Source: Blastococcus sp. PRF04-17 (GTDB taxonomy: Bacteria; Actinomycetota; Actinomycetes; Mycobacteriales; Geodermatophilaceae). From it: a stretch of DNA of 64,000 nucleotides. The stretch is from contig NZ_CP095412.1 in assembly GCF_023016265.1 (NCBI RefSeq), positions 2,542,001-2,606,000 of the forward strand, in the 5' to 3' direction. Both the position numbers and the translations under genes were made by a program. The notes below the pieces were generated by a model. The model saw nothing but the letters and a program-made list of their open reading frames with translations, had not been told where the DNA came from and ran no database searches. Below are positions 1-64,000 of this stretch, piece after piece (positions within the stretch are counted from its first letter, which is position 1; every line of letters starts with the position of its first letter).

Positions 1-956
1 CTGGTGGGAGCGCCAGCTGCCCTGCACCTGCAGGCCGTCCACGACGTCCGGGCCGGTCCAGCCCTTGGGCGAGGCCAGCACGATCATCGGCCACCGCGGG
101 CGCTCGGCGACCCCCTCCTCGCGGGCGCGGCGCTGGATCTCGGCGATCTCGTCGAGGCAGCGGTCGAGGGTCGCGGCGAACCGCTGGTGCATGTCGGCGG
201 GGTCGTCGCCCTCCACGAGGTACGGCGCGTGGCCGTACCCGCGCATCAGCTCCATCAGCTCCCCGCGGGGGATGCGGGCCAGCACGGTGGGATTGGCGAT
301 CTTGTAGCCGTTGAGGTGCAGGATCGGCAGGACAGCGCCGTCGGTGACCGGGTCGGCGAACTTGTTGGCGTGCCAGCTGCCCGCCAGCGGGCCGGTCTCC
401 GCCTCGCCGTCACCGACGATCGCGGCCACGACCAGGTCGGGGTTGTCGAAGGCGGCGCCGTAGGCGTGGGTGAGCGCGTACCCCAGCTCACCCCCTCGTG
501 GATCGAGCCGGGCGTCTCCGGCGCGACGTGGCTGGGGATGCCACCCGGGAAGGAGAACTGGGTGAACAGCCGCCGCATCCCCGCGCCGTCCTGGGAGACG
601 TCCGGGTAGTAGTGGCTGTAGGTGCCCTCCAACCAGGCGGCCGCGACCGGGCCGGGGCCGCCGTGGCCGGGGCCCATCACGTAGATCATGTCCAGGTCGC
701 GCGCCGTGATGGCCCGGTTGAGATGGGCGTAGACGAAGTTCAACCCCGGCGTGGTGCCCCAGTGGCCCAGCAGCCGCGGCTTGATGTGCTCGGGCCGCAG
801 CGGTTCGCGCAGCAGCGGGTTGTCCATCAGGTAGATCTGGCCCACCGACAGGTAGTTCGCCGCCCGCCACCAGGCGTCAAGTGCGGCCAGTTCTTCGCCG
901 GAAAGCGGATCTACCGACTCAGAGGTTCGGGAGACCTTCGCCACCTCAGTCACCAC
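1..956 (-). CDS. xfp: Phosphoketolase, N-terminal part (3' end outside window, one frameshift)
   Basis: This encodes the N-terminal third of a thiamine-diphosphate phosphoketolase, which cleaves xylulose-5-P or fructose-6-P with phosphate to acetyl-phosphate. The protein shows the family's opening ([19 protein letters not shown]), then [15 protein letters not shown] and a GPGHGGP segment typical of the cofactor-binding region. The frame breaks near 493, in a run of G on the coding strand: the reading changes from SIHEG to a frame giving [20 protein letters not shown], as expected for the family. One missing G would restore it. The start is uncertain: GTG codons at 956 and 953 fit the family better than the TTG at 998. 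The gene runs off the left edge. Acetyl-phosphate production fits the stress and low-energy theme of neighbouring genes. Confidence 0.85.
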
Positions 957-1060
957 CCCGCGCAGGCTCGCCCGTTGTCCGTCGCGTGCCACCCACAAAG
1001 GTCGTGCATCCCTCCGCGGGTGACCGAACGGCAGACTCTGGTCGTGGCGTCATGATCAGT

Positions 1061-1732
1061 TCACCTCGGCGACTCCGCAGCGCGCTCGTCCATGAGAGTG
1101 CCCGCGCGTCGGGACGCCGGTCCGGCGAGAAGCACCGGGATGGTCGCGCGTCGCGTCAGTGATTCGGCGACGCTGCCCAGTAGCCGGTGGGACAGCCCCC
1201 GGCCGCGGCGGCCGATGACGACGGCATCAGCCTCCTCGACCTCGGCGGCTTCGAGCAGCACGAGGTCCGGTTGGCCGCAGAGGACCTCGAGCACGGGCGC
1301 GGGTCCGTCCGGTGGGAGCCATCTGGCCCGTTCCGCGAGCAGGTCGTGCCACTTCTGCTGCCCGGTGTCGTCGCCGAACTCGCCGATGCTCGGGTCGGCG
1401 ACGGCTGCCAGGACGATGCGTGCGTGTGCCGGCCCGAACAGCGCCGCAACGTCGCGCACGGCCCGGTCGGACTCCGCCGAGCCGTCGACACCCACGAGAA
1501 CGACCACCTTGCCCGCGGGAACCGCACCCTCGGCGGACGTGCGCTCGAGCACCCGGCTGCCCCGACGGCCACGTTCGATCGCGATGGGCACGAACAGCGG
1601 CCCGAGGACGGCTCCGAGGAAGTACCAGGCGCCATCGCGGTATCCGTGCCGGCCGAGGAACACGAGCGCAGCCCCGAGCCCGACCATCGACCAGAGCAGC
1701 ACGACGAGGATCACGAACAGCACGGTCGGCAT
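1061..1732 (-). CDS. Universal stress protein with N-terminal membrane segments
   Basis: The first ~55 residues form two hydrophobic segments (PTVLFVILVVLLWSMVGLGA and YFLGAVLGPLFVPIAI). A UspA domain follows, opening with VVVLVGVDGSAESDRAV and ending with the nucleotide-loop motif VIGRRGRGLSHRLLGSVAESL (G-2x-G-9x-G-S type). This suggests a membrane-tethered, ATP-binding Usp. The start at 1732 is chosen because GGGAGG lies about 10 nt upstream; an in-frame ATG at 1768 lacks a good ribosome site and adds only a polar leader. It is divergent from the CtpF-like ATPase, with which it shares a ~220-bp intergenic region. In mycobacteria, Usp and CtpF genes belong to the DosR dormancy regulon; the parallel here is inference. 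Confidence 0.85.
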   Translation of the reverse strand: MPTVLFVILVVLLWSMVGLGAALVFLGRHGYRDGAWYFLGAVLGPLFVPIAIERGRRGSRVLERTSAEGAVPAGKVVVLVGVDGSAESDRAVRDVAALFGPAHARIVLAAVADPSIGEFGDDTGQQKWHDLLAERARWLPPDGPAPVLEVLCGQPDLVLLEAAEVEEADAVVIGRRGRGLSHRLLGSVAESLTRRATIPVLLAGPASRRAGTLMDERAAESPR

Positions 1733-1901
1733 CTGCGCGTCCTCCCGAGGTGGACAGGTCGCATCCACCCTCGTCCGCCGGCCACCAGCTGCCCAGGGTC
1801 GACGGTCGCCGAACCGCGGGACGAACGCCCCGGACCTGCCCTGGTGACGGCGGGACCGGACAGCTGAGGGCCGGACGACCCTGCGTTCGGTCCTGAGCTC
1901 C

Positions 1902-1915
1902 GGGACGAAGGTCCC
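1902..1915. promoter_or_regulatory. DosR-like box (GGGAC-N4-GTCCC)
   Basis: A perfect inverted repeat GGGACGAAGGTCCC lies 36 bp before the ATG of the CtpF-like ATPase. Its arms and spacing match the core of the mycobacterial DosR box (GGGACT-NN-AGTCCC), though the inner T and A are not conserved. A degenerate copy of the window's other palindrome (ACGAC-CCTGCG-TTCGG, 1875-1890) lies just upstream. No other GGGAC-N4-GTCCC was noticed in the window. Confidence 0.4.
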
Positions 1916-1950
1916 TCCCCCGGCACAGCGGCCGCCGACGAGGCTGAGTC

Positions 1951-4728
1951 ATGGCTTCGCCGGAACGGACGCTCCGCCCACCTGCGCGCGGCGAACACCA
2001 CGAACTGCCGGTGCACGAGATCGTGCTGCTGCTCGAGACCGACCACGAGCGCGGTCTGGGTCGCGACGAGGCTGCCCTCCGGCTGAAGCTGGAGGGCCCG
2101 AACGCGCTTCCCCGGGTCCATCGCCGGGGTCCGCTGGTCCGCTTCCTCGTGCAGTTCCACCATCCACTGATCTACGTGCTGCTGGCCGCCGCGGTGGCGA
2201 CGCTGCTCCTGGGAGAGGTGGTCGACGCCGGCGTCATCCTCGCCGTGGTGCTGATCAACGCGGGCATCGGCTTCGTGCAGGAGGCGCGCGCGGAACAGGC
2301 CCTGAAAGCCCTCATGGCGATGGTGCGCACCCAGGCCACCGTCGTCCGGGACGGGGTGCGGCACCGGATCGCGTCCGAGGACCTCGTCCCCGGCGACCTG
2401 GTGGTCCTGGAGACCGGGGACCGGGTGCCCGCAGACCTGCGGTTCGTCACCGTGCACGAGCTGCAGATCGACGAGTCGGCCCTCACCGGGGAGTCGGTGC
2501 CGGTGGAGAAGCTGCCGGTGGCGCTGCCGGCCGAGACCGCGCTGGCCGATCGGGCCAACATGGCGTACTCGGGTGGCCTGGTCACCCGCGGTCGCGGCCA
2601 CGGGATCGTGGTGGCCACCGGTGCCGACACCGAGATCGGGCGCATCCATCGGCTCGTCGGTGAGGCGGAGGTGCTGCAGACCCCGCTGACCCGCAAGATC
2701 GGCCGGTTCAGCCGGGCGCTGACCGTGATCATCCTGGGGCTCGCGGCGCTGGCCTTCGCGCTCGGGACCGTACGCGGTGAGCCGGTCGACGAGATGCTCA
2801 CCGCGGCGGTCGCGCTGGCCGTCGGTGCCATCCCGGAGGGACTGCCCGCGGTGGTGACGATCACCCTGGCGATCGGGGTGGCACGGATGGCGCGCCGGCG
2901 GGCGATCATCCGCCGGCTACCGGCGGTGGAGACCCTGGGCAGCACCACGGTGATCTGCACCGACAAGACCGGGACGCTGACGGCCAACGCGATGACGGTC
3001 ACCACCATCGTGGCCGGCGGGCGGCACCACCCGGTGACCGGGACCGGCTATGCCCCCGAGGGCCAGGTCCTCGACGACGGCGGCGCCGCCGACCTGGACC
3101 TTCTCCCGGCGCTGCGGGAGTGCCTGGTTGCCGGAGCGCTGTGCAACGACACCCACCTGACCGGGGTCGCCGGGCGACGCGAGGTGGCCGGGGACCCCAC
3201 CGAGGCAGCGCTGCTCGTGGCGGCGGAGAAGGGCGGCCTCGACCCCGCCCGGCTGAGGAGGCGGTCGCCCCGCGTGGACGCGATGCCCTTCGACTCCGAC
3301 CGCCGGTACATGGCCACGCTGCACCCGGACGAGTCCGGTCGGGTCGTCGGCTACATCAAGGGGGCAGTCGAGCGGCTACTGGCCATGGCCCCGCACGAGC
3401 TCCACCGCGACGGCTCGCTGCTCGCCGTCGACGCCGACGCAGTGCACGCCCACGCGGACGAGCTGGCCGGGCGGGCGCTGCGGGTTCTGGCGATCGGCCG
3501 GGTCGAGCTGCCGGCGGGCACGACCGGGCTGACCGAGCAGGTGCTCGATGGCCGGGTCACGCTGCTGGGTCTGCAGGCGATGTTCGACCCGCCGCGACCG
3601 GAGGCGATCACCGCGGTGTCCGCCTGCCGGGAGGCCGGCATCGAGGTCAAGATGATCACCGGCGATCACGCCGGCACCGCCCGCGCCATCGCGGAGCGTT
3701 TCGCCCTCGGGCACGGCGGCATCCCCACCGTCGTCACCGGCACCGAGCTGGCGGCCTGCCCGGACGAGAACCTCCCCGACCTGGTGGCCGGCACGACGGT
3801 GTTCGCCCGGGTGAGCCCGGAGCAGAAGCTGCGCCTGGTGCGAAGCCTGCAGGCCTCCGATCACGTGGTGGCGATGACCGGCGACGGCGTCAACGATGCC
3901 CCCGCGCTGCGGCGCGCCGACATCGGCGTGGCGATGGGCGAGGGCGGGACCGAGGTGGCCAAGGAGGCCGCCGACATGGTCCTCACCGACGACAACTTCG
4001 CCTCCATCGAGGCCGCCGTGGAGGAGGGCCGCGGCGTCCTCGACAACCTGCGCAAGTTCATCACCTTCATCCTGCCGACCAGCATCGGACAGGGACTGGT
4101 CATCCTGGCGGCGATCGCGCTGGCGACCACGCTGCCGATCCTGCCGGTACAGGTGCTGTGGGTGAACATGACCACCGCCGTGGCTCTGGGCCTCGTGCTG
4201 GCTTTCGAACCGCCGGAGGCTGGAGTGATGCGCCGCCCACCGGTGCCGCCGTCACGCCCGCTGCTGACCCGTTCCCTCGCCGGCCGGATCGCGCTGGTCT
4301 CAGCTCTCATGCTGGTCGGCGCTTTCGGATTGTTCGAGTGGTCGCTCGGCCAGGGGAACTCGGTGGCGGTCGCCCGCACTGTCGCGGTCAACGTGTTCGT
4401 CGTCGTGCAGGTCGCCTACCTTCTCAACTGCCGGTCGCTGGACCGGCCCATGTGGCGGGTCGGGCTGTTCAGCAACCGCTGGGTGCCGGCCGGCCTCACG
4501 GCGATGCTGGGCCTGCAGCTGCTGTTCACCTACGCGCCGTGGATGAACGGCCTGTTCCACAGCGCCCCGATCGACCCCACCTGGTGGGCGTTGATCACCG
4601 CCGTCGGGATTGTCGTGTTCGCGGTTGTCGAGGTCGAGAAGTGGCTGCGCCGTGCACGGCACCCGCGGCGGGCGGCACCCACCGGCCCCGCACCCTGCCC
4701 CGGCGCCGGCTACCGGGAGGCGCCATGA
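1951..4728 (+). CDS. CtpF-like P2A-type cation-transporting ATPase
   Basis: A full-length 925-residue P-type ATPase pump of the inner membrane. Visible in order are an N-terminal cation ATPase domain, the actuator motif TGES (~180), PEGLPA in membrane segment 4 (~293), the phosphorylation site DKTGTLT (~337), the hinge MTGDGVNDAPAL (~641) and a C-terminal transmembrane block. Segment 6 reads WVNMTTAVALGLVLAFEP, the pattern of mycobacterial CtpF, instead of the NxxTDG/NxxMDG of classical Ca2+ pumps, so the transported ion may not be simply Ca2+. The ATG follows GAGG. Its stop overlaps the start of the RCK_C-type protein in an ATGA, so the two are co-translated. A DosR-like box precedes it. Confidence 0.9.
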   Translation: MASPERTLRPPARGEHHELPVHEIVLLLETDHERGLGRDEAALRLKLEGPNALPRVHRRGPLVRFLVQFHHPLIYVLLAAAVATLLLGEVVDAGVILAVVLINAGIGFVQEARAEQALKALMAMVRTQATVVRDGVRHRIASEDLVPGDLVVLETGDRVPADLRFVTVHELQIDESALTGESVPVEKLPVALPAETALADRANMAYSGGLVTRGRGHGIVVATGADTEIGRIHRLVGEAEVLQTPLTRKIGRFSRALTVIILGLAALAFALGTVRGEPVDEMLTAAVALAVGAIPEGLPAVVTITLAIGVARMARRRAIIRRLPAVETLGSTTVICTDKTGTLTANAMTVTTIVAGGRHHPVTGTGYAPEGQVLDDGGAADLDLLPALRECLVAGALCNDTHLTGVAGRREVAGDPTEAALLVAAEKGGLDPARLRRRSPRVDAMPFDSDRRYMATLHPDESGRVVGYIKGAVERLLAMAPHELHRDGSLLAVDADAVHAHADELAGRALRVLAIGRVELPAGTTGLTEQVLDGRVTLLGLQAMFDPPRPEAITAVSACREAGIEVKMITGDHAGTARAIAERFALGHGGIPTVVTGTELAACPDENLPDLVAGTTVFARVSPEQKLRLVRSLQASDHVVAMTGDGVNDAPALRRADIGVAMGEGGTEVAKEAADMVLTDDNFASIEAAVEEGRGVLDNLRKFITFILPTSIGQGLVILAAIALATTLPILPVQVLWVNMTTAVALGLVLAFEPPEAGVMRRPPVPPSRPLLTRSLAGRIALVSALMLVGAFGLFEWSLGQGNSVAVARTVAVNVFVVVQVAYLLNCRSLDRPMWRVGLFSNRWVPAGLTAMLGLQLLFTYAPWMNGLFHSAPIDPTWWALITAVGIVVFAVVEVEKWLRRARHPRRAAPTGPAPCPGAGYREAP

Positions 4729-5219
4729 CTGACGTGCGCGTGCAAGCCGAGCGACTGCAGGGGATCGGCTGGCGCTACAGCCTGCCCGCGGACCAGGGCA
4801 GACAGGTCGTGGTCGTGGTGGAGGACCGAGGTCCCACGCACCTCGTCCTCGTCGACCCCCGGCTGGACGAACCGCTGACGACCGTCCGGCTACCTGCCGA
4901 GCACGCGTCCGTGCTGGCGGCACTGCTCACCGGGGCGCGCTTCACCCTCGAGACCGCCCAAGCCGTTCCCACGACGACGCCAGATCAGGCAGAGGTCGTC
5001 GTCGAGACGGTGACGATCGCCGGCGGCTCGGCGGCGCTGGGCTTGGCCCCCGGCGACATCGTCCGACGGCTGGGCCCGGACGCAGCTCTGCTCGGTGTGA
5101 TCTGCGATGCGACCCCGCAACTGGTCGAGACCGACGAGGGCCGAAGCGTCCAAGCCGGCGACAAGCTCGTCGTCGCCGCCCGCCGCAGCCGCCTGGATCA
5201 ACTCCGGGACGCCGTGTGA
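4725..5219 (+). CDS. KhtT-like regulatory subunit (RCK_C/TrkA-C domain)
   Basis: A 164-residue soluble protein. The N-terminal ~70 residues resemble the KhtT N-domain. The C-terminal half has the RCK_C fold signature (GSAALGLAPGDIVRRLG ... GDKLVVAARRSRLDQL), which senses a nucleotide or ion and gates an antiporter. The start overlaps the ATPase stop (ATGA), and a CPA2 antiporter follows about 100 bp downstream, so an ATPase-KhtT-KhtU operon is likely. In Bacillus, KhtT regulates the K+/H+ antiporter KhtU; the role here is by analogy. Confidence 0.75.
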   Translation: MTDVRVQAERLQGIGWRYSLPADQGRQVVVVVEDRGPTHLVLVDPRLDEPLTTVRLPAEHASVLAALLTGARFTLETAQAVPTTTPDQAEVVVETVTIAGGSAALGLAPGDIVRRLGPDAALLGVICDATPQLVETDEGRSVQAGDKLVVAARRSRLDQLRDAV

Positions 5220-5322
5220 GGCGCGGCGACCGCAGGCGTCGCACCGGACACCGTCCCCGTCGGCCGCCAGGACCGTTGACCCCCGCCCACCAGCGACGGT
5301 CGATCGGCCGAGGAGGCCACCC

Positions 5323-6987
5323 GTGTTCGAGCACGCTTTCCATGTCATCGCCGCACTGCTGGCGGTGGCCGCGGTGGTCGCCGCGGCCGCGGTCAAGCTC
5401 CGCCAGCCGCTGATCATCAGCTTCATCGCCGTGGGCATCCTCGTCGGCCCGGTCGGACTGGGCTGGGTGGAGGGGAACGACCAGGTCGCGTTGCTGGCCG
5501 AGCTGGGAATCGCTCTGCTGCTGTTCCTGGTGGGGCTCAAGCTCGACCCTCACCTCATCCGCACCACCGGGCCGGTCGCCGTTGCTACCGGTCTCGGGCA
5601 GGTGGCGTTCACGTCGATCGTCGGGTTCGGGCTCGGGCTGATGCTGGGGTTGTCCTCGGTCGAGGCGATCTACGTCGCCGTCGCCCTGACGTTCTCCAGC
5701 ACGATCATCATCGTCAAGCTGCTGTCCGACAAACGCGAGATCGACCAGCTGCACGGCCGCATCGCCGTCGGCTTCCTCATCGTCCAGGACATCGTCGTCG
5801 TCCTCGTGATGATCCTGCTGACCGCCTTCGGCACCGCAGGGCAGGGCGACAACCTGGTCGCCGATCTGGCGCTGGTCCTCGGCAAGGGTGTGCTGTTCGT
5901 CGGCGGCATCCTCCTCGCCATGCGGTACCTGCTCCGGCCGGCCTTGGGCTGGATGGCCCGATCGAAGGAGCTGCTGGTCCTCTTCGCCCTCGCGTGGGGC
6001 ATCGCGCTGGCCGGCCTCGGCGACTGGCTGGGCTTCAGCATCGAGGTCGGGGCCTTCCTCGGCGGCATCTCCCTGGCCGCCACCCCCTACCGGGAGGCGA
6101 TCGGATCGCGGCTGATCAGCCTCCGGGACTTCCTGCTGCTGTTCTTCTTCATCGACCTCGGGTCCCGACTGGACTTCACCGACGCGGCCAGCCAACTGGT
6201 GGCCGCCATGGTGCTGTCGCTCTTCGTGCTCATCGGCAACCCGCTGATCGTCCTGGTGATCATGGGGCTGATGGGCTACCGAAAAAGAACCAGCTTCCTC
6301 GCCGGACTCACCGTCGCCCAGATCAGCGAGTTCTCTCTGGTCCTGGCGGCTCTCGGGCTCAGCCTGGGACACATCACCGCGGACACCGTTCGGCTGATCA
6401 CTGTCGTCGGGATCGTCACGATCGCCCTGTCGACGTACATGATCCTGTACTCGGCACCACTCTTCGCACGCCTGGCGCCGATGCTGTCTGTGTTCGAACG
6501 CAGTCGGCCGCGGCACGGGGTGGACTCCGGCGAGGGCGCCGCCGCCGTCGATCTGGTGGTGGTCGGGGGCGGCCGCTACGGAGGCCGGCTCGTGCGGCAG
6601 CTACTCGCTCGTGATGTTCGTGTCCTCGTCGTCGACACCGACCCGCAGGTCCTGGAGGACATCAAAGAGGAGGGTGCCCAGACCCTGTACGGCGATGCCG
6701 AGGAGCCAGAGCTGATCTACGCGCTGCCGCTGCATGGCACATCCTGGGTGGTCAGCACCGTGCCCGACCGGTCGGTCAGCCTGGCTCTGCTGCACGGGCT
6801 CGAGCACGCCGACTACGCCGGCTCGGTCGCGCTCACCGCGCACAACGACCACGATGCGGAGCTGCTCGAGGCCGCCGGGGTGGACGTCGTGCTGCGACCG
6901 TTCCACGCGGCCGCCGACAGCGGTGCGGCCATCCTTCTCGATAAGGCCGGGAGACGGGCGGGCCGGGACGTCAGCGAGGCCGAGTGA
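5323..6987 (+). CDS. KhtU/KefB-like K+/H+ antiporter (CPA2) with TrkA-N domain
   Basis: A 554-residue membrane antiporter. About twelve hydrophobic segments make up residues 1-395, with the CPA2 hallmarks GLKLDPHLI and VGAFLGGISLA. A cytoplasmic Rossmann/TrkA-N domain starts near residue 410 with VVVGGGRYGGRLVRQLL and continues DTDPQVLEDIKEEG and YGDAEEPEL, which would bind NAD(H). A GTG start at 5323 is chosen because AGGAGG lies 8 nt upstream and the first membrane segment follows at once; an upstream in-frame ATG at 5107 would add only a shadow of the preceding gene. With the KhtT-like protein it forms a K+/H+ efflux system. No signal peptide or frame disruption is seen. Confidence 0.85.
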   Translation: MFEHAFHVIAALLAVAAVVAAAAVKLRQPLIISFIAVGILVGPVGLGWVEGNDQVALLAELGIALLLFLVGLKLDPHLIRTTGPVAVATGLGQVAFTSIVGFGLGLMLGLSSVEAIYVAVALTFSSTIIIVKLLSDKREIDQLHGRIAVGFLIVQDIVVVLVMILLTAFGTAGQGDNLVADLALVLGKGVLFVGGILLAMRYLLRPALGWMARSKELLVLFALAWGIALAGLGDWLGFSIEVGAFLGGISLAATPYREAIGSRLISLRDFLLLFFFIDLGSRLDFTDAASQLVAAMVLSLFVLIGNPLIVLVIMGLMGYRKRTSFLAGLTVAQISEFSLVLAALGLSLGHITADTVRLITVVGIVTIALSTYMILYSAPLFARLAPMLSVFERSRPRHGVDSGEGAAAVDLVVVGGGRYGGRLVRQLLARDVRVLVVDTDPQVLEDIKEEGAQTLYGDAEEPELIYALPLHGTSWVVSTVPDRSVSLALLHGLEHADYAGSVALTAHNDHDAELLEAAGVDVVLRPFHAAADSGAAILLDKAGRRAGRDVSEAE

Positions 6988-7299
6988 CGCACCGGCTCCT
7001 TCCACGCATGGCCCCGGAACAGCGGCCCTCCGCACGACAGCGCGGGGCCTCTGGTCCCACTCCTGGCTCGATGAGATGACGTCCCGGTCAACCGTGGTGT
7101 AGCGCGCTCACCGGATCGGTCATCGGTGGAGGAGCAATGCTGTGGGCAGGGCCGGCGTCGGCAGCGAAGCGGTGAGCGCGGGCATGGGAGGCATGGTGCG
7201 CACCGCGCCACCCGGCCAGCACGCCGATGATGGCCAGGTCACAGCGGCGGGTTCAGCTCGACACCCAGATGTCGAACCGCGATGGTGGTCGCACTCGGC
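6988..7299. other. Intergenic region without a recognisable gene
   Basis: About 310 bp between the antiporter and the convergent small membrane protein. A start codon at 7138 after GGAGGAG opens a frame of only about a dozen codons. No terminator with a clear U-tract was seen. Confidence 0.4.
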
Positions 7300-7662
7300 T
7301 CAAACCCGCGTTCGACCAGCTTTACGACGCGGACCGCGGGTCGCGTGAACATCGACCGAGGATCTGCGTCGCCGCCTGGACCTCCGCGCCTGCAAGTGGA
7401 CCGCCCGCCGGCGACATGGGCATCCAAGAGGTACGCAGGCCCGCCGGCCGGGAAGCAAGGTTGCAGCCACGCGTGGCCTTGGGTCTCCGCCTGCTGGGCG
7501 GCCGGCCGGAACGCGCGAGTCGTCGCGGCCCTCGGGCGGTGCCCCTGCCCAGCGGGCGATGGCTGCGATGAGCAGGATGGCGAGGACGAGCCAGACCAGC
7601 ACGGTGAGCGCCGTGGCCAGGTCGGCGGTGCCGCCGGGAATCGGCGTCGAAAGGTCGATCAT
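7300..7662 (-). CDS. Small membrane protein with Arg-rich tail
   Basis: A 120-residue protein of unknown function. Residues ~12-36 form one transmembrane helix (LATALTVLVWLVLAILLIA); the rest is arginine/proline-rich, so the true end may be earlier if a frameshift lies in the tail. The ATG is preceded by GAGGAGG and overlaps the TGA of the upstream zinc-finger gene (ATGA), so translation is coupled. Transcription should start from the palindromic promoter at 7835. Confidence 0.55.
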   Translation of the reverse strand: MIDLSTPIPGGTADLATALTVLVWLVLAILLIAAIARWAGAPPEGRDDSRVPAGRPAGGDPRPRVAATLLPGRRACVPLGCPCRRRAVHLQARRSRRRRRSSVDVHATRGPRRKAGRTRV

Positions 7663-7796
7663 CGCGGGCCTCCTCGCACCGGTGGGCTCTCGACAGGAGC
7701 CGGACCACGCTGACGGCGATGGTCCTCGCGGACGTGGAGCTCGAGCATCGTGCGGTGACCGAAGCGGAGTCCGCACAACGGGCACTGGTAGGCCAT
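7659..7796 (-). CDS. C2H2-type zinc-finger miniprotein
   Basis: A 45-residue protein. Its first 30 residues read as one C2H2 finger: C-x2-C (YQCPLCGLRF), a hydrophobic core and H-x4-H (LELHVREDHRR). Such single fingers are unusual in bacteria, occurring in Ros/MucR-like and small actinobacterial proteins. Its ATG follows AGAGG, 35 nt below the -10 of a shared-type promoter. It is the first gene of a two-gene coupled operon with a membrane protein. DNA, RNA or protein binding cannot be told apart from sequence. Confidence 0.6.
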   Translation of the reverse strand: MAYQCPLCGLRFGHRTMLELHVREDHRRQRGPAPVESPPVRGGPR

Positions 7797-7834
7797 CTCG
7801 CAACCACCTCTCTGCGGAAAGATGACCCATACTA

Positions 7835-7850
7835 GCGAAGTTTGAATCGC
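7835..7850 (-). promoter_or_regulatory. Shared palindromic promoter element, copy A
   Basis: On the minus strand it reads GCGAT-TCAAAC-TTCGC followed directly by TAGTAT as -10, about 35 nt before the zinc-finger ATG, with TGTTAC in the -35 region. It is one of eleven RCGAW-N6-WTCGY copies in this window. Confidence 0.6.
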
Positions 7851-8033
7851 GTAACAACTTGCGTGCCAGGCTTCCTCGGGCCACACTTCTCTTAGTCGCC
7901 CGCAAGCACCGGCCGCTACCTCATCACTGCGTGAGTCCTGGCCGCCGCGCGGCCTTCCGTCGGCGGGCGCGGGCCGGAGCCCCTCACGGTGACAGACCCG
8001 CGCCAGTGACAACAGCCCACCGGGAGGCCGATC

Positions 8034-8396
8034 ATGACGGAGACCCAGCAAGGGCAGGCCCAGCACGATGCCGATCGACAACACAGGATCGCGCGCCGAC
8101 CGGACCCCCTGCCGGCTCGGTCATGGACCTTGTTGACGCATCACGCGCGCCTACTGCTGGCCGTGGCCGAGCGGCCGGACGCGCGCGTCCAGGATCTGGC
8201 GAGCGTCGTGGGGGTGACGCCTCGCGCTGCCCTCACCTTGCTCCGAGACCTCGAGGACGCCAACCTTCTTCACCGCGTGCGGGTGGGTCGCCGGAACCGC
8301 TACACCATCCACCCCGACGCTCGAGTAGGGAGCGAGGTGTGCGATGTGCGCACCGTGCGCCAGTTCCTGGCGGCGTTCAGCAGCGAGGAGACGTAG
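8034..8396 (+). CDS. Small winged-helix DNA-binding regulator (paralogue 1)
   Basis: A 120-residue protein with one central winged helix-turn-helix domain: VQDLASVVGVTPRAALTLL is the HTH (~residues 55-75) and LLHRVRVGRRNRYTIHP the wing. The domain resembles MarR/ArsR-type single-wing regulators. Its closest relative in the window is the minus-strand protein at 56564-56913, with which it shares RVGRRNRYT and the preceding PDAR-(M/V)-x-DIA-type helix. The ATG follows GGGAGG. It sits directly upstream of the V-ATPase operon, whose promoter carries the shared palindrome, so it is a candidate regulator of that element. Effector unknown. Confidence 0.75.
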   Translation: MTETQQGQAQHDADRQHRIARRPDPLPARSWTLLTHHARLLLAVAERPDARVQDLASVVGVTPRAALTLLRDLEDANLLHRVRVGRRNRYTIHPDARVGSEVCDVRTVRQFLAAFSSEET

Positions 8397-8417
8397 ACCT
8401 CAGTCGAGACGACCGCC

Positions 8418-8447
8418 TTGACAGACGAAGCGTGATTCGTGTTTGAT
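8418..8447 (+). promoter_or_regulatory. V-ATPase operon promoter with palindromic element, copy K
   Basis: A consensus -35 TTGACA (8418-8423) and a -10-like TTTGAT (8442-8447) flank the palindrome ACGAA-GCGTGA-TTCGT (8425-8440), 118 nt before the GTG of subunit D. The palindrome fills the spacer, where a bound protein would compete with or reshape polymerase binding. Confidence 0.6.
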
Positions 8448-8564
8448 GGATCGCATACCCGCTGACCGAGCCTCCTCACTCCGAGCTCCGATGCTGCGTT
8501 TCGATCGGATCAGGGTCAGGAGCAGCGGCGCCAAGAGCCCGCACTGGACCCATCTGGAGGCCCC

Positions 8565-9218
8565 GTGGACGCACCGAGTGCCACCCGCAGCGAGCTGCTG
8601 GCCCGCCGCCGTCGGGCCAACCTGGCCGTCCAGGGCCGTGACCTACTGCAGGACAAGCGCACGGCGCTCGTCCGCGCTTTCCAGGCCCGCAGCACGTCGC
8701 TGCTGCAGCGCCTGGAGGAGCTGGCCCGCGATGCCGCGCAGGCGCACCGCCGGCTCGACCGGGCACGCGCCGAACTCGGGACTGCGGCCGTCGAGTCGGC
8801 GTCCTTCGCGGCGGCCGGTCGAATCGGGGTGCGGCTGACCGACTCCGCCGTCGCCGGCGTCGTGGTCGTCGATGCCGAGCACGCCGAGGTGCGGCGGGCG
8901 CCCGGCGCCCGAGGCTACGAGACCACGCTCGTCGACCCGCACGTCGACGCGGCCGCCGACGCCTTCGAGGAGGAGGTCGATGCGCTGCTCGACCTCGCCG
9001 CGCTGGAGCTGACCGTGCGCCGGCTGGCCGAGGAGATCGCCCGCACCACGCGGCAGGTCAACGGCTTGGAGCACGTGGTCATCCCGCGGCTGCGCGGGGA
9101 GGCCCGCCGTATCGCGTTGGCGCTCGACGAACGCGAGCGCGAGGAGATCGCTCGCCTCAAGCGCGCCCGGACGCAGGCGCGGCGGCGGACCCAGGCGCGC
9201 TCGCGGAGCAGTCGATGA
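8565..9218 (+). CDS. atpD: V/A-type ATPase subunit D (central rotor stalk)
   Basis: A 217-residue protein, the usual length for V/A-ATPase subunit D, the coiled-coil shaft inside the A3B3 head. Long helices occupy both ends, with LLQDKRTALVRAF near the N-terminus and RQVNGLEHVVIPRL near the C-terminus, both typical. The GTG start follows TGGAGG. The gene is first in the operon, while in many bacteria and archaea subunit D follows A and B. The stop overlaps the next ATG (ATGA). Confidence 0.9.
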   Translation: MDAPSATRSELLARRRRANLAVQGRDLLQDKRTALVRAFQARSTSLLQRLEELARDAAQAHRRLDRARAELGTAAVESASFAAAGRIGVRLTDSAVAGVVVVDAEHAEVRRAPGARGYETTLVDPHVDAAADAFEEEVDALLDLAALELTVRRLAEEIARTTRQVNGLEHVVIPRLRGEARRIALALDEREREEIARLKRARTQARRRTQARSRSSR

Positions 9219-9595
9219 CCACCGAGTCTCTCCGAGCCGTCCGAGAGCTCGAGCGCGAGATCGGCGAGCGGCTGTCCGCCGCCCGCGCCTCCTCCGAGCT
9301 GGCCGACCGGGCCGCCGCCGAGGCGCGGACTCTGCGCGAGTCGGCGACCGTCGAGGCCGAAGAACTTGCGCAGCGCCGGGTGGCCGAGTTGGTCGCCGCG
9401 GCCGAGCAGGAGGCCCTTGCCGTGCGGGCCGCGGGTGAGCACGCCGCGGCGCAGCTGCGCGAGGTGGCCGCTGCCCGGCTGGACGCGGACGTGGCCGACC
9501 TGCTCGCCAGGGTCGCCCCGGGCTCGCTCGAGGACCGCCTTCCGGCGGAATCCTCGACGTCCGACGCACTCACTCGCCATCCTCGAAAGGATTGA
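9215..9595 (+). CDS. V/A-type ATPase peripheral stalk subunit G/H-like
   Basis: A 126-residue, almost wholly helical, alanine/glutamate/arginine-rich protein. The coiled coil covers residues ~5-105. In V/A-ATPases such a protein (G, or AhaH in archaea) pairs with subunit E as a peripheral stalk. Assignment rests on composition and on position between D and I; sequence identity in this family is low. Its ATG overlaps the subunit D stop. Confidence 0.65.
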   Translation: MTTESLRAVRELEREIGERLSAARASSELADRAAAEARTLRESATVEAEELAQRRVAELVAAAEQEALAVRAAGEHAAAQLREVAAARLDADVADLLARVAPGSLEDRLPAESSTSDALTRHPRKD

Positions 9596-9596
9596 C

Positions 9597-11635
9597 GTGC
9601 TCGTTCCCATGATCCAGCTGGAGATCCTCGGCCACCGGGAGCAGCTGGACGACGTCCTGCGCCGGCTGCAGCACCTGCGCGTCGCCGAGGTGAGCCAGGC
9701 CCCCGGATCGCCGAGCGCACGGTTCGAGGCACCCGATCCAGCGGCCGGGGCCGATGCCGAGCAGCGCGAGCTAGCCAGCCTGCTGGACCGCGTGGAGCGG
9801 CTGCTCACCCTGGCGGAACCAGCCGATCCGTCGCCGCTGCTCACCGCGCCCGACGCCGTCGAGCCGTCCACCGCGGAGCTGGCCGAACTCGTCCTCCGCG
9901 AGGAGAACCGGTTGGCCGCGGGCCTGTCGGCGCTGGAGGAGCTGCGAGCCGAAGCGGACGCGCTGCCGCGCAGCGCGGCGTCGCTCACCGCGCTGCTGCC
10001 GCTCGTGCCCGAGTTGGCCGAGCTCTCCGACAGCGAACTCGCCGAACTGCACCTGACCACCATCGCGCTGATGCTCGAGGACCCCGACAGGTCCCTCACC
10101 GGCGAGCTGCGCGCCGAGCTGGAAAGCACCCTCGGCCGGACGTTCCTGCTCGTAGCCGCACCGGTCGACGACACCACCGTCGGCTGCCTCCTGCTCGTGC
10201 CCAGCAGCGCCACCGCCGAAGTGGAGACTTTGCTCGGTCGCGACCACATCGCCCGGCTGAGCCTGCCGGGGGCCTACCCCCTCCGGTCCCTCGCCTCGAC
10301 GGTGGCAGCGATGCAGGAGCGTCTCGCCGCGCTCCCCGCGGAGCTGGCGGCCGCCGAGCGGTCCATCCGCGAAACGCTGGCACCCAGGCTGCGAGAACTG
10401 CGCCTGGCGCGCGGCACGCTGACCGCGCGACTGGAACGGCTGCGAGCCGCCGGCCAGGCCGACGTAGGCGCCCGAACGTTCGCGCTCCGCACGTGGATTC
10501 CGAGGTCCCGCACCGTGGCGGTGGCCGGCGCCCTCTCCGGGACCGACCGGCCGGTCGTGGTGATCAAACTCCGCGCCAGGGACCACGCCGGAACACCGCC
10601 GACGCTGCTGCGCAACATGCGAGTGTTCAGGCCCTTCGAGCGGCTCGTCGGGTTCCTCTCCTGGCCGGCCCAGGGCGGACTGGACCCCACCGGCCTCATG
10701 GCGGTGGTCCTCCCGCTGCTCTTCGGAATGATGGTCGGGGACATCGGCTACGGCCTCCTGCTCGTCGCCGCCGGATGGGGCATCCGCCGCCGCTGGGGGA
10801 CCCGCAGCGGGCCCGCCGACGACGCCGGTCGCATCCTGGTGGCCGGCGGGTGGTGGTCGACGATCTTCGGCGCCCTGTTCGGGGAGCTCTTCGGCGACTT
10901 CGGCCGTTCTGCGCTCGGCATGCCGGCGTTGTGGTTCTACCGCGGCGGCCCTGACGCTCTCGAGCCCCTGCTGCTGTTCGTGCTCGGCGTCGGGGCCGCC
11001 CATGTCGTTCTCGGCCTGCTGCTCGGCCTGTGGACGGCGGTCCGAGCAAGGCACGCGGGTCATGCCGTCGAACGGCTGGGCACCCTGATGGTGCTCTTCG
11101 GCCTCTTCGCCGTCGCCGGCGTCGTCGTGGGGTTCCTGCCGGGTGGCCTGATGACCCCGGCCGTGGCCGCAGTGGTGGTCGGCATCGTGCTCGCCTCGGT
11201 GGTGCACGGGACCCTGGGGTTCTTGCTCGGCCCGCTCGAGATCATCGGCACGATCGGCAACATCCTTTCCTACCTTCGGCTGGCCGCAGTCGGCCTGGCT
11301 TCGGTGTACCTGGCCATCGTGGCCAACGAGCTGGCCCGTCAGGCGCCGATCGTCCTGGGGCTGCTGATCGCGGTCTTCTTCCACACGCTCAACCTGGCGC
11401 TGGCCGCCTTCAGCCCGATGGTCCAGGCGCTGCGGCTGCACTACGTGGAGTTCTTCAGCAAGTTCTACGAGGGCAACGGTCGCCCGTTCTCGCCGCTTGG
11501 TGCCGGGCTGCCCGCCCCTCCGGCGAGCACGCCGCCCCCCTTCGACCGGCGGAGGCGGAACCGCCCGCGCCTCCGCCGATCCCGGCACCGGCGCAGCCGG
11601 TCGCCGGTGCCGCAGCCGAACCAGCCCGGTCCTGA
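9597..11635 (+). CDS. atpI: V/A-type ATPase subunit I (membrane stator, a-subunit)
   Basis: A protein of about 680 residues. The N-terminal half is cytoplasmic with coiled coils; the C-terminal half has about seven membrane segments beginning at MAVVLPLLFGMMVGDIGYG and including the proton-path segment NILSYLRLAAVGLASVYLA. GTG at 9597 is the start, just after the G/H stop. As given, the frame reads on without a stop into subunit K through an Arg-rich stretch after 11530. The neighbouring frame instead gives a natural Pro/Ala-rich tail ending at 11635, so a one-base error in the C-run near 11535 is more likely than an I-K fusion. Confidence 0.85.
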
Positions 11636-11660
11636 CCAACCCCTAGAACAGGAGATCACC

Positions 11661-11882
11661 ATGGAAATCGGACTGCTCGCCATCGGCGCCGGCCTCGCCG
11701 TCGGGCTCGCCGCCCTGGCCGCCGGCATCGCCCAGGCCCGCATCGGCGCCGCGGCGATGGGGGCCATCGCGGAGAAACCGGAACTGACCGGCCGGGCGAT
11801 CCTGTTCGTCGCGCTGCCCGAGACCACGGTCATCCTGGGCTTCGCCGTCGCCGCGATGATCATCCTGCTGCTCGGCGGCTGA
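11661..11882 (+). CDS. atpK: V/A-type ATPase subunit K (proteolipid c-ring)
   Basis: A 73-residue proteolipid: two hydrophobic helices joined by a polar loop (GAIAEKPELTGR). The second helix carries the carboxylate expected for ion binding (VALPETTVILGFAVAAMI, Glu ~54). This single-hairpin size matches c-type subunits. The ATG follows AGGAG at ideal spacing, which supports separate translation from subunit I. Whether the ring carries H+ or Na+ is not settled: the Gln/Thr ligands typical of Na+ rings are not obvious. Confidence 0.9.
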   Translation: MEIGLLAIGAGLAVGLAALAAGIAQARIGAAAMGAIAEKPELTGRAILFVALPETTVILGFAVAAMIILLLGG

Positions 11883-11883
11883 C

Positions 11884-12501
11884 GTGAGCCTGACCGATCT
11901 GCTCCGCTCCCTCGACGGGGACGCTGCGGCCGAACTCGACCGGGTACGTCGAGCGGCCGAGGACGAGGCCCGCCGCATCACCGGCGAGGCGCGGGCCGAC
12001 GCGGACGCAGTTCGGGCCGCGGCCCTCGCCGACGCCCAGGCACGAGGCACGCGGACCGCGAACCGCGTGCTCGCCGAAGCTCGGGCCGAGGCGGCCGCGC
12101 ACCTGCGTACCGCCCGGGAGCAGGCCCTGCACCAGGTACTCGAGCGAACGCAGGACCGGTTGGCCGTGGTGCGGGAGAGCCCCGGCTACGGCGGGCTGCT
12201 GACCCGGTGCCTCACCGAGGCTCTCGATGCCCTTGCCGCGCCGGTCACCGTACGGGTGGACCCCCGGGACGGCGATCTCGCCCGGGAGCTAGCCGCCAGA
12301 CAGCGGGGCGGGCTGGAGGTGCGACCGGACCTCGAGACCTGGGGCGGCTGCATGGTGACCGACGCCGGTGGCCGGTTCATCGACAACACCCTCGAGGCGC
12401 GGCTGCAGGCCGCCTGGCCCGGCCAGCGGGCGGCCATCGCCGCGCACTGGTCCCGCCCCGCCACAGCCGACGGCGGACCTCCGACACGAGGTCGGCGATG
12501 A
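11884..12501 (+). CDS. atpE: V/A-type ATPase subunit E (peripheral stalk)
   Basis: A 205-residue protein. Residues 10-100 are a charged, alanine-rich helix, and the C-terminal globular domain carries GGCMVTDAGGRFIDNTLEARL, which is characteristic of the V/A-ATPase E subunit C-terminus. GTG at 11884 starts right after the K stop. It should pair with the G/H-like protein as the peripheral stalk. Its stop overlaps the next ATG (ATGA). Confidence 0.88.
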   Translation: MSLTDLLRSLDGDAAAELDRVRRAAEDEARRITGEARADADAVRAAALADAQARGTRTANRVLAEARAEAAAHLRTAREQALHQVLERTQDRLAVVRESPGYGGLLTRCLTEALDALAAPVTVRVDPRDGDLARELAARQRGGLEVRPDLETWGGCMVTDAGGRFIDNTLEARLQAAWPGQRAAIAAHWSRPATADGGPPTRGRR

Positions 12502-13912
12502 GGCGTCCGGATTTCGTCATGGGCAACACCCGGCTCCGGGCCCGCCGGGCAGCCCTGCTCGACCGCGAGCAGGTCGCCCGGCTGGCCGGAGAGGACCTCA
12601 CCGGCCTAGCGGCACACCTACGGGCCACGGTGTACGGGCCCCTCCTCGCCCCCGGCCCGGTCAGCCGCCAGGCGCTACTGGCCGCAGTCGAAGAACGTCG
12701 ACGGCACGCGCTGCGAGGCGTGGGCGACGTGTACCGCGGTGAGGCCGGGCAAGTGGTCGGCGCGCTGCTGGCCCGCTACGACCTGGCCGACACCCTGACG
12801 CTGCTCCGCGGGGCGGCGCACGACCTGCCCGACGACGAGGTGCTGGCCGCCCTGCACGGTGTCGGCGCTCTGACCCCGGCAGCCGCCCGACACGTCGTGG
12901 CCGAGGAAGCTGAGGCGGTCGTGCACCGGCTGGCCGCCGCGCGGTTGCCCGATCCGGAAACCGCCACGGCGGCACAGCAGGCTTGGGACCGCTACCTGCT
13001 GCACGACGATCTCGCCGAGTTGGAGGCGGCGGTCGCCCGGGTCGCCATGGCCCGGAGCGAGCGGTTGCTGTCCGAGGCTGGTCTGCCGGTGGCCCCGCTG
13101 CGTCGATTTCTTGCCGCGGAGCGGGACGCGGCCAACCTGCTGGCGGCGCTGCGCGTGAGCCAGAACGGCTCCGACCCAGCCGACATGCGGGCACACCTGC
13201 TTCCTCCCGGGGCCATTCCGACTCGGACCCTGGTGGCCGTCGGCGGCGGCAGCGACCCGATTGCTGCCGCGCCGCCGCCTGGCGGTCCGAACTCACCCGG
13301 GCCGTCAACACCGGCGACCTGACCGGACTCGGCCAGGGGCTCGAACGACTCCTGCTCGCGGAGGCCGTGCTCGGATTCCGCACCGGAGACCCCCTCGGCG
13401 TGGCGATCCCCCTGGCTTACGTCGCCGCGGTCGAGGAGGAGGCCCTCGCCCTCCGCCGGCTGGTGACCCAGGCTCCCGCCGGCGAACCGGCGCCCCCATC
13501 GGTTCCCTCCGTCGGGGCTGGAACGGGCAGGAGCGCTCCGGTGCCGGCGTCCGCGCCGCCGGAGGGGTGGCCCGGCGACTTGCTGGCGATCGTCCCGGAC
13601 GAGACCGCGGCCGGTTTCCGGCTGGCCGGCACCCGGACCGTCGCCGAGCGCGATCCCGCCGTCGTCCGAGAACTGGTCGACGCCGAGCTCACCGGCGGTT
13701 TCGGCGGGGTGATCGCCGTCGCGGAACGGACCTGGGCCGCGCTCCCGGCATCCGTCCGCACGGAGTGGGCAGCCAGCACCGTCCCCCTGATCATCCCACT
13801 ACCCGTCGAGGACGACACCGCGGCCGGGTCACGGCGGGCGCGCATGCAGGAGCTACTGGCCCGCTCCGTGGGCTACGAGATCACGTTCACGCCCGAAGGA
13901 GACCGGACATGA
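12498..13912 (+). CDS. V/A-type ATPase subunits C and F, apparently fused, one frameshift
   Basis: Residues from the ATG at 12498 form a subunit C-like helical protein (MRRPDFVMGNTRLRARRAAL ... LLAALRVSQNG). The frame breaks near 13270, in GCC repeats, and resumes as LTRAVNTGDLTGLGQGLERL and GDPLGVAIPLAYVAAVEEEAL, the usual C end. With no stop, a ~35-residue Pro/Gly/Ala linker then leads into subunit F (LLAIVPDETAAGFRLAG ... TVPLIIPLPVED). A GTG at 13541 preceded by AGGAG could start F separately, so fusion versus separate genes with a lost stop is open. C docks the rotor to the c-ring; F is the small rotor subunit. Confidence 0.75.
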
Positions 13913-15711
13913 CCGCCGACATCGCACCGGCAATCGAAGAGGTTCGGGCGCACCTCGGCCGACTGGAACGCATCTCCGGTCCCGTCGTCACCGCCGTCGG
14001 GCTGCCCGGCGTCCGGCTCTTCGACGTGGTGCGTGTCGGCTCCGAGGGGCTGCCCGGAGAGGCGATCCGCATCGACGGCGACGCGGTCACCGTGCAGGTG
14101 TTCGAGGACACCACCGGACTGAAGGTGGGCGACCCCGTGGTGTCCACCGGTGCCCCACTGCTGGCCGAGCTGGGGCCGGGGCTGCTCGGCAGCATCGTGG
14201 ACGGCACCGGCCGGCCGCTGACCGAGCTGGCCGGCGCCGGCCCGGACGGCGGCGTCGCGCGGCCGTTCATCGCGCGGGGCGCCGACCCGCCGCGCCTGGA
14301 TCGCACGCGGCACTGGGACTTCCGCCCGGCGGTGACCCCGGGTCAGCGGGTCGGTCCGGGCGACGTGCTGGGCACCGTGGCGGAGACACCGGCACTGGAG
14401 CACCGGGTACTCGTCCCGCCCGGGGCGGGGGGCGTGGTCACCGCCGTGCAGGCAGGTCCGGCCACGGTCACCGACGCAGTGGTGCACATCGACGGGCGAC
14501 CGCTGCCCATGCTGCGGCGGTGGCCCGTGCGCGACCCGCGGCCGGTGCGCGCACGGCTTTCCCTGGACCGGCCACTGGTGACCGGGCAGCGGGTGCTCGA
14601 CGTGCTGTTCCCGGTGGCCGCCGGCGGTAGCGCGATCATTCCCGGCGGGTTCGGCACCGGGAAGACGATGACCGAGCAGGCGCTGGCCAAGCACGCATCG
14701 GCCGATGTCGTCGTCTACGTCGGCTGCGGCGAGCGGGGCAACGAGCTGACCGAGGTACTCCAGGAGTTCCCCGAGCTGGTCGACCCCCGCAGCGGGGCGC
14801 CGCTGATGCAGCGGACGGTGCTCGTCGCCAACACCAGCAACATGCCCGTTGCCGCCCGCGAGGCCAGCATCTACATCGGCATCACCTACGCCGAGTATTT
14901 CCGCGACCAGGGCTACGACGTGGCCCTCATGGCCGACAGCACCAGCCGATGGGGCGAGGCGCTGCGGGAGGTGTCGACCCGGCTGGAGGAGATCCCCGCC
15001 GAGGACGGCTACCCCGCCTACCTGGCCTCCCGGCTGGCCAGCTTCTACGAGCGCTCCGGGCGGGTGGTGTGCCTGGGCGGCTCCGGCGATGACGGTGACC
15101 GCACCGGCTCGGTGACCGTCATCGGCGCGGTGTCCCCGGCCGGAGGCGACTTCTCCGAGCCGATCACCCAGAACAGCCTGCGGCTGGCCGGCGCCTTCTG
15201 GGGCCTGGACACCGCCCTGGCCCGCCAGCGGCACTACCCGGCCGTCAACTGGACCCGCAGCTTCTCCCAGTACGACGTCGTCGGCTGGTTCGACCGCGAG
15301 GTGGCCCCCGACTGGTCGCAGCTGCGCGCGTGGGCCCTCGCGCTGCTCCAGCAGGAAGGCTCCCTGCAGGACGTCGTCCAGCTGCTCGGCGTGGAGGCGC
15401 TGGCCCCCGAGCAACGCGTGGTGCTGCGCACCGGCCGGCTGCTCAGGGAGGCCTTCCTGCAGCAGTCGTCCTTCGACGAGCGTGACGCCAGCTGCCCGCC
15501 GGCCAAGTCGGCGGCCATGCTTCGGGCGCTGCGCGTCGCCCACACGGCCATGACCGTGGCCCTCGCCCGCGGCGCGGACCCGGCTGCGCTGGTCGCATCG
15601 CCGGCGCTCGGGCAACTCACCGGCATGAAGCAGTGGACGGCCGAGGAGGCCGTCACCGAGGCACCCATGCTCGCCGCCCGGGTGCGGACCGCTCTGGAGG
15701 CAACACGATGA
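13909..15711 (+). CDS. atpA: V/A-type ATPase catalytic subunit A
   Basis: A 600-residue catalytic subunit with the bulge domain of V/A-type A subunits. The Walker A motif is GGFGTGKT (~245-252), slightly altered from the common GPFGSGKT. The catalytic region [15 protein letters not shown] supplies the glutamate, and [18 protein letters not shown] is the Walker B/switch segment. The C-terminus has [18 protein letters not shown] 13909 overlaps the stop of the C-F gene. It hydrolyses or makes ATP with subunit B; direction cannot be told from sequence. Confidence 0.95.
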
Positions 15712-17128
15712 CCGCCTTTCCCGCCGCCCCGACCGAGCCGCTCCACACGATCGGCCACACCATGGTCGCGCGCATCACCGGCCCACTGCTGGTGATCGAC
15801 AGCGCCGACGACCTGGCCTACGGCGAATTCGTGGAGGTGGAGGCGGCCGGCGACACGAACGGCGCGCCTGTCACACGTCGCGGTCAGGTCCTCGAGGTCG
15901 ACGGCTCGCGCGCCGTCGTGCAGGTCTTCGGTGGCACCGCGGGAATCGGCCGCGAGGGCACCACGGTGCTGTCCCGCGGCCGGCCGGCCCGCACCGGCGT
16001 CGGCCGCGACTACCTCGGCCGCATCCTCGACGGCGCCGGCCGCCCGCGCGACGGCGGCCCCGAGCCGATCCCCGAGGACGAACGGGACGTCGGCGGGATG
16101 CCGCTGAACCCGGTGGCCCGCGACCACCCCGACGAGTTCATCGAAACCGGCGTCTCGGCCATCGACGGACTGCTCACCCTGGTGCGCGGGCAGAAGCTGC
16201 CGGTCTTCTCCGGCTACGGCCTGCCCGCCGACGAGCTGGCCGCCCGCATCGCCACCGAGGCGCGCGTGCCCGGCGACGACGCCGGCTTCGCGGTGGTGTT
16301 CGCCGCGATGGGGGTCACCCGGCGCACCGCGGACTTCTTCACCGAGCAGCTGGCGGCGACCGGCGCGCTGGAGCGCTCGGTGCTGCTGCTCAACCTCGCC
16401 GACGACCCGACCGTCGAGCGGATCCTCACCCCCGGGTGGCGCTCACCATCGCCGAGCACCTGGCCTACGAGCACGCGCTCCACGTCCTGGTGGTGCTCAC
16501 CGACATGACCAGCTACTGCGAGGCGCTGCGCGAGATCTCCGCCGCCCGCGAGGAGCTGCCCGGCCGCCGCGGCTACCCCGGCTACATGTACACCGACCTG
16601 GCCACGCTGTACGAGCGAGCGGGCCGGGTGCGCGGGCGGGCCGGTTCGGTCACCCAGCTGCCCATCCTGTCGATGCCCGACGACGACATCACCCACCCGG
16701 TGCCGGACCTGACCGGCTACATCACCGAAGGGCAGGTGGTGCTCTCCCGCGAGCTGCACCGCACCGGGGTCACCCCGCCCATCGACGTCCTGCCCTCACT
16801 GTCCCGGCTCATGAACGCCGGCATCGGCGGGGGCAAGACCCGAGAGGACCACCGCGCGGTGGCCGACCAGCTCTACGCCTGCCACGCCCGCGGAATCGAG
16901 GTGCGCCGGCTGCTGTCCATCGTCGGCGAGGGGGCGCTCGCCGACGACGACCGCCGCTTCCTGGCGTTCTCCGACGCCTTCGAGGCCGAGTTCGTCGGTC
17001 AGGGCGCCGGGCGACGCAGTATCACCGAGACCCTCGACGCCGCCTGGCAGCTACTGGCCGACTTCCCGGACGACGAGTTGACCCGCATCCCCGCGGGGCT
17101 GCTCGCCCGATACCGCCCCCCCACCTGA
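15708..17128 (+). CDS. atpB: V/A-type ATPase regulatory subunit B (one frameshift)
   Basis: About 473 residues once one frame break is repaired. The N-terminal part has [20 protein letters not shown] and the family segment [25 protein letters not shown], lacking a functional P-loop as expected for B. The C-terminal part has [43 protein letters not shown] and [19 protein letters not shown]. The break lies at about 16431-16436, in a C/G run: one extra C would join ILTP to [13 protein letters not shown]. It is the last gene of the ATPase operon as seen here. ATG 15708 overlaps the subunit A stop. Confidence 0.92.
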
Positions 17129-17140
17129 CCCTGCGGGCCG

Positions 17141-18101
17141 ATGGCGGCGAGCGACCTCCTGGCCCTCCTCGCCGGGCTCGCGCTGGCTGCCACGGGCGGG
17201 GAACTGTTCGTGCGCGGGGCCGTCGGGCTGGCGGCCTGGGCACGGGTACCCGCGGCCGTCATCGCGACCACGGTCGCCGCCTTCACCACCTCCAGTCCAG
17301 AGATTTCGGTGGCGGTGGCCGCGGCCACGGCCGGGCGGCCGGAACTGGCATTCGGCGACGCGCTCGGCGCCAACGTCGCCAACCTCGGCCTGGTCTTGGG
17401 CGCTACCGCGGCGATCGCGTCCTTGGCCGTGCCGCGCCGCGCCGTGCGGCGTGACCTGACGGCGGCGCTCATCGCTCCCCTGCTCACCGCAGTGCTGGCC
17501 GCCCTCGGGCGGCTGGACCGGGGCGACGGACTTAGTGCTGCTGGTCGCCTTCGGCGGATGGTTGGGCCTGGTGCTGCACCAGACGCTGCGCACCAGGCGC
17601 GCCGACGACACCCCGCGCCGGGCGCGCGGACTTCCCGCCGGGGCCGCCGCCGTGGCGGGCCTCGGCCTTCTGATGGCCTCCGCTGCCCTGGTCGTCGCGG
17701 CCGCCCGCGGCATCGGCGCCTGGCTGGGCATGGACGACTTCGCCGTCGGGGCGACGCTGGTCGCGATCGGCACGTGGACGCCGGAGTTGGTGACCGCCGG
17801 AGTTGGTGACCGCCGTGGTGGCCAGCGCGGCGAGGTCACGGCGGGATGGGGTTCGGGCTGGTGCTGGGCAGCCTGCTGTTCAACGGGCTGATCGTCGTCG
17901 CCGTCGCCGCGCTGCTCGCTCCCATCGACGTGCCGCCCGCCGAGGCCGCGGCCGGCCTCGGCGTCCGGCGTCGGGTTGCTGGCCTTGGCGACGCCCGGCC
18001 GGTCCGGGCGGCTCGGTCGTGGCCGAGGGGTGCTCCTGCTGGCCGGCTACGCCGCGTTCGTCGCCGTGCTCCTGCGCTTTCCTCCGGCGCCGGCAGGCTG
18101 A
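17141..18101 (+). pseudogene. CaCA-family Na+/Ca2+ exchanger, disrupted
   Basis: The first frame (from ATG 17141) encodes GGELFVRGAVGLAAWARVPA, TVAAFTTSSPEISVAVAAA and FGDALGANVANLGLVLGA, the alpha-1 repeat of a CaCA exchanger with its SPE and GAN motifs. The frame shifts near 17531. The second half (FAVGATLVAIGTWTPELVTA, then GFGLVLGSLLFNGLIVV) is the alpha-2 repeat but is split by a tandem 16-bp duplication at 17781-17812, and shifts again before the final helix. At least three lesions make this non-functional as read. It follows the V-ATPase operon by 12 bp. An intact homologue lies at 36774-37898. Confidence 0.75.
17781..17812 (+). repeat. Tandem duplication, 2 x 16 bp, inside the exchanger gene
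   Basis: The unit CCGGAGTTGGTGACCG occurs twice in direct succession. Removing one copy restores TPELVTAVVASA, matching the TPEL(V/A)TS/A segment of the family, so the duplication itself breaks the alpha-2 repeat. Confidence 0.85.
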
Positions 18102-18465
18102 CGGTGACGGTTGCATCACCCTCTCCCGCGTTTCGCGGGCTCGAGTCCGGCGCAGGGCCTCGTCGAGACCCTGACCCGTGATGGCGACGCTCGTTATCCC
18201 CCCTCGGCGTGGTGCCGGTGGACACGGGGCAGCGAACCACCCCCAAGGGCGTCGAAATACTCACCTGACAGTGTGGTTCACCCACGGGTCGGTGACCTCC
18301 GTGATTGTCGTGGTGCAGCCGAAAGCGCGCGCGTTCACGCACCCGTGAACCGGTCTGCCTGACACGCTGCGATCGTTCACTCCGGTTGGCGTGGGGTGAC
18401 TGCCGCGGTGGCGGAGAACCGCCGACCAGAGGACCAGGCCTTCACCATCTCCGCCGACATGCGTC
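18102..18465. other. Intergenic region before the IS21 element
   Basis: It holds a hairpin CCCGCG-TTT-CGCGGG (18125-18139) just after the exchanger gene, without a clear U-tract, and a perfect inverted repeat GTTCACG-CACC-CGTGAAC (18333-18350). No convincing gene is seen. With the IS removed, the flanking sequence forms a short open frame ending DMRPAGL at about 21003, too short to judge. Confidence 0.4.
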
Positions 18466-18529
18466 TGTCAACGGCCAAGCTGAGGTCCCCGCTCGTGGCC
18501 AGGTGAAAGTCCCCGCCCCTCGCGGTTGA

Positions 18530-19309
18530 TCAGCGTGTGGTGGGGCGGTCACCTCCTCGGGTGCGGGCTTGGCGCATCCGGTAGGACTCGCCGTCGGTGG
18601 CGATGACGACGCTGTGGTGCAGCAACCGGTCGAGCAGGCTGACGGCGGTGGTGTGCTCGGGCAGGAACCGGCCCCACTGGTCGAAGGCCCAGTGCGAGCC
18701 GATGCCCAGAGCGCGGCGTTCGTAGGCGGCGGCGACGAACCGGAACAGCAGCTGGGTGCCGGTGTCGTCCAGCGGCGCGAAGCCGACCTCGTCGACGATG
18801 ATCAGGTCGTTGCGCAGCAGTGTGTCGATGACCCGGCCGACGCTGTTGTCGGCCAGGCCGCGGTAGAGGTTCTCGACCAGGTCGGCGGCGGTGAAGTAGC
18901 GGACTCGGTGCCCGGCGAGCACGGCGGCGTGGCTGAGGGCGAGCAGGGTGTGGCTCTTGCCGGTGCCGGCCGGGCCGACCAGGCAGAGGTTCTCCCGAGC
19001 GCGGATCCACTCCAGGCTGGTCAGGTAGGCCCAGGTCGGAGCGGGGATGCTGCTCGCGGTCAGGTCGAACTCCTCGATCGTCTTGAGCATCGGGAAGCCG
19101 GCGGCCTTCAGCCGCAGCCGGGTGTTGGAGGCGTCCCGGGCGCCGATCTCGGCCTCGACCAGGGCGCGAAGCAACTCTTCCGGTGCCCAGCGCTGGGTCT
19201 TGGCGGTGGTCAGCAGCTCGGGGGCAAGTGAGCGCATCGCGGCGAGCTTGAGCCGGCGCAGCCCGCCCTCCAGGTCGGCCGGCAGCGGCGCCGGTGCGGT
19301 GGCGGTCAT
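18530..19309 (-). CDS. istB: IS21 IstB-like ATP-binding helper protein
   Basis: A 259-residue AAA+ protein with Walker A GPAGTGKS (~115-122), Walker B LIIVDEVGF and a downstream SHWAFDQWGRFLPE segment typical of the IS21 helper. IstB binds target DNA and activates the IstA transposase. Its start overlaps the istA stop by 4 bp (ATGA), the usual coupling. It is complete, unlike the frameshifted istB near 63012, and its sequence differs enough that the two elements are distinct IS21 subtypes. Confidence 0.93.
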   Translation of the reverse strand: MTATAPAPLPADLEGGLRRLKLAAMRSLAPELLTTAKTQRWAPEELLRALVEAEIGARDASNTRLRLKAAGFPMLKTIEEFDLTASSIPAPTWAYLTSLEWIRARENLCLVGPAGTGKSHTLLALSHAAVLAGHRVRYFTAADLVENLYRGLADNSVGRVIDTLLRNDLIIVDEVGFAPLDDTGTQLLFRFVAAAYERRALGIGSHWAFDQWGRFLPEHTTAVSLLDRLLHHSVVIATDGESYRMRQARTRGGDRPTTR

Positions 19310-20820
19310 GCCCCCGCCCCGGTGGCCGCGGCCGAGCCGTCAGTGGAGTGGTCCCCGCCGCGCAGGCTGTCCAGGGAGTAGGCGGCCAGCGGCCGGGTGG
19401 CCGTGGCTGGCAGCGGGATGACCAGGGCTTCCCCGGCGGGGCGGACATCGGCGACTCCGGCGCCGGCGGCCAGGATCGAACGCACGTCGGCGGCGCGCCA
19501 GCGGCCGAAGGCGACCGCTCGACCGAGCGCGGCGGTCAGCGCCTCGCGGCCGTGGGAGGCCTCGAGGGCGGCCAGCTCGACCAGTTCGGGGCCGAGGCGG
19601 GTGTTGCCGGCCGCGGCGGCGCCGACCAGCCACTGCTCGGCGACCGGGCCGAGGGCGCAGAACGCCTTCTCCGCCGCCGTCCTCGGGCGGGCCGCCCGCT
19701 GCGGTGCCCGGCGGGGGCCGCCGTAGTGCTCATCCAGCACGCTGGCCTCGCCCGGCGCGACGAGGGCGTGATCGGCGGCGACCTCACCGGTGCCCGGCAC
19801 CACCACGGTGAGTCGGCCGTCGGCGGCCAGCAGTGCGACCTGGGTGCCGATCAGCGCGGTCGGCACCGAGTAGCGAGCCGAGGAGAACCGCACGCAGGAC
19901 AGCTTGTCGACCTTGCGCAGCGTCGTGCGTCCGATGCTGGGCCGCAGCGAGGGCATCGCGCCCAGCAGTTCCCGTTCGGTCTCCAGCCGAGCCGCCGGGA
20001 TCGCGGCGATCTCCGAGTGCACGACGCCGTTGACCTCGTCGCACCAGGCGGCCGCCGCCGCGTTCGCCGCGGTCAGGTCGGCGAACGGGGCCTGCGGGAT
20101 CATCAGGTCGGTCTTGGCGTAGCCGACCAGGTTCTCCACGATGCCCTTGCTGGCCGGATCGGCGGCCCGACAGAAGTCCGGACGGAACCGGTAGTGCGCG
20201 GCGAACCGCACGTAGTCCGGGGTCGGCACCACCACGTCGGCGACCACGCCGCCCTTCAGGCAGCCCATCCGGTCGGCCAGCACCACCTTCGGCACCCCGC
20301 CGAGGACCTCGAAGCACTCGGCTAGCAGCCCCAGGGTGGTCTCGGCGCGCTCGTCGGTGGCGAAGCGGACGAACCGAACCCGGGAGAACGCCAGCACCGC
20401 GCAGAACACGTGCAGCCCGCCGAGGGTGCCCCAGTCGATGGCCAGCACCTCACCCGGCGCCCACACCGCCGGCCGGCGGCTGCGGGCGTTGGCCTGCCGC
20501 CACGCCTTCTTCTCGGCCGCGATCAGCCGCCGGAAGTTGCGCGCCGACCCCTCATACCCGGCCGCCCGCGCCGTCGGCAGCAGCCGCTTGGCGCTGATCC
20601 GCCCGTGCGTCTTCTTGACCGTGCCGGCCACCAGATCGCGCACGACCTCATAGTTCGCCGGCCGCGGCGGCCGGACCGGGCGCTGCCCGCCGGCCTCGTG
20701 CCGTTCGATGATCCGCTTCACCGTCTTGTGGGTGGTGCCGCAGATCGCGGCCGCTCCCCGGTAGCTGCCCACCTCGCGGTAGGCGGTGATGACGTCCAAC
20801 TCATCCCTCGCAGACTTCAA
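19306..20820 (-). CDS. istA: IS21 IstA transposase
   Basis: A 504-residue transposase. The N-terminus is an HTH region (YRGAAAICGTTHKTVKRIIE). The DDE-type integrase core shows VLAIDWGTLGG, VVLADRMGCLKGG and ASKGIVENLVGYAK, giving the three acidic residues in order. The C-terminal domain carries YSVPTALIGTQVALLAADG, typical of IS21. It starts about 165 bp inside the right terminus and is followed immediately by istB. Confidence 0.93.
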   Translation of the reverse strand: MKSARDELDVITAYREVGSYRGAAAICGTTHKTVKRIIERHEAGGQRPVRPPRPANYEVVRDLVAGTVKKTHGRISAKRLLPTARAAGYEGSARNFRRLIAAEKKAWRQANARSRRPAVWAPGEVLAIDWGTLGGLHVFCAVLAFSRVRFVRFATDERAETTLGLLAECFEVLGGVPKVVLADRMGCLKGGVVADVVVPTPDYVRFAAHYRFRPDFCRAADPASKGIVENLVGYAKTDLMIPQAPFADLTAANAAAAAWCDEVNGVVHSEIAAIPAARLETERELLGAMPSLRPSIGRTTLRKVDKLSCVRFSSARYSVPTALIGTQVALLAADGRLTVVVPGTGEVAADHALVAPGEASVLDEHYGGPRRAPQRAARPRTAAEKAFCALGPVAEQWLVGAAAAGNTRLGPELVELAALEASHGREALTAALGRAVAFGRWRAADVRSILAAGAGVADVRPAGEALVIPLPATATRPLAAYSLDSLRGGDHSTDGSAAATGAGA

Positions 20821-21000
20821 TGGAGCTCCCCTGGGCGGTGCGGTGACTGGCTAGACACCGCCACCGTCACCGCCCAGGGCCTCAGCTCACGATCGACACG
20901 ACGAGCGAGGGACGGGGACCTTCACCTGGCCATCAGCGGGGACTTCTCGATGGCCACCAGTGGGGACTTTGGCACGGCCACGGACATGCGTCCGGCAGGT

Positions 21001-21153
21001 CTATGACGTCGAGCACGCTCGACTGGGCCGGAGCTCGCGGTCCTCGACGTCCTGCCCGTACTGCCATCGATTCTCCTCGGCGGGGGAAGCAGGCGGATCA
21101 CCCAGGACGTCGAGGGCGTCGAGGTCTGCCGACTCGACCGGCCCATCGGCCAT
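21001..21153 (-). CDS. Possible small acidic protein
   Basis: A 50-codon frame encoding an acidic peptide (MADGPVESADLDALDVLGD at the N-terminus). Its composition is unlike the arginine/proline-rich frames usual for spurious ORFs in GC-rich DNA, but no clear ribosome site is seen. It lies downstream of the GreA-like fusion gene on the same strand and ends 9 bp from the IS21 target duplication. Confidence 0.25.
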   Translation of the reverse strand: MADGPVESADLDALDVLGDPPASPAEENRWQYGQDVEDRELRPSRACSTS

Positions 21154-21215
21154 GCGCGACCGAGCGACCGAGGCGGGAGGTCGGAGTACCCCGACGTCGT
21201 GACCGTGCCGAACCC

Positions 21216-22178
21216 TCACCGCCTGACAGGATCGAGAGTGCGCCCACGCCCTCTCGCCGTCGGCTCGCCGGCGCCCACGGCCAGGATTCGGACGCGGTAG
21301 TGACCGCATGGCGCGGCCACCTCGGCCATCTCACCGGCGCAGCGACCGAGAAGGGCCTGGGCCAACGGACTGAGGCTCGAGATGCGCTCGGCGTCCAAGA
21401 CTGCCTCGATCGGATGAACGATCAACACCGTCAACTCGCCTTCTGGAGTCTCCACCCGAACTCGACTGCCCAGCTCGACCCACGGGAGGGAACCTCGGTG
21501 AGCGAGGATCCTGGCGGAAAGCAGGACGGCCTCCAATCCGCGCAGTTCGTCCCAGATGAGCGTCGTGATCTCGAGTGCCTTACTTCCATGCCCACCTGTG
21601 ATGAGGTCGGCAAGCTCCGTGCGGCAGCGCTCGAGGCGTTTTTCCAGAAGCAGGGCGCCTCCCGGCGTGAGCAACGGATGATCTAGCTCCAGCCCGACGG
21701 ACTTCTCAGACACCAGGTCCGCTTGCAGCCGTGCTGCCGTGCGGACCGCCACGTCGGCCGCATGCTTCCGCTGGTGGACCGGGTTGACCGAGGCGTGGAG
21801 GATGGCGAGGCTCGTCCTCACCGTCACGCCTGCCTGCTGAAGGGTCGTGTGCACACGAGCGGTTGCCGCCGCCACGGGCGGCGCCTCGCTCTTCTGCCGC
21901 CCACCCTGGAGGCGGCCGTGCTGGGTGCCCTGGCCCGGTGCCACGACGACGAGCAGCGGCACACTCACAGAATGGGCCCGCCGCGCGGCAATCCTGATGA
22001 CCGGGATGTCCGATGGCTCATCTCGGAGGAGCGCGATGACCGTGGGGGTCGTCTGCGCCGGTCTCGTCACCGGCACCCTCCCGCCGGCTTCACGGGACCC
22101 GCACCGCTCGCGGGTTGGGTACGAAAACCCAGCGCGGGCACTGCCCGCGCTCCTGACGGGGACACCGGTGCTCGTCAT
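21216..22178 (-). CDS. UspA-like / GreA-GreB-like fusion protein
   Basis: A 320-residue protein in two parts. Residues ~40-155 have alternating strands and helices with VPLLVVVAPGQ and a degenerate Usp-like end, but no clear ATP loop. Residues ~168-302 resemble a Gre factor: a helical hairpin (TPGGALLLEKRLERCRTELA), then the FKBP-like domain ELGSRVRVETPEGELTVLIV and ISSLSPLAQALLGRCAGE, where SPLA-x-ALLG is the classic Gre signature. Gre/Rnk-type proteins bind the RNA polymerase secondary channel. ATG 22178 is chosen because GAGAGG precedes it and a palindromic promoter lies 31 nt upstream. An in-frame extension to 22286 would pass through that promoter and is rejected. Confidence 0.7.
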   Translation of the reverse strand: MTSTGVPVRSAGSARAGFSYPTRERCGSREAGGRVPVTRPAQTTPTVIALLRDEPSDIPVIRIAARRAHSVSVPLLVVVAPGQGTQHGRLQGGRQKSEAPPVAAATARVHTTLQQAGVTVRTSLAILHASVNPVHQRKHAADVAVRTAARLQADLVSEKSVGLELDHPLLTPGGALLLEKRLERCRTELADLITGGHGSKALEITTLIWDELRGLEAVLLSARILAHRGSLPWVELGSRVRVETPEGELTVLIVHPIEAVLDAERISSLSPLAQALLGRCAGEMAEVAAPCGHYRVRILAVGAGEPTARGRGRTLDPVRR

Positions 22179-22214
22179 GACGATCGCCTCTCTCGGGTTC
22201 CGGTCACTGTATAA

Positions 22215-22230
22215 CCGAAGTGGGAATCGT
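22215..22230 (-). promoter_or_regulatory. Shared palindromic promoter element, copy B
   Basis: On the minus strand it reads ACGAT-TCCCAC-TTCGG followed directly by TTATAC as -10, about 31 nt before the ATG of the Usp/Gre fusion gene. Confidence 0.6.
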
Positions 22231-22508
22231 GTAGACCTTTTCGCTCTATTCTCCTGCCGCATCGACCGCGCTCGGGCGCGTTCCAACTACACAACCTGAC
22301 TCCGAAAGAACACCGCGTGACGATGCGGCCCCGGGTGGAGACGGAAGACTCGCACTCCTGCCGCTCCGCGTTCGAGATTGCCCTGGCCACCCGGGCTGCC
22401 CCCGGCTGGTCCGGGTGCCTCGGAACGCGGCGAGACGGGCTGCGCCCTGCTCGCCCCTGCACCGCCAGAGTCACCGGTTGGACACTCTGCCGGACGGCAG
22501 CCCCTTAC

Positions 22509-22524
22509 GCGATTCGATTTTCGC
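22509..22524 (+). promoter_or_regulatory. Shared palindromic promoter element, copy C
   Basis: GCGAT-TCGATT-TTCGC, then one base and TAATAC (22526-22531) as -10, with CCTTAC in the -35 region. It lies ~42 nt before the ATG of the DUF1116 gene that opens the carbamate-kinase operon. Confidence 0.65.
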
Positions 22525-22572
22525 GTAATACTCTTAGTCTCGGGCTAGCTCGAAGGTTCGAAGGGTGGCCCC

Positions 22573-23133
22573 ATGACCAGGACCTCGACGGCGAAGCGAT
22601 CCGCGGCACCGGCATCGGGCCCCAGGGCGGGCCCCGTCCACCGCGCCGCAATTGCTTCGGCCAGGGGAGTCCTGGACGCTTCGATCGGCGCGGAGAACGC
22701 CACCCCGGTCACCGCCATGGCGTACAACGGCGTGGAGTCCATGCCGCGGGTGGCCGGCCGGGGCGATCGCTGGTTCACAGCTCTCACAGGTTCCGCCGAG
22801 CCTGCGGGCTTCGGCGCCGAGGACGCCAGCCCCGAGCTGGGCGGCCCGGCGATCATCTGGACCCTCGGCAGCGGCGGCTTCGCGATGACCGCCTCCCCCG
22901 TCACCAACAGGCTCATCCGCGGCACACCCGACGATGCGCTGGCCACGGCCCAGGCGATTCGGCGCATCAGGCTGACGCCGCACCGGGCCCCGCTGCCGCC
23001 GTCCCTGGACTTCGTGGGCAGCCCGAGCGGCGTCGACGTGCTCGAGGTGCTCGACACCGGCATCGTCACCGATCCGCGAGGGGTGTTCGCACACGTCGTA
23101 CAGGCCCTGACCGAGGCGCGGGACGCCCGATGA
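22573..23133 (+). CDS. Short DUF1116 (YahG/YlbE-like) protein, C-terminal half only
   Basis: A 186-residue protein matching only the C-terminal part of the ~450-residue DUF1116 family: GVESMPRVAGRGDRWFTAL, GFGAEDASPELGG, LGSGGFAMTASP and LDFVGSPSGVDVLEVLDTG. Full-length members (YahG/AllG) act in oxamate/carbamoyl-phosphate metabolism with FdrA and AllH proteins and a carbamate kinase. The N-terminal half and the FdrA partner are absent here. Yet the frame starts with an ATG, a purine-rich AGGGTGG and a palindromic promoter just upstream, so the short form may be expressed. Its stop overlaps the kinase start. Truncation by rearrangement versus a genuine stand-alone domain is open. Confidence 0.7.
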   Translation: MTRTSTAKRSAAPASGPRAGPVHRAAIASARGVLDASIGAENATPVTAMAYNGVESMPRVAGRGDRWFTALTGSAEPAGFGAEDASPELGGPAIIWTLGSGGFAMTASPVTNRLIRGTPDDALATAQAIRRIRLTPHRAPLPPSLDFVGSPSGVDVLEVLDTGIVTDPRGVFAHVVQALTEARDAR

Positions 23134-24146
23134 GCCGCACCGCGCTGGTGGCCATCGGCGGCAACGCGCTGGTTCTCGACGGCGAGGCCGGCTCCATACC
23201 GCGCCAGCAGGAGCGGGCCACGGCCTTCGCCGAGCAAGTGGCCGACCTGGTCACGGACGGCTGGTCGGTGCTGGTCACGCACGGCAACGGCCCGCAGGTC
23301 GGGTTCATCCTGCGCCGCGGGGAGCTGGTCGCGGCTGAGGCCGGCATCGAAGGGCTGCCGGAGCTGCCGTTGTGGCTGGCCGTCGCCGACTCGCAGGGCG
23401 GCATCGGCCACATCCTCGCGGTGGCCATCGACAGCGCCTTGGAGCGGCGGGGGCTGGCGGCGCGCGCGGTGGCCGTGCTCACCCACGCCGAGGTGGCCGT
23501 CGACGACCCGGCATTCAACGAGCCGACCAAGCCGATCGGCTCACAGATGACCCCCGAGGTGGCCCGGAGGCGGGTGGCCGAGGAGGGGTGGACGGTCGCG
23601 GAGACATCCGCTGGCGTTGTCCGGCGGGTCGTCGCCAGCCCGCGCCCGACACGGATAGTCGAGGCCGACCAGATTCGGGTCCTGGTCGACGCCGGCGCCG
23701 TCGTCGTGGCCGCCGGCGGCGGCGGCATCCCGGTCCTGCGGGAGGACGGCGGGTGGCGCGGCGTCGACGCGGTCATCGACAAGGACCGCGCCTCTGCGCT
23801 GCTGGCCGTGACCGCTGCCGTAGACACCCTGGCGCTGGTCACCGGAGTCGACCACGTGTACGTCGGCTTCGGCACGCCCAAGCAGCGGGCGCTGGCCGAG
23901 GTCGGTCCCGACGAGCTGCGCGGCCACCTCGAGGCCGGCGAGTTCCCCGCCGGGTCGATGGGCCCCAAGGTCGAGTCGGCCCTGTCCTTCCTGGCCGGCG
24001 GCGGCCGGCGCGCGGTCATCACCTCGCTGCCCCGGCTGCGCGACGCACTCGCCGGCCGAGCCGGCACCTCCATTACGTCGCCGGACCACCCCGGTCCCGC
24101 GCTGTCACCGGCGCTTCGCGCCGAGGAAGCAGGAGAACCCCGATGA
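23130..24146 (+). CDS. arcC: Carbamate kinase
   Basis: A 338-residue amino-acid-kinase-fold enzyme, carbamoyl-phosphate + ADP to ATP + carbamate. Hallmarks are VAIGGNAL near the N-terminus, VTHGNGPQVG, PTKPIGS, VVVAAGGGGIPV, AVIDKDRASALLA and GSMGPKVESAL, all standard for ArcC/AllK. The length is normal apart from a C-terminal ~25-residue polar tail. ATG 23130 overlaps the DUF1116 stop and its own stop overlaps the next ATG, making a tight operon. No ornithine carbamoyltransferase is adjacent, so arginine fermentation is unlikely here; carbamoyl-phosphate probably comes from a DUF1116-type reaction. Confidence 0.93.
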   Translation: MSRTALVAIGGNALVLDGEAGSIPRQQERATAFAEQVADLVTDGWSVLVTHGNGPQVGFILRRGELVAAEAGIEGLPELPLWLAVADSQGGIGHILAVAIDSALERRGLAARAVAVLTHAEVAVDDPAFNEPTKPIGSQMTPEVARRRVAEEGWTVAETSAGVVRRVVASPRPTRIVEADQIRVLVDAGAVVVAAGGGGIPVLREDGGWRGVDAVIDKDRASALLAVTAAVDTLALVTGVDHVYVGFGTPKQRALAEVGPDELRGHLEAGEFPAGSMGPKVESALSFLAGGGRRAVITSLPRLRDALAGRAGTSITSPDHPGPALSPALRAEEAGEPR

Positions 24147-24832
24147 TCACCGTTCCGGCCGAACCCTTCCCCTACACCTTCGACCCGGCTCATGTCGCGC
24201 TGCTGTGCATCGACTTCCAGCGGGACTTCGTCGAGCCCGGCGGCTTCGGCGAGTCACTCGGTAACGACGTCTCACGGCTGGGCACCGCCGTCGAGCCCAC
24301 CCGGGCCGTCCTCGCCGCCTTCCGTCAGCGGGGCTGGCCGGTCATCCACACGCGCGAGGGTCACCGGCCGGATCTCACCGACCTTTTCCCCGCCAAGCGC
24401 GACCGGGGCAACCCGTCGCTGCGCATCGGCGAGGAGGGCCCGATGGGCCGGCTGCTCGTCCGCGGCTCGAAGGGCCACGACATCGTCCCCGCGCTCGCCC
24501 CGCTGCCCGGCGAGGTGGTGGTCGACAAGCCCGGGAAGGGCTCGTTCTACGCCACCGACCTGGAGACCATCCTGCGGGCGCGGGGCATCAGCTCGCTGGT
24601 CGTCACCGGCGTCACCACCGAGGTGTGCGTCCAGTCGACCGTGCGGGAGGCCAACGACCGCGGCTTCGAGGCACTGATCCTCTCTGACGGCACCGGCTCG
24701 TACTTCCCTGAGTTCCACGAGTCGGCGTTGGCCATGTTCAAGGCCCAGGGCGCCATCGTCGGCTGGGTCGCCACCTCCACCGACGTGCTCGGCGCGCTCG
24801 ACTCGATCCCAGTACCCGCGAAGGACATGTGA
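24143..24832 (+). CDS. Isochorismatase-like cysteine hydrolase, close to biuret hydrolase
   Basis: A 229-residue cysteine hydrolase. The catalytic triad is visible as Asp24 (LLCIDFQRDF), a Lys in VVDKPGKGSFYATDLE (129 or 132) and Cys162 (GVTTEVCVQSTVREAND). The segments IHTREGHRPDL and the DKPGKGSFYATD run resemble biuret hydrolases (BiuH), which turn biuret into allophanate and ammonia; related enzymes act on other carbamoyl compounds. ATG 24143 overlaps the kinase stop. Neighbourhood supports a nitrogen-rich carbamoyl or ureido substrate; the exact one is inference. Confidence 0.75.
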   Translation: MITVPAEPFPYTFDPAHVALLCIDFQRDFVEPGGFGESLGNDVSRLGTAVEPTRAVLAAFRQRGWPVIHTREGHRPDLTDLFPAKRDRGNPSLRIGEEGPMGRLLVRGSKGHDIVPALAPLPGEVVVDKPGKGSFYATDLETILRARGISSLVVTGVTTEVCVQSTVREANDRGFEALILSDGTGSYFPEFHESALAMFKAQGAIVGWVATSTDVLGALDSIPVPAKDM

Positions 24833-26787
24833 TGAGCACGACCACCCCTCCCGCCGTCGGCCGGGCCGCAAGGCCCAAGTGGTGGGTCAAGGGCGACTGG
24901 AACGGCCTGTTCGGCCTGGGCACGAACGTGCTGCTCAACGTCATCGTGCTGACCGGGCTCTGCCTGGTCGTGGTGAACATCCCCAGCGAGACCGTGTACG
25001 GCCGAATCCTGCCGGCGCTGGGCATCGCCCTGCCCCTGGGCAACATCTGGTACGCGTTCCTCGCCCGCAGCCTGGCCAAGCGGGAGGGCCGCTCCGACGT
25101 GACCGCGCTGCCCTTCGGGCCGAGCGTGCCGCACACCTTCATCGTGGTCTTCGTCGTCATGCTGCCGGTGGCCCTCGCGACCGGCGACACCCTGGCCGCC
25201 TGGCGGGCGGGCCTCGCGTGGGCGTTCATCATCGGTTGCATCGTGCTGCTCGGCGCCATGTTCGGCCCCTGGATCCGCAGATGGATCCCCCGGGCGGCGC
25301 TGCTCGGCGCGCTGGCCGGGATCTCGATCACGTTCATCTCGATGAGCCCTGCCGCGCAGATGTGGCAGGCCCCGTGGATCGCGTTCATCGCATTCGCGTT
25401 CATCCTGATCGGCTGGCTGGGTGGGCGGAAGCTGCCCGGCGACGCGCCGGTCGGGTTGGTGGCCGTGCTCCTGGCGACGGCGGTGGCCTGGATCGCCGTG
25501 CTGGCCGGGTGGAGCGGAATTCTCCAGCCGAGCGCGGTCAGCGAGTCGATCGCCAACCTGGCGGTGAGCCTGCCGTTCCCCACCGGTGACGTGCTCACCG
25601 GCCTGAGCGACATCACCCCGCTACTGGCCTCGGCGATCCCGCTGGGCATCTACAACTTCACCGAGGGCATGACCAACGTGGAGTCGGCCGCGGCGGCCGG
25701 CGACCGGTACTCGGTGCGGCAGGTGCTCTCCGCCGACGGCCTCGGCGCGATCGTCGGGTCGTTCCTCGGCTCCCCCTTCCCGCCGGCGGTCTACATCGGC
25801 CACCCGGGCTGGAAGGCGGTGGGCGGACGGATCGGCTATTCCTTGGTCACCGGCGTCGTCGTCGCCGTGGTCTGCTTCACCGGGCTGGTCGGCACCTTCC
25901 TGGCCATCTTCCCGATGCAGGCCCTGGTGCCGGTGCTGCTCTTCATCGGTCTGGTGATCGGCGCCCAGGCGTTCAACGTCAGCGCCCGTCGCTACGCCCC
26001 GGCGATCGTGCTGGCGATGATCCCGAGCCTGGCCGAGTGGGCCACCGGGCTGATCGACAACTCCCTCGCCGCGGCCGGGACCTCCGTGCAGGAGGTGGGC
26101 GTAGCCACGCTGGTCTCCGGCGGCGTGGTGTACGACGGGCTCAAGCTGCTGGGGCAGGGTGCGGTGCTCGTGGGCATCGTGCTGGGCGCCATCGCCTGCT
26201 TCGTCATCGACCGGCGGATGTACGCCGCTGCCATCACCGCGGGCATCGGCGCGGCGCTGTCGTTCGTCGGGCTGATCAACGCGCTCGAGGTCGGCTGGAA
26301 CGCTTCCCCCGGCGTGAGCCTCGGCTATGCCTTCCTCGCACTGCTGCTGGCCGGCTTCGGTTGGTACTCGCGACGGGAGGTCGACACGGCGCTGGACGAC
26401 GAGCTGCTGTTCGTCAACGGCACCCTGATGCGCGGCCTGGAGCAGCACGGCAACCTCGCCGGCGCCGAGCTGCTGGAGGAGGCGGCCACCGCACCGAGGT
26501 ACCGGATGCACAGCATCGGCGACGTGCACCCCGGAATGTACGAGGTGGGCGATGCCGAGGAGGGCGCGTCGATCTCCGGTGAGCTCTACCAGGTGCCCAC
26601 CGATGTGCTGCTCAAAGTGATCGAGAACGAGCCCGCCGGCCTCCACCGCGGCCCCGTGCAGCTCGCCGACGGCCGGGTCGTGCCGGGCATCCTCTACTCC
26701 CGGGAGATGGCCGAGCGACACCCGGACATCACCCTCCATGGCGGCTGGCGCCAGTACCGCGCCACCGTGGCGCCCTCGGCGCATTGA
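24832..26787 (+). CDS. NCS2-like (xanthine/uracil-type) permease with C-terminal cytoplasmic extension
   Basis: A 651-residue membrane protein. Residues ~20-520 hold about twelve to fourteen hydrophobic segments, including FGLGTNVLLNVIVLTGLCLV and the loop TEGMTNVESAAAAGDRYSVR, which resembles the NCS2 substrate region (EGMxNVESA). The last ~120 residues are hydrophilic (LEQHGNLAGAELLEEAA ... SREMAERHPDITLHGGWRQY) and not typical of the family. It is the final gene of the carbamate-kinase cluster, starting at the ATG overlapping the hydrolase stop, and likely imports the cluster's substrate. A hairpin terminator follows. Confidence 0.75.
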   Translation: MSTTTPPAVGRAARPKWWVKGDWNGLFGLGTNVLLNVIVLTGLCLVVVNIPSETVYGRILPALGIALPLGNIWYAFLARSLAKREGRSDVTALPFGPSVPHTFIVVFVVMLPVALATGDTLAAWRAGLAWAFIIGCIVLLGAMFGPWIRRWIPRAALLGALAGISITFISMSPAAQMWQAPWIAFIAFAFILIGWLGGRKLPGDAPVGLVAVLLATAVAWIAVLAGWSGILQPSAVSESIANLAVSLPFPTGDVLTGLSDITPLLASAIPLGIYNFTEGMTNVESAAAAGDRYSVRQVLSADGLGAIVGSFLGSPFPPAVYIGHPGWKAVGGRIGYSLVTGVVVAVVCFTGLVGTFLAIFPMQALVPVLLFIGLVIGAQAFNVSARRYAPAIVLAMIPSLAEWATGLIDNSLAAAGTSVQEVGVATLVSGGVVYDGLKLLGQGAVLVGIVLGAIACFVIDRRMYAAAITAGIGAALSFVGLINALEVGWNASPGVSLGYAFLALLLAGFGWYSRREVDTALDDELLFVNGTLMRGLEQHGNLAGAELLEEAATAPRYRMHSIGDVHPGMYEVGDAEEGASISGELYQVPTDVLLKVIENEPAGLHRGPVQLADGRVVPGILYSREMAERHPDITLHGGWRQYRATVAPSAH

Positions 26788-26806
26788 TCACGGGCGGCCG
26801 AGCCTC

Positions 26807-26840
26807 GGGGTGAGCCCTGCGTGGCAGCGGGGCTCACCCC
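26807..26840 (+). terminator. Hairpin after the permease gene
   Basis: A perfect 11-bp stem GGGGTGAGCCC / GGGCTCACCCC with a 12-nt loop begins 20 bp after the permease stop. There is no long U-tract, as is common for actinobacterial terminators. Confidence 0.65.
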
Positions 26841-27151
26841 CAGACTGCGCCGACGATCGGCACGCGTCGATCGCCGGCGCCCCCGGTGAGTCCAGCCGTC
26901 ACCGACTCGTGGCCGGGCCCCTGCCCGGGAGCTGCCTCCCCCACTCGTCGACATGTCCGGACCAGGAGCGGGGAGACAGTTCCAGCCACCCCGACGGCAG
27001 GGAAGCCGGTGCCGCCCCGACGCAGACACGCCGAGATCGAGCCAGCCGACCGTCCAGCCGCACCGATCCGCCTGCAATGGGCAGACCGTCGGCGCGCTGG
27101 CCGCCGCCCTGACCCCGGAGTCGCTATCCGGCAGGTCCAAGGCATCTTTAT
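26841..27151. other. Intergenic region without a recognisable gene
   Basis: About 310 bp between the permease terminator and promoter copy D. Open frames on both strands have arginine/proline-rich compositions typical of chance ORFs in this DNA. Confidence 0.4.
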
Positions 27152-27167
27152 ACGATGTGTATTTCGC
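27152..27167 (+). promoter_or_regulatory. Shared palindromic promoter element, copy D
   Basis: ACGAT-GTGTAT-TTCGC, then A and TAATGT (27169-27174) as -10, with CTTTAT in the -35 region. It faces only the UPF0182 remnant, which begins ~17 bp downstream, so its original target has probably been lost. Confidence 0.6.
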
Positions 27168-27190
27168 ATAATGTCTTGCGGTAATGACGC

Positions 27191-27537
27191 GTGGTCAACT
27201 TCGGAGACCGGATTGCTACGGCGACACCCTGGAGCAGACCCCGGACTAGGTCTTCGGCGCGGGAGCCGATGAGCCGGCGGCGGACACCGGGGTACCGCCG
27301 CCTGAGGGCAGGGCTGAGCCCGGGGCAGCCCACAGAACCGCTCCCCGCACCGGCGGACGGCGGGACCCCGGCCGATCCGCGGCTGACCCGGGCGGTGACC
27401 GACCTCGACACCGCCCTGGACCGGGTGGCCGACGCCCAGCGCTCCGGCGACCTGGCCCGCTGGGCCAGGCGCTCGAAGAGCTGGGGGCCGCCGTCGAGGC
27501 GTACCAGGCGGTGGCCGGCTCGGGACCCGCCGCCTGA
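27191..27537 (+). pseudogene. Remnant of a UPF0182 gene 3' end
   Basis: The DNA matches the last ~350 bp of the intact UPF0182 gene (61550-61900): VNFGDRI at its start, and later LDTALDRVADAQRSGDL against IDTALDRVAEAQRSGDL in the intact copy. The reading frame is broken more than once, so no functional product is expected. It lacks the rest of the ~2.9-kb gene. It probably arose by duplication or recombination of the region's own sequence. Confidence 0.8.
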
Positions 27538-27763
27538 CCGGGGTCCGTGGGTCCTTCCCGGACGCAGCCCGCCACGGCGAGCTGGGGGTCGATGACCGAG
27601 CGCGCCCTGGGCATCCCCTCGGCATGGCCGGCGGTCCGCCGAGAGGGCCGACCGGCCGAGCACGGGTGGGTGCACGTGCGCTCCGTCGAGCTCTCGCGTC
27701 ACCCGCGCGCCCGTCACGGGGGCGGGCCTCCGCACGAGCGTTGCCGGCCCGCGCCCGCTGGGC

Positions 27764-28138
27764 TCAGCCGGACGGCCGCTCCGACCGTTCTCCGCCGGGA
27801 GGGTCCCCGACGGGCGCCGCCGCGAGGCGATCCTGCCGGGTGCCGGCCACCAGCGGCGCCCCCGCCCGCCATGCGGCCTCGCCGATCGCCAGGCCGGCGA
27901 TGGGGACGGTGAACAGCTGCAGCACCGCGGCCAGCAGCAGGGTCAGCACCGACGACACGCTCGGGGAGAGGACGACGACGCCGAGGAGCACGCACACCAC
28001 GCCGAGACCCGCTGCCTTGGTGACCGCGTTGGCCCGGTTGTACGCGTCGGGCATCCGGAACAGGCCCAGGGCGGCGAGCCCGATCAACGCAACGCCGAGG
28101 ACCACCAGCAGGCCGCCCCCGACCGCCTGCGGCGTCAC
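27764..28138 (-). CDS. mrpG: Mrp/Mnh antiporter subunit G
   Basis: A 124-residue protein with three hydrophobic helices and the MnhG signature LGLFRMPDAYNRANAVTKAAGLGV. The hydrophobic core covers residues 1-90; the last 35 are polar. GTG 28138 overlaps the mrpF stop (TTGTGA). Part of a complete seven-gene Na+(Ca2+,K+)/H+ antiporter operon, of which it is the last gene. Confidence 0.92.
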   Translation of the reverse strand: MTPQAVGGGLLVVLGVALIGLAALGLFRMPDAYNRANAVTKAAGLGVVCVLLGVVVLSPSVSSVLTLLLAAVLQLFTVPIAGLAIGEAAWRAGAPLVAGTRQDRLAAAPVGDPPGGERSERPSG

Positions 28139-28410
28139 AACGACCGCCGGGTGACCAGGCGGGCGATAGCGATCGTCGCCAGGAATCCGACCAGCGTGGC
28201 CACCAGCACCAGGTCGAGGAGCACGGGCTCGTCGAGCCGCACCGCCAGCAGTGCGACCGCGGCGATGAACGCGGCGAAGCCGAAGTCGACCGCGAGCGCC
28301 CGGTCGGCGTCGGTCGGGCCGACCGTGACGCGCACCATCGCCAGCGCCAGGGCGAGGGCGAGCAGGATCAGAGCCGCATCGAGCAGCAGGTGGGGCACCA
28401 CGTCGGTCAC
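28135..28410 (-). CDS. mrpF: Mrp/Mnh antiporter subunit F
   Basis: A 91-residue protein of three transmembrane helices with the MnhF core MVRVTVGPTDADRALAVDFG (GPTxxDR is the hallmark). It overlaps mrpE upstream and mrpG downstream by 4 bp each. Length is normal. Confidence 0.93.
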   Translation of the reverse strand: MTDVVPHLLLDAALILLALALALAMVRVTVGPTDADRALAVDFGFAAFIAAVALLAVRLDEPVLLDLVLVATLVGFLATIAIARLVTRRSL

Positions 28411-28826
28411 CTCCGGCCACTCCCTGCTCTGCGCTCCCCAAGGCGCCGGGTCGAGCGCATCGCACCGAGCATCTGCTCCTCCAGCACGCCCAGGTCCGCA
28501 CGGAACGCAGCCAGGTCGGGCGCCTGCATGCCGTGCACCGTCAGACGGGACCGGTCCGCGGCCAGGTCGAGCGCCATCGTTCCGGGCGTCAGCGTGATCA
28601 GGCCCATGAGGGTCGCGATCTCGGCGGGCGTCCGGCTCCGCAGCTCGATCTCGACCACGGCCGGGGCCAGCCTCGGACGGCGGGCGACGATCACGCGGGC
28701 CACGTCGAGGTTCGCCCGCAGGAAGCGCAGCAGGTAGGAGCCGCAGAAGACGGCGATCCGAGTGGCCCGCGACCGGCCGGCCCGGTCGGGCCCGCGGTCG
28801 GCGTCCGGCGGCACGGCGCGAGTCAC
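28407..28826 (-). CDS. mrpE: Mrp/Mnh antiporter subunit E
   Basis: A 139-residue protein. An N-terminal helix (IAVFCGSYLLRFLRANLDVA) precedes the soluble MnhE domain, with TPAEIATLMGLITLTPGTMA and DRSRLTVHGM. In full-length MrpE more helices precede this domain; here the N-terminus is short. GTG 28826 overlaps the mrpD stop. Alternative upstream starts would run deep into mrpD. Confidence 0.88.
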   Translation of the reverse strand: MTRAVPPDADRGPDRAGRSRATRIAVFCGSYLLRFLRANLDVARVIVARRPRLAPAVVEIELRSRTPAEIATLMGLITLTPGTMALDLAADRSRLTVHGMQAPDLAAFRADLGVLEEQMLGAMRSTRRLGERRAGSGRR

Positions 28827-30376
28827 GGCGAGGTCACCGCCGTCACGTAGGCCGTGGTGTCGACCAGCCCGCGGGCCGCCTCCTCGGCAACGGTCAGCAG
28901 CGGCTCGGCCCAGATGCCCAGCACCACCGCGAGCGCGGCCAGCACGACCGCCGGTGCGACCAGCACCGGGCGCACCCCGGTCCGAGGCCCGGCCGGTGCC
29001 GCCACGGCCACGTGTGCCCCGTGTCGGGCCGGCTCCTCGGCTCCGGCCGCTGCCGCCGCGCCGGGCCCGCCGGGCCCCGGTGCGGGCTGGGTGAAGACAG
29101 CGTTCCAGACCTTGAGCATGGAGGTGAGGGTGAGGAAACTGACCCCGGCGATGGCCGCCGCGGCCACGTAGTGCGCCTCGTGCAGGACGGCGTCGAGCAG
29201 GTACAGCTTGGCTACGAAGCCCGACAACGGAGGAACGCCGACCAGGGCCAGCGCCGAGATGCCGAAGGCGACGGCCAGCGCCGGTTCCCGCCGTCCCAGC
29301 CCGCGGAGGCGATGAAGTTCGTCGGTGCCGTAGCCGACCTCCACCGCGCCGGCGCACATCAGCAGCGCGGCCTTCACCAGCACGTACTGCACCAGGAAGA
29401 AGATGCCGGCGGCCAGCCCCGCCGTGGTGAACAGCGCCAGGCCGACGACCATGTAGCCGATCTGGCTGACCATGTGGAAGGTGAGCACCGACCGCATCGA
29501 CCCCTCCCCCACGGCGCCGAGCACGCCGACGACCATGGTCGTCACGCCGGCGGCCATGATGAGCCACAGCCAGCGCTGGTCGCCGTCGAAGACCACGGAG
29601 TAGACCCGGACCAGGGCGTAGACCCCCACCTTGGTCAGCAGCCCCGAGAACAGCACGACCACCGCGGGCCCCGCGGCGGCATACGAGCCGGGCAGCCAGC
29701 TGTGCAGCGGCACGACAGCGGCCTTGACGGCCAGGGCGACCATGAGAACGGCACCGGCGACTCCGACCGCCGGTACGGAGGCGGCTCCCGCCAGCTCGCC
29801 GAGGTTCACCGTGCCGGTGACCCCGTAGAGCAGGCCCACACCGGCCAGGAAGAGGGTGGAGGCGAGGAGGTTGACCGCGAGGTACCGCCGTCCGGCCGCC
29901 AATCGCCGAGCGCCCCCGGCGGCGACGAGCAGCACGTAGCTCGGCACGAGCATGACCTCGACGAAGACGAACAGGTTGAACAGATCGCCGGTGAGTAGCG
30001 CGCCGTAGACACCGGTCGAGAGAACCAGGGCGAGCGGCACGAAGTATCCCTCGTCCTCCCCGGTAGCCGCGGCGAAGGCGAGGCTCGCCAGCACCAGCGC
30101 CGAGGTGACCGCCAGCAGCACCGCACTCAGCACATCGGCCACCAGCACGATGGCGATTCCGGGCGGCCAGCCGCCCAGCCGTAGCGTGGCGATGCCCCCG
30201 TCGAGCGCCGCGGCCAGCAGGACGACGGCGACCACCAGCACCAGCGAGGTGGCCCCCCACCCGACCGTCCGCATCAGCAGCGAGAAGCCGCCCGGCGCCC
30301 GACGGGCGGCCAGCACGAGCGCACCGGCGGCCGCCAGCGGCGCGGCGACGGGTACGACGAGCAGCGTCGCGCTCAC
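28823..30376 (-). CDS. mrpD: Mrp/Mnh antiporter subunit D (proton-conducting)
   Basis: A 517-residue relative of complex I NuoN/NuoM with about fourteen helices. Family marks are LFVFVEVMLVPSYVLL (the conserved Glu of helix 5), VKAAVVPLHSWLPGSY with the key Lys, and SVLTFHMVSQIGYMVVG. The ATG overlaps the mrpC stop. The polar C-terminal loop before the last helix is alanine/proline-rich. Confidence 0.94.
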   Translation of the reverse strand: MSATLLVVPVAAPLAAAGALVLAARRAPGGFSLLMRTVGWGATSLVLVVAVVLLAAALDGGIATLRLGGWPPGIAIVLVADVLSAVLLAVTSALVLASLAFAAATGEDEGYFVPLALVLSTGVYGALLTGDLFNLFVFVEVMLVPSYVLLVAAGGARRLAAGRRYLAVNLLASTLFLAGVGLLYGVTGTVNLGELAGAASVPAVGVAGAVLMVALAVKAAVVPLHSWLPGSYAAAGPAVVVLFSGLLTKVGVYALVRVYSVVFDGDQRWLWLIMAAGVTTMVVGVLGAVGEGSMRSVLTFHMVSQIGYMVVGLALFTTAGLAAGIFFLVQYVLVKAALLMCAGAVEVGYGTDELHRLRGLGRREPALAVAFGISALALVGVPPLSGFVAKLYLLDAVLHEAHYVAAAAIAGVSFLTLTSMLKVWNAVFTQPAPGPGGPGAAAAAGAEEPARHGAHVAVAAPAGPRTGVRPVLVAPAVVLAALAVVLGIWAEPLLTVAEEAARGLVDTTAYVTAVTSP

Positions 30377-30795
30377 GGTGCACCTCCGGTCGGGTGCGTC
30401 CCGGCGCCCCCGGCGCGCACCTTCTGCTGGGCAGGCGCCGACCGCCCGCTGGATGCGGGCGCAGGATCGTCGGCAAGGTCGCCTCTGTCGCCGGGTCCGT
30501 CGGCGTCGCCGCTGCGTTCGGCTCGAACCAACGCCAACAGGTAGACGGTGATGCCGAAGGCAATGACGATCGCCGTCAGAACGAAGGCCTGCGGCAGCGG
30601 ATCGGCGGTGGCCGCCGGATCGCCGCGGCCGACGAACGGCACTCCGCGGCGGTCGGTGCCTCCGGCAGAGAGCATCAGCACGTTGACGGCGTGGCTCAGG
30701 AGCACGAAGCCGAAGACGACCTGCAGCATCCCGCGCTGCAGCACGAACCAGACCCCGCCGGCGACCAGCAGACCCACGACCACCGCCGCGCTCAT
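30373..30795 (-). CDS. mrpC: Mrp/Mnh antiporter subunit C
   Basis: A 140-residue NuoK-like protein with three helices. VFGFVLLSHAVNVLMLSAGG and DPLPQAFVLTAIVIAFGITV (DPLPQALVLTAIVI) are diagnostic. The C-terminal ~40 residues are polar and extend beyond the usual length. ATG 30795 overlaps the mrpB stop. Confidence 0.93.
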   Translation of the reverse strand: MSAAVVVGLLVAGGVWFVLQRGMLQVVFGFVLLSHAVNVLMLSAGGTDRRGVPFVGRGDPAATADPLPQAFVLTAIVIAFGITVYLLALVRAERSGDADGPGDRGDLADDPAPASSGRSAPAQQKVRAGGAGTHPTGGAP

Positions 30796-31292
30796 GGCGA
30801 CACCTGACGGCCGGTCGTCGCGAAGTGGGCGCCGGCGGAGCGCGGCACCGGGCCGCGCGTGGCCGGCGTCACCGGCAACGACTCGAGTCGGTGCAACGGG
30901 TCGGGGGCCGCCGCGCCGCCGCCGAGTCGCTCGAGCGTGACGACCAGCAGCCCGAGCACCATGAGCAGCACCCCGGTGTCGAACAGCAGTGCCGACCCGA
31001 TCCCCAGCCGGCCGAGCAGCGGCAGGTGGAACGGTGCGAGGAACGCCTCGCCCAGGACCGCGGCGAGCAGACCGGTGCCGAGGGCGAGCAGCAGGCCGGT
31101 TCCCACCAGCGCGTCGGCTCGCAACCACCGGGGCAGGCGCCCGTGGGCAAGCTGGAACAGGGCCACGGCGGCGCCGGCGACCAGGGCCGCGATGAACCCG
31201 CCGCCGGGCTCGTTGTGCCCCCGCCACAGCAGGAAGGCGGCCAGCAGCACCACGCCGGGAACGAGGAGGCGCGCGGTCACCTGAAGCATCAC
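30792..31292 (-). CDS. mrpB: Mrp/Mnh antiporter subunit B
   Basis: A 166-residue MnhB protein with four helices and the hallmark RGHNEPGGGFIAALVAG. The C-terminal tail is polar. It overlaps mrpA and mrpC. In this operon MnhB stands alone, in contrast to the fused form in the second cluster. Confidence 0.93.
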   Translation of the reverse strand: MMLQVTARLLVPGVVLLAAFLLWRGHNEPGGGFIAALVAGAAVALFQLAHGRLPRWLRADALVGTGLLLALGTGLLAAVLGEAFLAPFHLPLLGRLGIGSALLFDTGVLLMVLGLLVVTLERLGGGAAAPDPLHRLESLPVTPATRGPVPRSAGAHFATTGRQVSP

Positions 31293-33625
31293 GTCCGCGC
31301 CGCCGGATACGGGTACCGAGCGGCTTCGGACGACCCGCGGCGGGCCGACCGCTCGGTGCGATGGCCGAGGAGCGCGAGCAGCCCCAGCGCCGCGACACCC
31401 AGCACGACGGCCTCGCCGAGGGTGTCCATGGCCCGGAAGTCGACCAGGATTGTGTTGACCACGTTGGTGCCTCCCGTCGCGGGCTCGGCGGTGCGGAGGA
31501 AGAACTCGCCGGCGGCAGAGGGATCCCGTCGTCCGGTCAGCGCGAAGGTGGCGCCCGCCGCCGCAAGGCCGCAGCCCAGGGCCAGGGAGGCAGCGGGCAG
31601 CAGGCGACGGCGATCGAGGGGTGGCAGGCGCCGCGGCAGTCCGCCCAGCACGAGCACGATGACGACCGCGGTGAGCACCTCGATCAGCAGCAGGGTGAGA
31701 GCGACGTCTGGTGCGCCGGCCAGGAGGAACCAGACGGAGACCAGCAGCCCGACGAAGCCGAGCAGCGCGACCGCTCCCAGCGCCGAGCGGGCCACGACCG
31801 TGCCGGCGACGGCCAGCGCGACCAGCGCCGCAATCGGCCAGTCCAGCGGGGTGTCTGTGTCTCCCCGCTCAGGCATCTGCTCCAAGGCGGCGAGACCCAC
31901 GCCCCCGAGGGCCACGACCACGAGCAGCGGGCGCGCCAGGTGGCCGGCCAGGCCCTCGGCACGGTCCGGTCGGCCCACCGCACGGCCGAGGGCGAGCACG
32001 GCGTCGTGCGCGCGGTCGAACATCGCGCCGCCGTCGGGCACCGGCACCCGGTCGAGCAGCCGGTCCACCTTCCGCCGCCGCAGGTAGAGGACCAGTCCCG
32101 TGCTCACGGCGATGGCCGACATGACGATCTCGGGGCTGAGCCCATGCCAGAACTGGAAGGCCCGCACCGGCTCGTCGGACACCACGTCGGCACCGGCGCG
32201 GACCACGACCGGGTTCAGGAGGTTGATGCCCGGCCCCAGGCCGAGGCCGACGAGGGCCGGCACGACCGCAGGAGCCAGGAAGGCCGGCGAGGGCTCGTAC
32301 AGGTCGGGCTGGCGGGTCGGCCCCCCGAAAGCGCCGAAGAAGATCCGCAGTCCGTAGGCGGTGGTGAGCGCGGACGCCGTGACGCCGACCACGCCGGCCA
32401 CGAGGCCCGCCCAGGGGGCGAAGTCGGCCTGGAACAGGCCCTGGAAGAGGTACTCCTTGCTCACGAAGCCCAGCAGCGGCGGGACGCCGGCCATCGACAG
32501 CCCGGCCAGGCCGGTGACCGTGGCGGTCACCGGCATCACCCGCCGCAGCCCCGACAACTGCCGAATGTCGCGACTGCCGGTCTCCTTGTCGATGATCCCG
32601 ACCAGCATGAACAGCGTCGCCTTGAACAGCGCGTGCGCGAAGGTGTGCAGCATGGCGGCCGCCAGCGCGGTGGAGGTGCCTACGCCGATCGCCGCGACGA
32701 GGAAGCCGAGCTGACTCACCGTCGAGTGGGCGAGGATGGCCTTGAGGTCGTGCTGGCGCAGCGCCATGAAAGCACCGACGACCGCCGACGTGAGCCCGAC
32801 CGAGACCAGCAGCGCTGACCAGGCCGGCAGGCCGGAGAAGACCGGTGAGACCCGCATGAGCAGGTAGATGCCGGCCTTCACCATCGTCGCCGCGTGCAGG
32901 TAGGCGCTCACCGGGGTCATCGCGACCATGGCTCCGGGCAACCAGAAGTGCAGCGGCACCTGCGCCGACTTCGTGAACGCCGCGAGCGCGACCAGGACCG
33001 CGATGGTCCCGGCGAGCGGCGAGCGGAGCACCTCGTCGGGGTCGGCCAGGATCGCTGCGAGATCCGTGGTGCCCGTGACCTCGACCAGCAGGACGACAGC
33101 CACGAGCAGGGCCAGCCCACCGGCGGCGGTGACGAGCAGCCCCCGCCGGGCCGGCCGCGTCGCCCGGCCGCCGGTCATCCCGACGAGGAGGAAGGAGCAG
33201 AACGTGGTCAGCTCCCAGAAGACGAAGAGCAGCACCACGTCGGCGGCCAGGACCAGGCCGAGCATCGCCCCGGCGAATAGGGTCAGCAGGCCGTAGACGG
33301 CGCCGTGCCGTCCGGTCGGACCGAGATAGCGTGGGCAGTAGGCCATGATCAGCGCGCCGACGCCCAGCACGATCAGGCTGAAGAGCAGCGCGAGCCCGTC
33401 GAGCCGCAGCGCGAAGGCGACGTCCAGCGAGGGCAGCCACGTGGTGGCGAACTCGACGGTGCCGCCGTCCAGCACGCGCGGTACCGCCGACCCCAGGAGC
33501 ATGGCCACGCCGACGAAACCGCCGGCGAGGGCGTAGCCGGTGTCTCGTCCCCATGCGCGACGCGCGAGCAGCGGCGCCAGCCCGGCCATGACCGCCATGG
33601 CCGCCAGCGCGAGGATCAGGATCAC
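31289..33625 (-). CDS. mrpA: Mrp/Mnh antiporter subunit A
   Basis: A 778-residue subunit. Residues 1-500 are NuoL-like (VFWELTTFCSFLLVGMTGG with its conserved Glu, KSAQVPLHFWLPGAMVAMTP, ILAHSTVSQLGFLV). The C-terminal third carries the MbhD/MbhE-type helices (GAPDVALTLLLIEVLTAVVIVL and NTILVDFRAMDTLGEAVVLG). Length is normal for MrpA. GTG 33625 starts the operon; the product would couple Na+ or other cation efflux to H+ uptake. The 345-bp upstream region is shared with divergent icd. Confidence 0.94.
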   Translation of the reverse strand: MILILALAAMAVMAGLAPLLARRAWGRDTGYALAGGFVGVAMLLGSAVPRVLDGGTVEFATTWLPSLDVAFALRLDGLALLFSLIVLGVGALIMAYCPRYLGPTGRHGAVYGLLTLFAGAMLGLVLAADVVLLFVFWELTTFCSFLLVGMTGGRATRPARRGLLVTAAGGLALLVAVVLLVEVTGTTDLAAILADPDEVLRSPLAGTIAVLVALAAFTKSAQVPLHFWLPGAMVAMTPVSAYLHAATMVKAGIYLLMRVSPVFSGLPAWSALLVSVGLTSAVVGAFMALRQHDLKAILAHSTVSQLGFLVAAIGVGTSTALAAAMLHTFAHALFKATLFMLVGIIDKETGSRDIRQLSGLRRVMPVTATVTGLAGLSMAGVPPLLGFVSKEYLFQGLFQADFAPWAGLVAGVVGVTASALTTAYGLRIFFGAFGGPTRQPDLYEPSPAFLAPAVVPALVGLGLGPGINLLNPVVVRAGADVVSDEPVRAFQFWHGLSPEIVMSAIAVSTGLVLYLRRRKVDRLLDRVPVPDGGAMFDRAHDAVLALGRAVGRPDRAEGLAGHLARPLLVVVALGGVGLAALEQMPERGDTDTPLDWPIAALVALAVAGTVVARSALGAVALLGFVGLLVSVWFLLAGAPDVALTLLLIEVLTAVVIVLVLGGLPRRLPPLDRRRLLPAASLALGCGLAAAGATFALTGRRDPSAAGEFFLRTAEPATGGTNVVNTILVDFRAMDTLGEAVVLGVAALGLLALLGHRTERSARRGSSEAARYPYPAART

Positions 33626-33906
33626 GGCGGACCACCGCGCGCAGCCCCCGGCCGGGCGATCACGTCGACGGGGGCGCCGCGCCGGCCGGCTCGCTGAGTT
33701 CGGCGGTGCCGCAGGGGGCGCCAGCCGGGCAGGTCCGGGACCCGCACACCGTGCATCACACGTCCCGCCTCCCGCTGAGTCGCGGCGTAAAAGCGTAACC
33801 TAATTCTTGAAGAGGGATGCGTCTATCCCCCCGTCGTCCCGGCGCCCGATCGCGATCGACACACCCGACGGGCCACTTCATGGAGGGGCTCCACTCCACC
33901 CTTTAC
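33626..33906. other. Divergent mrp/icd intergenic region
   Basis: It contains a locally AT-rich patch around 33785-33815 (CGTAAAAGCGTAACCTAATTC) likely to hold the minus-strand mrp promoter. I could not fit the shared palindrome to it. Promoter copy E follows at 33907 on the plus strand. Confidence 0.4.
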
Positions 33907-33922
33907 ACGATACTCGTTTCGC
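33907..33922 (+). promoter_or_regulatory. Shared palindromic promoter element, copy E
   Basis: ACGAT-ACTCGT-TTCGC, then G and TAATAC (33924-33929) as -10, with CTTTAC in the -35 region. About 42 nt before the icd ATG. It is among the closest copies to the consensus. Confidence 0.7.
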
Positions 33923-33970
33923 GTAATACTTTGCGGTACAAGAAGTCCGGGACCAAGGGAGAGTGACCCG

Positions 33971-35479
33971 ATGACCGGCACCCCGACGGCTCAGCGACAC
34001 GCCGCAGCGACATCAGACGAGCCACGACGCGAGGCGGCGGCCGGAGTCCCGGTCACCGTGGCCCGCGGGGACGGCATCGGCCCGGAGATCATGGAGGCGA
34101 CCCTGCGGATCCTCGACGCGGCCGGCGCCCGGCTCGCGGTCGAGGAAATCGAGATCGGCGAGTCGGTCTACCGGCGGGGGCACAGCGCCGGCATCGAGCC
34201 CTCGACGTGGGAGTCGCTGCGGCGGACCCAGGTGTTCCTCAAGGCACCGATCACCACACCGCAGGGTGGTGGGTTCAAGTCCCTCAACGTGACCGTGCGC
34301 AAGACGCTGGGCCTGTACGCCAACGTGCGGCCCTGCGTCGCCTACGCGCCGTTCGTCCCCACCCGGCACCCGGGGATGGACGTCGTGGTCATCCGGGAGA
34401 ACGAGGAGGACCTCTACGCCGGCATCGAGCACCGCCAGACCGACGAGGTCACCCAGTGCCTGAAGCTGATCAGCCGGCCCGGCTGCGAGCGGATCGTCCG
34501 GTACGCCTTCGAGCACGCCCGCCGGCACGGCCGTCGGAAGGTCACCTGCTTCACCAAGGACAACATCATGAAGCTGACCGACGGGCTCTTCCACCGGGTC
34601 TTCGACGAGATCGCCGCCGAGTACCCCGACCTGGAGAACGAGCACTGGATCGTCGACATCGGGGCCGCCAAGCTGGCCGACACCCCGGAGGCCTTCGATG
34701 TCGTGGTCACCCCGAACCTCTACGGCGACATCCTCTCCGACGTCGCCGCGCAGATAGCCGGCTCGGTCGGCCTGGCCGGCTCGGCCAACATCGGCGACCA
34801 GGTCGCGATGTTCGAGGCCATCCACGGTTCGGCTCCGCGCCGCGCTGGCCAGGACGTCGCCAACCCCTCGGGTCTGCTCATGGGAGCGGTCATGATGCTC
34901 GTCCACGTCGGGCAGGCCGAGGTCGCCGAGCGGGTGCACAACGCATGGCTCGCGACGCTCGAGGCCGGCGCGGCCACGTATGACATCGCCCCCGCTGGGC
35001 GCGCGCCGCTCGGGACGCAGGCCTTTGCCGACGCGATCGTCGCCCGACTGGGCGACCGCCCCCGCACTCTCAACCCCGTGCGCTACGCCGCGCTCCCACC
35101 GGCGGTGCCGCGTCAGAAGCCCGCACCGCGCACGCCCGAGCGCAAGACCATGGACGGCGTCGACATCTTCGTCCACGACGCCGGGACCTCCCCCGACGCA
35201 CTCGCTGCCATCCTGCGGGAGGCGTCCAGGGACTCCTACCTGAAGCTCCAGATGATCTCCAACCGGGGAGTCAAGGTCTGGCCCGACGGGCTGCCGGAGA
35301 CGTTCTGCACCGACCACTGGCGGGCTCGCTTCATCGCCCCGGCACCCGGCTGCGCCCACCACAAGCACGTGCTGCAGCTGCTGTACTTCCTGGAGCGGGC
35401 CGGGGTCGACTTCATCAAGACCGAGGGCCTCCACCGGTTCGGCGGGCAGCCCGGCTATTCGCTGGGACAAGGGCAGTGA
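33971..35479 (+). CDS. icd: Isocitrate dehydrogenase, Thermus-type with C-terminal extension
   Basis: A 502-residue member of the isocitrate/isopropylmalate dehydrogenase family. Substrate and cofactor motifs visible are ARGDGIGPEIMEATL, KAPITTPQGGGFKSLNVTVR, VVIRENEEDLYAGIEH, NLYGDILSDVAAQIAGSVGL and AIHGSAPRRAGQDVANPSG. The ~140-residue C-terminal domain (DIFVHDAGTSPDALAAIL ... SNRGVKVWPDG) is found in the longer Thermus/Rickettsia-like IDH branch. It decarboxylates isocitrate to 2-oxoglutarate. Many actinobacteria instead use a monomeric IDH, so this may be a second, condition-specific enzyme. The ATG follows AAGGGAGAG; the stop overlaps the next GTG. Confidence 0.88.
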   Translation: MTGTPTAQRHAAATSDEPRREAAAGVPVTVARGDGIGPEIMEATLRILDAAGARLAVEEIEIGESVYRRGHSAGIEPSTWESLRRTQVFLKAPITTPQGGGFKSLNVTVRKTLGLYANVRPCVAYAPFVPTRHPGMDVVVIRENEEDLYAGIEHRQTDEVTQCLKLISRPGCERIVRYAFEHARRHGRRKVTCFTKDNIMKLTDGLFHRVFDEIAAEYPDLENEHWIVDIGAAKLADTPEAFDVVVTPNLYGDILSDVAAQIAGSVGLAGSANIGDQVAMFEAIHGSAPRRAGQDVANPSGLLMGAVMMLVHVGQAEVAERVHNAWLATLEAGAATYDIAPAGRAPLGTQAFADAIVARLGDRPRTLNPVRYAALPPAVPRQKPAPRTPERKTMDGVDIFVHDAGTSPDALAAILREASRDSYLKLQMISNRGVKVWPDGLPETFCTDHWRARFIAPAPGCAHHKHVLQLLYFLERAGVDFIKTEGLHRFGGQPGYSLGQGQ

Positions 35480-35934
35480 CCGCCACGGTGGCGCAGCAGC
35501 GCCGTGCCGCTGGATCCGGTGGTTCGCTGTGCGCCTACTGCCCCGATCCCGCGACCTTCCCGCCGCCGCCGTGCTGGATCGTCCAGGCGCCGCAGCGAGC
35601 CCGCCTCGAGCTGGCGGCCGCCGTCCTCCGGCGGCACGGCATCCTGGCGACCCCGGCGCCCGGCCGTGATCCGGAACGGACACGCCGCCGGTTGGAGGAC
35701 GAGCTCGGCCGCCGCTTCCCGGACGGTGCCCGGTCCTACCTCTTCTGGACGGCGCCGGACGCCGAACAGTGCTTCGACGATCTCGGTGACCTGGTCGAGG
35801 ACCTCCCCTTGTACCACCCGGCGCACCTGGCCGCCGCGGTCGCCGCCGTGCTGGAGCAGGCGGGTCTGTCGGCGTCGCAGCTGCCGGACGGCCGGACGAC
35901 GGTCGCCCATCGCCACACGAGACCCCCGACGTGA
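35476..35934 (+). CDS. Conserved-looking protein of unknown function
   Basis: A 152-residue soluble protein that I do not recognise. The N-terminus has a CAYC pair (SLCAYCPDP) that could bind metal; the middle is an alpha/beta region (PARLELAAAVLRRHGIL-like) and the C-terminus is helical. The GTG start overlaps the icd stop, so it is co-translated with isocitrate dehydrogenase, and the operon continues to a lipoprotein. Confidence 0.6.
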   Translation: MTATVAQQRRAAGSGGSLCAYCPDPATFPPPPCWIVQAPQRARLELAAAVLRRHGILATPAPGRDPERTRRRLEDELGRRFPDGARSYLFWTAPDAEQCFDDLGDLVEDLPLYHPAHLAAAVAAVLEQAGLSASQLPDGRTTVAHRHTRPPT

Positions 35935-35966
35935 CCGAGCCCGCAAGCCGAGCGGAGGGCCCTACG

Positions 35967-36554
35967 ATGACGCGCACCCGACGAGCCGGCACCGTGGCAG
36001 CGCTGCTGCTGACATCCGCGGCACTCAGCGCCTGCGGCGCCGGCCAGGTGACCCAGACCGCCACGCAGGACCGCGACCGGACCGGTGGTCACAGCCGGAT
36101 CGGGGACATCACCATCCGCGCCGTCCAACTGGCGTACCCGGCCGATGGCGTGCATGACCCGGGCGACCCGGTCGAGCTGACGATGGCGATCGTCAACAGC
36201 GGGCGGGACGCCGACGAGCTGATCGGCGTCATCGGCGACCCGTTCACCGGCGCGACGGTCGGCGCAGCCGGGAAGTCGGCGGGCGTCGAGGAGACGCCTG
36301 CCGACGTCTCGGAGGCGCCGCCGCCGCAGCAGTCGGCGGTGAGCATCCCCCTGCCGGCCGACGAGACCGTGCACGTGGGCCAGCCGGACGACCTCCTCCT
36401 CCTCACCGGACTGACCGAGCCGCTGGGATCGGCCCACTCCGTGCCGCTGCGGCTCGTCTTCGCTCGGGCGGGCGAGGTCACCGTCCTCGCGATCACCGAG
36501 CCCGCGCCGGCTCGCCCACGCAGTCCCGGCTTCGATTTCCACGTACCCGAGTGA
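35967..36554 (+). CDS. Secreted lipoprotein, possibly PCuAC-like
   Basis: A 195-residue protein with an N-terminal Arg-rich region, a hydrophobic stretch and the lipobox LSAC (ALSACGAG), so it should be lipid-anchored outside the cell. The mature part begins IRAVQLAYPADG and has beta-rich VELTMAIVNSGRDADELIGV, loosely like PCuAC copper chaperones, but no clear Met/His copper ligands are visible. ATG 35967 follows GGAGGG; the in-frame ATG/GTG at 35931 adds a leader without a ribosome site. Confidence 0.65.
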   Translation: MTRTRRAGTVAALLLTSAALSACGAGQVTQTATQDRDRTGGHSRIGDITIRAVQLAYPADGVHDPGDPVELTMAIVNSGRDADELIGVIGDPFTGATVGAAGKSAGVEETPADVSEAPPPQQSAVSIPLPADETVHVGQPDDLLLLTGLTEPLGSAHSVPLRLVFARAGEVTVLAITEPAPARPRSPGFDFHVPE

Positions 36555-36597
36555 TGACCCGGCCAGCCCTGCTGTCGAACCGATCAGAGGAACTCAC

Positions 36598-36777
36598 GTG
36601 GACGGGATCGACCCCACCAGCGGCTCGTCGGTCGGCGGCACGCACGTCGCCGACTGCCTGCGCGAAGAGCTCGACCTGGCACCGCGGATGACCGGGTGCA
36701 GATACCCCACTCCCTGGCCTACGCCTGTCGTGACGTTCGGCGCGCGAGTTCGGCCGCGGGGTCGCCGCCTTCGTTAG
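36598..36777 (+). CDS. Doubtful small ORF
   Basis: A 59-codon frame from a GTG preceded by GAGGA. The first 30 residues (GGTHVADCLREELDLAPRM) look protein-like, the rest is arginine/proline-rich. It overlaps the end of the minus-strand exchanger gene by 4 bp. It could be a fragment of a lost gene. Confidence 0.25.
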   Translation: MDGIDPTSGSSVGGTHVADCLREELDLAPRMTGCRYPTPWPTPVVTFGARVRPRGRRLR

Positions 36778-37898
36778 GGACCGTCGTCGCCGTCGCCGTG
36801 CCGCGCGATTGCGGCCGTACCGCGGTGGCGGCCCCACTCGTACACGGCGAGGGTCAGCAGGGTCAGGGCCGTCAGCGGGAGCACGAAGCCGATCATCGTG
36901 GCGCTGAACGCCGGCAAGGCGTCGTGGCCGCCGGCGTCCAGCAGCAGGTAGACCACGTAGACGCCGTAGTAGGCGACGAGGAGAGCGCCTTCCCAGCGGT
37001 GGAGTACGAAGCCGGTGAATGCCAGGGGCAGCAGGGCCACCGCCACTGCGAGCGCCACGGGAAGGTCGAAGCGGACCACGCTCGCCGCGACCGGCACGCC
37101 ACCGTCGCTGACCACCGCGGCGACGCCCAGCACCGAGCCGATGTTGAAGATGTTGCTGCCCACGATGTTGCCCACGGCGATGTCGCGTTCGCCGCGCAGC
37201 GCCGCGATGACCGACGTCGCCAGCTCGGGCAGCGACGTTCCGGCCGCCACGACGGTCAGGCCGATCACGAGGTCGCTGACGCCCAGTGCGCCGGCGACGG
37301 TGACGGCGGCGTCGACCAGCCACCGAGCCCCGACGACCAGCAGCGCGACGCCGACGGCGATCAATCCCACGCTGGCCAGCACAGCTTTCCCGCGGGGTGT
37401 GCCGACGGGTTCGGCGGACCCAGGACCGGCCGCGCCCGCAGCCTCGGTCCGGCGGCCGATGCGCAGGATCCAGGCGGTGTAGGCGACCAGCAGCAGCAAC
37501 AGCAGCACGCCGTCCAGGACCGAGACCGCTCCGTCGAGGGCGAGAGCGAGCAGCACCACGGTCAGGCCGATCATCGCCGGAATGTCCAGGCGGACCAGCT
37601 GGGACCGCACGATCAGCGGGGCGGCCACGGCCGAGGCGCCGAGGATCAAGAGCACGTTGAAAATGTTGCTGCCGACCACGTTGCCCACCGCCAGGCCGGG
37701 GTTGCCGGCCAGGCTGGCGGCCACGGTCACCGCCATCTCGGGAGCCGACGTGCACGCGGCGACGATCGTCAGGCCGATGACCAGCCGGGACAGCCCGACC
37801 GCGCGGCCCAGGTTGCTCCCTCCCCGGACGAGCAGCTCACCGCCGAGGATCAGGACGACGAAGCCGCCCACCAGCAGCACGATCGTCCCGGCCGTCAC
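36774..37898 (-). CDS. CaCA-family Na+/Ca2+ (cation/Ca2+) exchanger
   Basis: A 374-residue exchanger with about ten helices. The two alpha repeats are clear: VIGLTIVAACTSAPEMAVTV with VGNVVGSNIFNVLLILG, and VIGLTVVAAGTSLPELATSV with VGNIVGSNIFNIGSVLG. The acidic residues in SAPE/SLPE bind the cation. A Gly/Ala-rich loop of ~25 residues separates the halves. GTG 37898 starts immediately before the first helix. It is an intact counterpart of the broken gene at 17141 and is divergent from the second Mrp-like cluster. Confidence 0.9.
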   Translation of the reverse strand: MTAGTIVLLVGGFVVLILGGELLVRGGSNLGRAVGLSRLVIGLTIVAACTSAPEMAVTVAASLAGNPGLAVGNVVGSNIFNVLLILGASAVAAPLIVRSQLVRLDIPAMIGLTVVLLALALDGAVSVLDGVLLLLLLVAYTAWILRIGRRTEAAGAAGPGSAEPVGTPRGKAVLASVGLIAVGVALLVVGARWLVDAAVTVAGALGVSDLVIGLTVVAAGTSLPELATSVIAALRGERDIAVGNIVGSNIFNIGSVLGVAAVVSDGGVPVAASVVRFDLPVALAVAVALLPLAFTGFVLHRWEGALLVAYYGVYVVYLLLDAGGHDALPAFSATMIGFVLPLTALTLLTLAVYEWGRHRGTAAIARHGDGDDGP

Positions 37899-37950
37899 CC
37901 GGCGAGCGTAGCGGCAGCCCCCTTGCCGGGGCAAGGACGAGCGCGCGAGG

Positions 37951-38280
37951 ATGTGCCGCGTGGAGTCCGCCGTGCTCGCCGCCGCGGCCCTCCTGTTCGC
38001 CAGCACGGCGGTCGCCGTGGTCCGCGTCGTCCGCGGCCCCACCGACACCGACCGGATCGCCGGGGTGTACCTGCTGAGCACCGGGGGCGGCGCGACGCTG
38101 GCCGTGCTCGCCGACGTGGCCGGGGAGCGGGCCTATCGGGACGCGGCCCTGGTGCTGGTGCTGTTGTCGTGCGTGCTGTCCGCGGCCTTCGCGGCGCGGG
38201 AACGCCGGCACGGCGTCGCGGCGGCCGTGGCAGAGGGGCCGGCCGTGACCGGCGGACGCGACGAGGCGAGCGGAGTGTGA
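37951..38280 (+). CDS. Mrp-like subunit F (second cluster)
   Basis: A 109-residue protein with three helices and the MnhF mark VVRVVRGPTDTDRIAGVYLL. The polar C-terminal tail is longer than in the first cluster. ATG 37951 follows GCGAGG; an in-frame GTG at 37960 is also possible. It opens an eight-gene cluster whose members overlap by about 4 bp. Confidence 0.85.
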   Translation: MCRVESAVLAAAALLFASTAVAVVRVVRGPTDTDRIAGVYLLSTGGGATLAVLADVAGERAYRDAALVLVLLSCVLSAAFAARERRHGVAAAVAEGPAVTGGRDEASGV

Positions 38281-38570
38281 TCCCGGCCCTCTCCGTCGTC
38301 CTGCTCCTGGGTGGCGGGCTGGTCGTGGCCGCGGCCGCGGTCGGCCTGCTGCGCTTCCCCGACGCCACCGCCCGGCTGCACGCACTGACCACCGCGGAGA
38401 ACTTGGGCCTCGGGCTGGTCCTGGCCGGCCTGGCGCTGCGGGCGGACTCCGTCGCGACCGCACTCAAGCTCGCCCTCATCTGGGTGGTCGTCCTGGCCAC
38501 CTCGGCGACCACCGCCCAGCTCGTGGCCGGGCACGCCCGCGGCCGGGCTGGCTCCCGCGGCGCTCGATGA
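38277..38570 (+). CDS. Mrp-like subunit G (second cluster)
   Basis: A 97-residue protein with three helices and the MnhG mark VGLLRFPDATARLHALTTAENLG (RFPDxxxRxHAxT). GTG 38277 overlaps the previous stop and its own stop overlaps the next ATG. Confidence 0.87.
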   Translation: MIPALSVVLLLGGGLVVAAAAVGLLRFPDATARLHALTTAENLGLGLVLAGLALRADSVATALKLALIWVVVLATSATTAQLVAGHARGRAGSRGAR

Positions 38571-39532
38571 GCGGCGGCACAGTCGGGACGGTGCTCGACG
38601 GGCTGCTCGCGGTCGCCGCCGTCGCGCTGGCCGTGTCCTCCCTGCTGGCACGTGCCCGCTTCCCCGCCGTCGGGTTGTTCATCGGCTTCGGCGTGGTGGT
38701 GGGTTTGATCTATGCGCGGTTGGCGGCTCCGGACCTTGCCATGGCCGAGGTCGCCATCGGAGCTGCGGCGACCGGCGCCCTGCTGCTCCGGACGGTGTCC
38801 GCGACCTCCGGAGTGGCCACCACGAGGGCGTCGCCGCGGAGCCCGGGCCGCTCCGGGGCCCGACGAGTCGCCGCGGTGGTGGCCGGAGCGGTCGCCTCGG
38901 CGGCCGTCCTGGGCGTCGCGCTGGCCGCCGTGCTGTCCGTACCACCCCGCACGAGGCTGCCCGCCCTGGTCATGGAGCGGGTGCCCGACAGCGGCGTGGA
39001 CCATCCCGTGACCGCCGTGCTGCTGGCTTTCCGGGCGTTCGACACGCTGCTGGAGGTGGTGGTGGTGCTGGTCGCGGCCGTGGCATGCCTGGCGCTCGCC
39101 CCGACCCCGCAGACCGGCCTGGCGCCGGCTCCACCGGCCGCGGTAGCTCCGCTGTCGTTCCTGGTACGGGCCGCGGTTCCGGCCGGGATCGTCGTGGCCG
39201 GGTGGGTCCTCTACATCGGCACCTACGCACCCGGGGGCGCCTTCCACGGCGGAGCGGTGCTCGGGGGCCTGCTCCTGCTGCTCGTGCTCACCGGACGGCA
39301 GCCGCCCGCGCTGGGACCGCGAGCCCTCCCGTCCGGGCTCGTCCTCGGCGCGGCGGTGTTCCTCGCTGTGGCGATCGTCGGCCTGCTCGTCGGCGAAGCG
39401 CTGCTGGACTACGGCCACCTGGCCACGATCGCGATCGTCACGATCGAGTCCTCGATCGCCCTGTCGGTCGGGCTCACCCTCGCCGCGTTCTACCTCGCCC
39501 TGGTTCCCGACCCCCACGGCGCACTCCGGTGA
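38567..39532 (+). CDS. Fused MbhD/MbhE-MnhB-like subunit (second cluster)
   Basis: A 321-residue membrane protein in three parts. Residues ~30-75 resemble MbhD/DUF4040 (LIYARLAAPDLAMAEVAIGA), ~130-170 resemble MbhE (VDHPVTAVLLAFRAFDTLLE) and ~190-315 are MnhB (IGTYAPGGAFHGGAVLGG). In ordinary Mrp, the first two modules belong to the C-terminus of MrpA; here they are detached from any NuoL-like protein and joined to MnhB. Overlaps its neighbours by 4 bp. Confidence 0.8.
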   Translation: MSGGTVGTVLDGLLAVAAVALAVSSLLARARFPAVGLFIGFGVVVGLIYARLAAPDLAMAEVAIGAAATGALLLRTVSATSGVATTRASPRSPGRSGARRVAAVVAGAVASAAVLGVALAAVLSVPPRTRLPALVMERVPDSGVDHPVTAVLLAFRAFDTLLEVVVVLVAAVACLALAPTPQTGLAPAPPAAVAPLSFLVRAAVPAGIVVAGWVLYIGTYAPGGAFHGGAVLGGLLLLLVLTGRQPPALGPRALPSGLVLGAAVFLAVAIVGLLVGEALLDYGHLATIAIVTIESSIALSVGLTLAAFYLALVPDPHGALR

Positions 39533-39846
39533 CCGGGGCCGTCCTGTTCGTCGCGACCGGCGGAGTTCTCACGATCGTCGGGCTGGTGGGTGTGGTCGCG
39601 ATCGGTGACCTGATACGGCGGATCGTCGCGGTGAACGTCATGGGCACCGGCGTGTTCGTGGTGCTCGCCGGCGTCGCCGCGCGTGCCGATCCCGAGCAGC
39701 CCGACCCGGTACCGCACGCGCTGGTGCTCACCGGCATCGTGGTGACGGTCAGCATCACCGCGATCGCGCTCGCCCTCGTGCAGCGGGTCGAGGCCCTCGA
39801 GCGGCAACCCGACGCGCCCCCGCAGGACCCCGGGCCCCACCCGTGA
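39529..39846 (+). CDS. Mrp-like subunit C / NuoK-like (second cluster)
   Basis: A 105-residue, three-helix protein. IRRIVAVNVMGTGVFVVLAG and DPVPHALVLTGIVVTVSITA correspond to the NuoK/MnhC helices, with DPVPHALVLTGIV matching the DPLPQALVLTAIV signature. GTG 39529. Polar C-terminal tail. Confidence 0.87.
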   Translation: MTGAVLFVATGGVLTIVGLVGVVAIGDLIRRIVAVNVMGTGVFVVLAGVAARADPEQPDPVPHALVLTGIVVTVSITAIALALVQRVEALERQPDAPPQDPGPHP

Positions 39847-41324
39847 TCGCCCCCAGCGTGGTCGTAGCGGTGCCGCTCGCCGCGCTCCTGCTCACCACCG
39901 TGCTCCGCACCCGACGCGCTGTGCGGACCGTCGCGGCCGGTGGCGCCGTCGCCACCGCCACGGCGGTCGGCGCGGTCGTCCTCGCTCCGCGGCCCCCGGC
40001 GCCGCCCACCGAGCAGCTCGGCGGCTGGGAGGTGCCGCTGGGCATCACCCTGGTCGTGGACGGGCTGTCCGCCGTTCTGCTGGGTATGACCGCGGTCGTC
40101 GGTCTGGCCGTGACCGCCTACGCGATCGCCGAGCGCCGAACGGGAGGCTTCTGGCCGCTGTGGTTCGGGGTGTGGGTCGCGCTCAACGTCATCTACGTCG
40201 CGGCTGACGCCTTCACCGTCTACGTCGGCTTCGAGGTGCTCGCACTGGCCGCGGTCGGGCTCGTGGCGCTGGCCGGTGGCGTCGCGCTGCGGGCCGCCCT
40301 CCGCTACCTGTTCGTGGCGGTTCTCGGGTCCCTCTTCTACCTGCTGGCGGTCGCCCTGCTCTACGCCGACCGGGGGACCCTCGCGTTCGAGACCTTGTCG
40401 GGGACGACGGGCGCGGCTCCGGTCGCGGCCGTGGCGCTGGCCCTGGTGACCGTCGGGATGATGCTCAAGTGCGCGTTGCTGCCGCTGCACGGTTGGCTGC
40501 CCGACGCCCACGGCGGCGCTCCGGCGCCGGTCAGCCCGGTGCTGTCCGCGTTGGTGGTCAAGGGCGCGCTGTTCGTCCTGGTGAAGGTCTGGTTCACGCT
40601 GCTGCCCGGAACCGGCGGGGTCACCGCGTCGGGGCTGCTCGGCGGGTTCGGCGCGCTGGCCACGGTGTGGGGCGCGTGGATGGCGTGGCGCCAGGAGCGG
40701 CTCAAGCTCGTGGTGGCCTTCTCCACCATCGCCCAGATCGGGCAGCTGTTCCTGATCTTCCCCCTGGCCACACCCGTCGGCGACGCTGACCCCGGCGGCT
40801 TGCCCACGGCCTGGACAGGAGCGCTCACCCTCCTGGTAGCCCACGGCCTGGCCAAGGCGGCGATGTTCCTGGCCGCGGGCGCGCTGGCGGCCGGTCACGG
40901 CGGTGACCGGCTGGCGACCATGGCGGGGGCCAGCGCGCGACAGCCCGTGGCGGTGGCGGCGTTCGCCCTCGCCGGCCTCAGCCTCGCCGGCCTGCCACCC
41001 AGCCTCGGCTTCACCGGGAAGTTCCTGCTGCTGGAGTCCAGCGTGCAGACCGGCCGCTGGTACTGGGCCGTGCCGGTCGTCGTCGGCGGGCTGATCTCCG
41101 CCGCCTACGTGATGCGCGTCGTCGGGCTGACTTTCGACCGCAGCCCCACCGACGCTCCGCACGGCGCCCGGCCGGCGACGCTGAGCCGCGAGGTGCCGGC
41201 CGTCATCCTCGCCGCACTCGTCGTGGTGCTCGGCCTGACCGGTGCCGGCGTGCCCGATCGCATCGCCGAGTCCACGCCGTCGACGGCGGCCGCGTCGATG
41301 ACCGGCAGCGGAGCGGATCGGTGA
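39843..41324 (+). CDS. Antiporter-like proton-conducting subunit 1 (second cluster)
   Basis: A 493-residue NuoL/M/N-family protein with about fourteen helices. It shows the helix-5 Glu ([19 protein letters not shown]), the [21 protein letters not shown] segment with a preceding Lys ([10 protein letters not shown]), and [14 protein letters not shown]. It would conduct H+ or Na+ in the membrane arm. The frame is intact. GTG 39843 overlaps the NuoK-like gene. Confidence 0.88.
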
Positions 41325-42820
41325 CGCTCGGCGGGCTGGTACCGCTGGCCCTGCTCGCCACGTCGCTGGTGACCGCGCTGGTCATCTTCCCGCTCGGGGA
41401 GGAGCGGCACCGCGCGCGGACCGTGGTCAACCTGGTCGGTGCGACGCTGAAGGTCGCGATCGTGGTCGCGGTCTTCGAGCCGGTGCTGGGCGGGGCGCAG
41501 TTCGCCTGGACCTCGCCGCTGGCGCCCGGGGTCGAACTGGTGCTGCGGTTCGACGAGCTGTCCTTGCTGTTCATCGCCCTGTCCGCGGCCCTGTGGCTGC
41601 TCACGACGGTGTATGCGATCGGCTACCTGGAGGACTCCCCGCACCGCAGTCGATTCTTCGGGTTCTTCAGCCTCTGCGTGACGAGCACGGTCGGCATCTC
41701 CCTGGCCGGCAACCTGGTGACGCTCCTGATCTTCTACGAGCTCCTCACGGTGGTCACCTATCCGCTGGTGGCGCACCGCGGCACCCCGCTGGCCCTGGCG
41801 GGGCGCGGACGTACCTCCGGTACACGATCGGCGGCGGCGCCGTGCTGCTGGTCGGGGTGGCGTGGCTGACCGCCCTCGGGGCCGGCGGCACCTTCGAGTC
41901 CGGCGGCACCGCCGCCGTGGCCGCGCTGGCCGCCTCGCAGCCGCTGGTCATGCAGGTCGTGTTCCTGTTGCTCGTCGGCGGTTTCGCGGTCAAGGCCGCG
42001 GTCTTCCCGTTGCACGGCTGGCTGCCCCGAGCCATGGTGGCGCCGGCCCCCGTCAGCGCTCTCCTGCACGCGGTCGCGGTGGTGAAGGCGGGCGCGTTCG
42101 GCATCGTGCGGGTGGTCCACGACGTCTACGGGCGGCCGTGGCCGACCGCCTGGGCGTGCTGCTGCCACTGGCGGTGCTGGCGGGGATCACGATCGTCTAC
42201 GGGTCGGTCCGGGCCCTGACCCAGGACGACCTCAAGCGCCGGCTGGCCTACTCCACGGTCAGCCAGGTGTCCTACATCGTGTTGGGCGTGGCGCTGCTGA
42301 GCGTGGTGAGCACCACTGCGTCGGTGGCTCATCTTGTGCACCAGGGCCTGATGAAGATCACCCTGTTCTTCTGCGCGGGGGCGCTCGCCGAGACGCTCGG
42401 CCTGCATCGGGTTTCCGAGCTGCGCGGGGTGGGCGGCGGATGCCGCTGACCATGGCAGCCTTCACCGTCGGGGCGCTGGGGATGATCGGCGTGCCGCCGG
42501 TGGCCGGGTTCGTGACCAAGTACTACCTCGGTGTGGGCGCGCTCTCGGCCGGCCAGCCGTGGGTGATCGGCGTGCTGGTGGTGAGCACGCTGCTCAACGC
42601 GGCCTACTTCCTCCCGATCGTCGTCGCGGCGTGGTGGCGTGCACCGGAGGCCGGGGTGGCCTGGGCGGGTCGGCCCCGCCCGCGCCGGGAGGGCTCGTGG
42701 CTGCTCGTGGTTCCGCTGGTCGTGTCCGCGGTCGCCTCGCTGGCCGCGGGGCTGTTCGCCGGGGCGTGGTGGAGCCCGCTGGCGCTGGCGGTGGAGATCG
42801 CCGAGCGGGGTGGCGGATGA
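41321..42820 (+). CDS. Antiporter-like proton-conducting subunit 2 (second cluster, frameshifted)
   Basis: About 500 residues when three frame breaks (near 41805, 42130 and 42435) are repaired. The pieces are collinear: [20 protein letters not shown] (helix-5 Glu), [41 protein letters not shown], and [20 protein letters not shown]. The even spacing and lack of other damage suggest sequencing errors in C/G runs. It is a second NuoL/M-type channel subunit. Confidence 0.8.
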
Positions 42821-44525
42821 CCGCGCTGGGGACGACGAGCCTGTGGGTGGCCGCGCTCGCCGCGCCCCTAGCGCTGGCCGGCCTCCTGCTGCCGGCGGCG
42901 ACGCGGGCCGCGGCCGTGCGGTGGTCCCCCTGGCCTGCCTCCCGGCGGGGCTGCTGGCCCTGGCCGGGCCGGCGGACGGCCTCTCGATCCCCTGGCTGCT
43001 GCTCGGCGTGCGGCTGGAGCTGGACGACGTGTCCCGCCCGTTGCTCGGCGTGACGGCCCTGCTCTACGCGGTGGCGCTGGCCGTGTCGCCGGTGGAGCGG
43101 GCCGGGGACCGGCGGCTGCCGGCCTTTCTCGCGGTGTTCCTGGTGACCTACACCGGCAACGTCACCCTGCTCACCGCCGCCGACATCGTCACGTTTTACG
43201 TCGGCTTCGCCGTCATGTCGCTGACCGCCTACGGGCTGGTCGTGCACTTCCGGACCGACCGGGCGATGCGCGCCGGCCGCGTCTACCTCGGGTTGGCCCT
43301 CGTCGGCGAGGTGTTGTTGCTCAGCGGACTGGTGGCCGCGGCGGCGGCCGCGGGAACCGACATGGCAGCGGTCCGCGAGGCGCTGGGCGACAGGGCGAAC
43401 CTGCCGGCGGCGGCGCTCGTCGTGGCCGGCCTCGGCGTCAAGGCGGGATTGGTGCCGCTGCACGGCTGGCTCCCCGTGGCCCACCCGGCTGCGCCGGTGC
43501 CCGCGAGCGCGGTCCTGTCCGGGGCAATGGTCAAGGCCGGCCTGGTGGGGTGGCTGCAGCTGCTGCCGATCGGAACGCACAGCCTGCCCGAGCTGGGCTC
43601 CTGGCTCGTGGCGCTCGGCCTGGTCGGCATCTTCGGTGCGGTCGCCCTCGGCCTCCTGCAGGACGAGCCGAAGGTCCAGCTCGCCTACTCGACGATCAGC
43701 CAGATGGGCTATCTGGCCGTGACCGTGGGGGCGGGACTGCGCGAAGCGTCGGTCGGGGCCGCCGCGGTCACCGTAGCCGTCGTCTACGCCGTTGCCCACG
43801 GCACCGCCAAGGCGGCACTGTTCCTCTCCATACCGGTCGTCCAGGCCGCCGGGCCGGGCGCCCGGCGATGGGTCGCGCTCGGCGGGACGGGCGTGGCCGG
43901 GTTCGCACTCGCCGGCCTTCCACCGCTCAACGGCTTCGTGGCCAAGTACGGCCTGAAGGATCTGGCCGCCGCGGCGGGAGTGTCCGAGGTCGTGTTGTCC
44001 CTCGGAGCTGCCGGCACCGTGTTGCTGATGGCCCGGTTCTGGCTCGCCCTCGCCGCCCTCGGTGGTGCCCCGCGACCGTGGAGCGTCCTGCACAGCGGAT
44101 GGCTGCTCCTGCTGCTGGCCGGCCCGACGTTGGTGTGGGGGCTGACGGCGGCGGGCCCGGCGGTGGACCCATCTACGACCGTGGCCAGCGTGTGGGCGGG
44201 GGTCTGGCCGGTGCTCGTCGGCCTGACCCTGGTGGTGCTGACGGTGCGTGGAGCCGCCCGGTGGCCGCTGCGCCGGTCAGCGCGGCCGCCGGCCGGTGAC
44301 GTCGTCGTCCTCCTGGAGCCCGCGGCGGTGAGGACGCTGCGGGCGCTGGACGAGGCCGGCCGCCTGCCGGGGCGAGCGGTCCAGGCCGTCGTCACCATCG
44401 CTGGGCACGCCGCGTCCCGGTGGCCCGGGGGTGCCGCAGAGCTCCTGCGCCTGGCGGGCTGGCAGTCGGTGGGGCCGCTCGCCGTGGTCGTGTTGGTGGT
44501 GCTCGCGGGGGTGCTGCTGTGGTGA
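42817..44525 (+). CDS. Antiporter-like proton-conducting subunit 3 (second cluster, one frameshift)
   Basis: About 570 residues with one frame break near 42935. It starts [19 protein letters not shown] and continues in the next frame with VTFYVGFAVMSLTAYGLVVH, VKAGLVPLHGWLPVAHPAAP, LAYSTISQMGYLAVTVGAGL and LAGLPPLNGFVAKYGLKD. The helix-5 Glu is replaced in YVGFAVMSL. A polar C-terminal region with a final helix (VVVLVVLAGVLLW) extends past the usual end. It is a third NuoL/M/N-type subunit. Confidence 0.82.
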
Positions 44526-45034
44526 GGGCGCCGGTGTGGTGGGTGGCCGAGGCCGTGGCCCGCGGCGTCGCGCTGGCGGCTCTGTGGTGGATCGTGAGCG
44601 AGGGCAGCACGCTGGTCGGCCCGCAGCTGGCGGTCCTGGTCGTCGCGACCGCCACGGCCGCCAGCCTGTGGGTGTCGCCACCGCATCCGCGCCGCCCGCC
44701 CCACCCGCTGCGACTCGCCGGCGCGCTGGGCTGGTTCCTCCTTGCCTGCGTCCGCGAGGGCAGCCGCGTCGCCGCGCGCGCGCTGCGACCCGGGCCTCCG
44801 GTCGAATCGGTGGTGGTGGTCCACCGCCTGCTGCACCCTGACCGGCCCGACCTGGCGATCCTGCTGGCCGACGTGATCAGCGTGCTCCCCGGAACGCTCG
44901 TGCTCCGCATCGACGACGACGCGCTGCTGGTCCACGTCCTCAACCGCGACCGGCTCGACCTCGCCGACCTCGCGGCCACCGAGCGGCGACTGGCCGCTGT
45001 GGTGGGCCGTCGCCCGACCGCGCCGGAACGGTAG
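44522..45034 (+). CDS. Mrp-like subunit E (second cluster)
   Basis: A 170-residue MnhE protein: helices at the N-terminus, LGWFLLACVREGSRVAARAL, then the soluble domain with LADVISVLPGTLVLRID and LVHVLNRDR. GTG 44522 overlaps the previous stop. Last gene of the cluster; promoter copy F follows after 26 bp, facing the next operon. Confidence 0.85.
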   Translation: MRAPVWWVAEAVARGVALAALWWIVSEGSTLVGPQLAVLVVATATAASLWVSPPHPRRPPHPLRLAGALGWFLLACVREGSRVAARALRPGPPVESVVVVHRLLHPDRPDLAILLADVISVLPGTLVLRIDDDALLVHVLNRDRLDLADLAATERRLAAVVGRRPTAPER

Positions 45035-45060
45035 ACCTTCGCATCTGGAAGCCCTTGTAT

Positions 45061-45076
45061 GCGAACTGTTTTTCGC
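45061..45076 (+). promoter_or_regulatory. Shared palindromic promoter element, copy F
   Basis: GCGAA-CTGTTT-TTCGC, then G and TAGTGT (45078-45083) as -10; TTGTAT (45055-45060) is the -35 at 17-bp spacing. A second TTCGC occurs 14 bp after the first. About 185 nt of leader separates it from the acyl-CoA synthetase ATG. Confidence 0.7.
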
Positions 45077-45266
45077 GTAGTGTTCTTCGCAAGGTGGCGA
45101 CTCGCGAACAGACGTCACTCCGCCCGATGGCCCCGTCCGACGTCCCGCCTTGCAGGCCGGAGCACGGCGCCCGCCCCGGTCCCACCGATGGCACTCGTCG
45201 GACAGCTGCACTGCCCGTCGAGGGAGGAGCACCACCGGCGACCACGACCCGATCGGAGGGATCGCC

Positions 45267-47022
45267 ATGGACAGGCTCTCGCAACGGACCGGCTCCCCGA
45301 CCGTGCAATCGTCGTCCGACCCGATCTCGGCCGGGCCCGCACGGTCGCCCGAGGCGCGCTTCGCCAACCTCCCCGAGATGCTGGCCGCGACCGTCGCCGA
45401 GTACGCCGGCGCGACGGCGTTCACCACCTGCCTGCCCAACGGCATGAACGGCAGCCTCTCCTTCGCCGATGTCGACTGGGCCGCCGACGAGTTCGCCGCC
45501 TACCTCCGCGAGGAGCTCGGCCTGGCGGCGGGTGACCGGGTGGCGGTGCAGATGCCCAACTGCCTGGCGTATCCGGTCGTGGCCTTCGGCGTCCTCAAGG
45601 CCGGTTGCGTGCTGGTGAACACCAACCCCCTGTACACCACGCCGGAGCTGCAGCGGCAGTACGCCGACGCCGAGGTCGCCGCCGTCGTCGTCGTGGACAT
45701 GTTCGCCGACCGGTTGACCCCGGCGCTGCCCGCGCTGGGCAACCCCCGGTGGTGCTCGTGTGCGTTCCGGAGTTCTTTCCCGGCTACGTCGCCGGGATCG
45801 TCCGGCTCGTACAGCGCTACTGGCAGCGCGCGCTGCCCGCGGTGCCCTACGCCGCCACGCCGCTGGAGGAGGCACTCCGCCGGGGCTCGGCGCGGCTGGT
45901 CGACGGCAACACCCGTCGGTACTGGCGGGACCTGCGCCCCGACGACCTCGCCGTGCTGCAGTACACCGGCGGCACCACCGGGGTGAGCAAGGGCGCCATG
46001 CTCAGCCACGGCAACCTGCTGGCCAACTGCGAGCAGATGCTCGGGTTCGTCGGGGACGCGGTGCGCCCCGGCCGGGAGCGGGTGCTGACCGCGCTGCCGC
46101 TCTATCACGTCTTCGCGTTCACGGTGAACCTGCTGGGGTTCTACCGCCGCGGTGCGCACAACGTGCTCATCCCCTCCCCCGGCCGCTGAGCAATCTCAAA
46201 CGGGCGCTGGAGAACCACCCGGTCACCTGGATCACCGGGGTGAACACTCTCTTCGACGGCCTGTGCCGGGAGCGGTGGTTCGTCGACCACCCGCCGGCGT
46301 CGCTGCGGGCCGCGGTCGCCGGCGGCATGGCCCTGCACGCCACGGTGGCGCAGCGGTGGGAGGAGGTGACCGGCGTCCCGGTGGTCGAGGGCTACGGGCT
46401 CACCGAGGCCTCCCCGGTGCTGACCTTCAACCCGCTCGACGGGCGCGCGAAGCCGGGCACGGTGGGTGTGCCCGTCCCGGGCACGGTGCTGCGCTGCGCC
46501 GACGACTCCGGGCGGACGGTCCCGGAGGGTGAGTTCGGGGAGCTGTGCGCGCGCGGCCCGCAGGTGATGGCCGGCTACTGGCGCCGACCGGAGGAGACCG
46601 CCGCGGCGCTGCGGAACGGTGAGCTGCGCACCGGCGACGTGGCGGTCATCGACGGCGACGGCTACGTGCGCCTCGTGGACCGGAAGAAGGACCTGATCCT
46701 GGTCAGCGGTTTCAACGTCTATCCCACGGAGGTGGAGGAGGCGCTCACCGCGCATCCCGGCATCCGTGAGGCCGCGGTCGTCGGCGTGCCGGCCGGTGCG
46801 TCCGGGGAGCGGGTGCGCGCGGTCGTCGTCCGCACCGATCCGACGCTGACGCCGGCGCAGGTCCGTGCGTGGGCGGCCGAGCGGCTGGCCGCGTACAAGG
46901 TGCCCCGCGAGGTGGTGTTCGCCGACGACCTGCCCAAGTCGCCGATCGGCAAGGTCCTGCGCAAGGACGTACGGGCGGCCCAGGCCGCCGTGTCGGTACC
47001 CGCCATGCGGGCCGGAGGCTGA
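45267..47022 (+). CDS. fadD: Long-chain acyl-CoA synthetase (AMP-binding), two frameshifts
   Basis: About 585 residues with breaks near 45750 and 46185. The AMP-binding signature QYTGGTTGVSKGAMLSHGNL is complete. Others are VEGYGLTEASPVLTFNP, GELRTGDVAVIDGDGYVRLVDRKKDLILVSGFNVYPTEVE and, at the end, LPKSPIGKVLRKDVR with the catalytic Lys. It activates fatty acids to acyl-CoA. ATG 45267 follows GGAGGG. The breaks fall in C/G runs and leave all motifs collinear. Co-directional with a BASS transporter (5-bp gap) and an acyltransferase. Confidence 0.88.
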
Positions 47023-47027
47023 CGGCG

Positions 47028-47912
47028 ATGGTCGGGCCGTTCGAGCAGGCGATGCTCACCGCCATCCTGGCGGTGGTCATGCTCGGCATGGGCGCGGCGA
47101 TGACCTTTCGCGACCTCGGCGACGAGGTGCGCCGCCCCCGGTACCTGGTGCTGGCGGTGGTGGGCCAGTTCTCGATCATGCCGCTGACCGCCTTCTCCCT
47201 GGCGTGGCTGCTGGACCTCTCACCGGCGCAGGCGATCGGCCTGCTCATCGTCGGCTGCATGCCCGGCGGGACGACGTCGAACCTCTACACGTACTTTGCC
47301 AAGGCCAACCTGGCGCTCAGCGTGGTCGTCACGATCGCCACCACGCTGACCGCTGTCGTGCTCACCCCGCTGGCGCTGCTGCTCTACGGCGGCGCGCTGG
47401 CCGAGGACATCCAGGTGCCGACGGGCAACGTCGTGGCCAGCCTGGCTCTGCTCGTGCTGCCGGTGCTGCTGGGCCTGTGGGTCCGCCGCCGCACCGCCAA
47501 CGTCGGGGCGACCCTCGAGCTGGTCGGCAGTGTGCTCGGTGTCGTGTTCATCGTGCTGCTGCTGGTCACCTGGGTGCCGCGCAACTGGCAGCTGCTGGCC
47601 GAGTCGCCGTGGCAGGTCTACGCCGGCGCGATCGGCCTGCCGCTGCTGGGCATGGCCGCCGCTTACGGCTACGCGAAGCTGCTGCGCATGCGGGTGCCCG
47701 ACCGGCGCACGCTGGCCCTCGAGATCGGCATCGTCAACGGGCCGCTGGCGATCACCATCGTGCTGCTGTCGTTCACCGGCGCCGTGGAGCAGGAGGTGCT
47801 CCTCCTGCCGGCGCTCTACTCGTTGTTCGTGGTGATCACCGCGACGCTCGTGACCATCGGCTTCCGCCGGGCACACGACCGCGGCCAGCAGAAGATCCCG
47901 GAGCTGCTGTGA
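47028..47912 (+). CDS. BASS-family (bile acid:Na+ symporter type) transporter
   Basis: A 294-residue membrane protein of nine to ten helices. VVMLGMGAAMTFRDLGDEVR near the start and VGCMPGGTTSNLYTYFAKAN with its GG-TSN motif are typical of the family, as is the IVNGPLAITIVLLSF crossover segment. Members take up organic acids with Na+. Start ATG 47028 lies just after the synthetase stop, and the acyltransferase start overlaps its own stop. Confidence 0.82.
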   Translation: MVGPFEQAMLTAILAVVMLGMGAAMTFRDLGDEVRRPRYLVLAVVGQFSIMPLTAFSLAWLLDLSPAQAIGLLIVGCMPGGTTSNLYTYFAKANLALSVVVTIATTLTAVVLTPLALLLYGGALAEDIQVPTGNVVASLALLVLPVLLGLWVRRRTANVGATLELVGSVLGVVFIVLLLVTWVPRNWQLLAESPWQVYAGAIGLPLLGMAAAYGYAKLLRMRVPDRRTLALEIGIVNGPLAITIVLLSFTGAVEQEVLLLPALYSLFVVITATLVTIGFRRAHDRGQQKIPELL

Positions 47913-49099
47913 TCGGCCTTCGCCGAGTCCTCGAGAGGCGCGGGCCATCCCATCCATCCGCGTCCCCGGGGCAGCTGGACCTGCTGGCCGGCACCACCCC
48001 GGACACACGTGACCGCATGGTGGACGCCGCGCGGGCGTTCAGCATCGTCGTCGTCACCGTGTGGCACTGGACGCTCTCGGTCATCCACCGCACCGCCGAC
48101 GGCAGCCTGGCGATGCCCAATCCCATCGATGCCGTTCCCGGCGGCTGGTTGGCCACCTGGGTGCTGCAGATCATGCCCGTCTTCTTCCTGGTCGGCGGCT
48201 ACGCCAACCTCGCCGGCTGGCAGCGCGTGCAGGCGTCCGGAGGCTCGGGCGCAGCCTTCGTCGGCGTCCGGCTGCGCCGGCTGCTGGTCCCCACCCTCCT
48301 CTGGGCGGCGGTGTGGCTGGCGGCGGAACTGGTCGCGGCACTGCTGCCCGGCCCACACCGCTGGGTGTGGGAATGGTTCCCCGGCTTCCTGGTGCCGCTG
48401 TGGTTCCTCGGCGTGTACGGATTGCTGATCGCCGCCGTGCCGGTCACCGCGAGGGTGCACGCACGCTTCGGCGTGGGTGCGCTGGTCGGGCTGGCCGGCC
48501 TGATCGCCGTGGGTGACGTCCTGCACCGCGCTGCGGACGTCGCCTGGGCCGCCTGGGTGACCACAGCGGCTGTGTGGCTGTTCTGCCACCAGCTGGGCTA
48601 CGTGTGGCGCACCCACCGGGTCGGCGCCCGCCCGCCAGGACAGCGGCTGGGGGTCGCCGCGGTGGGCCTGCTGGCCCTGGTCGCGCTGACGATGATCGCC
48701 GGCTACCCCCGACCGATGGTGGCGACGGTCGGCGAGCCCGACTCGAACATGTTCCCGACGAACGCCGCGATCGCGGCGCTCGCCGTGTTCCAGCTCGGCC
48801 TGCTGGGGCTGATCGCGCCGGCTGCGAGCAGGCTGCTGCGCCGCGCAGCCGTGTGGAAGCTCGTCGTCGCGGTCAACCTCGTGGCCATCACGGTGTTCCT
48901 CTGGCACATGACCGCCCTGCTCGTCGTCGTGCTCGCCTACGAGGGCCTCGGTCACACCCTGCTGTCGCACCCCACCGGCGAATGGTGGGGGCAGCGGTGG
49001 TTGTGGCTGCTCGCGCCGGCGATCGTTCTCGCGGCCCTCGTGGCCGCCTTCGGCCGGGTCGAGATCGCGGCGCGCCGTCCCCATCGGCAGGACCGGTGA
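47909..49099 (+). CDS. Acyltransferase_3-family membrane protein
   Basis: A 396-residue membrane protein of about ten helices. DRMVDAARAFSIVVVTVWHW near residue 36 contains the family's arginine and the catalytic-type histidine, followed by IMPVFFLVGGYANLAGW; FLWHMTALLVVVLA lies near the C-terminus. Such proteins O-acylate cell-surface sugars or peptidoglycan; no SGNH domain is attached. GTG 47909. Paralogous to 52205-53542. Confidence 0.8.
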   Translation: MIGLRRVLERRGPSHPSASPGQLDLLAGTTPDTRDRMVDAARAFSIVVVTVWHWTLSVIHRTADGSLAMPNPIDAVPGGWLATWVLQIMPVFFLVGGYANLAGWQRVQASGGSGAAFVGVRLRRLLVPTLLWAAVWLAAELVAALLPGPHRWVWEWFPGFLVPLWFLGVYGLLIAAVPVTARVHARFGVGALVGLAGLIAVGDVLHRAADVAWAAWVTTAAVWLFCHQLGYVWRTHRVGARPPGQRLGVAAVGLLALVALTMIAGYPRPMVATVGEPDSNMFPTNAAIAALAVFQLGLLGLIAPAASRLLRRAAVWKLVVAVNLVAITVFLWHMTALLVVVLAYEGLGHTLLSHPTGEWWGQRWLWLLAPAIVLAALVAAFGRVEIAARRPHRQDR

Positions 49100-49223
49100 C
49101 GTTGTCGGTGCCCGGCCCAGCCTGGCGGGACGACAGCTGGTGCTGACGGCGACGTGGCGCCTGAATCCTGGGGGAACCTCCGGAACGCGGTGGCGGTTGC
49201 CTGACGTCGCCGCTCTCACCGGA

Positions 49224-50744
49224 TCAGCGGGTGAACCACCAGGCGAGCACACCGCCGAGGGCCACGTAGCCGACTGTGAGGGGCAACGTCCGGCGCAGCA
49301 CCTCGCCCTCCTGGCGGCTCAAGCCGACCGTCGCCGCCGCGGCCACCACGTTGTGTGGGCAGATGATGTTGCCGACCGCCGCTCCGAAGCCCTGCGCGCC
49401 CAGCAGCGGAAGCACGGGGCGCCCCTGCGCCTCCGCGGTGGCCTGCTGGAAGTCGGTGAACAGGATGTTGGAGGCGGTCGCCGAGCCGGTCACGAAGGTG
49501 CCCAGCGCGCCCACCGCCGGCGCCAGCAACGGCCAGCCAGCGCCGACACCGGCCGCGGTTACGGCCAGTTCATCCGTCATTCCCGACTGCGACATCGTTC
49601 GCGCGATGGTCACCATCGCCATCAACGCGACGACCACGGGCAGCAGCATCCGGTTGGTGTTCCCGACCGCCCGGCGGACGTCGGCACCCGACGCACCCTG
49701 CGCAAGGGCGCCGATGGCGAAGGCCATCGGCAGCAGCAGGCCCGGGTGGTACAGCGGCCGGACGCTACCGGTGAAGGCGCCAAAGAGCTCCCAATCGACG
49801 ATGACACCGACCAGCACGTCGCGCACGGGCGGCACCAGCCGGGTGATCAGCACGACGGCGACCAGCGCGAGATAGGGAGCGGCCGCGCGCAGCGGGCTCA
49901 TCGCCGGCGGCGCCTGCACCGGTTGCTGGGACTCCCCGTGCCCGGCGCCACCGGCACGGGCCATCCGGACCACCGCGACGAACACCAGGCCGCCCAGCAG
50001 CGCCGCTCCGATGGTCGGCAGCTCCGGGCCGACGAACCAGCCGATGAGCCCGTACGGCACGAGGAATGCGGCGGCGGCCAGGGCACCCCACGCCCACGGG
50101 GCCGGTCGACCGGGCACCGCCCGACCGATGACGAGTACGACGGCGGCGGCCAGCACCCAGCCGAGCAGGGCGTGGTACGGCGCGGTGGCGCGCGCCAGCT
50201 CCGCACCGCTGAACCCGGTTGCGGCGACCTGCGCCACCACCGGGGTGCCGAGCGCCCCGAAGGAGACCCCCGCGGCGTGGCCGATGAGCGCCGCGGTCAC
50301 CGCCAACAGTGGGCGGAAGCCGGCGGCGACGAGGAAGGGGGCGGCCAGGGCGACCGGTGTGCCGAAGCCGGCGGCCCCTTCCAGGAACAGCGGAAAGAAC
50401 CAGGCCAGGAGCAACGCTGCGATCCGCGGGTCGGGGGTCAGCCGTCCCAGGCCGGCCCGCAGGGCATCGGTCGCGCCCGTGCACTGCTGCAGGTGGTGGA
50501 TGGCGAGGGCCGGCCCGATGATCGCGACCACGGTCAGCGTCAGGAACCCGGCCTCGGCCAGCAGCCCCACGGTGCCGAGCGCCGGTGTGTAGGGCCTCCC
50601 CGGCCCGCCGAAGCCGAAGGCCAGCAGGGCCAGGGCCAGCGTGCCGACGGCGGCCAGCAGTCCGGACCGGGCCGCCGACCAGCGTAGGCCGACCATGAGG
50701 GTGAGCACGGCGACGATGGGCGCGACCGCGAGCACTGCCCGCAC
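49224..50744 (-). CDS. lctP: L-lactate permease
   Basis: A 506-residue permease with ~13 helices. The LctP signature is clear: LAWFFPLFLEGAAGFGTPVALAAP and IGHAAGVSFGALGTPVVAQ, plus TFVTGSATASNILFTDFQQA near the end. It exchanges lactate or glycolate with H+. GTG 50744 lies 31 bp after the lactate dehydrogenase stop, so the two form an operon for lactate use or export. Confidence 0.92.
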   Translation of the reverse strand: MRAVLAVAPIVAVLTLMVGLRWSAARSGLLAAVGTLALALLAFGFGGPGRPYTPALGTVGLLAEAGFLTLTVVAIIGPALAIHHLQQCTGATDALRAGLGRLTPDPRIAALLLAWFFPLFLEGAAGFGTPVALAAPFLVAAGFRPLLAVTAALIGHAAGVSFGALGTPVVAQVAATGFSGAELARATAPYHALLGWVLAAAVVLVIGRAVPGRPAPWAWGALAAAAFLVPYGLIGWFVGPELPTIGAALLGGLVFVAVVRMARAGGAGHGESQQPVQAPPAMSPLRAAAPYLALVAVVLITRLVPPVRDVLVGVIVDWELFGAFTGSVRPLYHPGLLLPMAFAIGALAQGASGADVRRAVGNTNRMLLPVVVALMAMVTIARTMSQSGMTDELAVTAAGVGAGWPLLAPAVGALGTFVTGSATASNILFTDFQQATAEAQGRPVLPLLGAQGFGAAVGNIICPHNVVAAAATVGLSRQEGEVLRRTLPLTVGYVALGGVLAWWFTR

Positions 50745-50775
50745 TACGTAGTCCCCGATCCCGCCGCGGGACCGG

Positions 50776-51772
50776 TCAGGACGCGGGGGGCAGGACCCGG
50801 TGCAGCGGCCCGCCGCGCTCGAACGCGGTGACGTTCTCGATCGTGGTGGACGCGATGTTGATCAGCGCCTCGGCGGTGAAGAATGCCTGGTGCCCGGTGA
50901 TCACCACGTTGGGGAAGGTGAGCAGTCGGGCGAAGACGTCGTCGCGGACGACCCGGTCGGAGAGGTCCTCGAAGAACAGGTCGGCCTCCTCCTCGTAGAC
51001 GTCCAGCCCGAGGTGCCCGATCTTCCCCGTCTTGAGCCCGGCGATCACCGCGGCGGTGTCCACGAGTGCGCCGCGGCTGGTGTTCACGATCATGACGCCG
51101 TCGCGCATCCGGGCCAGCGCCTCAGTCGACGAGGTGGAACGTGTCGGCGGTCAGCGGGCAGTGCAGGGACACGACGTGGGACTCGGCGAACAGCCGCGGC
51201 AGGTCCACGTACTCGACGCCCCGCCGGGCGCACTCCTCGTCCGGCACCGGGTCGGAGGCGATCACCCGGCACCCGAAACCGAGCATGATCCGGGCGAAGA
51301 CCGTGCCGATCTGCCCGGTGCCCACGATCCCGACCGTCCGGGTGTTCAGGTCAAAGCCCAGCAGGCCGGTCAGCGCGAAGTTGTTCTCACGCACGCGGTT
51401 GTACGCCCGGTGGATCTTGCGGTTGAGGGTCAATACGAGACCGACCGCGTGCTCGGCGACGGCGTGCGGCGAGTAGCCCGGCACCCGGGCGACGGTCAGG
51501 CCAAGGCGTACCGCGGTGGCCAGGTCGACGTGGTTGAAGCCGGCCGACCGCAGGGCCAGCAGACGCACTCCCGACTCGTGCAACGACTCCAGCACGGCCG
51601 CGCTGAGGTCGTCGTTCACGAACGCGCAGACGGCCTCGCACCCGGCCGCCAGCGGCGCCGTCGCCGGTGACAGCCGGGGCTCCAGGAAGACCAGCTGCTG
51701 CCCGTGGTCGGCGTTGGCGGCGGTCAGCGACTCGACGTCATAGGGCTTGGCACTGAAGACGGCGACACGCAT
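50776..51772 (-). CDS. ldhA: D-lactate dehydrogenase / 2-hydroxyacid dehydrogenase (one frameshift)
   Basis: About 332 residues, the normal size. VRLLALRSAGFNHVDL and RVPGYSPHAVAEHAVGLVL (substrate region), GIVGTGQIGTVFARIMLGFG (NAD-binding), VSLHCPLTADT, then NTSRGALVDTAAVI and ITGHQAFFTAEALINIA with the catalytic His, as in the LdhA subfamily. The frame breaks near 51120 just after HLVD. ATG 51772 (MRVAVFSAKPYD) is the family's typical start. It reduces pyruvate to D-lactate with NADH, or the reverse. Confidence 0.9.
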
Positions 51773-52057
51773 GGCCGGCACCGTATCGGCGCACGACCGT
51801 GGCCGCATCGACCGGCGCAGTGAGCTGGGCCCGCGCATGGCTCGACACCGACGACCACATGCAGTCCCCTGGCCAGCTGGCTGGAGTACTCCAAGACCGC
51901 TCGCGGCCCCTCCGCCCTCGCAGGGCGCCCGAGGACGTCAACCGACTTACCTTCTGTCCGATCACAACGAGTGGCCCGGTCCTAGGATCCGCCGGTTGCG
52001 GTCCCGGTCCTTCCGCCTCCGAGGCGACGGGCGGCCGCACACCACGCCATTGGACCG
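51773..52057. other. Intergenic region upstream of promoter copy G
   Basis: About 285 bp between the divergent lactate genes and the acyltransferase promoter. No gene or palindromic element was recognised before copy G. Confidence 0.4.
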
Positions 52058-52073
52058 GCGAAGAAGTTTTCGC
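52058..52073 (+). promoter_or_regulatory. Shared palindromic promoter element, copy G
   Basis: GCGAA-GAAGTT-TTCGC followed directly by TAATGT (52074-52079) as -10. About 125 nt before the acyltransferase GTG. Here the extra base between palindrome and -10 is absent. Confidence 0.65.
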
Positions 52074-52204
52074 TAATGTGGTTCCTGGAGTCGAAAGCAG
52101 CCCGCACGGTGGCTCCGCCAGCCCGCCGGCCGCTACCCGCACAACGGCGACCGGACCACCCTACTCATCGAGCGCCGTCCGGCGCTCCGGAGGAGGGCCT
52201 TCCA

Positions 52205-53542
52205 GTGGACACCACCCGCCCGTCGATCCGGACGATCGCCGAGCGCACACCCGACAGCCGGGACCGCGTCGTCGACCTGCTGCGAGCGATCGCCATCCTC
52301 ACGGTGGTCATCGGGCACTGGCTGGCGGTCGTCGTTGTCGTGCGAGACGGTGAGCTCACCGGCTCCAATGCGCTGGGCCTGTGGCCGCCCGCCGAATGGC
52401 TCTCCTGGCTGGTGCAGGTCATGCCGCTGTTCTTCCTCGTGGGGGGCTACGCGGGCATGGCGTCCTGGCAGTCCGCCCGTGACCGCGGGCGCCCTCCGCT
52501 GGGCTGGTTGGCGGACCGGATGCGCCGCCTGCTGCGACCGACGACGGTGTTCCTGGCCGCCCTGGTGGCCGGCACCGGCCTCGGTCGGTTGGTGCTCGAC
52601 GACGAGCTCGTTGCCACGGCCGCCTGGGTGGCGGCCATCCCGCTGTGGTTCCTGGCCGTCTACGTGGCCGTCGTGGCCGCGACCCCTCTACTGGTCGCGG
52701 CAGCGGACCGGTGGGGCCTCGGGGCACCCCTCGCGCTCGGTACCGCCGTGTTGGCGGTCGATGTCCTTCGCCTGGCCACCGGTGTGGCCTGGGCGGGCGC
52801 CGTCAACTTCCTCCTGGTGTGGATGTGCCTGTACACCCTCGGGGTGACCTGGCGTGCGGGCCCCCTGCTGGCTCACCGCTGGATGCCGGCCGCGCTGTTT
52901 GGAGGCGGCGTACTGCTGGCGGCGGGACTGGTCGCGCTGGGGCCCTACCCGCTGTCCATGGTGGGCGTCCCCGGGGCGGCATTCCAGAACACCGCCCCTC
53001 CCTCGCTGGCACTGCTGGCCTACGGAGTCGCCCAGGCCGGAGCGGTCCTGCTGGTCAGAGGCTCACTGGCCAGGTTGACACACCGCCGCTCGGTGTGGAC
53101 GGCGACGGCAGCGGTGAACGCCACGGTGCTGACGCTGTACCTGTGGCACATGGTGCCGATCCTGGTTGCCGCGCCGGCACTACACCTCAGTGGCATCCTC
53201 GCCGCCCCGGAGCCGCTGACGGCCGACTGGTTCGCGCTGCGCCCGGTATGGGTGCTGGCATGCGCGGGCGTCCTCCTCGTCCTGGTCCTGGCTCTCGGCC
53301 GCGTCGAGCGGCCCGGCCGGCGCCCCCCGGCGGCAGCGGCCCCGGCGACACCCCTGCGTGTGGCCAGTGCAGCGCTCGGCGTCGCGGCGATCTGCGCCGG
53401 ACTGGCACTACTCACGGCGTCCGGCGTCGACCACGTCTCTCGGCCGATCACGCTCGCCACGACTGCGGTCCTGTACGGCTCCGGTCTGGCGCTTGTGGCG
53501 CGGGCCTCCCGACCGAAGAAAGATGCGAAACTTGTTTCGTGA
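52205..53542 (+). CDS. Acyltransferase_3-family membrane protein, longer paralogue
   Basis: A 445-residue membrane protein similar in plan to 47909-49099: DRVVDLLRAIAILTVVIGHW, VMPLFFLVGGYAGMASWQSA and YLWHMVPILVAAPAL. The last ~80 residues add two helices after an alanine/proline-rich loop. GTG 52205 follows GGAGGG. The extreme 3' end overlaps promoter copy H. Likely modifies an envelope glycan or lipid; donor and acceptor unknown. Confidence 0.78.
   Translation: MDTTRPSIRTIAERTPDSRDRVVDLLRAIAILTVVIGHWLAVVVVVRDGELTGSNALGLWPPAEWLSWLVQVMPLFFLVGGYAGMASWQSARDRGRPPLGWLADRMRRLLRPTTVFLAALVAGTGLGRLVLDDELVATAAWVAAIPLWFLAVYVAVVAATPLLVAAADRWGLGAPLALGTAVLAVDVLRLATGVAWAGAVNFLLVWMCLYTLGVTWRAGPLLAHRWMPAALFGGGVLLAAGLVALGPYPLSMVGVPGAAFQNTAPPSLALLAYGVAQAGAVLLVRGSLARLTHRRSVWTATAAVNATVLTLYLWHMVPILVAAPALHLSGILAAPEPLTADWFALRPVWVLACAGVLLVLVLALGRVERPGRRPPAAAAPATPLRVASAALGVAAICAGLALLTASGVDHVSRPITLATTAVLYGSGLALVARASRPKKDAKLVS
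53525..53540 (+). promoter_or_regulatory. Shared palindromic promoter element, copy H
   Basis: GCGAA-ACTTGT-TTCGT at the end of the acyltransferase gene, ~73 nt before the small membrane protein. The -10 is poorer here: ATTGCT at the usual place or TAGTCT 13 bp further on. Confidence 0.5.
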
Positions 53543-53613
53543 TTGCTCATGCGGTAGTCTAGTTCCGTAGCCGCTTGACCTGACCGGCAAGCGGACGGGA
53601 AGGGGGAACCCCG

Positions 53614-53859
53614 ATGTCGGATCTGCTCCCCTGGCTGGCACTGGCGGTGTGGTGCGCGGCGTTCGCGCTGCGGGTGCACCCCCGGACGCGGTCGTGGGCT
53701 CCCCGCGGGATCGCCGGCAGGACCGCACGCAGGCGGAGCGCGACGCGGGCCGGCACACCGGCCCGGTCGGTGCCCGGGACGGTCGAGGCTCCCGTCCCCG
53801 TTCCAGGCCCCCGATCGCCCGTCGCCGGGTCCGCCGATGACCGAGAGGTTGCTCGATGA
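53614..53859 (+). CDS. Small membrane protein preceding the second P-type ATPase
   Basis: An 81-residue protein: one N-terminal transmembrane helix (LLPWLALAVWCAAFALRV) and a basic, proline-rich tail. Function unknown. The ATG follows AGGGGGA and the stop overlaps the ATPase ATG, so it is translationally coupled to the pump and could be an accessory micropeptide. That role is inference. Confidence 0.55.
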   Translation: MSDLLPWLALAVWCAAFALRVHPRTRSWAPRGIAGRTARRRSATRAGTPARSVPGTVEAPVPVPGPRSPVAGSADDREVAR

Positions 53860-56639
53860 CACAGGCGCCGCCACCCGCCGCGACTGTTACCGCGGATGCC
53901 GCCCAGCTGCAGGACCCGCATCTGCAACCGGCCGCCGTGGTGGCCGACGCCCTGAGCGTCGACCCGACGCGAGGACTGGACGAGGGCGAGGTCCTTCGAC
54001 GCCGGGGCATGGTCGGGGAGAACCGCCTGCCGGAGAAGCCGCGACGGCCGGCGTTGCTGCGCTTCCTGGATCAGTTTCGCAGCCTGCTGATCCTCATCCT
54101 GCTCGGCGCGGCGGTCCTTGCCGGTCTGGTCGGCGACCTCAAGGACACGATCGTCATCCTCGTCGTCCTGTTGATCAACGCGACGATCGGCTTCGTCCAG
54201 GAGAACAAGGCCGAGCGCAGTCTGGAGGCACTGCGCGACATGCTGGTGGCCACGGCCCGGGTCCGCCGGGACGGAACACCCCGCATCGTTGAGGCCGCCG
54301 AACTGGTGCCCGGTGATGTCGTCCTGCTCGAGGCCGGCGACCACATTCCGGCCGACGGCCGCTTTCTGGTGGCCGAGTCGGTGGAGGTCGACGAGTCCGC
54401 GCTGACCGGGGAGTCCCAGCCGGTGGCCAAGGACACCACCCCGGTCGGCGCCGCCCCGGGCGAGCAGGTCCCGCTGGCCGACCGGACCGGCATGGGCCAC
54501 ATGAACACCGCACTCACGCGTGGCCGTGCCGAACTTCTGGTGACCGCCACCGGCATGCGGACCGCGGTGGGCGCCATCGCAGAGTTGCTGAGGAGCGGCG
54601 AGGAGCCCAAGAGCCCGCTGCAGGTCCAGCTGGACTCGGTGGGCAAGCGCATCGCCCTCATCGGCGGCATCGCCATCGGCGTCTATGCGACCATCGCCCT
54701 GCTCCGCGGCGAGTCGCTGGGCGAGCTGGCGCTCTCCGCGGTCGCTCTCGCCGTGGCCACGGTGCCCGAGGGGCTGCCCGCCGTCCTGGCACTCACCCTT
54801 GCTCTCGGCGTCGCCCGGATGGCCCGCCGGGGCGCCATTGTCAAGCGGCTGGCCTCGGTGGAGACCCTGGGCTCGGCGACGGTCATCTGCAGCGACAAGA
54901 CCGGCACGCTGACCCTCAACCAGATGACCGCCCGGGCGCTGTCCTTCGCCGGGCGCCGGGTCCGCATCGACGGCGAGGGATACGCCCCCCGGGGAGCCCT
55001 CGTCGATGAGGCGACCGGCCAGCCGGCCGAGGATGTCCACATACTGCTGGCGCCCCTCGTACTCTGCAGCGACGCCACGCTCTCGCCGGGTACCGACCGC
55101 CCAGGCATCGTGGGCGACCCCACCGAGGGAGCGCTGGTCGTCGCAGCGGCGAAGAGCGGCCTCTCGGCCCTCACCCTCCGCGCCGCGCATCCGCGGATCG
55201 CCGAGCTGCCGTTCGACAGCGCCCGCAAGTTCATGGCCACCGTGCACAACGAGGGAGGCCGGGCCCGCGTGTACCTCAAGGGCGCGCCGGACGTGCTGCT
55301 CACCCGCAGCACGACGGTGCTGACCGCCGAAGGGGTGCGCGAGCTCGACGCCGGCGAGCGAGAGCGGCTGGCCGACGACATCTCCGCGCTCGCCTCCCGG
55401 GGCCTGCGAGTCCTTGCCGCCGCAACCACGCTCGTGGACGACCTACCCGCCAGCGGGGACCCGGCGGCTGCCAGTGCGCTCGCAGAACGGCTGACGGGAT
55501 TGACCCTGCTCGGGCTGGTCGGCATCGCCGACCCACCGCGCCCCCAGGTCAAGGACGCCATCGCCCTCGCCTCTCGAGCCGGGGTGTCGGTCAAGATGAT
55601 CACCGGCGACCACCGTGACACCGCCGCCGCGATCGCCCGGGAGCTCGGCATCGGCGGCGCCGTCGTCACCGGCGCCGAGCTGGACCGGATGGCCCCGGAG
55701 GAGTTGTCGAAGCGGGTCGAGGACATCGGCGTCTTCGCCCGCGTCGCCCCCGAACACAAGGTCGCCATCGTCGCCGCCCTCACCGCGCGCGGGCACGTCG
55801 CGGCGATGACCGGCGACGGGGTCAACGACGCGGCGGCGCTGCGCTCGGCCCACATGGGCGTGGCCATGGGCATCACCGGCACGGAGGTGACCAAGGAAGC
55901 CGGGGACATGATCCTCACCGACGACGACTTCACCACCATCGTCGCCTCGGTCCGCGAAGGCCGATCGATCTACGACAACGTGGTCAAGTTCGTGCGCTTC
56001 CAACTGTCGACCAACATCGGCGCCATCCTGTCCTTTCTCGGCGCGACCGTGGCCGGACTGGCGGCACCGCTCACCGCCCTCCAGGTGCTGTGGGTCAACA
56101 TCATCATGGACGGCCCCCCGCCATGGCCCTCGGAGTCGACCCCGCCCGGCCGGGACTGATGGACGAGCCACCACGCAGATCCACCGAGCGGATCCTCAAC
56201 CGGACCCGACTAGTGCGCATGTTCCGGGCGGCGCGGTCATGGCGACCGGCACCCTATCGGTGCTCGCCCTGGCCGACGGCGCCTTCGGTGCGGCGGTGGC
56301 CGCCACGATGGCGTTCACCACCTTCGTGCTGTTCCAGTTCTTCAACGCGCTCAACGCGCGAGCCGAGCGCGAGACGGTCTTCACCCGGCACCTGTTCACC
56401 AACCGCTGGCTGTGGACGTCCTTCGGCGTGGTGGTCGTCCTTCAGGTCCTCGTGGTCCACGTACCGGTGCTGCAACGCCTGTTCGACACCACGGCGCTGA
56501 CGGCGACCCAGTGGCTGATCTGCGCAGCCGTGGCCTCCTCCGTTCTCGTACTGGAGGAGCTGATCAAGGCCGCGGGGCCGGGGGCCAGGACGCGCCGGCG
56601 CGACGGGCTGGCGCCGCCCCCGCGACGCGGCCCAGTTGA
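53856..56639 (+). CDS. P2A-type (Ca2+-ATPase-like) cation pump, frameshifted near the 3' end
   Basis: The first 767 residues are in frame: TGES (~183), PEGLPAVLALTLALGVARMA, DKTGTLT (~346), KMITGDHRDTAAAIARELG and MTGDGVNDAAAL (~650). Segment 6 reads LWVNIIMDGPPAMALGVDPA, with the Asn and Asp that bind Ca2+ in SERCA-like pumps, after repairing one missing G near 56120. A second break near 56230 leads to ATGTLSVLALADGAFG and the last helices (TATQWLICAAVASSVLVLEE). A third break before the stop is likely; the end given is approximate, and it converges on the minus-strand regulator. The breaks lie in C/G runs. Confidence 0.85.
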
Positions 56640-56913
56640 CGAGCGCCAGGAAGTCACCCACCCGAACGTGCTCCTCCAGCGGGTGGCGAAAGCGGCTCTG
56701 GCCCACCACGGTGTAGCGATTGCGCCGCCCCACCCGCTCGCGGATGACGTAGCCACCCTCCTCCAGGTCCTTGACGATCATCTGCACCGCTCGCTCGGTG
56801 ATACCGACGTGTTCAGCGATGTCGCGCATCCGCGCGTCCGGATCGATGGCCAGAGCGACCAGGACATGCCCGTGATTGGACAGGAAAGTCCATCCCGTTG
56901 GAGACGACGTCAT
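56564..56913 (-). CDS. Small winged-helix DNA-binding regulator (paralogue 2), likely leaderless
   Basis: A protein of about 115 residues: SPTGWTFLSNHGHVLVALAI, the helix-turn-helix MRDIAEHVGITERAVQMIVK, and the wing VIRERVGRRNRYTVVGQSRF, followed by EEHVRVGDFLALVNWAASRG. It resembles MarR-like single-domain regulators and shares RVGRRNRYT with the protein at 8034. ATG 56913 lies only 7 nt after the TAGTGT -10 of promoter copy J, so transcription should start at or beside the ATG. As given the frame stays open to 56254 through a Pro/Arg-rich stretch; an indel near 56600 is assumed, so the end is approximate. Confidence 0.75.
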
Positions 56914-56927
56914 GCGAAGCACACTAC

Positions 56928-56943
56928 CCGAATGGACAATCTA
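56928..56943 (-). promoter_or_regulatory. Shared palindromic promoter element, copy J (autoregulatory position)
   Basis: On the minus strand: TAGAT-TGTCCA-TTCGG, then G and TAGTGT (56926-56921) as -10, 7 nt before the regulator ATG. The left arm is degenerate. A further CTTCGC follows the -10, as in copy F. Confidence 0.5.
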
Positions 56944-57178
56944 GTCACCGTAAGCATCCCTCTACCGAGGGGCAACGGAACGCCGGTGACGATGGCCGCG
57001 CGACCGACGGTAGACGCACCCAGGCGGCCGGCGACAGCGACGGCGATGCGGGCCAGGGTGGGCGGCCGCAAATCCGAGGGCGGTAGCACCTCACCGCACA
57101 TGCCTCCGCGCCTCCAGCACTCCCCGCGCCGCGCGCGGGAAGTTGCGCCTTCTCCTCACACAGGAACTCGCCTTGTGA

Positions 57179-57194
57179 GCGAAGAATTTTTCGG
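57179..57194 (+). promoter_or_regulatory. Shared palindromic promoter element, copy I
   Basis: GCGAA-GAATTT-TTCGG, then G and TAACGT (57196-57201) as -10; TTGTGA (57173-57178) lies in the -35 position. About 135 nt before the Usp-like gene that opens the baeRF3 pair. Confidence 0.65.
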
Positions 57195-57330
57195 GTAACG
57201 TCATTCGTACGAGGGGAGTACCCGCCGCATCCGCGGTGCCGCTGCCCGACAGTCCCGGCCGCCAGGCCCGGGCCGCGGCCGGTTCCTTCGAACCGGGAAA
57301 GACCTCGCCGACACGCTCCTGGAGCTCCCC

Positions 57331-57756
57331 GTGCCCCTCCACCTCATCCCGCGCACCCTCCTTGGACCAGCCACCGCAACATCCCCCGCCGAGCGGGCGC
57401 CGCGCGTCCTGGCCGTCATCCTCGATCGGGACGACGTCCACATCACGCTTCCGGCCGCGATCGCACTGGCGACGAAGGAGAGCCGTCAGCTGTGCGTCGC
57501 CGTCTTACGCCCACGCCCGCCCTGGATCATGAACGCCCGCCTCATCGCGCTGCTGGGCGCGGAGTCCGACCGGCAGATCACGGATCTCCTCCAACTCATT
57601 CTGGCGAAGACCGCCAAGATGAGTGGCAAGCCGGTAATCAGCGTCCACCTCCTGGCCGGGCTCCGCGGCCGACGCCGCGAGCAGGTCCTCGAACGCGCAG
57701 TCAAGCGCCTGGCTCGTCGATACAACGCACAGCCGCTGGGGACGTGGGCGGCATGA
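57331..57756 (+). CDS. Usp-like protein of unknown function
   Basis: A 141-residue protein with alternating strands and helices: RVLAVILDRDDVHITLPAAI and KESRQLCVAVLRPRPPW resemble the start of a Usp/Rossmann fold, but no ATP-binding loop is visible. GTG 57331 follows GGAG at acceptable spacing. Its stop overlaps the ATG of the baeRF3 gene, so the two are co-translated. Confidence 0.55.
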   Translation: MPLHLIPRTLLGPATATSPAERAPRVLAVILDRDDVHITLPAAIALATKESRQLCVAVLRPRPPWIMNARLIALLGAESDRQITDLLQLILAKTAKMSGKPVISVHLLAGLRGRRREQVLERAVKRLARRYNAQPLGTWAA

Positions 57757-58841
57757 CGATCGTCTCGCGTCCGTCCCGCCCGGCGCAGGGACCCGCCGGC
57801 CCCTCCCCCGACGCCGTGGTGATGCTCCAGTCGGTCCGCAGCTATCCCTCAGTGTCGCTGCTGGCGTCCACGACACCGGCCCGGCGCATGTCGGGGACCG
57901 ACGCGCGCACCGTCTCCGGGCTGGCTGCCGAAGCCACGGAACGGTTGAGAGCCGAGTCCTCCGAACACTGCGACGGGGTGCTACGCGCGCTCGACTCCAC
58001 GGTGTCCCGAGCCCTGGCCGGACCTACCGGGCGGGCGATCGGCATCTTCGTCAACGCCCACATGCAAGAGATCGTGCGGCTCCCCGTCCCGGTGACAGAC
58101 CGGGTCGTGATCGACCCGACCTTCGCCACCCGGGACCTCGTCCGCGGACTGCACCGCACCCCCCGCCACGTCATCCTGCTACTGACCGAGCGCGAGGCTC
58201 GACTGCTCGACGGCTCTGGTGACCGACTCTCCGCACCGCCGCGATCCGGCTTCCCCATCCTCGCGCTGCCAACCCCCGCGCGACGCAGCGCACCAGGGAT
58301 CGAGGTCTTCCTGCGACAGGTGGACCGGGCGCTGGCCACCTACCTGCGACTGCACCCGGCTCCCCTGGTCCTGGTCGGCACCGAACGCACGCTGGCCGAG
58401 TTCGAGCGCATCTCCCGCAACACCGCCCGGCTGGCCGGCACGGTCACCGGCAGCCTCACCCAGGCCCCGCTGACCGACCTCGTACCCCGCATCCGGCTGG
58501 TACTCGAGCGCTACCTGCTGTCGCGGCAAGACGAGGCAATGCAGCTCATCGACCAACGCCGGTCCCGCAACAAGGTCGTCGACGGCATCCCATCAGCCTG
58601 GCTGGCCGCACGCGCCGAACGGCCCGAAATGCTCGCCGTCGAGGAAAGCCTCGTCTACCCCGCCCGCATCAGCGACGACGGCGACTTTCTCTTCCCCGCC
58701 GGCGACGTCGATCACCCCGAGGTCATCGATGACGCCGTCGACGAGCTCATCGAACTCGTCATCCAGCGCGGCGGGTGGGTCGCCTTCGTCGCCGACGGCC
58801 GCCTCAGCGAACACGAGCGAGTCGTGCTGACCCTCCGCTGA
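57753..58841 (+). CDS. baeRF3-family protein (bacterial eRF1-like release-factor relative)
   Basis: A 362-residue protein of the bacterial archaeo-eukaryotic release factor family 3. Recognisable segments are GRAIGIFVNAHMQEIVRLPV, RVVIDPTFATRDLVRGLHRT, HVILLLTEREARLLDG and PLVLVGTERTLAEFERISRN, then a C-terminal segment IDDAVDELIELVIQRGGWVAFV. Family members resemble eRF1 domains and are proposed to act on stalled or hibernating ribosomes; the function is not established. ATG 57753 overlaps the preceding stop. Confidence 0.8.
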   Translation: MTIVSRPSRPAQGPAGPSPDAVVMLQSVRSYPSVSLLASTTPARRMSGTDARTVSGLAAEATERLRAESSEHCDGVLRALDSTVSRALAGPTGRAIGIFVNAHMQEIVRLPVPVTDRVVIDPTFATRDLVRGLHRTPRHVILLLTEREARLLDGSGDRLSAPPRSGFPILALPTPARRSAPGIEVFLRQVDRALATYLRLHPAPLVLVGTERTLAEFERISRNTARLAGTVTGSLTQAPLTDLVPRIRLVLERYLLSRQDEAMQLIDQRRSRNKVVDGIPSAWLAARAERPEMLAVEESLVYPARISDDGDFLFPAGDVDHPEVIDDAVDELIELVIQRGGWVAFVADGRLSEHERVVLTLR

Positions 58842-58897
58842 GAAGGGCCGGCCCGCGCGCTGGGCGTCGTGCTCGGAGACCGAAGCGCGCCGCGGGC

Positions 58898-58914
58898 GTC
58901 CGGTCCGACCGGAC
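58898..58914. repeat. Perfect 8-1-8 inverted repeat
   Basis: GTCCGGTC-C-GACCGGAC lies 56 bp after the baeRF3 stop and 50 bp before the UPF0182 start. It could be a terminator stem (no U-tract) or an operator. It does not match the shared palindromic element. Confidence 0.5.
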
Positions 58915-58963
58915 TTGGCCACGGCTCTTGTCGTGACCTCGGTGCAACAGAAGGAGAGCGCTC

Positions 58964-61900
58964 GTGGCCATGCGGACCCCCGTCTCGGTACCGACCCTGT
59001 CGCGGCGGGCGAAGCTGATCCTCGGCGCCGTCGGCGTCCTGCTCGTCCTCTTCACTGCCATCGGCACGCTGACCAACGTCTACGTGGACTACCTGTGGTT
59101 CGAGGAGACCGGCTTCACCGACGTGTTCTGGACCGAGCTGCAGACCCGGGTGCTGCTGTTCGCCGTGGCCGGCGTCGCGATGGGCGGCGTGGTCGCGGCG
59201 TCGATCTGGCTGGCCTACCGGTTCCGGCCGATGTTCCGGCCCATGTCGCTGGAGCAGCAGAACCTCGAGCGCTACCGCCAGTCACTCGAGCCCCGCCGCG
59301 GGCTGGTGCTCACCGCCGTCGCCGTCGTCCTCGGCCTGTTCGCCGGCTTCACCGCACAGGGCAGCTGGCAGACCTGGCTGACCTACCGCAACAGCACCGA
59401 CTTCGGGCGGACCGACGCCGAGTTCGGCATCGACATCTCGTTCTTCGTCTTCGACTACCCCTTCTACCGGCTGGTCCTGGGCTTCGGCTTCGCGATCCTG
59501 CTGCTGGCGTTGGTCGGCTCGTTGCTCACCCACTACGTCTTCGGCGGCCTGCGCCTGCTGACCCCGGGGCAGAAACTGACATCGGCGGCGGGCGTGCAGC
59601 TGTCAGTGCTGCTCGGACTGTTCGTGGCGCTGAAAGCGGTCGCCTACTGGCTGGACCGCTACGGGCTGGTCTTCTCCGACCGCGGCGAGGTCTTCACCGG
59701 CGCGAGCTACACCGACGTCAACGCGTTGCTGGTGCCCAAGACGATCCTGGTGTTCGTCGCCGCGGTCTGCGCGCTGGCCTTCTTCGCCAACCTCTTCTTC
59801 CGCAACTTCCTGCTGCCGGCCGCGGCGCTGGTGCTCCTGCTCATCTCCAGCCTCATCATCGGCGTGGCCTACCCGGCGATCGTGCAGCAGTTCGTCGTCC
59901 GGCCCAGCGCCGACCAGCGGGAGGCCCCCTTCATCGAGCGGGCGATCGCCGCGACCCGGGACGCCTACGGCCTCGACGACATCGCCTACGTGAACTACGC
60001 CCAGCAGGCCACCGGCGAGGAGGTCGACACCCGGGCAGCGCTCGCCGAGTTGCGCGACGACACCGAGACGATCCCCAACGCCCGGCTGCTCGACCCCAAC
60101 GTCCTGACCGACACCTTCACCGCGCGCCAGCAGATCCGCAACGTCTACGGCTTCCCCGAGAAGCTCGACATCGACCGCTACACGATCGACGGGCAGACCC
60201 GCGACTACGTCGTCGCCGTCCGCGAGCTCGACAGCGCGGGCCTGTCGGAGAGCCAGGGCACGTGGATCAACCGGCACACCGTCTACACCCACGGCAACGG
60301 CTTCGTCGCCGCGCCGGCCAACCAGGTCGTCGCCGGCACGGAGGGCGGGGAGCCGAACTTCACCACGGGAGACCTGCCCGTCCGCGGTGTCATCGAGGTC
60401 GAACAGTCGCGCATCTACTACGGCGAGCTGATCCAGGACTACTCCGTCGTCGGGGCCCCCGAAGGCGCCGAGCCGCGCGAGTTCGACCTGCCCGAAGGCG
60501 CCAGCGCAGAAGGCGGCCAGATCAACAACACCTACGACGGCGAGGGCGGCGTCGAGATCGGCAGCCTCTTCCGGCAGCTGACCTTCGCCATCCACTACCA
60601 GGAGCACAACTTCCTGCTCTCAGACGCCGTCAACGAGGAGTCGAAGGTCCTCTACGTGCGTGACCCTCGCGAGCGGGTGGAGAAGGCCGCGCCGTTCCTC
60701 GAGGTAGACGGCGACCCGTACCCGGCGGTGATCGACGGTCGCATCATCTGGATGCTCGACGGTTACACCACGTCGGACTCGTTCCCGTACTCCGAACAGA
60801 TGCAGCTCGGCCTGGCGGCGGCCGACGCGCTGACCGGCACCGGAACGACAGCACTGCCGAACGAGACGGTGAACTACATCCGCAACTCGGTGAAGGCCAC
60901 CGTCGACGCCTACGACGGCACCGTGACCCTCTATCAGTGGGACACCGAGGACCCGGTCCTGCAGACCTACATGAAGGCCTTCCCGGGCGTCATCGAGCCG
61001 AGAAGCGCGATCGACGACGAACTGCAGAACCACTTCCGGTACCCGCAGGACCTGTTCAAGGTGCAACGGGAGATCCTCACCCGGTACCACGTCGACGACC
61101 CGGTCGACTTCTACAACGCCAACAACCGCTGGCAGATCCCCGACGACCCGACCCAGGACACCGACCAGGACCAGCCGCCGTATTACATCCTGGCCCAGCG
61201 GCCGGGGGACGACGAGGCGACGTTCCAGCTGACCAGCGCGCTGAACGCCTTCCAGCGGGAGAACCTGTCAGCGTTCATCTCAGCTTCGAGCGATCCCGAT
61301 ACGTACGGCGAAATCCAGGTGCTCCGCCTGCCCGGAAACACGCCGTTCCGAGGGCCGGGGCAGGTGCAGAACGCCTTCGAGGCCAACAACCAGGTCAGAC
61401 CCGACCTGACGCTGTTCCGCAGCGAGGACTCCGAACCAGTGTTCGGCAACCTACTGACCCTGCCGATCGGCGACGCCGGACTGCTCTACGTCACCCCGCT
61501 CTACGTGCGGGGTACCGGCGAGGGCGGTTTCCCGCTGCTGCAGAAGGTGCTGGTCAACTTCGGCGACCGGATCGGCTACGCCGACACCTTGGAGGAGGCG
61601 CTGGACCAGGTGTTCGGCGCGGGAGCGGGTGTGCCGGCGGCGGGCACCGACGTACGGCCGCCTGATGGCAGCCCGGCGCCTACACAGCCGACAGAGCCAA
61701 CCCCCGAGCCGGCGCACGGCGGCGGGGCGCCGGGCGATCCGCCCCTGGCCCAAGCGATGACCGACATCGACACCGCCCTGGATCGGGTGGCCGAGGCCCA
61801 GCGGTCAGGCGACCTCGGGGCGTTGGGGCAGGCGCTCGAAGACCTGGGAGCTGCCGTCGACGCGTACCGTGCGGCGGCCGGTGCACCCCCCGCCCCATGA
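58964..61900 (+). CDS. UPF0182 (COG1615) family large membrane protein
   Basis: A 978-residue protein. Seven or so transmembrane helices occupy residues 1-320 (LILGAVGVLLVLFTAIGTLT first), with the family marks LWFEETGFTDVFWTELQTR and GIDISFFVFDYPFYRL. A large extracytoplasmic domain follows (DGQTRDYVVAVREL, YFPE-like and NDDPVDFYN-type segments, IYYGELIQDY) and ends in a Pro-rich linker and a helical tail (DIDTALDRVAEAQRSGDLG). Function unknown; common in actinobacteria and cyanobacteria. The GTG follows AAGGAG. A decayed copy of its 3' end lies at 27191. Confidence 0.9.
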   Translation: MAMRTPVSVPTLSRRAKLILGAVGVLLVLFTAIGTLTNVYVDYLWFEETGFTDVFWTELQTRVLLFAVAGVAMGGVVAASIWLAYRFRPMFRPMSLEQQNLERYRQSLEPRRGLVLTAVAVVLGLFAGFTAQGSWQTWLTYRNSTDFGRTDAEFGIDISFFVFDYPFYRLVLGFGFAILLLALVGSLLTHYVFGGLRLLTPGQKLTSAAGVQLSVLLGLFVALKAVAYWLDRYGLVFSDRGEVFTGASYTDVNALLVPKTILVFVAAVCALAFFANLFFRNFLLPAAALVLLLISSLIIGVAYPAIVQQFVVRPSADQREAPFIERAIAATRDAYGLDDIAYVNYAQQATGEEVDTRAALAELRDDTETIPNARLLDPNVLTDTFTARQQIRNVYGFPEKLDIDRYTIDGQTRDYVVAVRELDSAGLSESQGTWINRHTVYTHGNGFVAAPANQVVAGTEGGEPNFTTGDLPVRGVIEVEQSRIYYGELIQDYSVVGAPEGAEPREFDLPEGASAEGGQINNTYDGEGGVEIGSLFRQLTFAIHYQEHNFLLSDAVNEESKVLYVRDPRERVEKAAPFLEVDGDPYPAVIDGRIIWMLDGYTTSDSFPYSEQMQLGLAAADALTGTGTTALPNETVNYIRNSVKATVDAYDGTVTLYQWDTEDPVLQTYMKAFPGVIEPRSAIDDELQNHFRYPQDLFKVQREILTRYHVDDPVDFYNANNRWQIPDDPTQDTDQDQPPYYILAQRPGDDEATFQLTSALNAFQRENLSAFISASSDPDTYGEIQVLRLPGNTPFRGPGQVQNAFEANNQVRPDLTLFRSEDSEPVFGNLLTLPIGDAGLLYVTPLYVRGTGEGGFPLLQKVLVNFGDRIGYADTLEEALDQVFGAGAGVPAAGTDVRPPDGSPAPTQPTEPTPEPAHGGGAPGDPPLAQAMTDIDTALDRVAEAQRSGDLGALGQALEDLGAAVDAYRAAAGAPPAP

Positions 61901-62119
61901 CCGCGGGGGTGGGCGACCGGCGTCACGGCGATCGACCGCCCCCTCTCCGGTGATCCCGCCACAGACCTGCAGCGGCTCACCGACGTGGACAAGACACAGC
62001 TGAGCGAGCGCTGATGCTGCCCAGGTGCTCGCCGGATACGAGCAGTTCACCGTCTCAACGACGGCCCAAAGTTGATCCCGTGGCGTGGAACCCGCCCGTC
62101 GCGAGGGGGTCAGTTTTTA
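61901..62119. other. Region without a recognisable intact gene
   Basis: About 220 bp after UPF0182. Short frames such as LQRLTDVDKTQLSER suggest a gene fragment but nothing is identifiable. Confidence 0.35.
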
Positions 62120-62319
62120 GGCGTCGTCGACACACCGACCGACTCGGACTGGCGCAGCCCACGGGCCCATACCGCACGCTATATGCGGTTCCTCCAGGCC
62201 TGCGGCTACACCCTGGCTCCGGTCGAGCTACGTGCCTGCGGTCAGACCCAATCCCGACGCGCCGGCCGGGCGAGGAGGAGACCGAGGCGCTGGACGAACC
62301 TGTCACGACTGATATGTGA
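62120..62319 (+). pseudogene. C-terminal gene fragment, possibly ParB-like
   Basis: One frame gives DWRSPRAHTARYMRFLQACG and YTLAPVE, then shifts into an acidic end GEEETEALDEPVTTDM with a stop at 62319. A short helical segment with an acidic tail recalls the C-terminus of plasmid or chromosomal ParB-like proteins, but this is a guess. A strong terminator follows, supporting that a real gene once ended here. Confidence 0.35.
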
Positions 62320-62344
62320 AGTCGGTGTGTCAAGGGGCAGGGTC

Positions 62345-62382
62345 AGGCGCCGCCAGGGCTGGGTGCTCTGGCGGCGCCTTTC
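62345..62382 (+). terminator. Strong rho-independent terminator
   Basis: A perfect 12-bp stem AGGCGCCGCCAG / CTGGCGGCGCCT with an 11-nt loop, followed by TTTCCTT. The most canonical terminator in the window. Confidence 0.85.
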
Positions 62383-62386
62383 CTTG

Positions 62387-62760
62387 TGCTGGCTCGGGGT
62401 CGGCGGCCGTCGGGTGAGCGTGTCGGTGCGACGCGCGGTCGAGACTGATATGCGCGGGTTGGTTACCGCAGTACGGCGTTCGGCGGGGGCGCTTCGGCGT
62501 GTCTGAGGTCGAGCGTCACAACGGTCTGCGGGGATCGTCGTGGCTCACAGTCGTATCGCCGGTCGGGCCCCTCGCGCTGCTGCCCGAAGGTGCTGTGCTC
62601 GAGCCAGGTCTGTGATCTTGCCGAGTGCCCCCGCGTCGCTGCCCTGTGGCGTCGCCCGCAGCCGGGGTCAAGGCTGGCCGGAGGCCACCCGAAGGGCCTC
62701 GGCCTTGACCCTGGCGAGGACGGTGCCACCGGTGGGCGGGGCGGGAGCACGTGATCGCCG
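62387..62760. other. Mobile-element debris without an intact gene
   Basis: About 370 bp between the terminator and the transposase remnant. The minus strand has a possible continuation of the remnant's frame (VLARVKAEALRVASGQP), but no complete gene is visible. Confidence 0.35.
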
Positions 62761-62761
62761 G

Positions 62762-62986
62762 TCAGCCCTCGGGCAGGGTGGCCAGCGACCAGCACCACCC
62801 GGCCAGTTCGCGGGCGATGGCCACGCAGGCCACGGTGTGCTTCTTCTTCCGGGAGGCCAGCTGGGTCCAGCGGGCGTGCAGGCGCTGGTTGCCGGCATGC
62901 CCGCGGGCCTGGGCGGCCGCGGGGGCCTGCGCCCAGCGGGCGCGCAGTGTTGATGGCGCTCGCCGGATCTCCCCAGGTCTGCTCAT
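62762..62986 (-). pseudogene. IS110-family transposase, C-terminal remnant
   Basis: A ~65-residue C-terminal piece with ARGHAGNQRLHARWTQLASR and VACVAIARELAGWCWSLA, typical of the end of IS110/IS116-type transposases. The upstream part is missing because an IS21-type end begins at about 62980, so the IS110 gene was probably cut by that insertion. Confidence 0.65.
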
Positions 62987-63011
62987 CGAAAGTCCCCACC
63001 CGGGAGCGGGG

Positions 63012-63849
63012 TCAGGTTAGCGGTCGTCGGGTGCCGGTGGCGGCGCGGCGGAGGGTGTCGGTGCGGGCGTGGTGGTCGCGGAGTCGGTAGCTGTCGCCGT
63101 CGAGATTGAGCACGACGGAGCGGTGCAGGAGGCGGTCGAGCATGGCGGCGGCGACGGTGGTGTCGCCGAGGACCTCGCCCCAGGCGGCGACTCCGCGGTT
63201 GGTAGTGAGCACGATGGAGGTCTTGCCGTAGCGCTGGGAGACGACCTGGAACAGCGCTGAGGCGGCCTCGCCGGGCAGCGGCAGGTAGCCCAGTTCGTCG
63301 ATGACGAGCAGGGTGGGGCCGGCGTAGAAGCGCATGGTGGTGGCCCAGCGGCCCTCGATCGCGGCGCGGTGGCAGCGGGCGGCCAGGTCGGCGGCGGTGG
63401 TGAAGTAGGTGCGGTAGCCGGCCTGCGCCGAGGCCCGGGCGAGGCCGACGGCGAGGTGGGTCTTGCCGACTCCGGGTGGGCCGATGAGCAGCACGTTGGT
63501 CGCGGTCTGTAAGTAGCGGCAGGTCGCCAGCTCCTGGATGAGAGCGCGGTCGACTCCTGGGGCGGCGTCGTAGTCGAAGTCGTCGAGGCTGGCCGGGCTG
63601 GGTAGCGAGGCGAACCGGAGCCGGCCGGCCAGCCGGCGGGCCTCGGTCGCGTCGACCTCGAGGGGCCAGCAGCCGCTCGAGGGCGGCGGTCAGGCTCAGG
63701 CCTTCGGTGCGGGCGGCGTCGAGCACGGCGGGCAGGTGCTCGGCGGCGGTGTGCAGCTTGAGGGTGGCCAGGTGGCCGCGCAGCTGCTGGTAGAGGCTGG
63801 CCTGCGCGCTCGTGCTCGGTGTGGCTGTGCTCGGTTCGGTGGTGTTCAT
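63012..63849 (-). CDS. istB: IS21 IstB-like ATP-binding protein (one frameshift)
   Basis: The N-terminal part (LYQQLRGHLATLKLHTAAEH) starts at ATG 63849. The frame breaks near 63660, and the next frame carries ARRLAGRLRFASLP, then Walker A GPPGVGKT, Walker B LLVIDELGYLPL and SQRYGKTSIVLTTNRGVAAW, the IS21 IstB core. The start overlaps the istA stop (ATGA). About 275 residues if repaired. Confidence 0.85.
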
Positions 63850-64000
63850 CGGAGGGTGTTCCTTCCTCGGGCGGCCCGGTCGTAGGCGGCCAGGTCGACC
63901 ACGACGTCCGAGCTCGTGGCGCTGCTGGAAGAGGGTCGGCGGAGGGCGTCGGCCGCGGCGCGGGCGGCCGGGCCGGGTGGGATGCGCTGCTTGCGCCGGT
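63846..64000 (-). CDS. istA: IS21 IstA transposase, C-terminal end only
   Basis: The last ~50 codons of istA: an Ala/Arg-rich stretch, then VVVDLAAYDRAARGRNTLR and a stop overlapping the istB ATG. The rest lies beyond the right edge. Identification rests on position before istB and on this C-terminal segment. Confidence 0.7.
   Translation of the reverse strand, partial: RRKQRIPPGPAARAAADALRRPSSSSATSSDVVVDLAAYDRAARGRNTLR

Follow-up and report, generated by a model that had tools for sequence, protein, structure and literature searches.

A promoter-embedded palindrome in a Blastococcus island and its candidate winged-helix regulators

Why should one 16-bp palindrome recur before gene after gene in a single island of Blastococcus sp. 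PRF04-17, and which protein might read it? A sequence-only reading of the window (the whole stretch of 64,000 nucleotides analysed here) had listed eleven promoter copies of RCGAW-N6-WTCGY and called them a candidate new regulon. Our analysis points to an answer that we regard as probable: the dyad is the operator of a widespread family of winged-helix proteins, represented here by R1 and R2, which most likely represses these promoters and is released on a signal.

The palindrome in the window and the genome

The dyads, their putative targets and the two regulators are arranged as follows; each score is that of a position weight matrix (PWM) from which the copy in question was left out.

7656..7796, minus strand: small C2H2-type zinc-finger protein (MAYQCPLCGLRFGHRTMLELHVREDH...), motif recognised by eye in the translation
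7835..7850, unstranded: candidate operator dyad; exact match, score 26.2
8034..8396, plus strand: R1, a stand-alone winged-helix regulator of 120 aa and a diverged paralogue of R2 (40% identity)
8425..8440, plus strand: candidate operator dyad upstream of the V-type ATPase genes, flanked by TTGACA and TTTGAT; exact match, score 24.3
8565..17128, plus strand: V-type ATPase genes (Pfam subunits D and I plus c, C, A and B; 11884-12501 lay outside the scan), the B frame broken near 16436-16508
22215..22230, minus strand: candidate operator dyad upstream of a Gre-domain gene; one mismatch, score 27.6
22509..22524, plus strand: candidate operator dyad before an operon of AllG (DUF1116), amino-acid-kinase, isochorismatase and allophanate-hydrolase-C domain genes; exact match, score 24.6
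27152..27167, plus strand: candidate operator dyad before a UPF0182 C-terminal remnant (27217-27487); exact match, score 35.0
33907..33922, plus strand: candidate operator dyad before icd, whose ATG lies 35 bases after the second dyad; exact match, score 35.7
33971..35479, plus strand: isocitrate dehydrogenase gene, icd (Pfam)
45061..45076, plus strand: candidate operator dyad before a fadD-like AMP-ligase gene (split frame) and an SBF-family transporter gene; exact match, score 37.6
52058..52073, plus strand: candidate operator dyad with no base before its -10, before an acyltransferase-3 gene; exact match, score 2.7
53525..53540, plus strand: candidate operator dyad before the second P-type ATPase gene; exact match, score 20.7
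53856..56571, plus strand: second P-type ATPase, closest to PMR1/SERCA-type models though under their cut-offs; its frame breaks near 56159-56239
56590..56913, minus strand: R2, a stand-alone winged-helix regulator of about 100 aa (mechanical ORF 56254-56922)
56928..56943, minus strand: degenerate candidate operator dyad, -10 GTAGTGT, the second-dyad arm CTTCGC abutting the R2 ATG; score 14.9
57179..57194, plus strand: candidate operator dyad before a leader RNA and the Usp/baeRF3 genes; one mismatch, score 31.5
57203..57314, plus strand: putative leader RNA, structured and diverged, of the alx/mntP type (yybP-ykoY, manganese; covariance model 22.4 bits, E 0.04)
57331..58841, plus strand: small protein, labelled Usp in the sequence-only reading, and a baeRF family 3 protein (Pfam)

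An exact scan of the window for RCGAW-N6-WTCGY returned nine matches, against a mean of 0.53 and a maximum of 4 in 100 dinucleotide shuffles. Eight of the eleven listed copies are exact, those at 22215 (CCGAAGTGGGAATCGT) and 57179 (GCGAAGAATTTTTCGG) each carry one mismatch, and that at 56928 fails to match in its printed form; read on the minus strand, it is TAGATTGTCCATTCGG-GTAGTGT-GCTTCGC-ATG, a degenerate dyad with a good -10. The ninth exact match, at 37177, was not among the eleven; it lies within a Na/Ca-exchanger gene, lacks a -10 and appears to be due to chance. A weaker copy suspected at 1875 found no support, as it is absent from the 16 best plus-strand PWM matches in the window (scores down to 4.8). 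The TAATAC-like hexamer reported for ten copies was confirmed in part: nine of the eleven have, directly after the right arm or one base further on, a hexamer that begins with TA, the others being TTTGAT at 8425 and ATTGCT at 53525.

When left out of the matrix, ten of the eleven copies exceeded the best score in the control genome (13.1 in 14 stretches of 20 kb, a 280-kb sample that was complemented by pattern searches), with the copy at 56928 doing so barely (28.1 in the full matrix); the copy at 52058, where one base is missing before the -10, falls below background. The bare core is common: it occurs 52 times in the genome, the reversed control pattern 7 times. With the -10 included (CGAWN5WWTCGYRTAR, at most one mismatch), the genome search gave 11 rows representing 8 distinct places, 7 of them inside the window, and the control gave 0. 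The specificity for the island therefore comes from the core plus -10, not from the bare core. A lack of enrichment in promoters or near the island, named beforehand as the outcome that would speak against a regulon, was looked for, and clustering of core plus -10 in the window was what we found. A looser 20-mer was also enriched in one genus (4-25 forward and 6-24 reverse matches per genome, reversed control 0-3); its matches in three genomes were heterogeneous, were judged by eye to be coding or compositional, and were set aside.

Some assignments of sites to genes follow from position. The minus-strand zinc-finger gene (from 7796) is a likely target of the 7835 site, which could also serve R1 on the plus strand; the 22215 site most plausibly serves the minus-strand Gre-domain gene, with its ATG at about 22178. 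The 56928 site, judged from its placement, would serve R2 on the minus strand, whose mRNA is probably leaderless. In the Gre-domain protein a GreA_GreB domain was found, its Usp part being a label from the sequence-only reading, as is the name carbamate kinase for the amino-acid-kinase gene after 22509. The 'Usp' frame at 57331-57756 has no Pfam or NCBIfam match; its pairing with baeRF3 recurs in a syntenic island (G165) in another genus of the same family, where the element stands before counterpart genes. Two strong sites there precede Usp/baeRF3 pairs. The other four are weak (13.0-15.2), close to the 13.1 that the control reached at most; among these, one (15.2) precedes the counterpart of the acyltransferase-3 gene and another (14.4) that of the second P-type ATPase.

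The winged-helix family and its upstream dyads

A search of the genome for members of the regulator family found exactly two at E up to 0.001, R1 and R2, both in the island. R2 matches Pfam MarR_2 (34.1, cut-off 27), and R1 just misses both MarR (24.0, cut-off 24.6) and MarR_2 (23.3, cut-off 27). The AF2 monomer model of R2 (mean pLDDT 79) has a winged-helix DNA-binding fold, and HcaR and SlyA are among its best Foldseek matches (E about 5e-4 to 1e-3); the predicted fold is MarR/ArsR-like. NCBIfam matches are weak (R1 to ArsR, 2.4e-6; R2 to ArsR, 0.0077, and MntR, 0.0097), and the curated cut-offs are missed, with ArsR scores of 27.3 (R1) and 16 (R2) against 55 and an MntR score of 15.6 (R2) against 153. 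His14 and His77 are invariant among the aligned family genes, except that R1 lacks His77 and the family motif Arg76-His77-Pro78 altogether, and R1 may differ from the rest of the family. The family appears to be widespread and undescribed: the open-access papers listed by literature searches seem to contain no description of the RCGAW-N6-WTCGY operator or of its putative winged-helix regulators of about 100 aa.

The suspicion that the two winged-helix proteins are linked to the palindrome gained support from their relatives, which carry the same element upstream across phyla. Within 250 bp upstream of a family gene, RCGAW-N6-WTCGY occurs in 25 of 80 loci (27 matches, 1.36/kb), against 20 matches (0.024/kb) in the remainder of the same loci, and other arm spacings from 0 to 14 gave 0-3 matches each upstream of the family genes. 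A matrix built from the window sites alone gave 110 rows with scores above 18 (overlapping ones and both strands counted) across 1.19 Mb of other loci, and 2 in reversed sequence; the 110 rows are 58 distinct sites in 47 loci. On a plasmid of Deinococcus psychrotolerans, TATACGAAAAACTTTTCGCGTAACACATATCG lies between icd and a winged-helix family gene. Plasmids carry the element and the family gene together, as do isolates of at least three phyla (Actinomycetota, Deinococcota and Planctomycetota); MAG labels as given would add several more.

No recognisable dyad was found within 260 bp upstream of 46 of the 116 family genes, so either the operator has diverged there or not every member regulates itself. 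The arms are RTGAW/WTCAY instead in 20 loci, of which 18 belong to Micromonospora; therefore, the operator specificity drifts. Of 29 genes with RCGAW operators, 26 have Arg or His at wing residue 66, and of 28 with RTGAW operators, 27 have Glu there, a correlation confounded by ancestry. Taken together, the genome-wide specificity of the pattern, the syntenic G165 island and the association across phyla with relatives of R1 and R2 support the proposal of a new regulon.

Proposed repression and its alternatives

The first dyad occupies the spacer that separates -35 from -10; in several copies, and in many relatives, the hexamers on either side of it are of the ordinary TTGACA- and TANNNT-like kinds. 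A second dyad, which had gone unseen, is shifted by exactly 14 bp, has a degenerate inner arm and covers the -10 and the start. Of 27 dyads outside the window, none of which contributed to the matrix, 13 have a third half-site 14 bp away; other offsets occur 0-4 times each, except 21 (8) and 41 (7); the 27 include near relatives (six from five Streptomyces loci and two from near-identical gammaproteobacterial MAG loci). As two overlapping dyads cover spacer, -10 and start, this is the architecture of a repressor. In the mechanism that we propose, RCGAW-N6-WTCGY in the spacer and the second dyad would together form the full element, dimers on both would block RNA polymerase, and an R1/R2-type protein would repress these promoters, its own included, until a signal released them. 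In the island, the R1 and R2 pair would command about eleven promoters. Binding, repression, the division of sites between R1 and R2, and the signal are what we infer from these patterns.

The choice had earlier been put as one between repression and a MerR-like spacer effect, and the two-dyad position favours the former. Winged-helix activators distorting the spacer in the MerR manner would fit a first dyad lying wholly inside it, yet we consider them very improbable: MerR promoters have an over-long spacer of 19-20 bp, whereas those counted here by eye span about 16-18 bp (17 bp at both 45061 and 57179, 18 bp at 8425), many copies carry the second dyad over the -10 and start, and the predicted fold is MarR/ArsR-like, with no match to the MerR family in the domain searches that covered R1 and R2. 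It is also quite improbable that the copies are a promoter class of an alternative sigma factor, with the arms as its -35/-10 contacts. Such a class would explain why bases are conserved around and beyond the dyad (positions -4 to -1, 17-20 and 26-29), but a sigma factor needs no dyad, still less one that keeps its symmetry and fixed spacing across phyla, tied to one winged-helix gene family and flanked by ordinary hexamers.

Another, unlinked transcription factor might bind the element, with the winged-helix genes merely among its common targets. The association is one of shared promoters rather than of binding, and the 46 family genes lacking a recognisable upstream dyad speak for such a reading; we nevertheless think it unlikely, in view of an element that travels with the winged-helix gene on plasmids and among phyla, that (as core plus -10) is nearly absent from the rest of the genome, and whose two operator types are tracked by wing residue 66, with the confounding by ancestry noted above. 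Finally, an IS21-type istB gene in the window could suggest remnants of a dispersed repeat or mobile element. The similarity is limited to the promoter-like stretch, the copies stand at different gene starts, and a 29-mer (at most one mismatch) was found in 0 of 60 relatives, which makes an origin of this kind exceedingly improbable.

Targets, possible signal and significance

The proposed repression by R1/R2-type proteins raises the question of what the signal might be. Sites elsewhere adjoin terC, icd, dabA and the regulator's own gene. Among 30 proteins beside such sites, 12 are TerC, one is icd and one DabA; the other 16 form a mixed set (4 ABC transporters, carbonic anhydrase, M48 peptidase and others, with 3 lacking a family) and do not point to one signal. 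Separate neighbour tallies covered 50 and 46 chosen neighbours, with genes called by a simple GC3 heuristic. A search of five whole genomes found 8 places, adjoining terC (7) or icd (1), against 0 for the control; the pattern was modelled on terC-type promoters, which biases the terC share upward and makes the sites per genome a lower bound. The same pattern found 0 in a Streptomyces genome (G413), though its locus L190 has strong PWM sites. Elsewhere, each tested genome yielded just a few such promoters (terC, icd and the regulator itself), again as a lower bound.

Some sites elsewhere precede a leader related to the manganese leaders of E. coli alx and mntP. A covariance model built only from actinobacterial leaders beside these genes finds the E. 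coli leaders of alx, at 46.8 bits, and of mntP, at 24.3 bits, a strong link at the level of the family, and the idea of a new RNA was dropped. Rfam RF00080 gave no match above its gathering cut-off for 57203-57314 or in six genomes tested, and was not retained as a label; at that cut-off it also misses the E. coli alx and mntP stretches. Two observations guide our best guess for the signal, a divalent cation (Mn2+), perhaps with alkaline pH or bicarbonate: TerC/Alx exporters and P-type ATPases recur among the targets, several of them behind manganese-type leaders, and the family has invariant histidines.

Several known systems offer partial parallels. MarR-family repressors share the winged-helix fold, palindromic operators over promoters and a divergent or autoregulated layout, but typically control drug or aromatic-acid genes, whereas here the proteins have about 95-110 residues, the two dyads are offset by 14 bp, and the targets include cation exporters and icd. 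The ArsR/SmtB and MntR metalloregulators resemble R1 and R2 in their small winged-helix size, in the weak NCBIfam matches and in having Mn/Ca-type exporters among the targets, but with scores far below the curated cut-offs. The DosR dormancy regulon of mycobacteria likewise has Usp proteins and a CtpF-like P-type ATPase as target classes; however, DosR is the response regulator of a two-component system and its motif differs, while the island candidates are stand-alone winged helices with RCGAW-N6-WTCGY. The yybP-ykoY (Mn2+) leaders of alx and mntP act at the RNA level, which here lies downstream of the operator.

A broader picture is possible, and we hold it only tentatively: a family of minimal winged-helix metal or pH sensors, spanning phyla and apparently undescribed, may control Mn/Ca export, inorganic-carbon handling and icd through a double-dyad operator, joined in actinobacteria by a manganese-type leader RNA on the same transcript. 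Such control would usually extend to few genes, and here would be island-wide, horizontally shared and served by two paralogous regulators.

In summary, an orphan motif becomes a testable regulator-operator pair that spans several phyla, and the island is apparently a clear example of a local repressor that has expanded into an island regulon. As the family adjoins TerC/Alx exporters, carbonic anhydrase, DabA and icd, its signal would show how cation and pH balance is tied to central metabolism in many soil and desert bacteria.

The proposed operator core and its specificity

The window holds eleven candidate copies of the palindrome RCGAW-N6-WTCGY (the core, or dyad 1), beside the following target genes:

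7835: zinc-finger/R1
8425: V-ATPase
22215: Gre-domain gene
22509: AllG-kinase-isochorismatase
27152: UPF0182 remnant
33907: icd
45061: fadD/SBF
52058: acyltransferase
53525: P-type ATPase
56928, minus strand: R2
57179: 'Usp'/baeRF3

An exact scan of the window found nine matches, against a mean of 0.53 in shuffles. Eight of these are among the eleven copies that the sequence-only reading had listed as sharing the core, and the ninth, at 37177, is coding; the listed copies at 22215 and 57179 have one mismatch each, and that at 56928 is weak. In the whole genome (4,585,415 bases), the bare core occurs at 52 places, compared with 7 for the reversed control pattern, and alone is thus not specific. 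Adding the start of the -10 element makes the pattern specific: with up to one mismatch, CGAWN5WWTCGYRTAR has eight distinct places in the genome, seven of them in the window, and its control has none. A weight matrix (39 columns) was built from the eleven copies, as proposed in that reading. Left out in turn, nine copies scored 20.7 to 37.6, 56928 scored 14.9 and 52058 scored 2.7; the 14 control stretches of 20 kb, six of which flank the window, scored no higher than 13.1.

The regulator family and its proposed operators

Two small stand-alone winged-helix proteins are encoded in the window:

8034..8396, plus strand: R1
56590..56913, minus strand: R2

R1 and R2 are paralogues (40% identical), and no third member came up when the genome was searched at E up to 0.001. 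Their nearest named relatives are from Blastococcus and Geodermatophilus, which makes Geodermatophilaceae the probable source. At this threshold, 47 of 150 genomes from the order have a family member (the weakest of these matches are doubtful), and a species-level collection yielded at least 587 candidate stretches, the best 80 of which were used for upstream analysis. R2 passes Pfam MarR_2 and R1 does not; neither reaches a curated metalloregulator cut-off. His14 and His77 are invariant among the aligned family genes. R1 is without the RHP motif and, speculatively, may be a signal-blind partner. On a conjugative plasmid of Arthrobacter sp. U41 (complete record, 166 kb), six places match the family; the best of them shares 83% identity with R2.

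The exact core lies within 250 bp upstream in 25 of the 80 family loci (27 hits), at 57-fold its density elsewhere in those loci, and other spacings from 0 to 14 gave 0-3 hits. These 25 loci include isolates of Streptomyces, Actinoplanes, Nocardioides and planctomycetes (Aporhodopirellula, Aeoliella), together with MAGs labelled Gamma- and Alphaproteobacteria. In a Deinococcus plasmid, the element lies between icd and the regulator gene. The island-only matrix, run on 1.19 Mb of other loci, gave 110 rows above 18, which collapse to 58 distinct sites spread over 47 loci; reversed sequence gave 2 such rows. In 20 loci (18 from Micromonospora) the element takes the variant form RTGAW-N6-WTCAY, whose other spacings gave 0-1 hits. 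Wing residue 66 is Arg or His in 26 of 29 proteins with RCGAW operators and Glu in 27 of 28 with RTGAW, the latter group being mostly one genus. However, for 46 of 116 family genes the 260 bp upstream contain no recognisable dyad, which counts against the operator link. Micromonospora loci such as L119, L120 and L168 pair Glu66 with RTGAW-N6-WTCAY or close to it; in L168 the divergent gene encodes carbonic anhydrase and a subtilase gene follows.

Promoter architecture and predicted repression

Counted from base 1 of the 16-mer, the conserved columns are T/A-rich at -4 to -1, CGAW at 2-5 and WTCG at 12-15, and beyond it G-TAA at 17-20 and T-x-CG at 26-29 (C28 and G29 are both there in 9 of 11 copies). 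Upstream of the dyad, three copies (8425, 45061 and 57179) and relatives such as L100 and L125 show a clear -35-like hexamer containing TTG; the remaining copies have weaker T/A-rich versions. With a TAATAC-like hexamer beginning at position 18, the spacers measure about 16-18 bp when counted by eye. The T-x-CG further on (26-29) forms the right arm of a second dyad, shifted by 14 bp from the first. Among 27 dyads upstream of regulator relatives, none used for the matrix, 13 are joined by a third half-site at offset 14; the count at other offsets is 0-4, apart from 21 (8) and 41 (7). Both dyads are near-complete in Paractinoplanes (L129, ACGAAGCATTATTCACGAAGTACAGTTCGT). In the R2 promoter, the second arm CTTCGC directly abuts the ATG, which suggests a leaderless transcript starting where the -10 predicts. 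In five Streptomyces loci (L145, L158, L162, L188 and L190), the regulator gene is preceded by a pair of dyads 47 bp apart; L162 also has a DUF4397 gene nearby.

Dyad 1 would hold one dimer, filling the -35/-10 spacer, and dyad 2 another, covering the -10 and the start, so that RNA polymerase should be excluded. The regulators' own upstream sites point to autoregulation. The fold and layout of R1 and R2 are like those of MarR/ArsR proteins, and we propose a repressor of ordinary type. Neither motif nor family was found described in the part of the open-access literature covered by the matches listed, and thus family, operator and regulon are apparently undescribed.

Leader RNA, target genes and a possible signal

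Many operator promoters are followed by a conserved structured leader, GGGGAGUACC...CGUCA..ACGG...GGGGAGACC, with this copy in the window:

57203-57314: leader before 'Usp'/baeRF3, diverged (22.4 bits, E 0.04)

Two strong copies lie elsewhere in the genome, at G000:C1:286557-286670 (82.5 bits), preceding an Alx/TerC-like gene, and at 287850-287963 (70.3 bits). Across 26 sequences, one of which supplied the structure, 24 of 31 pairs show both-side changes; none of 500 shuffles scored as high, and slid versions score far lower. No Rfam name was found in the stretches tested, and RF00080 had no match over cut-off in six genomes or on E. coli alx and mntP. A model from the leader sequences alone picks up the E. 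coli alx (46.8 bits) and mntP (24.3 bits) leaders, which places the leader with the alx/mntP manganese kind. Those two leaders are manganese-responsive, and a database record calls both gene products Mn2+ exporters. Of 296 genomes from the phylum, 65 contain the leader, and 30 leader loci have a TerC/Alx relative nearby (17), a P-type ATPase match (6) or neither (7).

Another genus of the same bacterial family (G165) has a syntenic, partly decayed island (L213-L215, C1:440001-500000). Sites before its four Usp/baeRF3 pairs are strong (33.8, 28.9) or weak (14.9, 13.0), and those before its acyltransferase and its P-type ATPase score 15.2 and 14.4, the four lowest of these six scores being close to the control maximum. 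Leader-like matches (20.8-42.3 bits) precede three of the pairs and the acyltransferase.

The 30 scanned proteins beside sites outside the window comprise TerC (12), icd (1), DabA (1) and 16 others, including four ABC transporters, an M48 peptidase, a carbonic anhydrase (RTGAW variant), baeRF3 and three without a family. A 25-base form (up to three mismatches) occurs at 3, 2, 2, 0 and 1 places in five whole genomes (control 0), all eight adjoining terC (7) or icd (1); modelled on terC-type promoters, it misses the Streptomyces sites, so the counts are minimum values. Subject to this limit, the eleven sites of the island look like an expansion. Plasmids with family members carry related gene sets, encoding P-type ATPase, Ca/Na antiporter, TerC, Usp and bicarbonate permease (Arthrobacter), or carbonic anhydrase, P-type ATPase and V-ATPase (Pseudonocardia).

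Several window genes are split into two frames, through either assembly errors or decay: V-ATPase B (16436-16508), fadD (45760-45986), P-type ATPase (56159-56239) and, by eye, 2-hydroxyacid dehydrogenase (51108-51122). An IS21-type istB (Pfam) with a presumed istA alongside occupies 18530-20820, and an IstB-like frame (by eye) lies at the window's right end (63012-63494), overlapped by a frame without a Pfam match (62983-63849).

A manganese signal, possibly together with alkaline pH or bicarbonate, fits the repeated occurrence of TerC/Alx and P-type ATPase genes as neighbours, the cases with SbtA, DabA or carbonic anhydrase, the leader RNA and the family's two invariant histidines.
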